Positions 1-41,434 of a DNA stretch of 41,434 nucleotides are shown here, piece by piece. The stretch is taken from assembly GCA_016235675.1 (NCBI GenBank), contig JACRJN010000003.1, forward strand, positions 1 through 41,434, in the 5' to 3' direction. The position numbers were made by a program, and so were the translations under genes. Source of the DNA: Candidatus Schekmanbacteria bacterium. GTDB taxonomy: Bacteria; SZUA-182. The stretch's first letter is position 1. Every line of letters begins with the position of its first letter. Under the pieces are notes generated by a model. It did no database searches, had not been told where the DNA came from, and was given only the letters and a program-made list of their open reading frames with translations.

Positions 1-2
1 AT

Positions 3-229
3 TGGGCCATAGAAAATTCTTTGCATTGGGTACTTGATGTGAGTTTTAACGATGACCAGAGTAGAATCAGGAAGGGAAACGCTCCGCAAAATATAGCGAT
101 TATTCGCCATTTGGCGTTGAATATGCTACGCAGTGTAAAAAGAAACGTCAATCAATTAAAGGGTTACGGAAAAAAGCCGGTTGGGACAATGATGTTTTAA
201 AAGAGATTCTTGCTCTTAAATTTATATGA
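3..229 (+). pseudogene. ISAs1-family transposase, C-terminal remnant with a frameshift
   Basis: The window opens inside an open frame reading WAIENSLHWVLDVSFNDDQS and then RIRKGNAPQNIAIIRHLALN, which matches the conserved C-terminal block of ISAs1-family (H-repeat type) DDE transposases. The frame starting at base 3 stops at 198-200. The family's usual ending (SIKGLRKKAGWDNDVLKEIL) continues in another frame to TGA at 227-229. The two frames join if one A is restored to the A-run at 137-141, so the copy carries a one-base deletion. The 5' part lies outside the window. It is most likely a dead insertion sequence, but a sequencing error in the A-run cannot be excluded. The family call rests on recalled motif similarity. 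Confidence 0.8.
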
Positions 230-235
230 GGTTGC

Positions 236-399
236 CCTGGAGTTCGGGATAAGGTATCAAGGCAATCTATTGTAGGGGCTATAGTTTCCCCGCCCTGGTG
301 GGAATGCGCCATTTACGCACAATTGTACCAAGGGCGGGGAAACTATAGCCCCTACAAGTTTTGTTGCCCGCAACCTTATGAAATTATCCCGAACTCAGG
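236..399. repeat. Nested inverted repeats: GTAGGGGC palindrome inside a CCTGAGTTCGGGATAA pair
   Basis: The inner pair is a perfect 25-bp inverted repeat (271-295 with 332-356) beginning TGTAGGGGCTATAG. The outer pair is CCTGGAGTTCGGGATAA at 236-252 and its near complement at 384-399. The outer end reappears alone at 26857-26875, next to another repeat in the pyrH-frr gap, so it is an independent mobile or duplicated unit. Bases 400-509 are AT-rich with no ORF that I can support. Confidence 0.8.
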
Positions 400-509
400 T
401 TATTAGTTTATTATACCGTTTATAATATGAATTTTCTCTAAATGCCCTGCTTGACAAAAGGAAAAATTTTTGGCAAATTATTACTGGATAAGTTTTAATT
501 TTAATTGTC

Positions 510-638
510 GTAGCTAAAGTTTTGTAGGGTGGGCTGTGCCCACCATTTAAACTATTCCGGGTTGATTTTTGACTGGTATAAATAATGGCAGGGCATCAAA
601 TCTGGTGGGCACAGCCCACCCTACAAAACTTTAGCTAC
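510..638. repeat. 129-bp palindromic element, GTAGGGTGGGC family (family A)
   Basis: A perfect 36-bp inverted repeat (510-545 with 603-638) encloses a 57-bp spacer. Each arm contains GTAG followed by GGTGGGC-TGT-GCCCACC, a strong hairpin. The same unit recurs degenerate at 22525-22620 and as single hairpins at 31779-31799 and 39161-39181, with a half unit at 13639-13651. It ends only 16 bp before the first possible start of the Rrf2-type gene, so it lies in that gene's leader or promoter region. Confidence 0.9.
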
Positions 639-672
639 GTTATTTTGAGGTGTAATGGAAAGAGAGGGATTT

Positions 673-1086
673 ATGGTCATATCACAAGCCACCGAATGTG
701 CTATCCGGGCATTGCTCTATATGGCGGCTTATGAACCGGGACAGGTCGTGAGCAAACGGGATATTTGTCAGGCTCAGGAAATCACCCCCGGATTTTTAAT
801 CAAAATCATGCAGCCGTTGATCGCCGGCGGCCTGGTGAAATCCTACCGCGGGGTTGCTGGCGGTTTCGCCCTTGCCAAACCGATCGGCGAAATTAATCTG
901 TGGGATATTATCGTGGCCGAAGAGGGGCCGATACTCTTAAACAAATGCCTGATTACCCCTGGTTATTGTAAACGTGACGCCACTTGTCCGGTTCACCTGG
1001 TATGGTGTAAATCCAGGGAAGTGCTGGAAAAAACCTTGCGCCAGACTAAACTGGATGATTTGCTGGTAGATAGAGTTGTGGTTTAA
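673..1086 (+). CDS. Rrf2/IscR-family transcriptional regulator, probable Fe-S sensor
   Basis: A small winged-helix DNA-binding protein of the Rrf2 family. Residues 1-60 carry the usual N-terminal helix-turn-helix pattern (SQATECAIRALLYMA, then KRDICQAQEITPGFLIKIMQ), followed by the wing GLVKSYRGVAGGF. With the start at 673 the cysteines fall at 92, 99, 105 and 112. The first three closely match the Cys92/98/104 trio that binds a 2Fe-2S cluster in E. coli IscR, so a redox or Fe-S sensor role is a reasonable inference. I chose ATG 673 because GAGAGGG precedes it and family members start this way. An in-frame ATG at 655 (preceded by GAGGTG) would add six residues. No isc/suf genes are adjacent, so the target is unknown. 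A palindromic repeat lies just upstream and another follows the stop. Confidence 0.88.
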   Translation: MVISQATECAIRALLYMAAYEPGQVVSKRDICQAQEITPGFLIKIMQPLIAGGLVKSYRGVAGGFALAKPIGEINLWDIIVAEEGPILLNKCLITPGYCKRDATCPVHLVWCKSREVLEKTLRQTKLDDLLVDRVVV

Positions 1087-1093
1087 TGTCCTA

Positions 1094-1173
1094 ACGTAGC
1101 GCAGACCTTCAGGTCTGCTCCGGAGTGCCCGTTAAAGCCACCCCATAAGCAGGGCTAAAGCCCTGCGCTACGT
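1094..1173. repeat. 80-bp GTAG-REP pair, CAGACCT/CAGGGCT family (family B)
   Basis: The outer ends ACGTAGCGCAG and CTGCGCTACGT are inverted. Each arm forms its own hairpin: GCAGACC-TTC-AGGTCTGC on the left and GCAGGGCTAAAGCCCTGC on the right. Both read GTAG plus palindrome when taken outward-in. The sequence CTAAGTGAACGGTATT follows and recurs beside other copies. Related copies are at 13541-13626, 22227-22302, 26005-26040 (half), 30212-30288 and 35352-35408. Confidence 0.9.
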
Positions 1174-1188
1174 CCTAAGTGAACGGTA

Positions 1189-1662
1189 TTATCCCAAATC
1201 CAGTGTCTCTATGGATGAAGAGTTGGATTTCCCTTCATTGCTGGGTTTTCCCAACAGGGCGGTCACGTTTTCGCTGCTGCCGCCGCGGCGCATATCGCAG
1301 GTACCTTGGAAGATTACCCCTTCCTCGATAGTTAGGATCGGGGTTTGGATATTACCGTAGACCTCGCCGGTCGATTTGATGTCCACCCGGATTTTGGCGG
1401 TAATATCCCCGCTGATTTTGCCGCTGATCACGATGGTGCCGACATTGATTTCGGCGTTTACGATGGCGTGTTCCCCGACAACCAGGGTATCTTCGGAAGT
1501 AATCTCCCCTTCCAGCTTGCCGTCGATGCGTACCGTTCCTTCGAAAGCCAGTACGCCCTTAAAATTGGTACCTTCTCCTAAAAATGCGTTAATGTCCGTA
1601 TCTCCTTCAAAACGTTTACCTGCGGTTGAGCCGTTTACTTTATTGGGACTGTTGAAAGCCAT
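1189..1662 (-). CDS. Bactofilin (polymer-forming cytoskeletal protein)
   Basis: This 157-residue protein has the bactofilin (DUF583) pattern: a disordered N-terminus, a central block of about 100 residues of short beta strands with regularly spaced Gly and hydrophobic residues (FEGTVRIDGKLEGEI, LVVGEHAIVNAEINVGTIVI, GEVYGNIQTPILTIEEGVIF), and a disordered Ser/Asn-rich C-tail. Bactofilins self-assemble without nucleotide into filaments that scaffold envelope or chromosome-segregation proteins. The gene sits directly downstream of parA-parB on the same strand, separated by a 150-bp gap occupied by a repeat. In Myxococcus, bactofilins BacNOP position ParABS through PadC, which makes a segregation scaffold a plausible inference here. 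AAGGAG precedes ATG 1662. Confidence 0.9.
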   Translation of the reverse strand: MAFNSPNKVNGSTAGKRFEGDTDINAFLGEGTNFKGVLAFEGTVRIDGKLEGEITSEDTLVVGEHAIVNAEINVGTIVISGKISGDITAKIRVDIKSTGEVYGNIQTPILTIEEGVIFQGTCDMRRGGSSENVTALLGKPSNEGKSNSSSIETLDLG

Positions 1663-1685
1663 GTATTATTCTCCTTAAGGATTTT

Positions 1686-1806
1686 TTTAGGCTATAGGCT
1701 CTGGGCTTTGGGCTTTAGGCCGGTATAATAAATTCAGTTGTCCATTAGCTCTTTTTTAGCCTAAAGCCTAAAGCCCATAGCCCATAGCCTATAGCCCATA
1801 GCCTAA
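1686..1806. repeat. GGGCTTTGGGCTTTAGGC inverted repeat (family C)
   Basis: Low-complexity arms built from GGGCTTT/TAGGC-like heptamers (1686-1720) face their complement (1757-1806) across about 35 bp. Two more copies are at 3741-3845 and 7348-7405. Unlike families A, B and E it has no GTAG head. It fills the bactofilin-parB gap. Confidence 0.8.
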
Positions 1807-1812
1807 ATTTTT

Positions 1813-2697
1813 TTACCCCACCTCCAAAACTTGCAGTATCCGATCCAAATCCTCCGCCGAAAAATACTCGATCACAATCCGGCCTTTATTGCCCCTGGAG
1901 GCGGGTTCCAGTTTTACTTTGGTCGCCAGGCGGTGGGTCAGTTGTTCTTGTATGGATTGCAGAATGGCATCCAGCGGCGGTTTAGAAGATTTAGCCGGAG
2001 CGTCTTTTTGATTTTGCTGCAATTTGACGTATTCTTCCGCCTGCCGGACGGATAGCCCCTTTTCCATGATCAGCTTGCAGAGTTTGTGCTGTTCCTGCAT
2101 ACCGCCCAAGGCCAAAATGGCGCGGGCGTGACCGCTGGTTAGCTGGTCATGGCGTAAATGCTGTTGAATTTCCGCCGGAAGCTTCAATAATCTTAAGCTG
2201 TTGCTGACGGTGGAGCGATCTTTGCCCACCATCTGGGCTAATTCTTCCTGGCTGCAATCGGCGATTGCCAGTAAATTCTGATAGGCCAGCGCTTCTTCCA
2301 TGGGATTTAAATTCTCCCGCTGGATATTTTCCACCAGCGCCATTTGCAAACCCTGCTTTTCTGTAGCTTTGGTAACGATGGCCGGAATCGTCTGCCAGCC
2401 GGCTTTTTTGGCTGCCCGCAAGCGCCGCTCTCCGGCGATTAACTCATAACCGCTATCCGATTTCTGTACGACAATGGGTTGTAAAATTCCCGCTGTGGCA
2501 ATAGACGCCGCTAAGCCTTCGATACCGGCATCGTCAAAATCCTGACGCGGCTGCCAGCGGTTAGGCTGAATTTCGTCTACGGACAGATGATATATGACAT
2601 CTCCGTCCACGTTTTTAATTTCAGGTTCTGCCGATTCTTCTTCCGGTCCGGTTGGGATTAAGGCGTCCAGACCCCGCCCCAATGTTTTTTTAGCCAC
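1813..2697 (-). CDS. parB: Chromosome partitioning protein ParB
   Basis: ParB is the parS-binding CTP-switch clamp that spreads on DNA next to the origin and drives segregation with ParA. Of 294 residues, the N-terminal arm GRGLDALIP is typical. The CTP-binding motif GERRLRA is at 89-95 and ENIQREN at 123-129. A helix-turn-helix ([20 protein letters not shown]) spans about 149-168, followed by [10 protein letters not shown] and a C-terminal dimerisation tail. The start is GTG at 2697, overlapping the 3' end of parA by 8 bp, which indicates translational coupling. I searched by eye for a canonical parS near the gene and did not find one. Confidence 0.96.
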
Positions 2698-3451
2698 GGG
2701 CTATGACCTCCTCGGCCAGTTGAGAGTAAGCAATCGCTCCCTTGGATGAAGCATCGTAAAGCGGAACCGGTTTGCCGAAACTCGGAGCCTCGCTTAAGGC
2801 TACATTGCGCGGGATGATTACGGAAAAAACCTTTTCTTGAAAATAACGGCGCACCTCGTTGACCACCGCCTGTGACAGGCTGGTGCGCACATCGTACATG
2901 GTAAGCAGTACGCCCTCCAGATGCAGCGACGGATTGAGCGCTTTTTTAATCAGACGAATGGTGTTGAGTAATTGGGTAATCCCTTCCAGGGCATAGTATT
3001 CGCACTGGATGGGAACAAGCACGGTATCGGTGGCGGTGAGGGAGTTTACCGTCAATAATCCTAACGATGGGGGGCAATCGATGAGGATATAATCATATTT
3101 GTCATCCAGCTTGCCGATAGCGGTCTTTAAAATATACTCACGACCCTTTTGCCCCACCAGTTCAATCTCTGCGCCGATTAATTTATTGTGAGCGGGAACT
3201 AAATCCAAATTGGGGAGATTGCTTTTGCGGATAACGCCCGATAAAACACATTTACCCAACAATACTTCGTATAGGGTGTCGCTGTCGGCTTGCGCCCGGC
3301 AGCCTAATCCGCTGCTGGCGTTCCCCTGCGGGTCCATATCCAACAATAAAGTTTTATAACCCAGCAAAGCCAGATAAGCCGCCAAATTAACCGCTGTAGT
3401 GGTTTTACCCACCCCGCCTTTTTGGTTGGCGACGGTAATGATTTTTTTCAC
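2690..3451 (-). CDS. parA: Chromosome partitioning ATPase ParA (Soj type)
   Basis: ParA is the Walker-type ATPase partner of ParB. The deviant Walker A motif KGGVGKTT is at residues 11-18, with DMDPQGNAS at 38-46 and IDCPPSLG further on, as in Soj/ParA. The open frame extends to 3508, but I prefer GTG 3451. It gives the family-standard N-terminus [13 protein letters not shown] and is preceded by AAAAGGTG with a 7-nt spacer. The upstream minus-strand region has a TTGACT box at 3527-3522 and a loose GCTAAT -10 box at 3506-3501, with a short 15-bp spacing, so the promoter call is weak. It is the first gene of parA-parB, with bactofilin probably co-transcribed. Confidence 0.95.
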
Positions 3452-3624
3452 TTCTGTACACCTTTTTATGTCGGGATTAAGATAATTTTCAATCTTTGAG
3501 ATTAGCAAAGATATAGGGGAAAGTCAACTATAAACAATAGAGAAATCGGCTTGTGATCTGGCGGTATCAATATGATTTATGAAGCAATTTAAAATCTCTA
3601 ATCGCCACAAAGCTTAATAAATAC

Positions 3625-3653
3625 TTGACTTAAAGATCGATTGAAGCTATATT
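3625..3653 (+). promoter_or_regulatory. Sigma-70-type promoter for the glycosyltransferase block
   Basis: TTGACT (3625-3630), a 17-bp spacer and TATATT (3648-3653) match the consensus at 5/6 and 5/6. The predicted transcript starts near 3660 and has a leader of about 200 nt that includes a family C palindrome before the first gene. The remainder of 3452-3859 is AT-rich intergenic sequence with no ORF that I can support. Confidence 0.6.
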
Positions 3654-3740
3654 CAGGGCATAAGGCATTTATCTATATTTATTGATATGTTATGAAATCC
3701 CGAAGAAACTAAGGAACTTAGAAATTTCGATTATACCATA

Positions 3741-3845
3741 TTAGGCTCCAGGCTTCAGGCTCTGGGCTTTGGGCTAATTCAAATACCCTCCAGGGGAGGG
3801 TCTCTTTCTGCTCCCGAAGCCCGAAGCCCAGAGCCCGAAGCCTAA
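3741..3845. repeat. Family C inverted repeat in the leader of the first GT39-like gene
   Basis: The left arm (3741-3776, TTAGGCTCCAGGCTTCAGGC...) and right arm (3816-3845) are made of the same degenerate heptamers in opposite orientation. A small inner hairpin CCCTCCAGGGGAGGG lies between them. The element ends about 15 bp before the start codon and would fold in the mRNA leader. Confidence 0.8.
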
Positions 3846-3859
3846 TTAGTGAAGTAAGA

Positions 3860-5590
3860 TTGTTTGTGCAAAACAAAATAAAACAAAATGTAATATACGG
3901 GTTTTTAATCGCGTCAATTTTTCTGCTGGGAAATCTGCTTACTATTAAAAAATACGGTATAGACTTCGACGGCGGGATTCACATGTCCCGCGGCGAAAGC
4001 CTGCTACATTTTTATTTAACCGGCGAAAAGGATTATAATAACCTGCCGTTAAAAGAAAGATGTATTTTCCAGAAAACCGACCCGGCTTTTCCCTTTCTTA
4101 GTCCGGAATTTTTTTTTAGCGGTAATTATACGGCCTCTACAACTATAGGCGGTTTATCCTCGGCTGTTACCTGCCGCATATTCCACAAAAAACTGGGTTG
4201 GATGAACGCCGTGGATGCACATAATTTATCTGCACTCATTTACGGCAGTTTGACGATTTTAGTTATTTATCTGTTTGCGTTAGAGGCTTTCGGTACAAGG
4301 ACGGCTCTGTTATCTGCTGTTTTTCTGGCTCTTTATCCGCTGTTTATCGGGTATAGTCATTCCGACATAAAAGACCTGCCGGTGGTTTTTTTTGTTGCAG
4401 CAACAATTTGGACATTTTGGAGGGCGGTGACCGGGAAAAAATATAAATGGCTGTATCCCTCTTTTGTTCTTTTCGGCTTGGCCTTGGTGAGCAAGGAGAC
4501 CGGAGGTTATGGGCCGATTATCCTCTTGGCCTGGCTATTGATTTTAATTTTCCGGGGCATTAAATTTCTGCCGCGGCTTACCCTTAAATTGATAATATCT
4601 ATTATAGCGGCACCGTTGATTTCGATCATTGCCTACGTAGCTTTCGCTCCCCCGATGTGGGATAATAACCCGATAACCATGTGGGCAAATACCTCCCGTA
4701 AAGTAGAGTCGATTGTTACCATGAAATATGTAAACAGCCCGGCCGTTGGAACCAGACCCGAATCAAAACCCTGGCGTCCTCATTATCCGTTAGCCCAAGC
4801 TGTATTAACCGTTCCTTTGCATTTGTTGCTGTTGTCATTATGGGGAGGCATACAAACCATAAGAAGACGCTTAAAAACCGCCGAGCGTGAAAATTGGCTG
4901 GTTTTGATTTGGACGGTTGCTCCGGTTTTGTTTTGTATGCTTCCATTTTTAAAGGTCTATGATGCCATAAGGCAAATTTTACCCTATATTCCCGGGCTGT
5001 GTTTGCTTGCGGGAATAGGCGCTGAAGATTTTATCTCCAGGATAGAGAAGAAAACAGATAAAGCATATGCAGAAAAATTCGGCATGGGGTTTTTTGTCGT
5101 AGTAATATTACTGCAAGCATTTTTGGTTTTTAAATATCATCCGGTTCAGACTGTTTTCTATAACAGCTTAATCGGTGGGTTTAAGGGGGCGATAGGAAAC
5201 CGGATACCCTTTACGCAAAAAGTGGGAGTCCCCGATGCCGGTGATACGCGCGGCAGTTCTCTGCGGGGAGCGATTGAATGGGTTAATGCGTACGGCGAGC
5301 CCGGATCGGGCGTTATCGTATATTGTCTTCAGGCCAATAAATTTTTAGTGGATCGGCAAAAATTGAAATTATTCCCTTTCCGCTGGAACAGAAAAACCGC
5401 GGGTGACCTGGCTTTTCAATCTGTTTATATTATTTTCCCCAACACATACTGGAATCAGCAACATCCGCTTTACGGTTATTGTTATCATAAGTTAAAGCCG
5501 TTGTATTCCGTTCAAATTGACAGTGTCCCGGTTAATTTTGCCTTCCGTATGTCCAGGGAGGAGTTTTTCAAGGTGATTTCACCCCGATAG
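3860..5590 (+). CDS. GT-C membrane glycosyltransferase, GT39/PMT-like, paralogue 1
   Basis: A polytopic membrane protein of 576 residues. The first transmembrane helix (about 11-29) is followed by a periplasmic loop with acidic residues (GIDFDGGIHMSRGE, D35, D37, E46), the position of the catalytic acid in PMT/ArnT-type GT-C enzymes. HSDIKDLP at 167-174 and many hydrophobic helices follow, and there is a soluble C-terminal part. Such enzymes transfer a sugar from a polyprenyl-phosphate donor outside the membrane. The substrate is unknown. The start is TTG 3860 or GTG 3866; neither has a strong ribosome-binding site. The stop is 7 bp from the next gene, a paralogue with the same acidic loop, the IKD(L/I)P motif and a shared FNSLIGG/FNCLIGG-GA-GDT block. 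Confidence 0.85.
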   Translation: MFVQNKIKQNVIYGFLIASIFLLGNLLTIKKYGIDFDGGIHMSRGESLLHFYLTGEKDYNNLPLKERCIFQKTDPAFPFLSPEFFFSGNYTASTTIGGLSSAVTCRIFHKKLGWMNAVDAHNLSALIYGSLTILVIYLFALEAFGTRTALLSAVFLALYPLFIGYSHSDIKDLPVVFFVAATIWTFWRAVTGKKYKWLYPSFVLFGLALVSKETGGYGPIILLAWLLILIFRGIKFLPRLTLKLIISIIAAPLISIIAYVAFAPPMWDNNPITMWANTSRKVESIVTMKYVNSPAVGTRPESKPWRPHYPLAQAVLTVPLHLLLLSLWGGIQTIRRRLKTAERENWLVLIWTVAPVLFCMLPFLKVYDAIRQILPYIPGLCLLAGIGAEDFISRIEKKTDKAYAEKFGMGFFVVVILLQAFLVFKYHPVQTVFYNSLIGGFKGAIGNRIPFTQKVGVPDAGDTRGSSLRGAIEWVNAYGEPGSGVIVYCLQANKFLVDRQKLKLFPFRWNRKTAGDLAFQSVYIIFPNTYWNQQHPLYGYCYHKLKPLYSVQIDSVPVNFAFRMSREEFFKVISPR

Positions 5591-5597
5591 GTACTCT

Positions 5598-7301
5598 ATG
5601 AAACCTAGATTATGGCTCGTCGGTCTTTTCCTGGGTGTGTTTTATGCAATTGTTTGCCTTGCAACCACGCACAATTATGCGGTCGGCGCTGATGATGCCT
5701 ATAACTACTTTCGCGGCGAGCGGATTTTCCAGTATTTCCTTACCGGGGATAAAAAGATTTTAGATTGGTGGACGGATTATGAAGCCTACACCCCATATGA
5801 GTTGGGAAACCATCCCAGGTTTGCCAAAAAGCATCCGGATTTTGTGGGGGTGCCCGGGGTAAATTTAGATGCCGGTTATTACAATTCTTTCGGCTACATA
5901 GCGTCCGCGGCAAGCTGCTATGTTTTTTATCGGAAATTGGGGATAACCGATGCGGCAACAGCGCACAGATTTTCCAATATCTTTTTCGGCGCACTTTTGG
6001 TTGCCGTCATTTTTTGGTTTGCCGCTGAGGCCGTTAACCCGGTTGCCGGATTTTTTTCCGCCCTGGCGATTATCCTGTATCCCCGCTTATTTGTTTTGGT
6101 ACAAAACAGCATAAAAGATATACCGGTACTCAGTATGTATGTATTGACGGTCTGGAGCGGATGGCGGGCGGTGGAACGTGAAAACTGGCGCCGGCTGCTT
6201 TTTTCCGCGGTCGCTTTGGGGTTGGCTGTCGGCTGCAAGAGCACGGGAGGTTTTGCTTTATTAATTCTTTTGATTTATTTCCTGGTGCGCCAGATTCGCT
6301 TAAAGAAGTTACCCGGCAGAAAATTTCTTTTAGCTTTTGTTTTGTGTCCGCTCATCACCTATGCCCTGATATATGCCAGCAATCCCAATTACTGGCCGGC
6401 TTTGAAAGCACTTGAAATTCAACAAACTATTGCTCAAAACCAAAAGCCAACCCTTCCCAAAAAAGAATTATCGAATATTTTTACTTATCTTTTGGATGAG
6501 TTCAAACGCGCTACTTCGCCGTCCTCAGTTCACGCCCATTGGACCGGCGCTTCTATGCCCGGCTGGACGACGATTCGCGCCCGTTACGCTTTTTATGTAA
6601 CGCCGGTGATTACCAGTCTCCTGGCTTTATTCGGGATAATTGCCTGCTTTAAAAGGTTTTTTAAAAACGAATATGAATATTATTTGATATTGATTGTTTG
6701 GCTATTGATCCCACTTTTACGCACGGCCATGCCTTATTCTGTCGCTTACGGCGGTATCCGGCTTTATCTGGATTATGTGCCGGCCTTGTGTCTTTTGGCC
6801 GGACTGGGTGCGGCGGCGTTGGTTAATTGGTTTCAATTAAAATTTTCTGCTCCTACTTGGGCAAAATACCTTTTGCTGTTTTGCTATCTTCCCATTACCT
6901 ATAAGATGATTGCCACGCATCCTTATCAGACGGCTTATTTTAACTGTTTGATCGGGGGTAACCGCGGAGCGATGGAAAAACATTATCCGGCAACAGGAGA
7001 TACGAGCGGGACAACTTATGTGGAAGCCTTAAAATGGTTCAACAAAAATGCCGAAAAAAATGCTAAAATAATAGCAGTTAATTCCCATTCGCTAAAAAAT
7101 TTTGGTTTGCGCAACGATTTAGAGGTAACTTATCGAGACCGGGAAATTCCCTCCGGTCGGGCCGTTTATTTTTTAATAAAGCCGGTTACCTGGTCATATG
7201 AGAATGATATTATCTGGCCGGAAAAAAATCGTACCCTGGTAAAAAAAATAACAGTGGATAATTCACCCCTGTTGCTGATATATAAATATAAACCAAATTA
7301 A
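5598..7301 (+). CDS. GT-C membrane glycosyltransferase, GT39/PMT-like, paralogue 2
   Basis: This 567-residue polytopic protein is a tandem paralogue of the preceding one. The first periplasmic loop has GADDAYNYFRGE (D32, D33, E41). QNSIKDIP at 169-176 aligns with HSDIKDLP of paralogue 1. NCLIGGNRGAMEKHYPATGD near 447-466 aligns with the corresponding block there, followed by a short soluble C-terminus. The ATG is 7 bp after the upstream stop with a weak AGGT, so the pair is almost certainly co-transcribed. Its likely role is to add a sugar from undecaprenyl- or dolichyl-like phosphate to a glycan, lipid or protein outside the membrane. The GT2 gene downstream could make the donor. Acceptor and sugar cannot be read from the sequence. 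Confidence 0.85.
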   Translation: MKPRLWLVGLFLGVFYAIVCLATTHNYAVGADDAYNYFRGERIFQYFLTGDKKILDWWTDYEAYTPYELGNHPRFAKKHPDFVGVPGVNLDAGYYNSFGYIASAASCYVFYRKLGITDAATAHRFSNIFFGALLVAVIFWFAAEAVNPVAGFFSALAIILYPRLFVLVQNSIKDIPVLSMYVLTVWSGWRAVERENWRRLLFSAVALGLAVGCKSTGGFALLILLIYFLVRQIRLKKLPGRKFLLAFVLCPLITYALIYASNPNYWPALKALEIQQTIAQNQKPTLPKKELSNIFTYLLDEFKRATSPSSVHAHWTGASMPGWTTIRARYAFYVTPVITSLLALFGIIACFKRFFKNEYEYYLILIVWLLIPLLRTAMPYSVAYGGIRLYLDYVPALCLLAGLGAAALVNWFQLKFSAPTWAKYLLLFCYLPITYKMIATHPYQTAYFNCLIGGNRGAMEKHYPATGDTSGTTYVEALKWFNKNAEKNAKIIAVNSHSLKNFGLRNDLEVTYRDREIPSGRAVYFLIKPVTWSYENDIIWPEKNRTLVKKITVDNSPLLLIYKYKPN

Positions 7302-7347
7302 AAATTTAAAGATAAAAATGCAAAATTGAAATTCAAAATTCATGGTG

Positions 7348-7537
7348 GGCTTTGGGCTTCAGGCTAAATTCAAGAAATTCAGCCCGGAGCCTAAAGCCCA
7401 AAGCCTAGTGTTGTGTCAAGCATGAAATGTCATTGCGAGCGATCAGCGAAGCAATCTCAATACTCCCGATTGTCCGGGATTGCTTCGGCGATAAGGCCGC
7501 CTCGCAATGACGACAACTTATGCTTGACATGACACTA
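7348..7537. repeat. Family C palindrome followed by a nested TAGTGT-D element
   Basis: The 7302-7628 gap holds two units. Family C arms are at 7348-7365 and 7381-7405. A 17-bp pair (7406-7422 with 7521-7537, TAGTGTTGTGTCAAGCA, 15/17 matching) then encloses family D (7429-7511), whose ends are GTCATTGCGAG and CTCGCAATGAC and which has GAAGCAATCTC/GATTGCTTCGG inside. Family D recurs at 22658-22741, 30046-30124 and 35458-35534, each time inside a different outer repeat. The AT-rich flanks around 7302-7340 and 7543-7583 are loosely complementary as well. Confidence 0.85.
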
Positions 7538-7628
7538 GAGCCTACTTTAATTTTGCTTTTTTAATTTTTAATTTAACAGATTGATGAATCACAGTTTATA
7601 AGCATCTCAGATATAAAGGGGATTTTAT

Positions 7629-8573
7629 ATGCTGGTCTCCGTAGTGGTGCCAATCTATAATGAAGAGGAAACTATTCCCTTTCTTTATAAAGAGTTGAAA
7701 GAGGCGTTGGAAAATCTGGGTTACCCTTATGAAATCATTTTAGTCGATGACGGCAGTTGGGACAAATCTTTCATCTGCTTGAAAGAACTGGCTATAAAGG
7801 ATAAAACCCTCAAATTAATCCGCTTCCGGCGTAATTACGGCCAGACGGCGGCGATGAGTGCCGGCTTCGATCATGCGCGGGGAGATTATATAGTGACTGT
7901 CGACGGGGATTTGCAAAACGACCCGCGGGACATCAAGAAAATGCTGGAAAAGGCTCAGGAAGGTTATGAAATCGTCAGCGGCTGGCGCATCAAACGTCAG
8001 GATACCTTCATTACCCGGAAATTGCCTTCTATGATTGCCAATAGAATTATATCCAAGCTTACCGCTGTCCGTTTACACGATTACGGCTGTACTTTGAAGG
8101 TCTACAAAAAAGAAGTGGTGAAAAATCTGCATTTATACGGCGAAGCCCACCGCTTCATTCCGGCTTTGGCCAGTTGGATGGGGGTTAAGGTAACGGAAAT
8201 GCCGGTTAATCATCGACCGCGCAAATACGGTAAATCCAAATACGGCCTAATCCGTACAGTTAAAGTGATCCTGGATTTAATCAATGTTAAATTCCTGCTC
8301 AGCTATTCCACCCGACCGATTCAGGTTTTCGGCAGCTTTGGTCTGGTTTCCCTCTTGTTATCGCTTCTATCATTGGGGGGCTTAGTTTATATGAAAATTG
8401 CTGAAAATGCGGATATGACCGGGAATCCTTTGTTGTTTTTATTTATCTTATGCGTTTTAGTCGGGGTGCAATTCATTACCATGGGATTGTTGGGCGAAAT
8501 AAATATACGTACCTATCATGAAATTCAAAATAAGCCGATTTATACCATAGCCGAAATAGTCGAAACTCCCTAA
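7629..8573 (+). CDS. Polyprenyl-phosphate glycosyltransferase (GT2, DPM1/GtrB/ArnC-like)
   Basis: The GT-A domain has VVVPIYNEEETI at 5-16, DDGS at 40-43 and the metal-binding DGD at 92-94 (TVDGDLQNDPRD). The GKSKYG acceptor-loop signature is at 201-206. Two C-terminal transmembrane helices (about 233-255 and 268-288) are typical of GtrB/ArnC. These enzymes transfer a sugar from a nucleotide donor to a polyprenyl phosphate at the cytoplasmic face, and the product is flipped and used by GT-C enzymes. Two GT-C genes lie just upstream, so a donor-to-transferase pathway is the natural reading. At 314 residues it has the usual length. AAAGGGGATTTT precedes the ATG. Confidence 0.9.
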   Translation: MLVSVVVPIYNEEETIPFLYKELKEALENLGYPYEIILVDDGSWDKSFICLKELAIKDKTLKLIRFRRNYGQTAAMSAGFDHARGDYIVTVDGDLQNDPRDIKKMLEKAQEGYEIVSGWRIKRQDTFITRKLPSMIANRIISKLTAVRLHDYGCTLKVYKKEVVKNLHLYGEAHRFIPALASWMGVKVTEMPVNHRPRKYGKSKYGLIRTVKVILDLINVKFLLSYSTRPIQVFGSFGLVSLLLSLLSLGGLVYMKIAENADMTGNPLLFLFILCVLVGVQFITMGLLGEINIRTYHEIQNKPIYTIAEIVETP

Positions 8574-8595
8574 GTTTAAACTGGAAGGATTGTGC

Positions 8596-9309
8596 ATGGG
8601 GTTTTATGGAAAAATTAAAGAGAACGGCATTTCGGTATCGGATAAATATGCCGGTACGGAAAAATATTTCTATTTGACGCCCCAGGGGTTAACCCTGTTA
8701 AACGCTTTAAAGCCAATGATACCGAAGTATGCAAAGGGCAAACTGTTGGACGCCGGGGCGGGAAGATTAGCCTATAAATATCTCTTGGAGCCTTGCTGCA
8801 ATAGATATGAAAGCATTGATATTTCCGACAGATTAAGCCGGGTGGACTTTGTTGGAGATATACAAAATATGCAGTTGGACGGCGGTCAATACGACACGGT
8901 TTTTTGTTCTCAGGTACTGGAACATGTGCCGGAGCCGCAAAAAGCCTTGTCCGAATTTCAGCGGATATTAAAAGACGGCGGGAAGTTAATCCTTACCGTA
9001 CCGCATTTGTCCTATCTGCATAATGAGCCGCATGACTATTTCCGCTACACTAAGCACGGATTACGTTTTATGCTGGAAAAGTCCGGTTTCAAAATAATAA
9101 TCTTAGAACCGGCAGGCGGGATTATCTCCTTTTTAGGGCATCTGCCCTCTACTATTTTTGTTAATTCTTTATATAATATTCCGTTATTGCATCCATTAAG
9201 CATGATGATAAATAGGTTATATGTAAAATTAATTGCATGGCTGGATGAAAATTTGGAAAAACAAAAAGTTTATGCCTTGAATTACGTTGTGGTAGCGCAA
9301 AAGCCATAA
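8596..9309 (+). CDS. Class I SAM-dependent methyltransferase
   Basis: This is a Rossmann-fold methyltransferase. KLLDAGAGRLAYKYL is motif I, which binds SAM. DIQNMQLDGGQYDTVFCSQV followed by LEHVPEPQKAL covers the motif II/III region. ILKDGGKLILTVPH is the post-motif strand. The substrate is unknown. Its position between a polyprenyl-sugar synthase and a GT4 suggests a glycan or lipid intermediate. I start at ATG 8596, preceded by GGAAGGA with a 6-nt spacer; an upstream in-frame TTG (8590) is less likely. It begins 22 bp after the GT2 gene, probably the same transcript. It is close to the cap/polysaccharide-cluster methyltransferases often annotated as Methyltransf_11. Confidence 0.85.
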   Translation: MGFYGKIKENGISVSDKYAGTEKYFYLTPQGLTLLNALKPMIPKYAKGKLLDAGAGRLAYKYLLEPCCNRYESIDISDRLSRVDFVGDIQNMQLDGGQYDTVFCSQVLEHVPEPQKALSEFQRILKDGGKLILTVPHLSYLHNEPHDYFRYTKHGLRFMLEKSGFKIIILEPAGGIISFLGHLPSTIFVNSLYNIPLLHPLSMMINRLYVKLIAWLDENLEKQKVYALNYVVVAQKP

Positions 9310-9313
9310 CACA

Positions 9314-9447
9314 TGAGGTAGTTGCAAAAGTTCCCCGAAGTGTCATTCCCGCAGTGATTTTTATCGGGAATCTGGTTTTAACTGCTTGAAAAACCATATC
9401 CCCGATAAAAGCGTTCGGGGATGACAGATAGTTTTGCAACTACCTCA
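9314..9447. repeat. TGAGGTAGTTGCAAAA inverted repeat (family H) with an inner palindrome
   Basis: The ends TGAGGTAGTTGCAAAA (9314-9329) and TTTTGCAACTACCTCA (9432-9447) are inverted. Inside, GTTCCCCGAAGTGTCATTCCCG opposes CGTTCGGGGATGACA. The right end runs to within 16 bp of the GT4 start codon and so supplies part of its leader. Only one copy is present in the window. Confidence 0.85.
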
Positions 9448-9462
9448 CATAACTGGGGTTTA

Positions 9463-10587
9463 ATGAAAATACTCTTTCTTAATTATGAATTTCCTCCCAT
9501 CGGCGGAGGGGGAGCCAATGCCACATATTATCTATTCAAGGAATTCGCTTCTTTTCCCGAACTGGAAATCGATCTGGTAACCTCGGCCTGGGGCAAAGGC
9601 GGAAGCGAAAATTTTTCCCCCAATATTCGTATCCATAAATTGGAAATAGGCAAGAAACGGCTGCACAACTGGACACATCGGGAAGTTCTTAGCTATATCT
9701 ATCATACCCGTCAGTATATTAAAAAATTATCCTTAAAAGCAGACCTTTGTCACGCCTTTTTCGGCTTTCCTTCCGGTCTGATTGCCTACGAATTACGAAA
9801 AAATTTACCTTATATCGTTTCCTTACGCGGTTCCGACGTCCCCGGCTTCAATCATCATTTCAATCTGGAATATGTTTTCCTTACCCCGCTTTTCAAAAAA
9901 ATCTGGGCGAAAAGCCGACGGGTGATTGCCAATAGCGTCGGGCTTAGGGATTTGGCGCACAAAACCGCGCCCCATCAGGAGATTGGGGTAATCTATAACG
10001 GTATCGATGTGGATGAATTCAAGCCCCAAGTTCGAAAGAACAGCGGGAAAATCAATTTGATTATCGTCTCCCGTTTGATTGGACGCAAAGGCATTGATTA
10101 TCTGCTTCGCGCTATGCCGGAGGTGATAAAAAAGTTTCCCCAGATCACCTTAACCATTATCGGCGAAGGAAATCTGGAGCAGCACCTTCAATCTTTATCA
10201 GCGGATTTGGGGATTGCCGCTGGTGTCAGCTTTTTAGGGTTCCAGGAGCATAGCCAGATGCCCCGGTATTATAACAATGCGGACATTTTCATCCTGCCTT
10301 CCAAAAACGAGGGCATGTCCAATACTGTTCTGGAGGCAATGGCCTGCGGTTTGCCGATTATTACCACCAACACTGGTGGCACCGGTGAATTAATCAGGGG
10401 AAACGGCGTTATCATACCTATGGAAAATCCCCAAGCCATTGCAGAGGCTGTTATCCGCCTGATTTCTAATCCGCAGGAGCGGATGATGATGGGGCAAAAG
10501 TCCCGCGAAATCGCCCTGGAATTCAGTTGGCGGCAACAGGCGTTGAGGTATTGGGAAATCTATCAGCAAGTCGGCAAATTGCGTTGA
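9463..10587 (+). CDS. Glycosyltransferase family 4 (GT-B)
   Basis: A retaining GT-B enzyme of 374 residues. The N-terminal Rossmann half starts MKILFLNYEFPPIGGGGANA. The C-terminal half has SRLIGRKGIDYLL (203-215), TIIGEGNLEQ and the E-x7-E motif EGMSNTVLEAM with E283 and E291, which contacts the nucleotide-sugar. It is a cytoplasmic enzyme expected to extend a lipid-linked surface glycan. The open frame extends upstream to 9421, but those 14 codons are encoded by the end of a palindromic repeat. ATG 9463 gives the family-standard N-terminus, although only a weak GGGG lies upstream. Sugar specificity cannot be inferred. Confidence 0.9.
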   Translation: MKILFLNYEFPPIGGGGANATYYLFKEFASFPELEIDLVTSAWGKGGSENFSPNIRIHKLEIGKKRLHNWTHREVLSYIYHTRQYIKKLSLKADLCHAFFGFPSGLIAYELRKNLPYIVSLRGSDVPGFNHHFNLEYVFLTPLFKKIWAKSRRVIANSVGLRDLAHKTAPHQEIGVIYNGIDVDEFKPQVRKNSGKINLIIVSRLIGRKGIDYLLRAMPEVIKKFPQITLTIIGEGNLEQHLQSLSADLGIAAGVSFLGFQEHSQMPRYYNNADIFILPSKNEGMSNTVLEAMACGLPIITTNTGGTGELIRGNGVIIPMENPQAIAEAVIRLISNPQERMMMGQKSREIALEFSWRQQALRYWEIYQQVGKLR

Positions 10588-10602
10588 ATTGATGTAAGAA
10601 AT

Positions 10603-10728
10603 TAACCACAGAAACACTGAAAACGGAATCACGGAAAAGAAATTTTTATAGATTTTTTACGAAACCATCATCATTCTATATTTTAAATTATTTTTCTGTG
10701 TTTCTGCAATTCCGTGTTTCCGTGGTTA
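10603..10728. repeat. TAACCACAGAAACACTGAA inverted repeat (family F1)
   Basis: The left arm (10603-10637, TAACCACAGAAACACTGAAA...) is the imperfect complement of the right arm (10693-10728). The central 55 bp are AT-rich. Relatives written with CCACGAAGCACACGAAG are at 14717-14989, 22117-22149 (half) and 24353-24526. The repeat fills the gap before asnB and would fold in its leader. Confidence 0.8.
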
Positions 10729-10760
10729 AAAATTTGAGTCGAGTCAGGAGATTTAAACCC

Positions 10761-12650
10761 TTGTGCGGTATCTGCGGCATAATCGGCGAGTATCAAAAAG
10801 AAACCCTGGAACGGATGTGCAATGTCATCAGCCATCGCGGGCCGGATGATTTCGGCTATTACCATGATAGTATTGCAGGGCTTGGGCACCGCCGCTTGAG
10901 CATCATCGATTTGTCCGGCGGGCATCAGCCGATGACCAATGAAGACCGCAGCCTGTGGCTGGTCTTTAACGGGGAAATCTATAATTATCAGGGAATCACC
11001 CAGGAGCTTATCTCAAAAGGCCACACCTTCCAAACCAGAAGCGATACCGAAACCATCCTCCATGCCTATGAAGAATACGGCACGGAATGCGTCAAAAAAA
11101 TGCGCGGCATGTTCGCCTTTGCCCTCTGGGACACTAAAAAAGAGGAGCTTTTCTTGGTACGCGACCGCCTGGGAATCAAGCCGCTCTATTATATCCAGCT
11201 TCCCGATAAACTGCTTTTTGCCTCGGAAATCAAATCCCTCCTGCAACATCCCCAGGTAACCCCCCAATTGGATGAATTAGCTTTAGACCGCTTTTTCAGC
11301 TTCCGCTTTACACCGGGTGAAAATACGGTTTTCCGCCAGATTAAAAAATTATTGCCCGGTCATTTCTTGGTGTACCGGCACGGCAAATTACGCATAGAGA
11401 AATATTGGGACATCCAATTTCAGCCTGATCACAGCCTCAGTCTGGACGATTTTACCCACGCCTTGCAGGATAAACTAAAAGAATCAATCCGGTTAAGATT
11501 AATCAGCGAAGTGCCCTTAGGGGCGTATCTGTCCGGCGGACTGGATTCCAGCTTCATCGTGGGGCTGATGAGTCAATTGAGCGAAAAACCGGTAGAGACG
11601 TTTTCGGTCGGTTTTGCGGATGGAAAATATAATGAGCTTAATTTCGCTCAAATCGTCGCCGATCGTTTCCATACTCAACACCACACCCTATATGCCGAGG
11701 AAAGCAGCGCCGATTTACTGGATCAAATCACCTGGTATCTGGACGAGCCGTTGGCTGACGCCGCCGTCATTCCCACTTATTTGATGGCTAAACTGACTAA
11801 GCAATTTGTGACGGTGGTGCTCTCCGGCGAAGGCGCCGATGAGATGCTTGCCGGATATGCAAAATATAAAATACTGCATTATATTTATGCCATTAAATAC
11901 ATGCCTTTTTTGTCAATTTGGAATAAATTAGCCTACAGCGTATCTAATCATATTGATATACAAAGAATTGTTGCAACTATATCGTCTGCTAATAATCGGG
12001 CAAAAGCCTATGCTGCCATGGTTTCGGTTTTTTCCCCGGAGGATAAAAATTTACTTTATACCGATAAATTTAAAAATATCGTAGCGCAGCAAGAGCCGCT
12101 GGAGCAATATTTAAAACCATATTTTGAGTCCGGCGAAGATAGTCTTAATCAGTTGATGTTATTGGACATAAAAACCTGGCTGCCCGATGATTTGCTTTTA
12201 AAGAACGACAAAATGACCATGGCTCATGCGGTAGAAGCCAGAGTCCCTTATCTGGATCACGAACTGGTGGAATTGATGGCGACAATTCCCTCTCAATATA
12301 AACTGCATTGGGGCAAGGGAAAATATATCCAGAGAAAGGCAATGCAAGGTTTAGTGCCTAAGGAAATTTTGCAGCGTAAAAAAACCGGCTTTACCGTACC
12401 TTTGGGTAATTGGTTTAATGATGAAAAATTTAAGTCAAAAGTCCATGATCTCCTGTTGGGCGACGATATAAGGGAATTAGGCTATTTTAAAGAAAATTAT
12501 ATCAAAGAGTTGCTGGGAAAAAACCTGAATAATCAATATTATCGCCGGCAATTTTGGGCGCTTTTCACCTTCGCTCTTTGGTATAGGATTTTTATTTTAA
12601 AAACTTGCAAAAATAATTTACAAAAAAGTGGCGGAACCAGTTATAATTAA
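10761..12650 (+). CDS. asnB: Asparagine synthetase (glutamine-hydrolysing)
   Basis: AsnB makes asparagine from aspartate, ATP and glutamine, and is often found in surface-polysaccharide clusters where it can amidate sugars or glycan intermediates. I set the start at TTG 10761 because it yields MCGICGI. The catalytic N-terminal nucleophile must be Cys2, and upstream in-frame codons would bury it. CAGGAG lies about 11 bp upstream. The Ntn glutaminase domain covers about 2-200, with RGPDDFG, RRLSIIDLSGG and FNGEIYN. The PP-loop SGGLDSS is at 258-264, starting the synthetase domain, with SGEGADEMLAGY further on. At 629 residues it has normal length for the large AsnB subtype. Confidence 0.93.
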   Translation: MCGICGIIGEYQKETLERMCNVISHRGPDDFGYYHDSIAGLGHRRLSIIDLSGGHQPMTNEDRSLWLVFNGEIYNYQGITQELISKGHTFQTRSDTETILHAYEEYGTECVKKMRGMFAFALWDTKKEELFLVRDRLGIKPLYYIQLPDKLLFASEIKSLLQHPQVTPQLDELALDRFFSFRFTPGENTVFRQIKKLLPGHFLVYRHGKLRIEKYWDIQFQPDHSLSLDDFTHALQDKLKESIRLRLISEVPLGAYLSGGLDSSFIVGLMSQLSEKPVETFSVGFADGKYNELNFAQIVADRFHTQHHTLYAEESSADLLDQITWYLDEPLADAAVIPTYLMAKLTKQFVTVVLSGEGADEMLAGYAKYKILHYIYAIKYMPFLSIWNKLAYSVSNHIDIQRIVATISSANNRAKAYAAMVSVFSPEDKNLLYTDKFKNIVAQQEPLEQYLKPYFESGEDSLNQLMLLDIKTWLPDDLLLKNDKMTMAHAVEARVPYLDHELVELMATIPSQYKLHWGKGKYIQRKAMQGLVPKEILQRKKTGFTVPLGNWFNDEKFKSKVHDLLLGDDIRELGYFKENYIKELLGKNLNNQYYRRQFWALFTFALWYRIFILKTCKNNLQKSGGTSYN

Positions 12651-12704
12651 AGTGAAAATGTAATGAAAATTCATGGTATTTTTGAAAATAAAACCCTGTA
12701 TTTC

Positions 12705-12757
12705 GTAGTCTAAAGCCCTTTAGGGCTGATCTTCCGGGGCTAAAGCCCCGGCACTAC
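12705..12757. repeat. Short GTAG-REP pair (family E, 53 bp)
   Basis: GTAGTCTAAAGCCCTTTAGG at the left opposes CGGGGCTAAAGCCCCGGCACTAC at the right. Each arm is a hairpin headed by GTAG. It lies just after asnB and could act as a transcript 3' end. The rest of 12651-12918 holds a purine-rich AAAGGAGGAAAG at about 12770 with no start codon near it, and no ORF that I can support. Confidence 0.8.
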
Positions 12758-12918
12758 GGAGAAAAGAATAAAGGAGGAAAGAAAAACCATAGTCATTTTA
12801 ACTATGCGGCAATGGTAGTCAATGGAACATCAAGCCATTTTAAACAGTCAATAACTAATTGTTGTGCAATGCTCTGAGTAAAAAAATAAAAAAACACCTC
12901 CTGGACATAAAAAAATGC

Positions 12919-12947
12919 TTGCTAACGCGGAAAATATCGGATAGAAT
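12919..12947 (+). promoter_or_regulatory. Sigma-70-type promoter for speD
   Basis: TTGCTA (12919-12924), a 17-bp spacer and TAGAAT (12942-12947) precede the speD start by about 70 bp. The transcript would start near 12954 and carry the AGGAGGA ribosome-binding site at 13005-13011. Confidence 0.5.
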
Positions 12948-13019
12948 GACTGCCTTAATTGCCCTAGCCAATTGCTTGGCTGTTTTATTATCACGTCTTT
13001 TATAGGAGGAATACATAAG

Positions 13020-13469
13020 ATGGTCGGGTTTGGTCAACACTTGATGGTTGATGGCTATGGGTGTAACCCGCAAAAACTTCAAGACATTAATTTGATATAC
13101 GGCTTACTGGAAGAGCTTCCGGAAAACATTGATATGCACAAAATAATGCCTCCCTATGTGTTTCGTTACGAAGGGTTAAAGCCTGAAGATTGGGGCATTT
13201 CCGGTTTCGTGCTTATCGCGGAAAGCCACATTAGCATCCATACCTTTCCCGAAAAGGGTTACTTGAGCCTGGACATCTTTTCCTGCAAGAAGTTTGAAAT
13301 GGAAAAGGCAATGAGTTATGTGAAGGAAGCTTTTGAAATCAAGACCTTCGAAAAAAATCTGCTCAATCGCGGCCTGGAGTTTCCCAAGGATATTGGCATG
13401 TCACGACGTGTAGTTACTAAAGATCGCATCAGAGTGATTGACGGTGGAAAGGTCGAAGCTTGTTATTAA
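13020..13469 (+). CDS. speD: S-adenosylmethionine decarboxylase proenzyme, prokaryotic SpeD
   Basis: SpeD decarboxylates SAM to the aminopropyl donor used for spermidine synthesis. The proenzyme cleaves itself between E68 and S69 in AESHISIHTFPE, turning the Ser into a pyruvoyl cofactor. S69, H74 and C89 keep exactly the 5- and 20-residue spacings of the catalytic Ser63/His68/Cys83 of Thermotoga SpeD. At 149 residues it is slightly longer than minimal class 1b enzymes. I start at ATG 13020, preceded by AGGAGGA; a further upstream ATG (12972) would add 16 unusual residues before this ribosome-binding site. A terminator follows, so it may be transcribed alone, although the two genes downstream are also polyamine genes. 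Confidence 0.95.
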   Translation: MVGFGQHLMVDGYGCNPQKLQDINLIYGLLEELPENIDMHKIMPPYVFRYEGLKPEDWGISGFVLIAESHISIHTFPEKGYLSLDIFSCKKFEMEKAMSYVKEAFEIKTFEKNLLNRGLEFPKDIGMSRRVVTKDRIRVIDGGKVEACY

Positions 13470-13492
13470 GAATTTGAAGTATAATATTCATT

Positions 13493-13528
13493 AAAAAAAG
13501 GCGGCGGATTTTTCCCTCGCCTTTTTTT
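13493..13528 (+). terminator. Rho-independent terminator after speD
   Basis: AAAAAAAGGCG (13493-13503) pairs with CGCCTTTTTTT (13518-13528) across a 14-nt loop and ends in seven T. It begins 24 bp after the speD stop codon. Confidence 0.8.
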
Positions 13529-13540
13529 ATTTTTGGGTAT

Positions 13541-13626
13541 GTAGCGCAGACCTTTAGGTCTGCCTCCCCACCTAGTCAAACATGGATGTCACGTTCGAAG
13601 AAAGCAGGGCTAAAGCCCTGCGCTAC
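13541..13626. repeat. Family B GTAG-REP pair
   Basis: GTAGCGCAGACCTTTAGGTC at the left and the GCAGGGCTAAAGCCCTGCGC hairpin ending CTAC at 13626 at the right form an inverted pair of two hairpins. GTCTTAA follows immediately, the TTAA-type flank seen at other copies. A half family A hairpin, CAGCCCACCCTAC, follows at 13639-13651. All of this lies between the speD terminator and the deoxyhypusine-synthase-like gene. Confidence 0.88.
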
Positions 13627-13674
13627 GTCTTAAATCAACAGCCCACCCTACTTTTATATTCGGAGGGATGAAGA

Positions 13675-14700
13675 ATGTCAAAGTACTTACATACGCCGGT
13701 CGATCCGCCGAAAGTTACGGATTATAACTTAAGCGGCCTGGTTCAGGCTATGGGGAAAACCGCTTTTCAGGGACGGAATGTAGCCAAAAGCGTGGAAGTC
13801 TGGCAGAATATGCTGGAGGATAACGTTACCATCCTGCTGGGATTGGCCGGGGCTATGGTACCGGCGGGGATGCGCCGGATCATCGTCTATTTGATTGAAA
13901 ACCGGCTGATTGATTGCCTGGTCGCTACCGGCGCCAATCTGTTTCATGATTGCCATGAATCCTTAGGCCGCTACCATTGGCAGGGCTCGCATCTGGCGGA
14001 TGATACTGCCTTGCGGGAAGAGATGGTCGACCGTATTTATGATGTCTTTGCCTCCGATCTGGATTTCCAGCAAACCGATCATTTTATCGCCGATTTTGCT
14101 GCCGGTCTTCCGCAGGATAAGCCTTACACCACCCGCCATTTTCTGTATCTTCTGGGGCAGGAGTTGAACAAGACAGGTAAAGAGAATGGGATATTGACCG
14201 CGGCGGCCCGCGCCAATGTCCCGGTTTATTGCCCGGCGGTGGGTGATTCCTCAATCGGTATCGCCATGGCACTCAATCGGGTAAAGGGTAAATGTAATTT
14301 CCAGTTCGATGTAATCCAGGATGTTGTCGAAACCGCCCAATTGATTTATAAGACCAACGCCAGCGGCGTAATTTATGTCGGCGGCGGCACTCCCAAAAAT
14401 TATATCCAGCAAACCGAGGTCACCGCTTATCTGATGGGACATGAGACACAAGGGCATAAATACGCCCTCCAGATTACCGCCGACGCTCCTCAATGGGGTG
14501 GCTTGAGCGGTTGCACTTTCGAAGAGGCTCAATCCTGGGGCAAAATCTCCGCCAAAGCCATGAAGGTTTCTCTTTTTGCCGACGCCACTATTGTATTGCC
14601 TTTGATCGTCAACGCCCTGGCCGAGCAAGCCGAAGAAAGCATTAAAAACCGTACCAAGCCGCAGTTCAAGATTGACCAGGCGGTTTTGGAAGTGGTTTAA
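13675..14700 (+). CDS. Deoxyhypusine synthase-family protein (polyamine transferase)
   Basis: This 341-residue protein belongs to the deoxyhypusine synthase family, NAD-dependent enzymes that move the aminobutyl group of spermidine onto an acceptor. In eukaryotes and archaea the acceptor is a lysine of (a/e)IF5A. Bacteria lack that target, and homologues are thought to make homospermidine or related polyamines. The catalytic lysine is conserved: SWGKISAKAMKV at about 288-299 matches the human SWGKI motif with Lys329, giving K290. ATGANLFHD and the YVGGGTPKNYIQQTE block match the NAD and spermidine sites. CGGAGGGA precedes the ATG. It lies between speD and a speB-like gene, so a polyamine role is well supported, but the exact product is not. 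Archaeal versions are usually named dys. Confidence 0.88.
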   Translation: MSKYLHTPVDPPKVTDYNLSGLVQAMGKTAFQGRNVAKSVEVWQNMLEDNVTILLGLAGAMVPAGMRRIIVYLIENRLIDCLVATGANLFHDCHESLGRYHWQGSHLADDTALREEMVDRIYDVFASDLDFQQTDHFIADFAAGLPQDKPYTTRHFLYLLGQELNKTGKENGILTAAARANVPVYCPAVGDSSIGIAMALNRVKGKCNFQFDVIQDVVETAQLIYKTNASGVIYVGGGTPKNYIQQTEVTAYLMGHETQGHKYALQITADAPQWGGLSGCTFEEAQSWGKISAKAMKVSLFADATIVLPLIVNALAEQAEESIKNRTKPQFKIDQAVLEVV

Positions 14701-14716
14701 ATTGATGAGATTACTT

Positions 14717-14989
14717 TTTACCACGAAGCACACGAAGCGCACGAAGAAAAAATGGTAATTTTAAAAAGCATTATTTAGAACTTATCCGTAAATAAGAGGC
14801 ATCGTTTATCTCCCCCTTTGGCAAAGGGGGATTAAGGGGGATTTTATAATAATGCCTTTACACAACAAGGCTTTTGTTGAAAATTATAAGAAAATCTCCC
14901 CTGTCCCCTCTTTTCCAAAGAGGGGGAAATTATTTACGGATAAGTTCTTAATTTTAACCCTTCGTGATCTTCGTGTGCTTCGTGGTTAA
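14717..14989. repeat. Repeat within a repeat: family G inside family F2
   Basis: The outer pair is family F: TTACCACGAAGCACACGAAG near 14717 against CTTCGTGTGCTTCGTGGTTA ending at 14988. The inner pair is a perfect 18-bp inverted repeat, AGAACTTATCCGTAAATA (14777-14794) with TATTTACGGATAAGTTCT (14931-14948), enclosing CCCCCTTTGGCAAAGGGGG (about 14811-14829) and its partner CCCCTCTTTTCCAAAGAGGGG. This fills the gap before the speB-like gene. Confidence 0.88.
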
Positions 14990-15040
14990 ACAAAAGAAAT
15001 TTACTGTTATCAGATAAAAAATATCTATTAGGAAATTCCC

Positions 15041-15925
15041 ATGAAACTGCTTGAAAAATATCACTGGCTTCCCAACAACTTCCTGGCGTTGCCGGAGGAA
15101 AACAGCAATTGGGAAGACTCAAAAGTCGTGATTTTGCCTCTGCCCTATGAACAGACGACGTCTTATCAGGGCGGTACACGAATGGGGCCGGCGGCGATTA
15201 TCCGCGCCTCGCAGAATGTCGAACTTTACGATTGCGAAATACAGCGGGAGCCTTACCATAATATCGGCATCTACACCTTACCTGAACTGATCGCCGATTA
15301 TTCAAGCTATGAGAACAACCTGGCTCAGATTCAGAACGTAACCGTTATGTTGCTTGAGAGCAATAAATTCCCCGTGGCTTTAGGCGGAGAGCACAGTATT
15401 AGTCTGGGGTTGGTCAAAGCCTTTGCCGCAAAATACCCCAACCTTTCCGTCCTGCAACTGGACGCTCATGCCGATTTGCGGGAAAGCTATCAGGAAACGC
15501 CGTACAATCATGCCTGCGTAATGAGACAAATAATAGAACACGCCCCGGCGGTACAAGTGGGGATTCGCAATCTAAGCCGCGAGGAGGCCGATTTTGCCCG
15601 TGTTCGGGAGCTTGACATCTTCTACGCCCATCAAATTCAGCATGGTTATGACTGGATCGAACAAGCGGTGGAACGACTGGATGAAAATGTCTACCTGACT
15701 ATCGATTTAGACGTTTTCGATCCCTCGATTATGCCTGCGGTGGGCACCCCTGAACCGGGTGGCTTGACCTGGTATCCCGTTTTGGAATTGTTGCGCACTG
15801 TAGCCGAACAACGTAAAATCGTTGGCGCCGATGTGGTGGAGTTGTGCCCCATTCCCTTCCATCCCGCCCCGGATTTTCTGGCCGCCAAGCTGATTTATAA
15901 GTTGTTGGGCTATGTTTTTCCTTAA
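15041..15925 (+). CDS. speB: Agmatinase-like ureohydrolase
   Basis: A member of the arginase/agmatinase family of di-manganese ureohydrolases. All metal ligands are visible: GGEHS with H118, DAHADLR with D141, H143 and D145, and IDLDVFDPS with D222 and D224. The usual agmatinase block MPAVGTPEPGGL follows. At 294 residues it has normal length. Agmatinase converts agmatine to putrescine and urea. With speD and a deoxyhypusine-synthase homologue alongside, this is the most likely activity, but in some archaea a similar enzyme acts on aminopropylagmatine, which fits this neighbourhood too. Arginine decarboxylase and spermidine synthase are not in the window. TTAGGAA precedes the ATG. Confidence 0.9.
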   Translation: MKLLEKYHWLPNNFLALPEENSNWEDSKVVILPLPYEQTTSYQGGTRMGPAAIIRASQNVELYDCEIQREPYHNIGIYTLPELIADYSSYENNLAQIQNVTVMLLESNKFPVALGGEHSISLGLVKAFAAKYPNLSVLQLDAHADLRESYQETPYNHACVMRQIIEHAPAVQVGIRNLSREEADFARVRELDIFYAHQIQHGYDWIEQAVERLDENVYLTIDLDVFDPSIMPAVGTPEPGGLTWYPVLELLRTVAEQRKIVGADVVELCPIPFHPAPDFLAAKLIYKLLGYVFP

Positions 15926-16009
15926 GCCCAATACCGTTCATTTAAGCTTCGTTTTGCCTTTTCTCCCTTTAGCCTCGTTCGTGATGCACGATGCGAACGT
16001 GCGGGGAAC

Positions 16010-16026
16010 GGGACTAAAGTCCCTAC
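16010..16026. repeat. Solitary GTAG-REP hairpin between convergent genes
   Basis: GGGACTAAAGTCCCTAC reads on the minus strand as GTAG plus a GGACTTTAGTCC palindrome, the same design as the paired elements. It lies in the 161-bp gap between the speB-like gene and the convergent phosphodiesterase gene. AATACCGTTCATTTAAG at 15931-15947 is a degenerate copy of the AATACNGTTNACTTAAG flank seen elsewhere. Confidence 0.65.
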
Positions 16027-16086
16027 TCCGAACGACCGAATTTTTATGCCCGGCGGCAGCATTGTCCGGTTGCTTTTTGCCGCAAA

Positions 16087-18234
16087 TTACAATAACGGCT
16101 GCCCCTCCATCGAATCAGGAACAGTTAGTCCCAAATCCTCCAACACAGTAGGGGCGATGTCGATAATGCGCGGGGTTTTGCCCTTGAGCTTGCGATTGGA
16201 AAATAGGATGCCGGGAACGAATTGGGGATCGACGCAGTGATCGCCGCTCCAGGTTTTCAGGTTATCCTCGAAAATGACAACCGGCGCGCCGCCGATCGCG
16301 GTTTGCCAGGAGGCGCGGTAGCCGGGGCAAAATCCTACCACCAAATCCGGGGCTTGGTCGGCATAGGGGCCGGAATATAGTTCGCCGGATTTATAGACCT
16401 TATTGATTACCGGGCTGGGAAACAGGGGGTCTTGCAGCTTTTGCAGTTTTTTAATAATCCCGGATGACAGGCGATCCGCTTCGGCAACGCTGACAATCCC
16501 CTTGGCTTCCCGGCCTTGACGATTCAGATAGATCGCTCCGAAGCCCAAAGCATAAGCCTGGGTACTCTCCCAGACCACATCGGCGAACAGCGAATTATCC
16601 TCCCGCACTGAAGGACGGGAAGATAGTTGCATATACCCTTGCTCCACCAGCCAGGAGTTTAAGTTTACCGCCCGGTCAAAGGAGGTAAAGCCGTGGTCGG
16701 AGCAAATTAACAGCGTGGTGTCGTGATCCACATGCCTGAGCACTACCCCTAAGAGTTGATCCATTCCCTTATACATATCGCTGATAACGTGTTGGTAACG
16801 TCCCGTTTTGTTGTTCGATGCCCGCCAGAACATGTGCTGGATGCGGTCGCTGGTATCGAAGACCAAGGCCAGCAGTCCGGATTTGAAGCGGCTCAATTCA
16901 TAGATGAGCATCTTTTCCCGCTCCCTTTCGATCTCGGTGCAGCTTTCCAGAAAAGCATCTTCATCCAGGCGCTTTTCATTAAGGGCGTTGGTATCCTCCG
17001 GGATGCCCAAGGTATGATAAAGCCCGACAGCTTCAGCCAGTTCCGCGGCGTATTCCTCCGGCTGCGAGATGAAAAAGGCCGGGCTGAGCGGGTTTACCTG
17101 AAGCGGAGATAGATAAAGTTTCAATTCCGGGGCAACCTCGGCCAGATAAAATTTGCCGATGGCGCTGATCTTTTTCAGCAAACCGGCGCTGAAATTCAAC
17201 TGTACCCATTTGCTCCAGCGTTTTTCCGCCAGCACAATGGTTTGTCCGTCTACGTTTATCTCTAGTTCCCGGCGCTCTTTATTCGGTTTCAGCAGCAGGG
17301 GAAGCGAGGCGTTCTTTTTAAAAATCCCGCCCACCTGCGGCCCAACGATTTCGGTTTTTATCACTGCGTTTTTGTCCGCCGCCACCGTGATAATTTTATA
17401 TTTCCCTGGATCGTCAGGATCGACGACTTCAGTAGTATAAAAAGCATAATGCCCTAAAGTGCCCTTAATATCCGGCACTCCCATTCCGGCCAGGATTTGG
17501 CTTTTGCCTTCCTTGGGGGGAAAGGTAATCGGCCAGCGGATGACCTTGCTGGGTAATCCCGCTTCGGAAACAATCTCCCAAAAGGTTTGGCCGTGCTGTA
17601 CGGGGGAGAACATCTTATTTCCGGATTGTCCCCGGTTAAATTTCAGAATGGCTAGATCAGGCATATAAGTTTGCGGATCGCGGCGGATGAAATCGAAAAG
17701 GCCGTGCTGGCCGGGATTGGCTCCTGTGGCCATGCAAGACCAGGCTACCGGGCTTTGCGCCGGATTGGAGGTTTGAAGATGTGCGTAATCCCCATGCAGG
17801 CGCAGACGGTTGAAATTGGGCAGCGCTCCCTCATCCATCAGGCGTTCCATGATCTTGGGGTCAAGTCCATCCATGCCCAGTACAATAATTTTTTTACCTT
17901 TCTTATCACTCATAAATTTATTTTCTCTTCCTTCCGATAAAAAAAAATAATAGCCTAAAGCGGCGCTAACGGCAATGATTATCAAAACAACTATTTTGGA
18001 TGTTTTGGGGTTTTGTTTAAACAGGCGGCGCAAAAAATTCATAATCGGGCGGAAAAACAAGGCTAAGGTACCGCCCAAAGCGGCCAGAACCGGCCCCAAA
18101 AAGGAGAAGGCGAATCCGGAGGTGCCGGGGTCGATGTAAGCCCAGGCAGATTGGGGGAAGGAGATGAGTATTCCCCATAAAAGGTTTAAAACCGTGAAAC
18201 GGTATGGAATTTTTCTGTTGCATTTCTGTATCAT
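16087..18234 (-). CDS. Membrane-anchored AlkP-superfamily phosphodiesterase with YIDPGT leader
   Basis: At 715 residues, the N-terminus has a signal-like hydrophobic stretch ending PQSAWA, then YIDPGTSG, a hydrophobic segment (AFSFLGPVLAALGGTLALFF), a basic stretch and a second transmembrane helix (IVVLIIIAVSAALGYYFFL). The rest is a type I phosphodiesterase/alkaline-phosphatase fold: VLGMDGLDP (first metal site), NPAQSPVAWSCMATGANPGQ and HGLFDFIRRDP (nucleophile region), VFDTSDRIQHMFW, ICSDHGFTSF and WSGDHC (metal ligands). The substrate is unknown; relatives act on nucleotide, phospholipid or glycan phosphodiesters. YIDPGTG motifs usually occur in small separate membrane proteins, so their fusion to the enzyme is notable. 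The start at 18234 lies in a 76-bp tandem duplication and has no clear ribosome-binding site. Confidence 0.82.
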   Translation of the reverse strand: MIQKCNRKIPYRFTVLNLLWGILISFPQSAWAYIDPGTSGFAFSFLGPVLAALGGTLALFFRPIMNFLRRLFKQNPKTSKIVVLIIIAVSAALGYYFFLSEGRENKFMSDKKGKKIIVLGMDGLDPKIMERLMDEGALPNFNRLRLHGDYAHLQTSNPAQSPVAWSCMATGANPGQHGLFDFIRRDPQTYMPDLAILKFNRGQSGNKMFSPVQHGQTFWEIVSEAGLPSKVIRWPITFPPKEGKSQILAGMGVPDIKGTLGHYAFYTTEVVDPDDPGKYKIITVAADKNAVIKTEIVGPQVGGIFKKNASLPLLLKPNKERRELEINVDGQTIVLAEKRWSKWVQLNFSAGLLKKISAIGKFYLAEVAPELKLYLSPLQVNPLSPAFFISQPEEYAAELAEAVGLYHTLGIPEDTNALNEKRLDEDAFLESCTEIEREREKMLIYELSRFKSGLLALVFDTSDRIQHMFWRASNNKTGRYQHVISDMYKGMDQLLGVVLRHVDHDTTLLICSDHGFTSFDRAVNLNSWLVEQGYMQLSSRPSVREDNSLFADVVWESTQAYALGFGAIYLNRQGREAKGIVSVAEADRLSSGIIKKLQKLQDPLFPSPVINKVYKSGELYSGPYADQAPDLVVGFCPGYRASWQTAIGGAPVVIFEDNLKTWSGDHCVDPQFVPGILFSNRKLKGKTPRIIDIAPTVLEDLGLTVPDSMEGQPLL

Positions 18235-18380
18235 TTTAAAATTTATAACTCATTGTAATAGCGTTACTTATTATTTTCTGTTGCATTTTTCTGCCGCATT
18301 TCTGTATCATTTTAAAATTTATAACTCATTGTAATAGCGTTACTTATTATTTTCTGTTGCATTTTTCTGCCGCATTTCTG
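18221..18380. repeat. 76-bp tandem duplication across a gene junction
   Basis: Bases 18221-18296 and 18297-18372 are identical 76-bp units, followed by eight bases of a third (CATTTCTG, 18373-18380). The unit contains the last codons and stop of the AlbA_2 gene and part of the leader of the downstream phosphodiesterase gene. The gene proper ends in the second unit at 18340; the first unit is therefore an untranslated copy of its 3' end. Confidence 0.95.
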
Positions 18381-19980
18381 CAAAAATCCAAAAACCGGAT
18401 TTTTGGCTTCCTCTGAATTCAATTTTTCCTTCTTTCTTCAAACTATGCAGCAGTCTATGAATTTGTTGCCTTTTCATACCAGGAAAAACCGCTTCGAAAT
18501 CTGTAATTTTCCCTTTGGTAAAATGTTTCAAGTGCTCTATTATCAGCATCTTATTTGTATCTTTATCCAACCCTCTTTTTCTGGTATACTCTCCGCCTTT
18601 ATTAACATAAGAATAATACTTTTTTGAAAGGAGATGCCGTGTTCCTCGTGTAACTCCACAAGATTCTATCAACCCCATTTCCTTAAATTTATTAATATGT
18701 TTTTTAGAGGTTATTTTTCTCCCTTGCCTTATATCATCTAAAAGCAATAAATCTTCAGCATCAAACATTTTTTGGTATTCTTTCCCTATTTTTTCCAAGT
18801 ACCTTAAAAACTCAACATCTTGTACTGTGCCCGATAACGCTAGCCTGACACAGTAATTATCGGTTTTCGAATAATCAGGACGCCCCTTGCCTTCAATAAT
18901 ATTGAACTTGAACATTTTTCTTGCACCTTGACCTGATCTTTCTACAAATCCTATTTTCTCAAAAGCTTCGGCAATTCTTCGATTTCTTGGTACATGTTTG
19001 GTTAAGATATTTTCCTCCGTTACCCCGTTAGGAAAGCCTCCCGGACTTTCAATGATGAATTTTTGAGGGTATTGTTTAATAAAGACTGACCCATGCAAAT
19101 GATAATCCCGATGGCAAACGGCATTCAAAATTGCTTCTCTTATTACTTCTTCATTGAATGCCAGAATGTCTCGCATAAATAACCCTTCTTGAATATGAAA
19201 CATTTCATTTCTGGCATTGATTTTTTCCCATAATTCGTCGCAATAAAAAAGATAGCCTATTCGGTAATCTTTTCGGTCTTGATATTCTATATTGCTTGCG
19301 TTATTACGATATTCGAATATCGTTTCGGCATCCGGCAAAAATTCCCCCAAAGATTCTCTTTTTCCCAGAAGAATTAAAGCTGCATAATTTAAATATTTGC
19401 CGTCGAAAAGTTCAGCGTCTTTAAGCAGTTGTTTATCTGATAAATTTAATATTTCTTTCTTATTGGATTTTTTTGCCCATAATGTTCTGAATTTTTGTAT
19501 AGCTTCCGGCAATAAATCATTTATAGTCGCCCTATGGCACATTTGGGCGGAAAAATCCGTTTCTGTTTCGTTGAGAATTTCTTTTAGTTTGGCCGAATCC
19601 ATCGGGAGAAGCCTTTCTCCAATACGCATTAGATATTTGCCGTCAAGATGTAATGCCTGACCAACCGGTCTTGATGGAACATGAATTATCAAAATGCGTT
19701 TATCGTCTTTTAAAAATTTTTCTATTTCTACGCGCAGTTGTAACTTTTCATAAAGGTTTTCTTGCATTTTCTGAATATTACTGATAGCTGAAGTGCCGAC
19801 GATTCTTCTTGGTTTTTTATCGGAAACCCCCAGAACCAATTTACCGCCGCCTTCATTGGCTAAAGCAACGCAATATTCCAATAACATGTTGAAATCAAAA
19901 TTATTTTTTGCCTCTTTGAACTCCAAATGTTCATCTTCATCGTTTTTTAACCAACTATGAAATTGTTCTAAAGTGGTCAT
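18340..19980 (-). CDS. AlbA_2-domain ATP-binding protein with C-terminal HTH (COG2865 type)
   Basis: Of 546 residues, the N-terminal 130 form an AlbA_2 (Schlafen-type) domain: DEHLEFKEAKNNFDFNMLLE, ANEGGGKLVLGVSD, then GKYLMRIGERLLPMD. The middle has REAILNAVCHRDYHLHGSVF and FIIESPGGFPNGVTEENIL, the HATPase_c_4-like region of this family. The C-terminus carries predicted winged-helix segments, for example FEAVFPGMKRQQIHRLLHSL with KKEGKIEFRG. Family members are annotated as putative transcriptional regulators and are frequent in accessory and defence islands. The gene is visibly more AT-rich than its neighbours and full of Lys/Asn/Ile codons, consistent with horizontal acquisition. It is transcribed divergently from the dehydratase gene. 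AGGA precedes the ATG. Confidence 0.82.
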   Translation of the reverse strand: MTTLEQFHSWLKNDEDEHLEFKEAKNNFDFNMLLEYCVALANEGGGKLVLGVSDKKPRRIVGTSAISNIQKMQENLYEKLQLRVEIEKFLKDDKRILIIHVPSRPVGQALHLDGKYLMRIGERLLPMDSAKLKEILNETETDFSAQMCHRATINDLLPEAIQKFRTLWAKKSNKKEILNLSDKQLLKDAELFDGKYLNYAALILLGKRESLGEFLPDAETIFEYRNNASNIEYQDRKDYRIGYLFYCDELWEKINARNEMFHIQEGLFMRDILAFNEEVIREAILNAVCHRDYHLHGSVFIKQYPQKFIIESPGGFPNGVTEENILTKHVPRNRRIAEAFEKIGFVERSGQGARKMFKFNIIEGKGRPDYSKTDNYCVRLALSGTVQDVEFLRYLEKIGKEYQKMFDAEDLLLLDDIRQGRKITSKKHINKFKEMGLIESCGVTRGTRHLLSKKYYSYVNKGGEYTRKRGLDKDTNKMLIIEHLKHFTKGKITDFEAVFPGMKRQQIHRLLHSLKKEGKIEFRGSQKSGFWIFAEMRQKNATENNK

Positions 19981-20021
19981 AATAAATCCTGGGAAGATTA
20001 TGAGTAATAATTTAAAAAATA

Positions 20022-20050
20022 ATTCTATACCAGCGCGGATATTTAGTAAA
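20022..20050 (-). promoter_or_regulatory. Promoter for the AlbA_2 gene
   Basis: On the minus strand, TTTACT (20050-20045), a 17-bp spacer and TAGAAT (20027-20022) lie about 45 bp upstream of the start codon. It is back to back with a plus-strand promoter at 20068-20097. Confidence 0.45.
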
Positions 20051-20067
20051 CACCCAAATTTGGACTA

Positions 20068-20097
20068 TTGCTTCATATAGTGAGATTGTTCTATAAT
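20068..20097 (+). promoter_or_regulatory. Promoter for the activase-dehydratase gene
   Basis: TTGCTT (20068-20073), an 18-bp spacer and a perfect TATAAT (20092-20097) lie about 64 bp upstream of the start codon at 20161. Confidence 0.55.
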
Positions 20098-20160
20098 AGT
20101 ATGGAAAAGATGCCGGAGTTGTTGAAATGCTGTTATTAATTTTAAAAGTGAGGTAACGTA

Positions 20161-22116
20161 TTGATTACCGCAGGAATTGATATAGGTTCGCGTTCTTCCA
20201 AGGTGGTCATTTTGGAGGGGCGCAAGGTTTTAGCCACGGCGCTTTTCCAGTCTTCCATGAAGGTGGCGGATCGCGGCCGGATCGTTTTCGATCAGGCTCT
20301 GGAAAAAGCCGGTTTACGGGAAAAGGAGATTGATTATATAGTCGCCACCGGGTACGGGCGGGTCAATGCCCCCTTTGCCCGGAAAACGGTTACCGAGATT
20401 ACCTGTCATGCCAGGGGTATACATACGCTGTGTCCCTCGGTGCGAACGGTCATCGACATCGGCGGACAGGACAGCAAGGTCATCAAGCTGAATGCCGCGG
20501 GAGAGGTGGTGGATTTTGCCATGAACGACCGCTGTGCCGCCGGTACCGGTAAATTCCTGGAAGTTACCTCGAAAGCGATGGATTTGGATTTAGACCTGTT
20601 CGCCCGCCTGTATTTTGACTCTAAAAACCCCTGTAAAATCAGTTCGATGTGCACCGTTTTTGCCGAAAGCGAGGTTGTATCGCTGGTGGCGGACGGAAAC
20701 TCGATGGAGGATATAGTTGCCGGTTTGATCCTGGCGGTCTGCCGCCGTGTCGGCAATATGGCCAAGAAATTGAAGGTAGAGGCGGATGTAGCCTTTACCG
20801 GCGGGGTGGCCAAAAACGCCGGGGTGCGCGCCGGTTTGAGTCAGGAAATCGAGCGGGATTTTATCAAATTCGATTTCGACCCGCAATTGAACGGGGCGTA
20901 CGGAGCGGCGGTTATCGCCCAGGAACAGGTGTCTGTTGACGTTGCTTGCGGCGGGGCGGTAAAAAAAAACCTGAATTGCCTTGAGAAGCTTTCCGAATTA
21001 TTACGTGAGCGCCCCAAACAATTAGCGGCGCAAAAAGCGGCGGGGCAGAAGATAGTCGGGCATTTCTGCGCTTATATCCCGGAAGAAATTATCTATGCCG
21101 CCGGGTTAATCCCCCTGCGCTTAAATCAGGGGGGGAACGTAGAGGTTTCCACCGCCGGCAACAGTTATCTCTCCTCCAGTTCCTGTCCCTTTACCTGTAG
21201 CTGCATCGGTTTGAAAGAAAGCAAGCAGGATTTTTATTACGAAGCGGTGGATTATGTGGCCGATGCCCCCTCCTGTCTGCAAATGAAACGGATGCTGGAG
21301 GTCTGGGAAAAGTATTTCGGGGTTAAGATTATTCATGTCGGATTTTCCCGCAAGTATTATACCCCGGAAGGGCGGGAATTCTATCGCCAAGGGCTTGAGC
21401 AGCTTGTTTGCGAATTAGAGGGTATCGTTAAAAGGCCGATTAGCGCCGCGGATTTAGCGGAGGCGATAAAATTATTTAACGACATCCGTTCCTGCCAGCG
21501 CAAGCTTTATCAGGCGTTGAAAAGCGCAAAAATTTCCTGGAGCGATTTAATCCAGTTCATCAGGGCGGGCAGTGTCCTGGATAAGCGGGATTATCTGCTG
21601 CTGTTGCAAGCTCTTTTAAATGAGACAGACCAACATCCGGCAAATCAAGTTCCGGCAATAAGGATTTTGCTGGCAGGCGGGATGATGGCTTCAGGGGATG
21701 ATAAGCTGATCAATATTTTCCGTGATCTGGGAATGGAATTTGCCATGGATGAACTCTGCTCCGGCTCGCGTGGTATCTACATCGAGGTAAAAGAGCCGAA
21801 CCTAGACAACCTAGCCGCCGCTTATATAAATAACGTTCCCTGCGGATCGCTTCCCTACCATGACGAGCAAAGCGATCCCCGCAACAAGCATATCAAGCGG
21901 CTGATTGCGGAATATAAAATCAACGGGGTGTTATACTATACCCTGCGTTTCTGCGATGCCTATTCCTTTAAATTGCAAGCCTTGAAGCAGCTTTTAGATA
22001 CTACGGGCATACCTGTTTTGCATCTGCATTCCGATTACAGCGATTCGGACGTCGGGCAGCTCAAAACCAGGGTGGAGGCGTTCCGGGAGAGTTTGGTTAG
22101 AAACGGGATTCGTTGA
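20161..22116 (+). CDS. Fused 2-hydroxyacyl-CoA dehydratase activase and dehydratase-type subunit
   Basis: Residues 1-255 are a BadF/HgdC-type ASKHA ATPase: GIDIGSRSSKVVIL, DIGGQDSKVI, DRCAAGTGKF, SSMCTVFAESE and FTGGVAKNAGV. C125 and C164 have the same 39-residue spacing as the Cys127/Cys166 that ligate the bridging 4Fe-4S cluster in HgdC. Residues 295-651 are an HgdB/FldC/BcrB-like subunit: GHFCAYIPEEIIYAAGLIPL (C303), SSSCPFTCSCIG (C342, C346, C348), DAPSCLQ (C372), DELCSGSRG (C533) and LRFCDAY (C598). In this system the activase uses ATP to push one low-potential electron into the partner's Fe-S centre. The two are usually separate proteins. The start is TTG with GAGGT upstream. The substrate is unknown; double-cubane cluster proteins (YjiM/YjiL type) are an alternative subfamily. 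Confidence 0.88.
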   Translation: MITAGIDIGSRSSKVVILEGRKVLATALFQSSMKVADRGRIVFDQALEKAGLREKEIDYIVATGYGRVNAPFARKTVTEITCHARGIHTLCPSVRTVIDIGGQDSKVIKLNAAGEVVDFAMNDRCAAGTGKFLEVTSKAMDLDLDLFARLYFDSKNPCKISSMCTVFAESEVVSLVADGNSMEDIVAGLILAVCRRVGNMAKKLKVEADVAFTGGVAKNAGVRAGLSQEIERDFIKFDFDPQLNGAYGAAVIAQEQVSVDVACGGAVKKNLNCLEKLSELLRERPKQLAAQKAAGQKIVGHFCAYIPEEIIYAAGLIPLRLNQGGNVEVSTAGNSYLSSSSCPFTCSCIGLKESKQDFYYEAVDYVADAPSCLQMKRMLEVWEKYFGVKIIHVGFSRKYYTPEGREFYRQGLEQLVCELEGIVKRPISAADLAEAIKLFNDIRSCQRKLYQALKSAKISWSDLIQFIRAGSVLDKRDYLLLLQALLNETDQHPANQVPAIRILLAGGMMASGDDKLINIFRDLGMEFAMDELCSGSRGIYIEVKEPNLDNLAAAYINNVPCGSLPYHDEQSDPRNKHIKRLIAEYKINGVLYYTLRFCDAYSFKLQALKQLLDTTGIPVLHLHSDYSDSDVGQLKTRVEAFRESLVRNGIR

Positions 22117-22149
22117 TTACCACGAAGAGCACGAAGGGCACGAAGAAAA
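22117..22149. repeat. Half of a family F repeat
   Basis: TTACCACGAAGAGCACGAAG with the following GGCACGAAGAAAA is one arm of family F, starting immediately after the stop codon. No complementary arm lies nearby, except a diverged relative (CTGCGTCTCTGCGGTGAAAA) at about 22919-22938. Confidence 0.7.
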
Positions 22150-22165
22150 TCAGAATAAAAATTAT

Positions 22166-22341
22166 GTAGTCCCAGCCCTTTAGGGCTGAAATTCCAGGGC
22201 TAAAGCTAATACTGTTAACTTAAGATGTAGCGCAGGGCTTCAGCCCTGCTTATGTGGTGGCTTTTGCGGGCACCCCGGAGCAGACCTAAAGGTCTGCGCT
22301 ACGTTAAGTGAACGGTATTGGGGCTAAAGCCCTGGCACTAC
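22166..22341. repeat. Family E GTAG-REP pair interrupted by a TTAAG-flanked family B pair
   Basis: The outer family E ends are GTAGTCCCAGCC (from 22166) and GCCCTGGCACTAC (to 22341). Within it, AATACTGTTAACTTAAG (22208-22224) and TTAAGTGAACGGTATT (22304-22319) form an inverted pair, and inside that lies family B (22227-22302). The order shows family E was present first and was split by the B-containing unit. Confidence 0.88.
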
Positions 22342-22369
22342 GACAAGGTATATTTAAAGGTTCTATAAT

Positions 22370-22516
22370 ATGAAAATTGATACGGTAAAAATGGTTCGTG
22401 AAATCCGGGATAAAATGTACGAAGAGTACAAGCATCTTTCAGATGCAGAACGTATCCGAAAAACCAAAGAACAGGCTAAAAAATTCAGCCAGTCCAGACA
22501 TAAGAAGGCAGCTTAA
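22370..22516 (+). CDS. Small 48-residue charged protein, antitoxin-like
   Basis: ATG 22370 opens a 48-codon frame ending TAA 22516, preceded by AAAGG with about 8-nt spacing. The protein starts MKIDTVKMVREIRDKMYEEY and continues KHLSDAERIRKTKEQAKKFS. It is highly charged and helical, and resembles the short proteins (VRxIRDxxYEE then a long Arg/Lys helix) often found as the first gene of type II toxin-antitoxin pairs. No toxin gene follows; the next 400 bp are repeats. It may be an orphan antitoxin or a remnant. The call rests on codon-level integrity, a ribosome-binding site and recalled family resemblance. Confidence 0.6.
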   Translation: MKIDTVKMVREIRDKMYEEYKHLSDAERIRKTKEQAKKFSQSRHKKAA

Positions 22517-22524
22517 ATAGTTTT

Positions 22525-22620
22525 GTAGCTTTGCCCACCAATTTTGAATAGCATAAGTTGTTTATGCAAGGCCAAAATGAAGCAAAAATTATTTAAGACG
22601 GTGGGCACAGCCCACCCTAA
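22525..22620. repeat. Degenerate family A element
   Basis: GTAGCTTTGCCCACCA (22525-22540) opposes GTGGGCACAGCCCACCC (22601-22617). The left hairpin has lost part of its stem. It lies directly after the small ORF. Confidence 0.7.
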
Positions 22621-22625
22621 CTAGT

Positions 22626-22776
22626 GTAGCGTTTCATTAAAATATGTACATTTAATTGTCATTGCGAGGCAGCTTTATCGCCGAAGCAATCTCGGAAGTG
22701 CCCGGTAGAATCGAGATTGCTTTGCTTAAGCTCGCAATGACAGGTTCTGTACATCATTATTTATGGAACGCTCTAC
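22626..22776. repeat. Family D element inside a GTAGCGTTTCATT pair
   Basis: The outer arms GTAGCGTTTCATTAAAATAT (from 22626) with GTACA, and TGTACATCATTATTTATGGA ending CTCTAC (22749-22776), are imperfect complements. The core at 22658-22741 is family D (GTCATTGCGAGG to CTCGCAATGACA). Confidence 0.8.
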
Positions 22777-22872
22777 TAGCACAGGCTTCCAGCCTGTGTT
22801 TGCAGCGGCTCCAATAGATTCACCGTTTCTGTGTGGGCGTTGCCCACATCACAGGCAAGATGCCTGTGCTAC
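22777..22872. repeat. CACAGGCT GTAG-REP pair (family M)
   Basis: TAGCACAGGCTTCCAGCCTG at the left opposes CACAGGCAAGATGCCTGTGC ending CTAC at 22872. Each arm is a hairpin and the right arm reads as GTAG plus palindrome on the minus strand. A third hairpin, GTGGGCGTTGCCCAC, lies between them. Confidence 0.8.
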
Positions 22873-22930
22873 CGTTCTTTTGCAACACAACCTATAAATT
22901 TTATTTTTCTGCGTCCTCTGCGTCTCTGCG

Positions 22931-24319
22931 GTGAAAATAAAAAAGAGAATCTATTTGAAACCATTAGACAAACGCCTGAAATTCGGTTTGAACATCCTGA
23001 AAAAGCCCTATATTGTCAGTAACCTGGGAGCGTTGCCCACCATTGACGGGCGCGTTGTTTCCTCCTGGGAGATTTTTTGGTATATGACGGCAGCGCTTTT
23101 TAAGTTTCCGGGGATTTTTGATTTCCGGGTGGATGTGTCGATTCGCGGGATGACCGAACTGCAATATCTGATTTTGTCGGTGCCGGAGCGTATAGAAACG
23201 ATGCGCCAGCGGGGCTTGAAAATTGTGGGTAAATGGTCGGTTAATCCCACCGATCTTTATTTCGGCTCCGGGGTGGTGGCTCTTGACCCATTCTTTTTTG
23301 CCTTTTGCCGGATGCTGGCTTTAGGCGATAATGCTTTAGCGATCCGGGGACGCGCCTATCTTTCCCCCGATGCCTGCCCGGCTCAGGCCGCAGCATATGC
23401 GCTTTTTTATGAGGGGGGGGCTAAGCTCGATCTGTTTTATCCCTTCGTCGGCCCCTGGTGTTATGACTCTCAATATTGTTATGAAGCCTTGCGCAGTAAA
23501 TACAAAGGCTTTTTCGGCGAATCCCCCTGTATCAGCTCCGATCGGCAGAAAAATCTGTCGCTGGAATTTATGCTTTCCGAGGTTAGGTCATTCCTGGAGA
23601 AAATCGCGGCCGAAACCGGAAAGCCTGTCGATACGGAGAAGTTGCGCCGGGAATTTATCCGGGAAAATAAGATTCGGGATGTAACCCGCAAAATACAGGC
23701 TCTGATGCTGGAGGATTGCATCCCCCTGGGGAGCCTGGATTTGATCATGGCCACTTTTATCAGCGGGGATTGGTTATGCGACCCGGCAGCTTGCCTGGCT
23801 GCCATGGAGCGGATTTATGAATCCCTCAGGGAGCGGGTGCGTAAGGGGCAGCGCGGCTGGGGGGTGGCGGATGACCCGGTAAGAATTTTAGTCACCGGAA
23901 TCGCCTGGGGAGACCTGGGGCTTTATAATGTTATGGACGATATGGGCGGGGTTTTGGCCGGGACGGAATGTGTGATGAATAATTATCAGGAAGATATTCC
24001 CACCATTGGCGACCCGGTGCAAATCATGGCCGAGCGTTTTATCAATACCCCCTATACCTTCGGCGCCGTCCAAAAGGCGCTGTGGACGCTCAGTAATATC
24101 AAAAGGATGGGACGGGTGGACGGGGTGGTTTTTAACTGCAATTTCGGCTGTAACTACAACGCGGCCGCGGCGCGCATCGTTACCGATACCATTAAGGAGC
24201 ATATGGACATCCCGATCCTGCTGGTCGATTCCGATCTGCCCGGCGAAAACCGCGGCCAGATGCGAACCCGCTTCGGCGCTTTTTTTGAGATGATTCGGAA
24301 GAGAAAGGGGAGGAAATAA
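22931..24319 (+). CDS. 2-hydroxyacyl-CoA dehydratase-family protein (HgdB/BcrB-like)
   Basis: This 462-residue protein has the dehydratase-subunit layout. It includes LGDNALAIRGRAYLSPDACP (C149), GPWCYDSQYC (C177, C183), a helical middle, ILVTGIAWGDLGLYNVMDDM and GGVLAGTECVM. It ends with VVFNCNFGCNYNAAAARIVT and PILLVDSDLPGENRGQMRTR, the family's usual ending. The N-terminal CxYxPxE motif of the partner subunit is replaced here by NPTDLYFGSG without Cys. It probably pairs with the fused activase-dehydratase upstream as the second subunit of a heterodimeric Fe-S enzyme. The first codons (GTG 22931) overlap a family F-like repeat end; a TTG at about 22952 with AAGAGA upstream is an alternative start. 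Confidence 0.82.
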   Translation: MKIKKRIYLKPLDKRLKFGLNILKKPYIVSNLGALPTIDGRVVSSWEIFWYMTAALFKFPGIFDFRVDVSIRGMTELQYLILSVPERIETMRQRGLKIVGKWSVNPTDLYFGSGVVALDPFFFAFCRMLALGDNALAIRGRAYLSPDACPAQAAAYALFYEGGAKLDLFYPFVGPWCYDSQYCYEALRSKYKGFFGESPCISSDRQKNLSLEFMLSEVRSFLEKIAAETGKPVDTEKLRREFIRENKIRDVTRKIQALMLEDCIPLGSLDLIMATFISGDWLCDPAACLAAMERIYESLRERVRKGQRGWGVADDPVRILVTGIAWGDLGLYNVMDDMGGVLAGTECVMNNYQEDIPTIGDPVQIMAERFINTPYTFGAVQKALWTLSNIKRMGRVDGVVFNCNFGCNYNAAAARIVTDTIKEHMDIPILLVDSDLPGENRGQMRTRFGAFFEMIRKRKGRK

Positions 24320-24352
24320 GGGAGATACCATATTTAAGAAACACTTTTTTCA

Positions 24353-24526
24353 CCACGAAGCACACGAAGATCACGAAGAAAAATAAATAGTTTAATTAAA
24401 TATTATAACTAGTTACTTTGTTTTTTTACCTTTTTCCCCGCTATAAACTTTTTACGTTTGGCTGCATTAGCGTAAAAACCAGCCTTTGTAATTCTTCGTG
24501 CGCTTCGTGTACTTCGTGGTGAAAAT
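24353..24526. repeat. Family F4 inverted repeat
   Basis: CACCACGAAGCACACGAAGA (from 24353) opposes CTTCGTGCGCTTCGTGTACT followed by TCGTGGTG (to 24526). The spacer of about 110 bp is AT-rich and has no recognisable gene. Confidence 0.85.
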
Positions 24527-24549
24527 AAATTTACCCACAGTTTGTCGCC

Positions 24550-25941
24550 ATGAGCCATAAAATGTCTATCTTCAATTCCGCCAACATAGACCAAACCTAC
24601 AGCGCGGTATTTACCGATGAGAAGATTTCTCATTACGATTTACAGCGCATTCTGGAGACGACTGCCTGGGCACCGAGTCCTTTCAATACTCAGCCCTGGG
24701 AATTTCTGGTCATCCAGAAGGATGATTTTATCCGCAAATTCGCTTGTGCCGCCGCCGGTTGGCTGGAGGATTTCGCTTCGTATCCCGGCAGGGCGCAAAA
24801 AGAAGACTTTTTGCAAAAGCTGCCTAATTTGCTGATCTGCCTGCGGGATACCGCCAGACGCGACCCCGGCCCTAACGAATACCGCCTGTCTTTATTGAGT
24901 ATGGGTACGGCGCTGGCCAATCTGATGCTGGCCGCATCCGCCGCTAATATTGCGTTGCAGCCGCTTTATCCCGCCTCCCCCGATTCTTTGCAAGAGTTGA
25001 AAATATATTGGCATATTCCCGCTCAGGTTGAGATTGCCTGCCTGTTCGGCTGGGGGTATGTGAAAAAAGCCGCTGCCGCTAACAGGGAGCGGCCAAATAT
25101 AATCATCCACGATAATCAGTATAATCGGTTATACCGTATTGAGAAATTAAATCCGCACCCGATCAATCCCAATCCCTTTAATTTGATTAAATCCCGCCAT
25201 TCCTACCGCAAGGATTTTCTCCGGGAGGATTTGTCCGCGCCGGATGAAGATTTATTGCTGGAAACGGCTTTAAATTCTTTCGGCTTTCAAAACAGGCGGG
25301 GAAGGGAGTTGATCTTCATTAAAGATCAGGGGTTGATAAATTCTTTGGGGGACTTAATGACCGATGTCTCCTATGAAATTCATATGGATAAGGCTTATGA
25401 GGCCCGGATGCAGACCTGGCTGCGTTATAGCTTTGCCGAGACCACCATTAAGGCCGACGGGCTTTTGCTTACCTTGCTGAACAGATTCCAGGGCTATGTT
25501 TTTAAGCAGGGTTCCATATGTCTGGGGAAATATGCCTTTTTAAAACCGGTAAAAAGCCTCTTTATGAAAAAGGTATCTAGGGATTTTTTCGGAGATTTAT
25601 TGCGCCGGTCTCCTTTGCTGGTCGCCCTGGTTTATAAAAGGCAAAATGGCGCCAATGTATTATTGCAGGAATTAGATATTATCTCCCTGGGAATTTTATT
25701 GCAAAATCTTTTGCTGGCGGCGTCCGCCCGTAATATCGGGGCGCAATTTTTTTCTATTTTGCTCGATACGAAACAAGGGATAGAAGGTGTGAACAGTTTA
25801 TTAAAATTACCTGGGGAAACAGAGGTTATCAATTTGCTGCGTCTGGGTTATAAAAATCCCCGCGCCCCGGAAAAAATCCTTTCCTTAAGCGGTACGGTAA
25901 GAAGACCGTTTGAAAAAATCGTGCATTTGGAAGCGTTTTAA
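24550..25941 (+). CDS. Tandem-domain nitroreductase-fold flavoprotein
   Basis: The 463-residue protein holds two nitroreductase-like domains. The first (about 15-185) has the family signature ILETTAWAPSPFNTQPWEFL and ends MGTALANLMLAASAANIALQ, with PAQVEIACLFGWG. The second (about 205-440) repeats this layout: SRHSYRKDF, then LGILLQNLLLAASARNIGAQ, then PGETEVINLLRLGYKNPRAP. Ordinary nitroreductases are homodimers with FMN at the interface; a fused pair can mimic the dimer in one chain, as in the mycobacterial Acg/Rv2032 family. The N-terminal domain keeps the clearer FMN-site pattern. The second domain has a long insert and an altered start, so possibly only one site is active. The substrate is unknown. 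ATG 24550 or 24562 could be the start; neither has a strong ribosome-binding site. Confidence 0.82.
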   Translation: MSHKMSIFNSANIDQTYSAVFTDEKISHYDLQRILETTAWAPSPFNTQPWEFLVIQKDDFIRKFACAAAGWLEDFASYPGRAQKEDFLQKLPNLLICLRDTARRDPGPNEYRLSLLSMGTALANLMLAASAANIALQPLYPASPDSLQELKIYWHIPAQVEIACLFGWGYVKKAAAANRERPNIIIHDNQYNRLYRIEKLNPHPINPNPFNLIKSRHSYRKDFLREDLSAPDEDLLLETALNSFGFQNRRGRELIFIKDQGLINSLGDLMTDVSYEIHMDKAYEARMQTWLRYSFAETTIKADGLLLTLLNRFQGYVFKQGSICLGKYAFLKPVKSLFMKKVSRDFFGDLLRRSPLLVALVYKRQNGANVLLQELDIISLGILLQNLLLAASARNIGAQFFSILLDTKQGIEGVNSLLKLPGETEVINLLRLGYKNPRAPEKILSLSGTVRRPFEKIVHLEAF

Positions 25942-26004
25942 GCAAAACAGCAAATATCTATAAAATATGGCGCAGGGTTTTAGCCCCAATACAGTTCACT
26001 TAAC

Positions 26005-26163
26005 GTAGCGCAGACCCTTAGGTCTGCTCCGGAGTGCTCATACCAATCCGCTATCAAACATTGAAGAATAATTCGTAGCACGGGGGTTTATCCCCCGTTT
26101 GCAGCGCCTGCTTACGGGAGATGAACTCCCGCGCTACATTAATCTTTGATAGCGAATTGGTAT
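26005..26163. repeat. Half family B, then family I inside an ATACCAATCCGCTATCAAA pair
   Basis: Bases 26005-26040 carry only the left half of family B, preceded by CAATACAGTTCACTTAAC. An 18/19-matching inverted pair (26040-26058 with 26145-26163) then encloses a family I GTAG-REP pair (26075-26137) whose hairpins are CGGGGGTTTATCCCCCG and GGGAGATGAACTCCC. The pair may have removed the missing half of family B when it inserted. GTTTCGGCGTGGGGATACGC followed by CGAAAC (26203-26228) is a further palindrome related to 38303-38373. Confidence 0.82.
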
Positions 26164-26231
26164 CACACCGAAACTGTAAAGTGGTAACGTTCCCCCTTGA
26201 TAGTTTCGGCGTGGGGATACGCCGAAACATC

Positions 26232-26258
26232 AAAAAGGGCAACCTTGTGGCTGCCCTT
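26232..26258 (-). terminator. Rho-independent terminator of the rpsB-tsf-pyrH-frr operon
   Basis: On the minus strand, AAGGGCA and TGCCCTT (26258-26252 and 26241-26235) form the stem, followed by a T run. It begins 25 bp after the frr stop codon and closes the operon. Confidence 0.75.
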
Positions 26259-26282
26259 GCATTTATCTGCTATCTTACCCCC

Positions 26283-26840
26283 TCAAACCTTCATAATCTC
26301 CGCTTCTTTATGCTGCTCAACCGTCCCAATCAATTTGGTATAGTTATCGGTTATATGCTGAATCTTCTCATGGGAGCGCCGGTGGTCGTCTTCGGAGATT
26401 TCGCCGTCTTTTTCCATCTGCTTGAGCTTATCCATGGCATCGCGGCGAATGTTGCGCAGGGAGACCTTGGCTTCCTCAGCGTACTTTTTGAGCACTTTGA
26501 CCAATTCCCGGCGGCGTTCCTCGGTCAGCGGAGGAATATTGATGCGGATGGTTTTGCCGTCGTTATTGGGAGTTAATCCGAGGTCGGATTTTAGAATCGC
26601 CTTTTCAATCTCCTTGATTTGGGAGACGTCCCAGGGTTGAATCAGGATCGAACCAGGATCCGGAATCGACAGATTGGCCACTTGATTGATCGGGGTCGGG
26701 GCAGCATAGTATAAAACCTTAATCCCCTCTAACAAGGAAATAGAAGCCCGTCCGGTGCGCAGGCTCCCGTATTCTTTTTTTAAAGCGGCTCCGGTCGCCT
26801 CCATCTTTTTTTCAATCTGGCTGTAGAATTGTTCCAGCAT
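26283..26840 (-). CDS. frr: Ribosome recycling factor
   Basis: RRF splits post-termination ribosomes together with EF-G. This 185-residue protein is full length. It has LRTGRASISLLEGIKVLYYA, then PINQVANLSIPDPGSILIQP, then the IRINIPPLTEERRRELVKVL region and the long C-terminal helix IRRDAMDKLKQMEKDGEISE. The start codon follows TTAGGGGAATAATCAT, which includes an AGGGG ribosome-binding site. That same 38-bp stretch exists a second time at the end of pyrH (27041-27078), separated by an inserted repeat. The ancestral arrangement was probably pyrH stop, 4 bp, frr start. Confidence 0.97.
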   Translation of the reverse strand: MLEQFYSQIEKKMEATGAALKKEYGSLRTGRASISLLEGIKVLYYAAPTPINQVANLSIPDPGSILIQPWDVSQIKEIEKAILKSDLGLTPNNDGKTIRINIPPLTEERRRELVKVLKKYAEEAKVSLRNIRRDAMDKLKQMEKDGEISEDDHRRSHEKIQHITDNYTKLIGTVEQHKEAEIMKV

Positions 26841-27078
26841 ATGATTATTCCCCTAATAACCTGAGTTCGGAATAAGAAAAATCGTAGTCCCAGCCCTTTA
26901 GGGCTGATTTTCATGGCAAAGCCATGCAATAACGACTCACAAGTGGTTAAATCTTCTCAAATTAATTCACACCTTTCGGACTGAACATGCCTTTTATTTC
27001 AGCCTTAGGCTGAAAATGCGTGGCTAAAGCCACGGGACTACTGTAGAATTGTTCCAGCATATGATTATTCCCCTAATA
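26821..27078. repeat. 38-bp direct repeat flanking an inserted family E element
   Basis: Bases 26821-26858 and 27041-27078 are identical over 38 bp and diverge on both sides. The copy includes the frr ribosome-binding site and its first seven codons. The pyrH-side copy gives ATGCTGGAACAATTCTACAG then TAG, a seven-codon decoy MLEQFYS. The 182 bp between them contain a family E element (26884-27041) and, on its left, the CCTGAGTTCGG end seen at 384-399. Confidence 0.95.
26884..27041. repeat. 158-bp family E GTAG-REP pair in the pyrH-frr gap
   Basis: It begins GTAGTCCCAGCCCTTTAGGG and ends GCTAAAGCCACGGGACTAC. A second copy of the same 158-bp length lies at 34219-34376 and shares internal sequence (CATGCAATAACGAC, TGGTTAAA, CTTCTCA). 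The shared core shows a defined element, not a chance palindrome. Confidence 0.9.
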
Positions 27079-27784
27079 CTTTGGAGCCGATATGTTCTCC
27101 GCAGATGATACGCTTTATATTGCCGGCTTTGTGTAAACTGAATACTATAATCGGCATCTTGTTTTCCATGCAAAGAGAAATCGCGGTGGCGTCCATGACT
27201 TTCAACCCCTCCTGCAACACCTGAAGATAATTGATCTGCTCATACTTTTTCGCCTGAGGATTTTTCAGCGGGTCAGCGCTATAAATACCGTCCACCTTGG
27301 TGGCTTTCAGGATCACTTCGGCGTTGACTTCCATCGCCCGCAAAGCCGCGGCGGTATCCGTGGTAAAGTAAGGATTCCCGGTACCGGCAACTAAAATCAC
27401 CACCCGTCCCTTTTCCAGATGCCTGATCGCCCGGCGTCGGATGTACAGTTCCGCCAGACGGGGGATTTCGATTGCCGTCATGACCCTGGTGAAAACGCCC
27501 CGTTTTTCCAGGGCATCCTGCAAGGTCAGACCGTTGATGATGGTAGCCAGCATCCCCATATAATCGGCAGCCGAGCGATCGATGCCGTTGACGCTGGCCG
27601 CCACCCCGCGGTAGATATTGCCGCCGCCGATGACGATGGCTAATTCCACACCCATATCACGGATTTGGACGATCTCCTCCGCCAGATATTTAACCACATC
27701 GGGATCGGTGCCGTAGGTTTGCCGGCCTAATAAAGCCTCGCCGCTTAACTTCAATAAAATGCGTTTATATCGGGGTGTGTCCAT
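27065..27784 (-). CDS. pyrH: UMP kinase
   Basis: PyrH phosphorylates UMP to UDP and is a hexameric amino-acid-kinase-fold enzyme. Of 239 residues, [14 protein letters not shown] opens the fold. [15 protein letters not shown] is the glycine-rich loop, [20 protein letters not shown] the UMP region, [19 protein letters not shown] the phosphate and substrate loop, and [13 protein letters not shown] is typical of PyrH. It follows tsf with a 3-bp gap and was originally almost contiguous with frr. The last codons overlap the 38-bp direct repeat (27041-27078). Confidence 0.97.
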
Positions 27785-27787
27785 TCC

Positions 27788-28384
27788 TTACGCCCCTAAT
27801 TTGTAACGGGTAAAGCGTTTTACGACAATATTCTCTCCCAATTTAGCGATTTTTTGCACGATTAAATCTTTAACCGTACAACTTGCTTCTTTAATATAAG
27901 GCTGTTCCAGCAGGCAAACCTGGGCGAAAAAGCCCTTTTCCAGCTTGCCTTCGATGATTTTATCGACTATTTGTGCCGGCTTTCCGGAATCGGCGAACTG
28001 AGCCTGGTAAATTTCCTTTTCCTTGGCGATTACATCCGCCGGAACATCTTCTTTGCCGACATAAGACGGATCGGCTGCGGCAATCTGCATACAAATTTCT
28101 TTGCACAATTCCTGAAAATCATCGGTGCGGGCGACGAAATCGGTCTCGCAATTGATTTCCAGCAGCACGCCGATTTTCCCGCCGCCGTGGATGTATGAGG
28201 TAACCAGCCCTTCCGAGGCCGCCCGCCCGCTTTTCTTGGCTGCCGATGCCAGGCCGCGCTTGCGCAGGTAATCGATGGCTTGCGACATATCGCCGGCGGT
28301 TTCCTTTAACGCCTGTTTGCATTCCATAATTCCACAGCCGGTCTTTTCCCGTAATTCCTTTACTGCATCGGCTGATACTGACAT
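27788..28384 (-). CDS. tsf: Elongation factor Ts, short form
   Basis: EF-Ts exchanges GDP for GTP on EF-Tu. From ATG 28384 the protein has 198 residues. The N-terminal UBA-like domain is VKELREKTGCGIMECKQALK. The core contains ETDFVARTDDFQELCKEI with the TDFV motif that inserts into EF-Tu. The length matches the short Thermus type rather than the 283-residue E. coli type, lacking one core subdomain. An ATG three codons upstream (28393) is nearly in contact with GGGAGGGA; 28384 has better spacing and a family-like MSVSADAVKELREKTG start. The usual neighbour rpsB is upstream, but about 250 bp of repeats separate the two. Confidence 0.95.
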   Translation of the reverse strand: MSVSADAVKELREKTGCGIMECKQALKETAGDMSQAIDYLRKRGLASAAKKSGRAASEGLVTSYIHGGGKIGVLLEINCETDFVARTDDFQELCKEICMQIAAADPSYVGKEDVPADVIAKEKEIYQAQFADSGKPAQIVDKIIEGKLEKGFFAQVCLLEQPYIKEASCTVKDLIVQKIAKLGENIVVKRFTRYKLGA

Positions 28385-28431
28385 GGTTTTCATTCCCTCC
28401 CTATATTAATTTGCCTAAAATTTATCAGATT

Positions 28432-28620
28432 GTAGCATTGGGGTTCATCCCCAATACAGTTCACTTAAGCTCCTTCTCCCTTTGGGAGAAGGTTGGGATG
28501 AGGGTACAAAAGTTTTAAAAAAACTTAATTATGGTACCCTCACCCTCACCCTCTCCCAGGGGGAGAGGGAACTTTAAAAATGCCTTAAGCTAACGCTTAT
28601 GGGATAAACCCCCGCGCTAC
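28432..28620. repeat. Family I pair split by a CTTAAG-flanked CTCCTTCTCCC element, inside the rpsB-tsf operon
   Basis: The outer ends are GTAGCATTGGGGTTCATCCC (28432 on) and GGGATAAACCCCCGCGCTAC (to 28620). Between them CTTAAG at 28464-28469 and 28583-28588 bracket a long inverted repeat, TCCTTCTCCCTTTGGGAGAA against CTCTCCCAGGGGGAGAGGGA, with GAGGGTAC/GTACCCTC inside. The left junction is AATACAGTTCACTTAAG, the recurring flank. Confidence 0.85.
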
Positions 28621-28631
28621 TCCGGATGAAT

Positions 28632-29648
28632 TTAAGCCGCCTGGGTACTCTCTACAGACTCAGGCGTAGCTGTTGGAGCAGGCTCCTTAGGCGCTGTTTT
28701 GGGGGCTTTGGATTCGGCAGTGGCTTGCCCGGCGGGTTTGCCTTCTCTTCTGCCTCTTCCGCCCCGACCTCTTCTGCGCTCACCGCCCCTATCGCCCCGA
28801 TCACCTCTATCGCCTCGTTCGCCTCTGACCGGTTTTTGGGGTCTTTCCTTCTTTTCCTCTCCGGTTTTGCTTTCCGCTTCCTGCTTGGCTCTGACTTCCA
28901 CCCGTTTGGCGAATTCTTCTTTTCCCGCTAAAATAGTATCGGCGATTTTGCCGACAATTAAATTAACCGAACGAATAGCATCATCATTGCCGGGGATAAT
29001 ATAATCGGCATCCTGAGGGTCACAATTGGTATCCACCAGGGCGATGATCGGAATATCCAGTTTTTTAGACTCATGCACCCCGATTTTTTCCCGGCGTAAG
29101 TCAACGATAAAAACCGCTTTGGGCAGTTCGGTCATTTCTTTAACGCCGCTTAATACTCTTTCCAGCTTTATCTGCTCTTTATCCAGTTTCGCCGCCTCTT
29201 TTTTGGGCAGAGCATTATAAACGCCGTCCGCTTTCATCGTTTCCAATTGTTTGAGATGATTGACGCTTTTGCGGATGGTGGCAAAATTGGTTAAAGTCCC
29301 GCCCAGCCAGCGGTGGGTCACATAGTAAGCGCCGCAGCGTTGTGCTTCCTTTTCGATAACGCTTTGCGCCTGGCGTTTTGTGCCGACAAAAAGTACCGAA
29401 CCGCCATTGGCGGCCACTTCATACACAAAACTTATGGCGTTCTTTAAGCAGCGCACAGTTTTTTGTAAATCTATAATATATATCCCGTTGCGCTCGCCAA
29501 AGATATATTTTTTCATTTTGGGATTCCAGCGTTTGGTCTGGTGACCAAAATGAACCCCCGATTCCAATAACTCCTTCATCGTAACATTGACCAACTTCTT
29601 TTCCTCCATTTCGGGTTTTGCCGCCATTCCTTTCTTTTCCATTACCAC
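28632..29648 (-). CDS. rpsB: 30S ribosomal protein S2 with Arg/Gly-rich C-terminal extension
   Basis: The S2 core is clear: [20 protein letters not shown], then [20 protein letters not shown], then [36 protein letters not shown] and [20 protein letters not shown]. The core ends near residue 254. From 255 a tail of 84 residues follows. Its first part has [15 protein letters not shown] from residue 275 then [11 protein letters not shown]; the rest is Ala/Pro/Thr/Glu-rich. Typical S2 proteins have no such tail. The start is uncertain: GTG 29648, ATG 29642, or TTG 29594, which has GGAGG 8 nt upstream and gives the family-standard [10 protein letters not shown]. It is the first gene of the operon. 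Confidence 0.93.
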
Positions 29649-29738
29649 TATCGGGGAAATTTACCCACTGACAGCACCCTGTAATGAATCCGGGAATGTG
29701 TGAAATTTAAAAAGCATACCATGCTTAGAATGCCCCAT

Positions 29739-29767
29739 AACATAGCACAGGATTTAGCTTTCTGCAA
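29739..29767 (-). promoter_or_regulatory. Candidate promoter and leader hairpin of rpsB
   Basis: On the minus strand, TTGCAG (29767-29762), a 17-bp spacer and an extended -10 TGC-TATGTT (29744-29739) lie about 90 bp upstream of the farthest rpsB start. The leader contains AAGCAT-GGT-ATGCTTTTT (about 29725-29709), a small hairpin followed by T that could act as a weak attenuator. Confidence 0.4.
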
Positions 29768-29941
29768 GAAAAAATTTATTTCCCTGAATTTAGGGCGGTG
29801 GATTTTTTAAATTTTTTAAGATTCAGGTACATTCTTTGCAATTTTAATCGGGAATAACACCTGATATATTGTTAATGCGGCCAGATAAGATTTATAAAAC
29901 AATTAGAAAAAGGTACATATATTATATTTCTACAAGGGGAG

Positions 29942-30188
29942 ATGTTGACTTAAGGCGTAGCGTTGGGGTTCATCCCCAACAACAGACGCAGAAACCTTGC
30001 GGTGGAAGCGGGGGATAAACCCCAATGCTGTTGACTTAAGGAATTGTCATTGCGAGGCGGCCTTATCGCCGAAGCAATCTCAAACGCACGGAACTAGAGA
30101 TTGCTTCGCTCCGCTCGCGATGACATATACGTGAACACCTTCAAAAATTTCTTAAGTCAACAGCATTGGAGATGAACCCCCGCACTAC
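29942..30188. repeat. Three-level nest: family I, TTAAG pair, family D
   Basis: The outermost family I GTAG-REP pair runs from GTAGCGTTGGGGTTCATCCC (29957) to ACCCCCGCACTAC (30188). Within it a perfect 19-bp inverted pair, CCAATGCTGTTGACTTAAG (30022-30040) with CTTAAGTCAACAGCATTGG (30151-30169), encloses family D (30046-30124). Outside family I, GTTGACTTAAG (29944-29954) and AACTTAAGG (30194-30202) may be a fourth level. The 667-bp gap 29649-30315 has no supportable ORF. Confidence 0.9.
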
Positions 30189-30211
30189 GAACTAACTTAA
30201 GGTATTTATAT

Positions 30212-30288
30212 GTAGCGCAGACCTTTAGGTCTGCCCTGCTTATAGGGCCGAACGTTACGTCCGGGGCAGGGCTAAAGCCCTGCACTAC
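30212..30288. repeat. Family B GTAG-REP pair before the HEAT lipoprotein gene
   Basis: GTAGCGCAGACCTTTAGGTC at the left opposes GCAGGGCTAAAGCCCTGCAC ending CTAC at 30288, with GTTAAT following. It ends 27 bp before the next start codon. Confidence 0.85.
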
Positions 30289-30315
30289 GTTAATTTAGCG
30301 CTTATTGGGGGGAAG

Positions 30316-31773
30316 ATGCGGAAAACCGGATTGCTTGTTTTAGTCATGATTTGTTTAATGCCGGCCTGCACCTGGGTTACGCATAATTTAGAAAAAATGG
30401 GGCTGCAAATAGATAATACCCCGCCTAAGGATGAAAAAGAAAAATTATACGATAAACTGGTAAAAAATCTCTACCATTCCGATTATATAGTACGCAAGAA
30501 CGCCGCGGCAGCTTTGGGTGCAATGAAAACCGCTCAGGCGGTGTCTCCCCTAATCGATGCTTTACGGGATAAAAATGAAGAGGTACGTTTGGTTGCGGCA
30601 GAGGCTTTAGTACAAATCGGGCAGCCGGCGATAGTGCCTTTGACTTCGGTCATTGCCTGCGCCGGTTGTCCGCCCCCCCTTATAAATATAACTGTTTTGA
30701 CTAAAATCGGCGCCGTCGTGATACCCTCCCTGGTCGATGCCTTGAAAAGCGAGGGTTGTTTTGACCGGCAATATCTGGTGTCCGCGCTGATTAATCTGGG
30801 CAAACCGGCGGTTGACCCGCTGTTGCCGGTGTTATTGGATAAAACCGATTGCGCCCGCAAAGCGACGGCCTATATCTTAGGTGAAATCGGCGATCAGGCG
30901 GCAATCGAGCCGTTGCTCAAAAGCCTGAAAGACGAATCTCCCTGGGTGCGGGAAGCGGTGGTGGTCGCTTTAACTAAAATTGATGATCCCCGGCGGGTGG
31001 AGCCGATTATCCAAGCCCTTTGGGATGAAAACGAATGGGTAAATAAAGCAGCGGCATATGCTTTACAGAAAATCGCCACTCCGTTGGCGATAAACCCGCT
31101 GATTACCTTTCTTAAACTGGGAAAACCGGATGAGATACATCAAGCGGCAGCAGAGGCTCTGATTAGTATCGGTCCCCCCGCTACGGAGCCGCTGCTGACC
31201 GCTTTATATGATAAAGACGAGCGTTTGCGCAAAACAGCCGCCGACTGCCTGGAACGACTGAATTGGGAACCTTTGCGGGATGTTGATAAAGCCTGGTGGC
31301 TGGTGACCAAGCATCGTATGGAAGAAGCGGGGGAATTAGAGGATTTTGCCATCGCTCCCCTGGTACTGGCCTTGCGCAACAAAGATTGGCAGGTACGCCG
31401 GGACGCCATGCAGGCATTGAAGGAAATCGGGTTACATGCGGTGGATGCTGTTATTCCGACCTTGAAAGACGAGGATAAATGGGTGCGCCAGGCCGGAATT
31501 GAGATGTTGAAATATTATGGAGACGAGCGGGCGATCGACCCGATTAACGATTTTCTGGTCAGCGACGCATCCTGCATGGAGCGCAGGAAAATCTACCATG
31601 CCGTGATAGATGATTTCCCCAGCGCCAAGATTATCAAACCGATGGAATGCCCCGACGAACATTTCTGCGAAATCTGCGGTAAACCCGCCACCTATTTCAG
31701 TAAACTAGTCTTCAAATCCTTATGTGAAACCCACCGGGTATTTTGCGAAGGGACAGTGGTTGGGTTTTATTGA
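30316..31773 (+). CDS. HEAT-repeat lipoprotein with a C-terminal Cys/His cluster
   Basis: This 485-residue protein has a lipoprotein signal peptide, MRKTGLLVLVMICLMPAC, with lipobox Cys18. Residues about 45-430 are PBS-lyase-type HEAT repeats; recurring units look like AAAALGAMKTAQAVSPLIDA followed by LRDKNEEVR, with about ten copies. This is a solenoid for protein binding. The last 44 residues break the pattern with C445, C451-x2-C454, C470-x2-H473-x3-C477, arranged like a zinc-binding knuckle (FCEICGKPA, SLCETHRVFC). An exported lipoprotein with a zinc-type tail is unusual, and the cysteines could form disulfides instead. GGGGGGAAG precedes the ATG. Its function is unknown. It converges with mrcA. 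Confidence 0.82.
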   Translation: MRKTGLLVLVMICLMPACTWVTHNLEKMGLQIDNTPPKDEKEKLYDKLVKNLYHSDYIVRKNAAAALGAMKTAQAVSPLIDALRDKNEEVRLVAAEALVQIGQPAIVPLTSVIACAGCPPPLINITVLTKIGAVVIPSLVDALKSEGCFDRQYLVSALINLGKPAVDPLLPVLLDKTDCARKATAYILGEIGDQAAIEPLLKSLKDESPWVREAVVVALTKIDDPRRVEPIIQALWDENEWVNKAAAYALQKIATPLAINPLITFLKLGKPDEIHQAAAEALISIGPPATEPLLTALYDKDERLRKTAADCLERLNWEPLRDVDKAWWLVTKHRMEEAGELEDFAIAPLVLALRNKDWQVRRDAMQALKEIGLHAVDAVIPTLKDEDKWVRQAGIEMLKYYGDERAIDPINDFLVSDASCMERRKIYHAVIDDFPSAKIIKPMECPDEHFCEICGKPATYFSKLVFKSLCETHRVFCEGTVVGFY

Positions 31774-31778
31774 GTTGT

Positions 31779-31799
31779 GTAGGGTGGGCTGTGCCCACC
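31779..31799. repeat. Solitary family A hairpin between convergent genes
   Basis: GTAG then GGTGGGC-TGT-GCCCACC forms a 7-bp GC-rich hairpin only 5 bp after the HEAT gene stop and 10 bp from the mrcA stop. It may serve as a shared bidirectional transcript end, although no long T run follows. Confidence 0.7.
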
Positions 31800-31809
31800 T
31801 TATTATCCT

Positions 31810-34200
31810 CTAATCGAACAAAAGATTGCTATCCCCCTGATTGGCCGGTTCCGCCGGGCTTTCATCCGCCGGGCCGGTTCCACCGGGAAGGTAGTTTTGC
31901 AGGAAGTTTTGATTATCGGTTTGATGCTGATTGCACGGCTCGGTGGGGACGCTTTCCGCTAAAAAATACTCCCGGATGACCCGTTCGCATTCGGCGGAGG
32001 CCAGCATGCCGGTTTTGGCGTCGATACTGACTTCCACAATTCCCGCAGGCATCGGGAAATCTTTAACGGGCAGGGTTTTCAAAGCCGACTGCATAAATTT
32101 TGTCCAGATCGGATTGGCCGCCCGCCCGCCGGTCTCATAGCGTCCGATAGATTTGGCATCATCCAGACCAGTCCAGACTCCCGCGGCCAATTGCGGGGAA
32201 AAGCCGACAAACCAGGCGTCGATACAATTGTTGGTGGTACCGGTTTTGCCCGCCAGGGGACGCCCGATGCTTTTGGCCCGCCAGCCGGTGCCTTTTTCAA
32301 TCACGCCCTGCATTAATTTGGTAATCAGATAATTGATGCGCTCATCCAAGACGCTCTGACCATTTTGCGGTTTATTTTCTTCCAGGATGTTGCCCGCATT
32401 ATCCTTAATGCAGCGAATAATCATCGGAGGCACCCGCACCCCGCCGTTGGCAAAGGCGGCATAAGCCGAGGTCATTTCCATCAAGGTCACCCCGGATGAC
32501 CCCAACGCCAGCGACAGGTTATTGGACAGCTTGCTTTCAATTCCCATTTTGCGCGCCAGTTGGATGGCAGTTTTTACCCCGATACTTTGCAATAATTTAA
32601 CCGTGATTACGTTACGGGAATTTTCCAGGGCGTCGCGCAGGGTGGTATAACCGACGAATTCCTCCTGGTAATTGGTCGGTTTCCATTCCTTGGCTGAACC
32701 GACATTCTGATAAATGACCGGAGCATCCAAAAGCACGCTTGCCGGAGTAAAGCCGTTTTGCAAGGCGGCGGCATAAATAAAGGGTTTGAAGGCCGAGCCG
32801 GGTTGCCTTTTGGCCTGCATCGCCCGGTTGAATTTGCTCAGATTGAAATCATAGCCGCCCACCAGAGCCTGGATGCAGCCGGTTTTGGGATCGATGGCAA
32901 GCAGTGCCCCCTGTACCTTAGGATATTGGTCGAGGGCGAATTTATAATCCGCTGCGCCGTTTACCGGGGATTGCAGCACTTTGACCAGTACCGGCGTTCC
33001 CGGTTTGAACGAATCTGCCGGGTTTTTAACGTTCGCCCAAATCATATCCTGTTGGGCAATCCAGCCGGACTTATCCGCTAGTTGTATCCGCATACCGTCC
33101 GCTTTGGCTTCCTGAATCTCACCCACATATTTTTTACCGGTTTCCAGCGGGACACCTGCTTTGATATTGGTGTATTCGGCAGGCAGCATTTCCTTTTGGG
33201 ACACTTTACGCCAACCCTGGCGTTTGTCCAATTCTTCCACCCCCTGCAAAAGCGCAGCAGTCGCGGCTTTTTGCTGATTTAAGTCCAGAGTGGTATAGAT
33301 CTGATAACCGTCCCGATAAAGGCTGCTGCCGTATTTATCTTCCAGCATGATGCGGATGTATTCGGTAAAGTAAGGTGCGGGGTTGGATTTGGTCTCCATC
33401 GGTCGGAAAACCGGGGTTATTTCAACCGCCCGGCTGTATTGCTCCTCGGTAAGATAGCGCTCATCCAGCATTCTTTTGAGGACGTGGCGACGGCGCTGTT
33501 CTACTAGCTCCGGGCGGCGATATGGGTTGTAGAGACTGGGTGCCTGCGGTAATCCTGCGATGAGGGCGCATTCTCCCAGGGAAAGTTCCGCTACCGGTTT
33601 ATTGAAATAGGTGCGCGCCGCGGCCTCTACCCCGTAAGCTCCCAGACCAAAGTACATCTGGTTCAGGTAAAGACAGAGGATTTCATCTTTAGAGTAGCGT
33701 TTATCGATTTGCATCGCCAGGATCATTTCCTGCGCCTTGCGGTGTAAAGTCTTTTTGGGGTGCAGAAAAAGGGCGCGGGTTAGCTGCTGGGTAATGGTGC
33801 TGGCTCCCTGCGCCAATTTGTGGGCGCGGATGTTTTCCCAAAAGGCGCGGGTAATGCCCTGCCAGTCAAGCCCTTTGTGATGGTAAAAGCGGGCATCCTC
33901 CACGGCCACAACGGCTTTTTTCAGGTATTCGGGAATCTGATCGAAGGTTACCAAAGTGCGCTTTTCCACGGCGAAATCGGCAAAGGGAACATCGTCGATA
34001 CTATAAATCTTAGTAGTCTGAATCGGGCGATAGCTGTCGATTTTGGAAATGTCGGGCAAGTCTTTGGTGATTATCATGTAAAAGCTTACACCCGCAATCA
34101 GGCAGATCAGCGCCGTTATGCCCAGAAAGATAAAAATATATTTTTTTTCCGGAATGTATTTTTTAAGTGATTCCAGTTTGGCGGTAAAGCCGGTATTCAT
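31810..34200 (-). CDS. mrcA: Penicillin-binding protein 1A, bifunctional transglycosylase/transpeptidase
   Basis: This class A PBP polymerises and cross-links peptidoglycan in the periplasm. It has 796 residues with a short cytoplasmic head and a transmembrane helix (about 21-43). The GT51 domain has the catalytic Glu E101 in VEDARFYHHKGLD, then QGASTITQQLTR and YLNQMYFGLGAYGVEAAART. An OB-like insert spans about 329-425. The transpeptidase domain has SAFK at 469-472, SRN at 528-530 and KTG at 652-654. The insert and transpeptidase architecture match PBP1A rather than PBP1B or PBP1C. The tail is Pro/Gln/Asn-rich. A 158-bp repeat lies upstream, and no strong ribosome-binding site precedes ATG 34200 (AAGGAACTAATTA). 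Confidence 0.93.
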   Translation of the reverse strand: MNTGFTAKLESLKKYIPEKKYIFIFLGITALICLIAGVSFYMIITKDLPDISKIDSYRPIQTTKIYSIDDVPFADFAVEKRTLVTFDQIPEYLKKAVVAVEDARFYHHKGLDWQGITRAFWENIRAHKLAQGASTITQQLTRALFLHPKKTLHRKAQEMILAMQIDKRYSKDEILCLYLNQMYFGLGAYGVEAAARTYFNKPVAELSLGECALIAGLPQAPSLYNPYRRPELVEQRRRHVLKRMLDERYLTEEQYSRAVEITPVFRPMETKSNPAPYFTEYIRIMLEDKYGSSLYRDGYQIYTTLDLNQQKAATAALLQGVEELDKRQGWRKVSQKEMLPAEYTNIKAGVPLETGKKYVGEIQEAKADGMRIQLADKSGWIAQQDMIWANVKNPADSFKPGTPVLVKVLQSPVNGAADYKFALDQYPKVQGALLAIDPKTGCIQALVGGYDFNLSKFNRAMQAKRQPGSAFKPFIYAAALQNGFTPASVLLDAPVIYQNVGSAKEWKPTNYQEEFVGYTTLRDALENSRNVITVKLLQSIGVKTAIQLARKMGIESKLSNNLSLALGSSGVTLMEMTSAYAAFANGGVRVPPMIIRCIKDNAGNILEENKPQNGQSVLDERINYLITKLMQGVIEKGTGWRAKSIGRPLAGKTGTTNNCIDAWFVGFSPQLAAGVWTGLDDAKSIGRYETGGRAANPIWTKFMQSALKTLPVKDFPMPAGIVEVSIDAKTGMLASAECERVIREYFLAESVPTEPCNQHQTDNQNFLQNYLPGGTGPADESPAEPANQGDSNLLFD

Positions 34201-34218
34201 TAATTAGTTCCTTGTATC

Positions 34219-34376
34219 GTAGTCCCAGCCCTTCAGGGCTGATCTTCATGGCGTAAGCCATGCAATAACGACACACAAATGGTTAAAGCTTCTCAGCTAT
34301 AATTCAAGTTTTCCAGATAAACATACCTTTAGTCTCAGCCTAAGCTGAAAATGCGTGGCTAAAGCCACGGGACTAC
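34219..34376. repeat. 158-bp family E GTAG-REP pair upstream of mrcA
   Basis: It begins GTAGTCCCAGCCCTTCAGGG, ends CTAAAGCCACGGGACTAC, and has the same length as the copy at 26884-27041. Solitary GTAG hairpins follow: 34382-34405 (family I, minus orientation) and 34433-34457 (GTAGGGGC type). Confidence 0.9.
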
Positions 34377-34472
34377 ATTCTGTTAGGGATAAACCCCAAC
34401 GCTACATTAAGGCAACAGCATGAGCATAACTTGTAGGGGCGAACCTTGTGTTTGCCCAGCCTTCAAACCTAT

Positions 34473-35585
34473 TTATATTTTCCTGACGGTTTTCTTTTTA
34501 GCGCTTTTCCGCTTGGCGGGAGGCGTCGGTAAGGCGGTCTTTTTACTCTCGGCCTCGATCGTGTCCTGTAGGCGTTTTATGCGGCGGGCGACTAATTCTT
34601 TATTCGGATAAGTGTCTTTTATCTGGTTATAGCTTTCCAGGGCGTCTTTATTTTCACCAAAATTTTCCTGCACCAAGGCCAGTCCCATCCAAGCCTCGGT
34701 TAAAGATTCATGCTGAGGAAATTCCCGAATAATTTTTTGATAATATTCCCGCGCTTTGGTATAATCCTTATTCATAAAACAGGTTTCGCCCATAAATAAA
34801 TAAGCTTTGGCCAAAAGCGGGCTTTTCGGATAATTATCAATCAGATACCGGGCTTCGACCAGTGCCTGCTGCGGGTCTCCCAAGTGAGCATAACAATTGG
34901 ATATAGCCAGTTGCGCCTCAGCCGCTTCCGGCGCTTGGGGGAAATGATCGATTAATTCCTGATATTTTAGAATAGCTTCCTGCTTTTCGTTAAAGGTATC
35001 CTGAAAAATGGTTGCCACTTTCCAATAACTTTTTAATGCCAGAGGATGATTGGGGTAATCCAGGGTGATGGTTTCAAAATTTCTTACCGCCTCTTTAGGA
35101 TTATTTAAATATAAAAGATTTATATCCGCCATCCAAAACAGGGCTTGCACCTTGGTTTCCGGATTATTGTTTTTCCCGGCGATGATTTGATATTGCTGCA
35201 AGGCTTGCTGATAGTCGCCTTTAGCCAAAAAATCGGCCGCGATCTTCATCTCATCCACTGACTTATGGCTACAGGAGGATATGAGCCAGAGGGATAACAG
35301 GAGAAAATAATATTTAATCCCGCTTGTCAGGGTCTTTCGGCTGAAAATGTCGTAGCGCAGGGCTTTAGCCCTGCCTCCCCAGGCAGCAGACCTAAAGGTC
35401 TGCGCTACATTTTTATGATTTTTGATGTCCCGAAGGGACACCAAGAAACATAAAAGCGTCATTGCGAGCGGAGCGAAGCAACCTCCGTTCGTGCGGCTGA
35501 GATTGCTTCGGCGATACGGCTGCCTCGCAATGACACTTCCAGCCGAAACACCCGTTGATGGGTTTGAAGTCTTGCCCCCGCTCAT
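34473..35585 (-). CDS. TPR-repeat lipoprotein (BamD/YbgF-like) with a repeat-derived N-terminal extension
   Basis: The conserved part starts at about residue 90: a lipoprotein signal [15 protein letters not shown] with Cys105, then about six tetratricopeptide repeats ([60 protein letters not shown] and similar) and a Lys/Arg-rich C-tail. This layout resembles outer-membrane assembly or Tol-Pal-associated lipoproteins, but it is not specific enough to name. The only in-frame ATGs are far upstream. The frame opens at ATG 35585, overlapping the gyrA stop by 4 bp, then reads through a family D element (about residues 18-43) and a family B element (about 60-79). Either a non-standard start near 35320 is used or the insertion has damaged the gene. 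Confidence 0.75.
35352..35534. repeat. Family B and family D elements inside the 5' part of the TPR gene
   Basis: Family B spans 35352-35408 and family D spans 35458-35534. Between them TGTCCCGAAGGGACA is another palindrome. The block is flanked by CAGCCGAAA (minus strand TTTCGGCTG) at 35336-35344 and its complement at about 35541-35549, suggesting an outer unit of about 210 bp. Confidence 0.85.
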
Positions 35586-38026
35586 TCTTCTTCCTTTTCC
35601 ACTTCCACTTCCGGTTCCGCCAGTTGGGCGATGGCTACGACTTTATCCCCCTCATCCAGGTTTTGCAATTTAACCCCCTGGGTATTGCGCCCGATGGTGG
35701 AAATCTCCTTGACCGCCATCCAGATTAATGTACCGTTGGCGGTAATCAGCATAATGGTGTCTTCAAGGGCGGTTTGTTGGATTCCGATAATGTCGCCGGT
35801 TTTGGGCGTTATGCGCAGATTGATCACTCCCTTGCCGCCGCGGCGTATGACCGGATATTTAGCCAATTCCGTTTGTTTGCCGTAGCCAAACTCGGTAACG
35901 GTCAAAATAGTGGTCTGCGGCTCGGTTACCTCCATGCCGATCACCTCATCTCTGGGGGAGAGACGGATCCCCTGGACTCCCCGTCCGACGCGGCCGATAG
36001 AACGGACATCCTCTTCCTTGAAGCGGATGCTCAGGCCAAAACGGGTGGCGATAAAAATATCCTGCTTGCCGTTGCTCAGTTGGACGCTGATCAAACGGTC
36101 GTTTTCTTCCAGATTGATGGCGATAATTCCGGCCGGGCGCGGGCGGCTGTATTCATCCAGCCGGCTTTTTTTGATGATACCGCTTTTGGTACACATGATA
36201 ATATATTTATCCGGGGAAAATTCCTTGATCGGGATTACCGCGCTGATTTTTTCCCCTTCGCTCAAGGGCAGAAGATTGATGATGGCCGTGCCTTTTGCCT
36301 GGCGGCTGGCTTCCGGTATGGCATGTACCTTCAGCCAATAAATCCGGCCTGCATCGCTGAAAAACAATAAATAGGCGTGGGTAGAGCAGACAAACAGATG
36401 TTCGACAAAATCGGTTTCCTTGGTGGTGACCCCTTTGGCGCCGTGTCCGCTGCGTTTTTGCAGGCGATAAAGCCGCAGGGGATTGCGCTTGACATATCCC
36501 TGGCGGGTGATGATGACCACTGCCTCCTCATCGACAATCAAATCTTCCAGCTTAAGATCGGCCTCTTCCGGGATAATCACGGTGCGGCGCGGGTTGTCGT
36601 AGCGTTCTTTAACCTCGATCAATTCCTCTTTAATCAGATTCATTAATAAGTTATCGCTGCCTAAAATGGCCTGCAAGCGGGCGATGAGCATCAACAGTTC
36701 TTTATGCTCTTCGTGAATTTTATCTTGTTCCAGAGCGGTCAAACGTTGCAGACGCATCTCCAAAATGGCCTGGGATTGGAGGGCGGACAGGGCGAATGTG
36801 TCCATCAACCCTTGTTTGGCGATCGCCGGGGATGCCGATTTTTTAATCAGGGCGATCACCGCATCCAGGTTGTCGAGGGCAATCTTCAATCCTTCCAAAA
36901 TATGCAGACGCTCCTCGGCTTTTTTCAGTTCATAGTTGGTGCGCCGCTCCACCACTTCGCGCCGGTGCTTGAGGTATAACACCAGGGTGTCTTTCAGATT
37001 CAGGATGCAGGGGCGCTTGTCGACAATCGCCAGCATGATCACCCCAAAGGTGGTTTGCATCTGGGTGAGTTTGTAGAGATTGTTTAAAATGACCTGGGCG
37101 ATTTCGTTGCGCTTGAGTTCGATGACGATGCGGGTTCCTTCGCGGTCGGATTCATCCCGCAGGTCGGAGATGCCTTCCAGGCGCTTTTCTTTCACCAGTT
37201 CGGCGATTTTTTCCACCAACTTGGCTTTATTGACCTGGTAGGGGATTTCGCTGACCACGATCCGGGTCTTTTCCTTCTTTTCCTCCACCACGGCATTGGC
37301 ACGCACTTGTATCAGCCCCTTGCCGGTGGTATAAGCGTCTCTAATCCCCTGATAGCCGTAAATATAAGCCCCAGTGGGAAAATCCGGGCCTTTTATGGCC
37401 TGCATCAGTTCCGGGATGGTGGTTTGCGGATTATCGATGAGCATAACCAGTCCGTCGATCACCTCGCCCAGATTGTGCGGGGGGATATTGGTGGCCATGC
37501 CTACCGCGATACCCGATGAGCCGTTGATCAGCAAGTTGGGCAGTTTGGCCGGTAATACGGTGGGTTCTTCCAGCGATTCGTCGAAATTGGGGGCAAAATC
37601 CACCGTCTCTTTATCCAAATCGAGCAGCATCTGTTCGGTAATCCCGGCTAGGCGCACCTCGGTATAACGCATGGCCGCCGGAGCGTCGCCGTCCATCGAA
37701 CCGAAGTTCCCCTGACCGGCGATCAATGGATAACGCAGGGAGAAATCCTGTACCATGCGGGTCAAGGCGTCATAAACCGCGATATCACCGTGAGGATGAT
37801 ATTTACCCAGCACTTCGCCGACCACGCGGGCCGATTTTTTGTAAGGCTTATTCCAGAGCAGCCCCAAGTCGTGCATGGCGTAGAGGATGCGGCGGTGTAC
37901 CGGTTTTAAGCCGTCCCGCACATCAGGCAGCGCCCGGCCTACGATCACGCTCATGGCATAGTCGATATATGATTTTTTCATCTCATCTTCAATGTTGACC
38001 GGAATTTTCCTTGTGTCTTGCATCAA
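35582..38026 (-). CDS. gyrA: DNA gyrase subunit A
   Basis: GyrA is the breakage-reunion subunit of gyrase. The 814-residue protein has the active-site Tyr121 in AAMRYTEVR, the full winged-helix and tower domain, and a six-bladed C-terminal domain. The GyrA box appears as IRRGGKG at 727-733, which supports gyrase over topoisomerase IV ParC. The acidic tail [11 protein letters not shown] resembles those of other GyrA proteins. In the quinolone-resistance region [10 protein letters not shown], the residue matching E. coli Ser83 is Ile82, while Asp87 is kept as D86. GGGAGA precedes the ATG. The stop overlaps the start of the TPR ORF by 4 bp. gyrB is not in the window. Confidence 0.97.
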
Positions 38027-38213
38027 ATCTCCCTTTTATGTTCTTCAAATGTAATTGATATAAGCGGATATTATGGAGGGCAGCGTCAAGCCGATTGAAA
38101 TTTTTTCAAGGGAATTATCGCAATATTTTAGGTTTTCGTCAAGGGGTATCGCGATAAAACCACGATTTTCAAGGGAAGATGCCGGCATGATTAAAAAGAT
38201 AATATTTTTACGG

Positions 38214-38243
38214 TTGCATCGCAATGAAAATTTACTTTATACT
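38214..38243 (+). promoter_or_regulatory. Possible promoter for the downstream methyltransferase
   Basis: TTGCAT (38214-38219), an 18-bp spacer and TATACT (38238-38243) form a weak -35 and good -10. A repeat block lies between it and the gene, so the leader would be about 215 nt. The rest of 38027-38213 looks like the gyrA leader with no gene. Confidence 0.35.
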
Positions 38244-38272
38244 AGGCATGTAATGCCAAGTTGCGTTCAAAA

Positions 38273-38447
38273 ATGTAGTTACCTGATTTATCAGGTTTGA
38301 TGTTTCGGTGTGTCTCACGCCGAAACTAACAAGGGGCATCTTTATGGTTTCGGCGTGAAACACGCCGAAACATCCGAAACATCCGAAAGATGTAGTTACC
38401 TGATTTATCAGGTTCTTTCTGCCCAATGAATTGGGCAACTACATCTT
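38273..38447. repeat. GTAGTT palindromes with inserted GTTTCGGCGTG hairpins (family K)
   Basis: ATGTAGTTACCTGATTTATC with AGGTT occurs at 38273-38297 and again at 38390-38414. The second copy is paired with GCCCAATGAATTGGGCAACT followed by ACATC. Between the copies sit two palindromes, GTTTCGGTGTGTCTCACGCC with GAAAC and GTTTCGGCGTGAAACACGCC with GAAAC, related to 26203-26228. The last arm ends about 17 bp before the methyltransferase start. Confidence 0.82.
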
Positions 38448-38466
38448 ACAAAAAGGACGAAAGAAA

Positions 38467-39117
38467 ATGAATCTAACCGCCTATTGGGACAATCTGTATA
38501 AAACTAAGGGGCATATCTGGGGTAACCGCCATACGGAGGCAGCCGAAATCAGCGCTCAATTTTATAAAGATCAAGGGGTAAAGACTGTTTTGGAGATAGG
38601 CTGCGGCTACGGGCGGGATTTGATTTACCTGACGCAGCAAGGATTTATTTGCACCGGATTAGATTTATCGGCAGAAGCGATTGAAATGGCAAAGGCAACT
38701 GTCGATAATTTGGATATAAGGTTAATAAACGGTGATTTATCTCATCCTTCGTTATCGGGAACTAAATACGATGCGATTTTTATCTGTAATCTGTTTCATT
38801 TATTGAATGAAACGGAGCGGGGAAATTTAATCGCCCAAATCGTAAAATTTTTAAACCCGGACGGGGTATTGACGGGAATGACTCTTTCGGTTAACGACCC
38901 CCAGGATTACGGCAAGGGGGAGCCTTGCGGTTTACATGCCTTCCGCGCCAAAGACGGGAGAGTTATGTATTTTTTTACTAAAGAGATGGTCAAAGATTTG
39001 TTTCCCCCAAAGTTATTTTCACTTATCGGTTTATACGAAATCCCTTACCATGAGATTTTCGCCAGTGGAGAGGAACATCATCATATAATGTGGTTTATCA
39101 AAGCCTCTGCAATTTAG
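38467..39117 (+). CDS. Class I SAM-dependent methyltransferase (TehB/Methyltransf_25-like)
   Basis: This 216-residue Rossmann methyltransferase carries motif I VLEIGCGYGRDLIYL, then GLDLSAEAIEMAK (motif II), INGDLSHPSLSGTKYDAIFI and FLNPDGVLTGMTLSV. The start YWDNLYKTKGHIWGN resembles TehB-type and thiopurine-type small-molecule methyltransferases. The end, FASGEEHHHIMWFI, is seen in relatives of unknown substrate. I start at ATG 38467, preceded by AAAAAGGA; the frame extends to 38431, but that part lies in a repeat. It is monocistronic, with a GC-rich family A hairpin 44 bp after the stop. Confidence 0.82.
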   Translation: MNLTAYWDNLYKTKGHIWGNRHTEAAEISAQFYKDQGVKTVLEIGCGYGRDLIYLTQQGFICTGLDLSAEAIEMAKATVDNLDIRLINGDLSHPSLSGTKYDAIFICNLFHLLNETERGNLIAQIVKFLNPDGVLTGMTLSVNDPQDYGKGEPCGLHAFRAKDGRVMYFFTKEMVKDLFPPKLFSLIGLYEIPYHEIFASGEEHHHIMWFIKASAI

Positions 39118-39160
39118 CCCTGCCCAGACGCGGGATTAGACTCCTGTGGCCGTAACAATA

Positions 39161-39181
39161 GTAGGGTGGGCTGTGCCCACC
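39161..39181 (+). terminator. Family A hairpin acting as a probable terminator
   Basis: GTAG then GGTGGGC-TGT-GCCCACC is followed by CTTTTA. The GC-rich stem plus short T run resembles an intrinsic terminator for the methyltransferase gene, apparently recruited from a repeat element. Confidence 0.5.
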
Positions 39182-39198
39182 CTTTTAAAGCAGAGGTA

Positions 39199-39426
39199 TC
39201 TTTAGATGGGAGTGTTCACATAAAGATAGATAAAGGAGGTTCTTGGGATTGATATTGTTTCCCCCTTTGGCAAAGGGGGATTAAGGGGGATTTACAAATT
39301 GTTATTTTCAACAAATAGTTACTAACTACTTAAGGTTAGATTTAATTTGAAAATCTCCCCCAACCCCTCTTTTCCAAAGAGGGGAGGTGTCCGGTATCTA
39401 TCTAAAGGTGAACACTCTCCTTTAGA
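39199..39426. repeat. Family G element inside a GGGAGTGTTCAC pair
   Basis: The outer arms TCTTTAGATGGGAGTGTTCA (39199 on) and GGTGAACACTCTCCTTTAGA (to 39426) are complementary, as are the inner AGATAGATA/TATCTATCT. The core holds CCCCCTTTGGCAAAGGGGG (about 39262-39280) against CCCCTCTTTTCCAAAGAGGG, as at 14811-14930. The same core therefore lies in two different outer repeats. Confidence 0.85.
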
Positions 39427-39455
39427 TTTACTTGTCGGAAAGTATTTGCATTTGG

Positions 39456-40106
39456 TTATGGGATTTGAGCTGATAGCGCCTTTGCATATTCCTCAATATA
39501 CATATTCCCGGCATTACTAAGCTGAGTTGATTCATCCCCGACATTGCCCAAATAGATAAAGAAAGGAATCAGACCCACTATTGTTGCTCCCGCTCCGGCG
39601 GCAATACAATTGCCAATCAGTCCGCCTTCCTTTCCCCTTTTTTCGAAAGTATAATCGATTATAATCTCACCTGATGGGGATATAAGTCGGTTATTGATTT
39701 GCATAAAAAGTTCCGCTTCGCTATGGAACAATCCACTTTGCCATTTGGCATCCACATTTTTCACATCTACAAGGAAAACAGGCTTCTCTTTATTGGCGGG
39801 CAACGAATTTTTTACAGACACCTCATAGCCTTTTTGTTCAAAAACATCCTTAACCGTTTCCTGGATAATATTACTAATATCAGTAGAATTTTCCAATGTT
39901 ATACAGTTACCGGCAGGAGCGCACGCTTTGCTAAAAGATTTTCCACTGACACCGCTAACGTATAGTAAAATCTGTTTTTTCTCTTCCAACTTATTGGGGG
40001 AATTATTTGAGTAATAAGGTCTAATATTGGTTTTTGATATACAACCTGTAAAAAAAAACAAAACCATAATTGGAAAAACAAACAACTTTACCGATTTCCT
40101 TGACAT
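39456..40106 (-). CDS. Lipoprotein of unknown function, third gene of a surface operon
   Basis: The 216-residue protein has signal peptide and lipobox FFFTGC with Cys22. The mature part has a mixed alpha/beta region (ILLYVSGVSGKSFSKAC, then SNIIQETVKDVFEQKGYEVS, PVFLVDVKNVDAKW, SEAELFMQINNRLISPSGEI). Near the C-terminus is a Gly-rich hydrophobic segment (GGLIGNCIAAGAGATIVGLI, then PFFIYLGNVG) that may insert in a membrane. The layout loosely resembles GNA1162/CsgG-like or DUF4136-like lipoproteins, but I cannot name a family. It lies 23 bp downstream of the beta-barrel gene, so it is co-transcribed with it. Confidence 0.7.
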   Translation of the reverse strand: MSRKSVKLFVFPIMVLFFFTGCISKTNIRPYYSNNSPNKLEEKKQILLYVSGVSGKSFSKACAPAGNCITLENSTDISNIIQETVKDVFEQKGYEVSVKNSLPANKEKPVFLVDVKNVDAKWQSGLFHSEAELFMQINNRLISPSGEIIIDYTFEKRGKEGGLIGNCIAAGAGATIVGLIPFFIYLGNVGDESTQLSNAGNMYIEEYAKALSAQIP

Positions 40107-40129
40107 CGCATCCTCTCCTCAAGTTGAAT

Positions 40130-40753
40130 TTAAAATTCCACTCCAATCCCTGCTGTCCCGTAGAAACCGCCAAAATTCATTACTTTATCGTTTTCAATCC
40201 CCTTTAACATTTGCGCTTCATAACTATAACGACCTTCTATAAACAAAGAAATTTTTTGGGCAACCATAAATCTAATCCCTGCCAAACCATGGACGCCCCA
40301 ACTAGCCCCGGTATCATTTTTTTCGAGCCATACGGCGCCCTGTTGTTGAACCTTTTTGTCAAGTTCATCCGTATCTATCTGATTCAAAGATATGTTCACC
40401 CCGCCTCCGATGTATGGTTTTATTGTTTCGTTGGATAAAACATGGTATTTGGCATTAAAAAAGAAAGGAATCGAGGTTACTTCTACTTCTCCGGTAATGT
40501 CCGGTCCGCCTAAAACATCAACGGTCATGTCCCGATTAAATTTTTTGTAACCAACCTCAAATCCATAGCTGATTCCATCCTTTTGTATATAATCATATCC
40601 TACCAAGAAAATATCCCCGTTACCTTGTGCCTTTTCGGTGGGGTTAAACACCCCGCCTTGTACATTTATTAATTTACTTTCGGCAAAAGCTAATGCCGTT
40701 ATTAACTGTAAAATAAGTAAAACAAATAAAGGAATACGATAAAACCTTTTCAT
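40130..40753 (-). CDS. Small outer-membrane beta-barrel protein
   Basis: The 207 residues have a Sec signal peptide ending ALAFA (cleavage after about residue 24), then alternating amphipathic strands separated by turns: INVQGGVFNPTEK, DIFLVGYDYIQKDG, YGFEVGYKKFNRD, IPFFFNAKYHVLS, IKPYIGGGVNISLN, GVHGLAGIRFMVA and ISLFIEGRYSYEA. It ends TAGIGVEF with the terminal Phe recognised by the BAM complex. This is the usual design of eight-stranded OMP_b-brl proteins. The ribosome-binding site is GGGGGGGAG, preceded by a run of eight A, so homopolymers of seven G and eight A lie just upstream of the start. It is the middle gene of the operon. Confidence 0.82.
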   Translation of the reverse strand: MKRFYRIPLFVLLILQLITALAFAESKLINVQGGVFNPTEKAQGNGDIFLVGYDYIQKDGISYGFEVGYKKFNRDMTVDVLGGPDITGEVEVTSIPFFFNAKYHVLSNETIKPYIGGGVNISLNQIDTDELDKKVQQQGAVWLEKNDTGASWGVHGLAGIRFMVAQKISLFIEGRYSYEAQMLKGIENDKVMNFGGFYGTAGIGVEF

Positions 40754-40770
40754 GTCTCCCCCCCTTTTTT

Positions 40771-41277
40771 TTAGTTAACTAATTTCATTTGCGGTTTCAA
40801 TTCTTTTAGTAAACTTGTCGGCATGTCTTTTGTGAGCATAATCACTAAACCTTCTTTATGTTGTATTACGGAAGACATTTTTTGCGAAAGTTCGGCGCTG
40901 ACTTCCTCCGGCAGTGTCCACATAGCCCCCGTGAGCGGGTCTACAATAAGCCAACCGATTAATCCGCCGAAGACCAAGTTTCCGCCGATATACCAACCGC
41001 TTAGTGTCGTATCTACTAAAATTTCCTTAGAATCGCGTCCCGGAATTTCCATTAATATTTTATATGTTTCTCCTGAAAAGTAACCTGCCCCCTTTTTTAA
41101 GGTAACAATTTGCGGTGTTTGCCCGTTAGCAATCTTATCTCCCTTTTTGTTATATACTGAGAATTTAGCGCCGTCTGGATTGGACTTAATGCTGATAGAT
41201 TGGTCTCCTCCTTTAATAATAGTTGCACAACCAAATAAAGATACCGCCACCACCGTACAACAAATTTTCTTTTTCAT
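40771..41277 (-). CDS. Lipoprotein with PEGA-like N-terminal domain, first gene of the operon
   Basis: The 168 residues have a signal peptide with lipobox SLFGC and Cys17. The mature N-terminus, GGDQSISIKSNPDGAKFSVY, then GDKIANGQTPQIVTLKKG, resembles PEGA-type surface domains (the -V-S-x-PxGAxVxVdG pattern) with variation. A hydrophobic segment (YIGGNLVFGGLIGWLIVDPL, then TGAMWTLP) follows, typical of a lipoprotein family in which PEGA precedes a short membrane-associated hairpin. AGGAGGGG precedes the ATG with a 2-nt spacer. It is first of three genes: the stop is 17 bp from the beta-barrel gene. Transcription would start from the promoter at 41309-41340. Confidence 0.72.
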   Translation of the reverse strand: MKKKICCTVVAVSLFGCATIIKGGDQSISIKSNPDGAKFSVYNKKGDKIANGQTPQIVTLKKGAGYFSGETYKILMEIPGRDSKEILVDTTLSGWYIGGNLVFGGLIGWLIVDPLTGAMWTLPEEVSAELSQKMSSVIQHKEGLVIMLTKDMPTSLLKELKPQMKLVN

Positions 41278-41308
41278 TTCCCCTCCTGGTTTTAATTGTG
41301 TTACGAAG

Positions 41309-41340
41309 TGTATATCTTACCCCCCCCCCGCAAAAGTCAA
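41309..41340 (-). promoter_or_regulatory. Promoter with a ten-G run in the spacer
   Basis: On the minus strand, TTGACT (41340-41335) is followed by TTTGC, ten G (41329-41320) and TAAGATATACAC. Candidate -10 boxes are TAAGAT (15-bp spacing), GATATA (18) or TATACA (20). The homopolymer sits between -35 and -10, so slippage would change the spacing and promoter strength. The remaining bases up to 41434 show no gene. Confidence 0.5.
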
Positions 41341-41434
41341 GAGTTATTTTCCAGCCATTGTAGGTGAAAAATTTCAGGCCACGGTAAAGTCGAAGTCTGA
41401 AGGGTATAGAAATAAGTATGGTAAGAGGGAGGGG

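Follow-up and report, generated by a model that had tools for sequence, protein, structure and literature searches.

GTAG-headed REP pairs in a Candidatus Schekmanbacteria genome, one family of which probably spread at least partly as an IS4-type MITE

The window analyzed here, the whole stretch of 41,434 nucleotides, contains short palindromes preceded by GTAG. An earlier note made from the letters alone had described them as inverted pairs and given 13 positions as examples (524, 1096, 12705, 13541, 22166, 26075, 26884, 28432, 29957, 30212, 34219, 35352 and 38275). By direct reading all 13 were exact GTAG starts leading into a palindrome, and heads-out pairs of fixed length were common. By their stems about seven families can be told apart: A (GCAGACC and GCAGGGC), B (CAGCCC with CGTGGC, CCGGGGC or CCAGGGC), C (GGGG with a TTYAT loop), D (GGTGGGC), E (CACAGGC), F (ACCTGAT and GCCCAAT) and G (GGGCGGGG). 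For the most part, stems described before as unrelated turn out to be partner arms within one element, and this is why they come to about seven families. The features, including the terminal inverted repeats (TIRs) described below, are the following:

524..624, no strand: D-D inverted pair of GTAGGGTGGGCTGTGCCCACC
1096..1171, plus strand: A REPIN, A1 arm GTAGCGCAGACC and, on the minus strand, A2 arm GTAGCGCAGGGC; remnant of an IS4-like TIR on the right side only
12705..12757, plus strand: B-short REPIN, H arm GTAGTCTAAAGCCC and B3 arm CCGGGGC
13541..13626, plus strand: A REPIN (A1-A2)
22166..22341, plus strand: B-short REPIN, second stem interrupted by the TIR element 22207-22320
22197..22206, no strand: left copy of the 10-bp target duplication GGGCTAAAGC
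22207..22320, minus strand: 114-bp TIR element, TAATACTGTTAACTTAA..TTAAGTGAACGGTATTG, its body the A REPIN 22227-22302
22321..22330, no strand: right copy of the 10-bp target duplication GGGCTAAAGC
22849..22872, minus strand: E1 arm GTAGCACAGGCATCTTGCCTGTGA
25987..26037, plus strand: solitary IS4-type TIR CAATACAGTTCACTTAA, then an A1 arm from 26005
26075..26137, no strand: C REPIN (C3-C2)
26860..27041, plus strand: left TIR CCTGAGTTCGGAATAAG and B-long REPIN, with its B1 arm at 26884 and its B2 arm ending at 27041, between frr and pyrH
28432..28455, plus strand: C1 arm, overlapping a TIR-like CAATACAGTTCACTTAA at 28452, between tsf and rpsB
29957..29980, plus strand: C1 arm GTAGCGTTGGGGTTCATCCCCAAC
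30023..30168, no strand: 146-bp TIR element CAATGCTGTTGACTTAA, its body a TGTC-type inverted pair, inserted in a C-type palindrome
30212..30288, plus strand: A REPIN (A1-A2)
31779..31799, plus strand: solitary D arm
34219..34376, plus strand: B-long REPIN (B1-B2) without outer TIR
35352..35408, minus strand: short A REPIN, in a predicted TPR-protein ORF whose 5' part is over-long, within that part and before the likely lipoprotein signal
38275..38296, plus strand: solitary F1 arm
38392..38442, plus strand: F REPIN (F1-F2)
39161..39181, plus strand: solitary D arm

Nearly all GTAG copies of the window are intergenic, probably including the short A REPIN at 35352..35408 in spite of its overlap with the predicted ORF. 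They are present in 12 of the 22 intergenic gaps longer than 60 bp, so that the previous statement that nearly every gap is filled was exaggerated. The window contains 29 hairpins with a GTAG head, against 0–5 (mean 1.8) across 10 dinucleotide shuffles. Over 535 kb of the same genome, the sample used for hairpin statistics, GTAG was the most enriched tetranucleotide adjoining perfect hairpins (187 against 16.1 expected). Exact patterns were counted over the whole genome, a check that the earlier note had called for, and gave 186 copies of A, 185 of D, 168 of E, 161 of B1 and 33 of F1, with 0 for each reversed-pattern control. The fragmentation of the assembly (190 contigs) might speak for chance hairpins or an artefact of assembly; however, the counts against shuffles and reversed controls already refute such an origin, the probability of which is negligible. 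The repeats show the features of the GTAG REP superfamily (REPINs and BIMEs with their RAYT transposases; PMC3733652, PMC3116915, PMC3686654, PMC8266576): more often than by chance, GTAG adjoins a palindrome on its 5' side or is separated from it by a few bases, copy number is high, position is intergenic and dimers are inverted. Also common to both are the stem of 6–9 bp, the short loop, the heads-out orientation of the dimers, the coexistence of several families per genome, families without a RAYT and heterodimers. The GTAG hairpins are genuine REPs in inverted pairs (REPINs or BIMEs). A search of the whole window in Rfam gave no match.

The intergenic location of nearly all window copies would also suit hairpins that the host retains to terminate transcription or to stabilise mRNA, in which case selection and not mobility would set their number. 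However, in several families the likeness extends across whole elements of 52–204 bp, spacers included, and copies are nested in one another. Furthermore, when nine genomes of the class were counted, four of the five counted families (B1, D, E and F1) had zero copies in the other eight, and we find the host-function explanation very improbable. Family A is also present, with 129 copies, in the genome G001, which represents a sister genus and is placed in the same class but in another family.

The lengths of heads-out pairs are fixed, 76–78 nt in most A, 52–53 in short B and about 158 in most long B, and the arms are strictly matched. The partner of A1 was A2 in 14 of 14 pairs (about 2e-5 if pairing were random), and B1 or the H variant was joined to B2, B3 or B4 in all 30 such pairs. 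Heterodimers are already known for several REP families (PMC3733652); what differs here from the GTAG REP superfamily is that A and B arms always differ within pairs. The A pairs of G001 are homodimers (18 inspected) and always fold into one hairpin. We considered whether heterodimers serve to avoid a single long hairpin, and this is not supported for A, with 9 of 14 folding as one long hairpin. Short B folds into two hairpins in 17 of 18 cases, which fits the idea, as F mostly does (4 of 5).

The earlier note had remarked that no RAYT gene lies in the window, and indeed its contig (C182) gave no Y1 match. As grounds for giving up its reading it had named a genome with no Y1 transposase and no enrichment of GTAG; Y1 transposases exist and GTAG is enriched, so that these grounds fall away. 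The Y1 set of the genome comprises an IS200 copy (C54), RAYTs on contigs C67, C172 and C185 and a fragment (C78); a RAYT fragment of 12.5 bits on C124 was left out. The proposed search for REPs flanking RAYT genes had a mixed outcome. The RAYT on C67 sits among E-type GTAG repeats, and the repeats flanking the one on C172 have the E stem with a GTGG head. For A, B, C, D, F and G, the assembly, which is 89.65% complete, yielded no cognate RAYT.

When 84,980 species were scanned, each through one genome, 80 relatives of the RAYT of genome G003 were obtained. A GTAG hairpin is located at most 300 nt from 66 of these 80 genes, GTAG ranking first among tetranucleotides, whose mean was 13.7. The A2 arm, as a 23-mer identical to that of this genome, flanks the RAYTs L147, L152 and L166, the identical A1 23-mer flanks L117 and the B1 core is found on both sides of L110, i.e., for A1, A2 and the B1 core there are RAYTs bearing the same REP in other genomes. 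D-like and G-like repeats flank RAYTs in G006 and G003, and no cognate RAYT for C or F appeared in the genomes scanned. The genome G001 contains the relic of a RAYT C-terminus, about 57 residues long, with an A2 arm about 45 nt downstream of it. Over a tree of the 80 RAYTs and 5 others, in which many forks are unresolved, the flanking stem type changes 26 times against 44–53 in 200 label shuffles. As stem type tracks the tree, several RAYTs fit better than a single relaxed enzyme for all stems, the other option left by the earlier note, which is also disfavoured by the distinct loops and heads.

Mobilization by RAYTs, as first proposed, is supported in part, by the GTAG REPs themselves, by the RAYTs of the genome, two of them with E-type repeats, and by the same or similar REPs at RAYTs elsewhere. 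As the whole story it is not supported, since this assembly gave no cognate RAYT for six of the seven families and since many A and 18 long B copies are inside TIR elements, those of A with 10-bp duplications, another difference from the GTAG REP superfamily. By scanning the flanks of REPINs for direct repeats we found that about half of the A pairs are the body of an element of ~114 bp with 17-bp terminal inverted repeats (CAATACNGTTCACTTAA). The outer structure is CAATACNGTTCACTTAA...TTAAGTGAACNGTATTG, 114–115 bp in all, with 10 bp repeated outside. One such element lies in the window at 22207-22320, where it has divided a B REPIN within its second stem, and GGGCTAAAGC stands on each side of it.

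We gathered 38 TIR elements from the 535-kb sample and from 61 exact 16-bp TIR sites genome-wide. Exact target duplications were found in 16 of them (15 of 10 bp and one of 11 bp), and over the 38 elements the identity of the flanks along 10 nt was 0.737. With shuffled partners it was 0.444, and the highest value in 1000 shuffles was 0.524. This signal was strong only at 10 nt; at 8, 9, 11 and 12 nt it was gone or barely at the shuffled maximum. The target consensus is centred on TTAAA, and eight of the 38 elements are located in REP-like palindromes. That insertion sequences can target REPs is already known (Tobes and Pareja 2006, cited in PMC3733652). TIR elements with a TGTC-type body and no GTAG (L072 and L236) have exact duplications too, which ties the duplication to the TIR rather than to the REP. 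HUH (Y1) transposition is not known to duplicate its target, and given their 10-bp duplications the TIR-bounded A elements are not classed as RAYT-inserted. By the pattern used, 14 sampled A REPINs had the TIR on both sides in six cases, on one side in three and on none in five, for which RAYT mobility or decay must account. Families D, F and G and short B had no TIR or duplication signature. A CTTRA motif upstream of A and B1 heads (25/81 against 3% background) was considered as a RAYT cleavage mark, and for A it is better seen as the inner end of the TIR.

In the papers searched, the TIR sequence was not found. A weak plasmid match led to a 1450-bp element in a Streptomyces plasmid, the ends of which (CAATACCGTTCAGTTAA and CAATACCGTTCAGTTAG) are near-identical to the TIR of the A elements. 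It is bordered by a 10-bp duplication (GGGCTAATGC), the same type as in the A elements, and contains an open frame of 479 residues, the product of which has the domains Nterm_IS4 and DDE_Tnp_1. In Novosphingobium an IS4-family transposase gene adjoins one copy of the same TIR end, and viral contigs searched for an autonomous insertion sequence gave chance single matches only. The 17-bp TIRs and the constant 10-bp duplication are both what is expected of IS4-type MITEs. Since the Streptomyces element shares ends and duplication type, the most fitting interpretation of the A-bearing elements is that they are IS4-type MITEs, the body of which is a REPIN. Unlike in IS4-family MITEs, the body is a REP or TGTC-REP pair instead of the remains of a transposase gene, and neither an IS4 transposase nor an autonomous copy was detected in the 607 kb of this genome examined.

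All GTAG repeats, A included, could also be ordinary REPINs copied by RAYTs, the TIR-like flanks being just a preferred palindromic target. This would suit a RAYT clade that carries A arms and at whose loci the heads-out pairs are heterodimers in 41 cases and homodimers in 2, as A and B are heterodimers here. However, exact duplications are found outside the TIRs, in GTAG-free elements as well, HUH transposition is not known to make them, and an IS4-family element has the same ends and duplication. We consider it unlikely for the repeats as a whole, and for the TIR-bounded copies it is strongly disfavoured. Its other support are the REP dimers inside palindromes described by Di Nocera 2013 (PMC3733652), i.e., GTAG-15 of Anabaena variabilis and CGTC-1 of Halothiobacillus neapolitanus, in which, as in A, the dimer is contained within a longer conserved inverted repeat. 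That paper regarded the palindromes as targets and nowhere uses the term "target site duplication", whereas here the 10-bp duplications mark the outer repeats as TIRs.

The explanation that we prefer, and hold to be likely, is that the REPs were made by RAYTs and that family A was then moved as an IS4-type MITE. REP arms would have evolved as substrates of RAYT (TnpA-REP) transposases, several different ones over time, and the A1-A2 pair would later have become the body of a ~114-bp non-autonomous IS4-type TIR element. A DDE transposase acting on the CAATACNGTTCACTTAA ends would have multiplied this element, producing the 10-bp duplication at a TTAAA-like target that sometimes lies inside REP palindromes. 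The enrichment of GTAG, the families, the strict matching of arms, the RAYT neighbours in other genomes, the TIRs, the duplications and the nesting are observed directly; the origin of the first pairs through RAYTs, the action of an IS4-family enzyme on A in trans and the order of events are inferred. An enzyme other than the one to which such repeats are usually attributed has thus probably spread the A copies, in this genome at least partly as an IS4-type MITE. More broadly, REP pairs might switch movers, a heterodimeric REPIN made by a RAYT that was then lost being taken over as body by an IS4-type MITE that itself also inserts into REP palindromes; here our judgement is evenly divided. If true, the switch would explain earlier cases of REP dimers in conserved palindromes and the persistence of REP families without a RAYT. 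Orphan REP families (abundant and RAYT-less) and REP dimers in longer palindromes had been reported before without a settled cause, and for one large REP family the target duplications offer a testable answer, carriage by a DDE-type MITE. Were this general, REP counts could not be read directly as RAYT activity. The near-absolute difference between arms (41 of 43 pairs next to the RAYTs of a single clade) bears on how RAYTs recognise two ends.

A second type of REP is involved in the same TIR elements. The earlier note had set apart the headless families as needing another explanation, and for one of them we can offer it. The headless GTCATTGCGAG...GAAGCAATCTC repeats (22658 and 30046) form inverted dimers with 179 copies at two mismatches or fewer, and have a [CT]GTC head and AT at the stem base. 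This fits membership in the CGTC/TGTC REP superfamily (PMC3733652), in which the GTCATTGCGAG head with its TGTC variant and the inverted dimers are also found; the difference is that here the pair also serves as body of the same TIR elements as A.

The 18 long B copies share another outer TIR, CCTGAGTTCGGGATAA, with a total length of 202–204 bp, and the enclosure of a REPIN within TIRs has probably arisen twice, in A and in long B. Around this element (CCTGAG TIR) an exact 7-nt direct repeat was found at 5 of 13 copies, a signal that is weak against shuffles. A duplication of 7–8 bp at the CCTGAG TIR element can be taken as a lead.

Repeats that lack the GTAG head were also found in the window, among them an inverted dimer present twice:

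22658-22740: inverted dimer GTCATTGCGAGG..GAAGCAATCTC, CGTC/TGTC-type REP
30046-30123: inverted dimer of the same type

These dimers total 179 copies in the genome (at most two mismatches) and double as the body of IS4-type TIR elements. Further headless repeats are runs of CACGAAG (14718, 22117 and 24350) and CCCCCTTTGGCAAAGGGGGATTAAGGGGGATTT (14806 and 39255). In the sister genus (G001), the A REPINs are 52-nt homodimers whose outer flanks are conserved too (loci L194-L211), and these flanks possibly represent another larger host element.

The B-long element at frr is bounded by a 38-nt direct repeat (26821-26858 and 27041-27078) that corresponds to the frr start sequence and is much longer than the 7-10-bp duplications of other elements; the right outer TIR is absent. 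Repeat elements split both rpsB/tsf and pyrH/frr within the rpsB-tsf-pyrH-frr cluster (26283-29648).

RAYT and RAYT-like sequences were located as follows:

Source genome, contig C172, 7214-7645 (L190): RAYT, profile NF047646
Source genome, contig C185 (L002, L188): RAYT with flanking palindromes TTTCGGCCTG..CAGGCCGAAA
Genome G002, contig C83, L093 1431-3173: RAYT-like domain within a DNA-methyltransferase-like ORF

The C172 RAYT, detected with NF047646, had escaped PF01797, and carries GTGG-headed CACAGGC stems on its flanks. At C185 the palindromes stand in place of a clear GTAG REP, resembling the TIR-flanked RAYTs (TIRYT) (Di Nocera, 2013; PMC3733652). The G002 ORF (581 residues) contains its RAYT-like domain in a single open frame and is flanked by GTAGAGCCTGCT hairpins.

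Elsewhere in the window (12972-15925), consecutive genes code for an S-adenosylmethionine decarboxylase, a deoxyhypusine synthase-like protein and an arginase-family protein. Bacterial homologues of deoxyhypusine synthase are uncommon.

Follow-up and report, generated by a model that had tools for sequence, protein, structure and literature searches.

How can a mobile element come to lie between two essential genes that nearly touch, and why should the junction of these genes then be present twice? The question is raised by the pyrH–frr locus in the window analyzed here, i.e., the whole 41,434-nucleotide stretch of Candidatus Schekmanbacteria DNA, whose minus strand carries genes in the order rpsB, tsf, pyrH, and frr (Pfam matches also include S2 and EF-Ts). 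At this locus, the sequence CTGTAGAATTGTTCCAGCATATGATTATTCCCCTAATA is present in two copies with 38/38 identical positions and a start-to-start distance of 220 bp (Table 1); chance is far exceeded by an exact match of 38 nt. The duplicated segment comprises the final 14 nt of pyrH including its stop codon, the Shine-Dalgarno sequence, and the initial 20 nt of frr. The original prediction had held that this segment occurs exactly twice, that the copies flank an inserted repeat, and that the duplication is unusually long. All of this was borne out: the identity is complete, the insert is a dispersed repeat whose core has 46 matches in its own 2.98-Mb, 190-contig genome, and the target duplications of the same element family measure 3–4 bp.

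The edge bases C 27041 and A 26858 are common to the duplication and the element, so that the element proper is 184 bp long. In a scan of the whole 41-kb window for spaced direct repeats, the pyrH–frr pair was the only one flanking a dispersed repeat. The other two were a REP pair at 38.3 kb and a tandem duplication near 18.2 kb; in the latter (18209–18380), an AT-rich stretch of 96 bp recurs at a 76-bp shift upstream of a gene ending at 18234.

Table 1. Features of the pyrH–frr locus in the window, followed by palindromic inserts with duplications at other loci.
Feature	Position or locus	Strand	Remarks
frr, ribosome recycling factor, intact	26283..26840	-	Pfam RRF, 6.2e-68
frr-side duplication copy	26821..26858	-	AGGGGAA (ribosome-binding site of frr) and the initial 20 nt of frr with its ATG; non-coding remnant of the pyrH end
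Inserted miniature element	26858..27041	+	One terminal inverted repeat and two inverted GTAG-type REPs; second terminal repeat missing
Intact terminal inverted repeat	26858..26875	+	AACCTGAGTTCGGAATAA; directly abuts the duplication, TAAT on the target side
REP 1	26884..26906	+	GTAG head and hairpin CAGCCCTTTAGGGCTG
Decoy ORF	26962..27060	-	32 codons; begins at the duplicated frr ATG
REP 2	27019..27041	-	GTAG head and hairpin CGTGGCTTTAGCCACG; outer foot is the element end and the start of the second duplication copy
pyrH-side duplication copy	27041..27078	-	Final 14 nt of pyrH including the stop codon, then Shine-Dalgarno and decoy ATG; 20 nt from what was the frr start
pyrH (UMP kinase), intact, ending ...GSKVLGE and stop	27065..27784	-	Pfam AA_kinase, 4.6e-35; pyrH–frr order conserved in class relatives
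REP-type insert	L162		26-bp duplication
REP-type insert	L028		About 80 bp, diverged
REP-type insert	L156		About 58 bp, indel
REP-type insert	L172		29–47 bp; without terminal repeats
REP-type insert	L177		29–45 bp; without terminal repeats
REP-type insert	L183		19 bp; without terminal repeats
REP-type insert	L169		At least 22 bp
REP-type insert	L179		14 bp, weak duplication
Insert of another palindrome type	L187		32 bp

Gene Context and the Decoy Reading Frame

When one duplication copy and the element are taken away, the pyrH stop codon TAA is followed by TCAT and the frr ATG, leaving a 4-nt gap, and the frr ribosome-binding site lies inside the end of pyrH; the distance between the genes is now 224 nt. 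An empty site of this form would have preceded the insertion. In class relatives, pyrH and frr are adjacent, with a short spacing and no insert in those where the spacing was read. No same-species or sister genome with an empty junction was found in the collections searched, whose nearest genomes are relatives at class level only, and an exact 28-mer had no match among the genome contigs. The most similar PyrH proteins detected are 66–67% identical and belong to Methylomirabilota and Schekmanbacteria bins. An Rfam search of the window returned no match.

The pyrH-side copy of the frr start had been predicted to read MLEQFYS and then TAG, yielding a decoy of seven codons. This proved to be a frame error; the in-frame continuation is AGT AGT CCC, and the frame runs for 32 codons, with the translation MLEQFYSSPVALATHFQPKAEIKGMFSPKGVN. 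It opens 4 nt past the pyrH stop and ends 121 nt ahead of the real frr start. The claim that the insertion changes coupling between the two genes is modified and not confirmed. Judging from the gene layout, both genes stay intact, frr has its own complete ribosome-binding site after the insert, and direct pyrH–frr coupling is likely reduced. The spacer RNA folds more stably than its shuffles (z −3.3), and a search of the coding strand revealed nothing resembling a terminator.

The Inserted Element and Its Family

Aligned full-length copies of the element measure ~207 bp. Between their terminal repeats, AACCTGAGTTCGG(A/G)ATAA and CGAACTCAGGTT, lie two GTAG-type REPs of opposite orientation, separated by a spacer. 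These copies run on past CTAC with ATTTTTTATGTCGAACTCAGGTT, whereas the window copy does not: the second 38-bp copy stands directly after the outer foot of REP 2 (GGGACTAC), and the second terminal repeat is lacking. The terminal repeat has ~80 matches genome-wide, compared with 0 for a reversed control, and also bounds inserts with other interiors. Among the 19 full copies with assessable flanks, a by-eye count gave target duplications of 4 bp in nine and of 3 bp in four, with long adjacent duplications in none (0/19). The family is MITE-like with a REP pair as its core, being short and non-coding, with AACCTGAGTTCG...CGAACTCAGGTT ends and duplications of 3–4 bp in 13/19 copies. The window copy departs from this description in that one terminal repeat is absent and the duplication measures 38 bp.

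The core itself resembles the GTAG-REP, BIME, and REPIN sequences described in earlier reports (Nunvar 2010, PMC2817692; Bertels and Rainey 2011, PMC3116915; Di Nocera 2013, PMC3733652): a GTAG head precedes a GC-rich hairpin, the units form inverted pairs, and hundreds of intergenic copies occur in genomes that encode Y1 transposases. In the window, two units with GTAG head and palindrome form such an inverted pair, and the REPs are dispersed, intergenic, and high in copy number; 460 GTAG hairpins were counted on both strands of 0.81 Mb, as against 5 in a one-strand shuffle. The present case differs from these described REPs in that terminal inverted repeats enclose the pair in a transposon-like frame and in that some copies carry target duplications of 14–80 bp.

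In the sampled sequence of this genome and its relatives, no transposase was found between matching terminal repeats that could represent an autonomous parent, and phage records contained no match to the element. The ISAs1-type transposase lying at the start of the window was weighed as a candidate mobilizer and rejected, as its IS ends differ (GGTTGCCCTG). The contig opens with the C-terminal end of this transposase, in a broken frame (1–401), and a further MITE-like element with AACCTGAGTTCG ends (243–401) harbors the IS end GGTTGCCCTG in its left terminal repeat. A second MITE family, with TACCAATYCGCTATCAAA ends, is represented in the window at about 26040–26165. Many contig ends lie within the AACCTGAGTTCG element family, including those of C14, C28, C36, C49, C82, C157, and C159, among others. 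In a larger repeat starting ACTCATGTTACGCAAAGTTACTATCC, the terminal repeat always occupies the same position; this repeat, too, looks like a mobile element that was left unassembled.

Recurrence of Long Duplications

If the pyrH–frr duplication belongs to the insertion process, similar duplications might be expected beside other copies, a check suggested with the original prediction. The recurrence survey used a 0.81-Mb sample, equal to 27% of the element's own genome, and such duplications were found, both beside elements of the same kind and at other REP inserts. In all, about a dozen further elements with a long and variable duplication were identified in this genome and its relatives (Table 1); the direct repeats around the REP-type inserts are unique sequence apart from the pair itself. 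Two of them reproduce the layout of the window. At C88 (L113), one terminal repeat is flush with a 23-bp duplication (19/23 identical), and the other end is lost ~8 nt past the REP foot. At C54 (L021), a 24-bp duplication is flush with one terminal repeat, and the opposite end is lost. In these two copies, the missing terminal repeat is lost 0–13 nt from a REP foot. The C88 element also houses a nested TACCAATYCGCTATCAAA-ended copy, whose 3-bp target duplication (TGA) offers a control within the same locus for duplications of the usual short size.

Flank similarity with a score of at least 18 was observed for 6/149 REP clusters and 5/2980 random intervals (Fisher p 4e-6). When the search was anchored at REP feet, 14/471 feet showed similarity, compared with 0.4% of control positions in intergenic DNA; the controls include some of these same events. 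About 95% of the REP clusters show no detectable long duplication; thus, long duplications are a minority outcome, or they are often too short or too decayed to be seen. Beyond this genome, two class relatives from other families hold comparable cases beside palindromic inserts, namely diverged duplications of 42 and 45 bp in G005 and duplications with 39/40 and ~31/33 identical positions in G007. Long matches at L005 and L009 were discarded as belonging to other repeat families, and one at L176 was discarded as a tandem gene pair.

Origin of the Duplication

We consider it somewhat better than an even chance that the locus arose through an aberrant one-ended insertion of a miniature transposon, with AACCTGAGTTCG ends and two inverted GTAG-REPs, coupled to a 38-bp duplication that was retained by selection. 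We infer that duplication and insertion were a single event. The intact terminal repeat would have been joined to the target in the normal manner. The other end would have resulted from a break at or close to a REP hairpin foot and would have become linked to the second strand of the target, 37–38 nt away. Fill-in of this stagger would have copied 38 bp of the target on both sides. The resulting copy would have survived with a complete end for each essential gene, the former coupling being replaced by the 32-codon decoy and a structured 224-nt spacer. The junctions share 1–3 bases at most, so they were not driven by homology. Ku and reverse transcriptase (RVT_1) both went undetected in the 90%-complete genome, and Ku end joining and reverse-transcription-based (target-primed) insertion were set aside on these grounds. 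Several observations weigh against one-ended transposition. No empty allele of the junction and, in the sampled sequence, no autonomous element were found, and long duplications go undetected at most REP clusters. In addition, the inserts at L183, L172, and L177 carry duplications without having terminal repeats, which is not explicable by a transposase acting on a terminal repeat.

Because it does cover such inserts, template switching during replication is the main rival, although we regard it as rather unlikely. Here, the nascent strand would jump to a REP elsewhere, copy it, and return 38 nt upstream, with no transposase involved. The wide variation in duplication length (14 to about 80 bp), the scarcity of shared bases at the junctions, the position of breakpoints near REP hairpins as potential sites of polymerase stalling, and the lack of detected Ku or reverse transcriptase are all consistent with this route. 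However, the other breakpoint coincides exactly with the end of the terminal repeat in 3/3 truncated copies, a position that random switching would not pick, and the recurring inserts are whole REP units rather than random DNA. Template switching or repair had been put forward in the original prediction and stays a live rival; one-ended insertion with fill-in is preferred as the most economical reading.

An unlikely alternative places the REPs themselves at the center. A RAYT-type HUH transposase would mobilize them, and repair would leave target duplications of variable length, with REP-side joints often starting at C|T. Cutting at C|T is described for the E. coli TnpAREP (PMC8266576), four Y1_Tnp genes are present in the genome, and the duplication boundary nearest the REP begins with CT in 5/10 GTAG-REP events, or in 7/10 if one further base is allowed. 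This pattern was noticed post hoc and is therefore only a lead; one extra weak event lacks it, and the strand carrying the C|T is the one opposite the GTAG head. Moreover, IS200/IS605 enzymes are described as moving without larger target duplications (PMC2817692), whereas the duplication measures 38 bp here and 14–80 bp at other REP inserts. None of the four Y1_Tnp genes (0/4) in the 90%-complete genome is flanked by REPs of the window element's core. The RAYT-like Y1 transposase gene on C67 (L064) has REPs of a different family (GGTAGCACAGGC...) on both sides.

A two-step route, in which a full-length insertion with a 3–4 bp duplication was followed by a rearrangement that swapped one end for the second 38-bp copy, appears very improbable. 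It would account for the intact end at TAAT, a typical target of the family, but two further strand switches would be needed between a REP foot and a duplication start that share no homology, the intermediate would have had a changed pyrH end, and C88 and C54 would need to have reached this outcome as well. An assembly artefact of this short-read metagenome bin is unlikely, and in our estimate scarcely credible. The bin (G000) does consist of 190 contigs, many of them ending inside the element family, and the two 38-bp copies are 100% identical. Yet the conserved adjacency of pyrH and frr makes the join biologically right, and the two novel junctions lack a long mutual overlap for an assembler to exploit. 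Other loci and other assemblies also contain diverged duplications of this type, and because many duplication pairs are diverged, they are not assembly copies.

Comparison with Known Systems

Target duplications are footprints of insertion chemistry, and the mode of REP movement is still treated as an open question in the literature (PMC8266576; PMC3116915). In the four REP papers searched by term, long duplications are not described for REP inserts. The long and variable duplications seen here argue, for at least a minority of events, against a purely duplication-free single-strand route. Any REP-rich species for which many strains have been sequenced could be used to test REP movement by this footprint.

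For variable duplications at small palindromic repeats, the closest precedent is Yersinia YPAL/RU-2, a 168-bp palindromic non-coding mobile repeat with target duplications of 3–26 bp (De Gregorio 2006, as cited in PMC2229807). As summarized in that citing text, YPAL shares with the present inserts a target duplication of variable length at a palindromic repeat, a likeness of mechanism and not one drawn from sequence comparison. The inverted repeats of YPAL are internal, whereas the inserts described here have duplications reaching 38 to ~80 bp and have lost one terminal repeat. New relative to this precedent are the duplication lengths, the REPs, and the rescue of the gene junction. One-ended transposition of IS801 and IS91-type elements (PMC3189936) similarly leaves one end intact and replaces the other with an alternative end; unlike the present copies, which end near a REP foot and duplicate 23–38 bp, those elements are rolling-circle types with a tetranucleotide end and no long duplication. 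Long target duplications, constant at 16–28 bp, are also known from a subgroup of the IS1202 family (PMC10132070). These, however, are 1.5-kb transposase-encoding IS, and full-length copies of the window element family give duplications of 3–4 bp.

Preservation of Tight Gene Junctions

At pyrH–frr, the duplication covers the pyrH stop as well as the frr ribosome-binding site and start, so that both genes retain a full end. An insertion at this position without a duplication would be predicted to alter the PyrH C-terminus or to cut frr off from its binding site. A mobile element can in this way occupy the space between two essential genes that nearly touch, by bringing a spare copy of their junction. 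The duplications at L162, L172, and L187 likewise fall on tight or overlapping gene junctions with both genes preserved. At L162, the upstream stop lies about 2 nt from the next ATG, and at L172, about 5 nt separate stop and ATG; both ends are retained in each case. Nine REP clusters lacking a duplication also occupy junctions where little spacing remains, so that a duplication is not strictly required there.

These cases are read as survivorship, in which duplications are visible at dense sites since other outcomes were lost. A broader and more doubtful proposal, which we put forward as a tentative possibility, is that the GTAG-REPs of this lineage spread by a dedicated mechanism with long variable target duplications, in contrast to the single-strand route without duplications that is commonly assumed for REPs, permitting their entry into gapless or overlapping operon junctions without gene breakage. 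At L187 (about 4664–4798), two co-directional genes that would otherwise overlap by ~11 nt are parted by the palindromic insert with each end intact, and the duplication at L183 retains a -35-like box.
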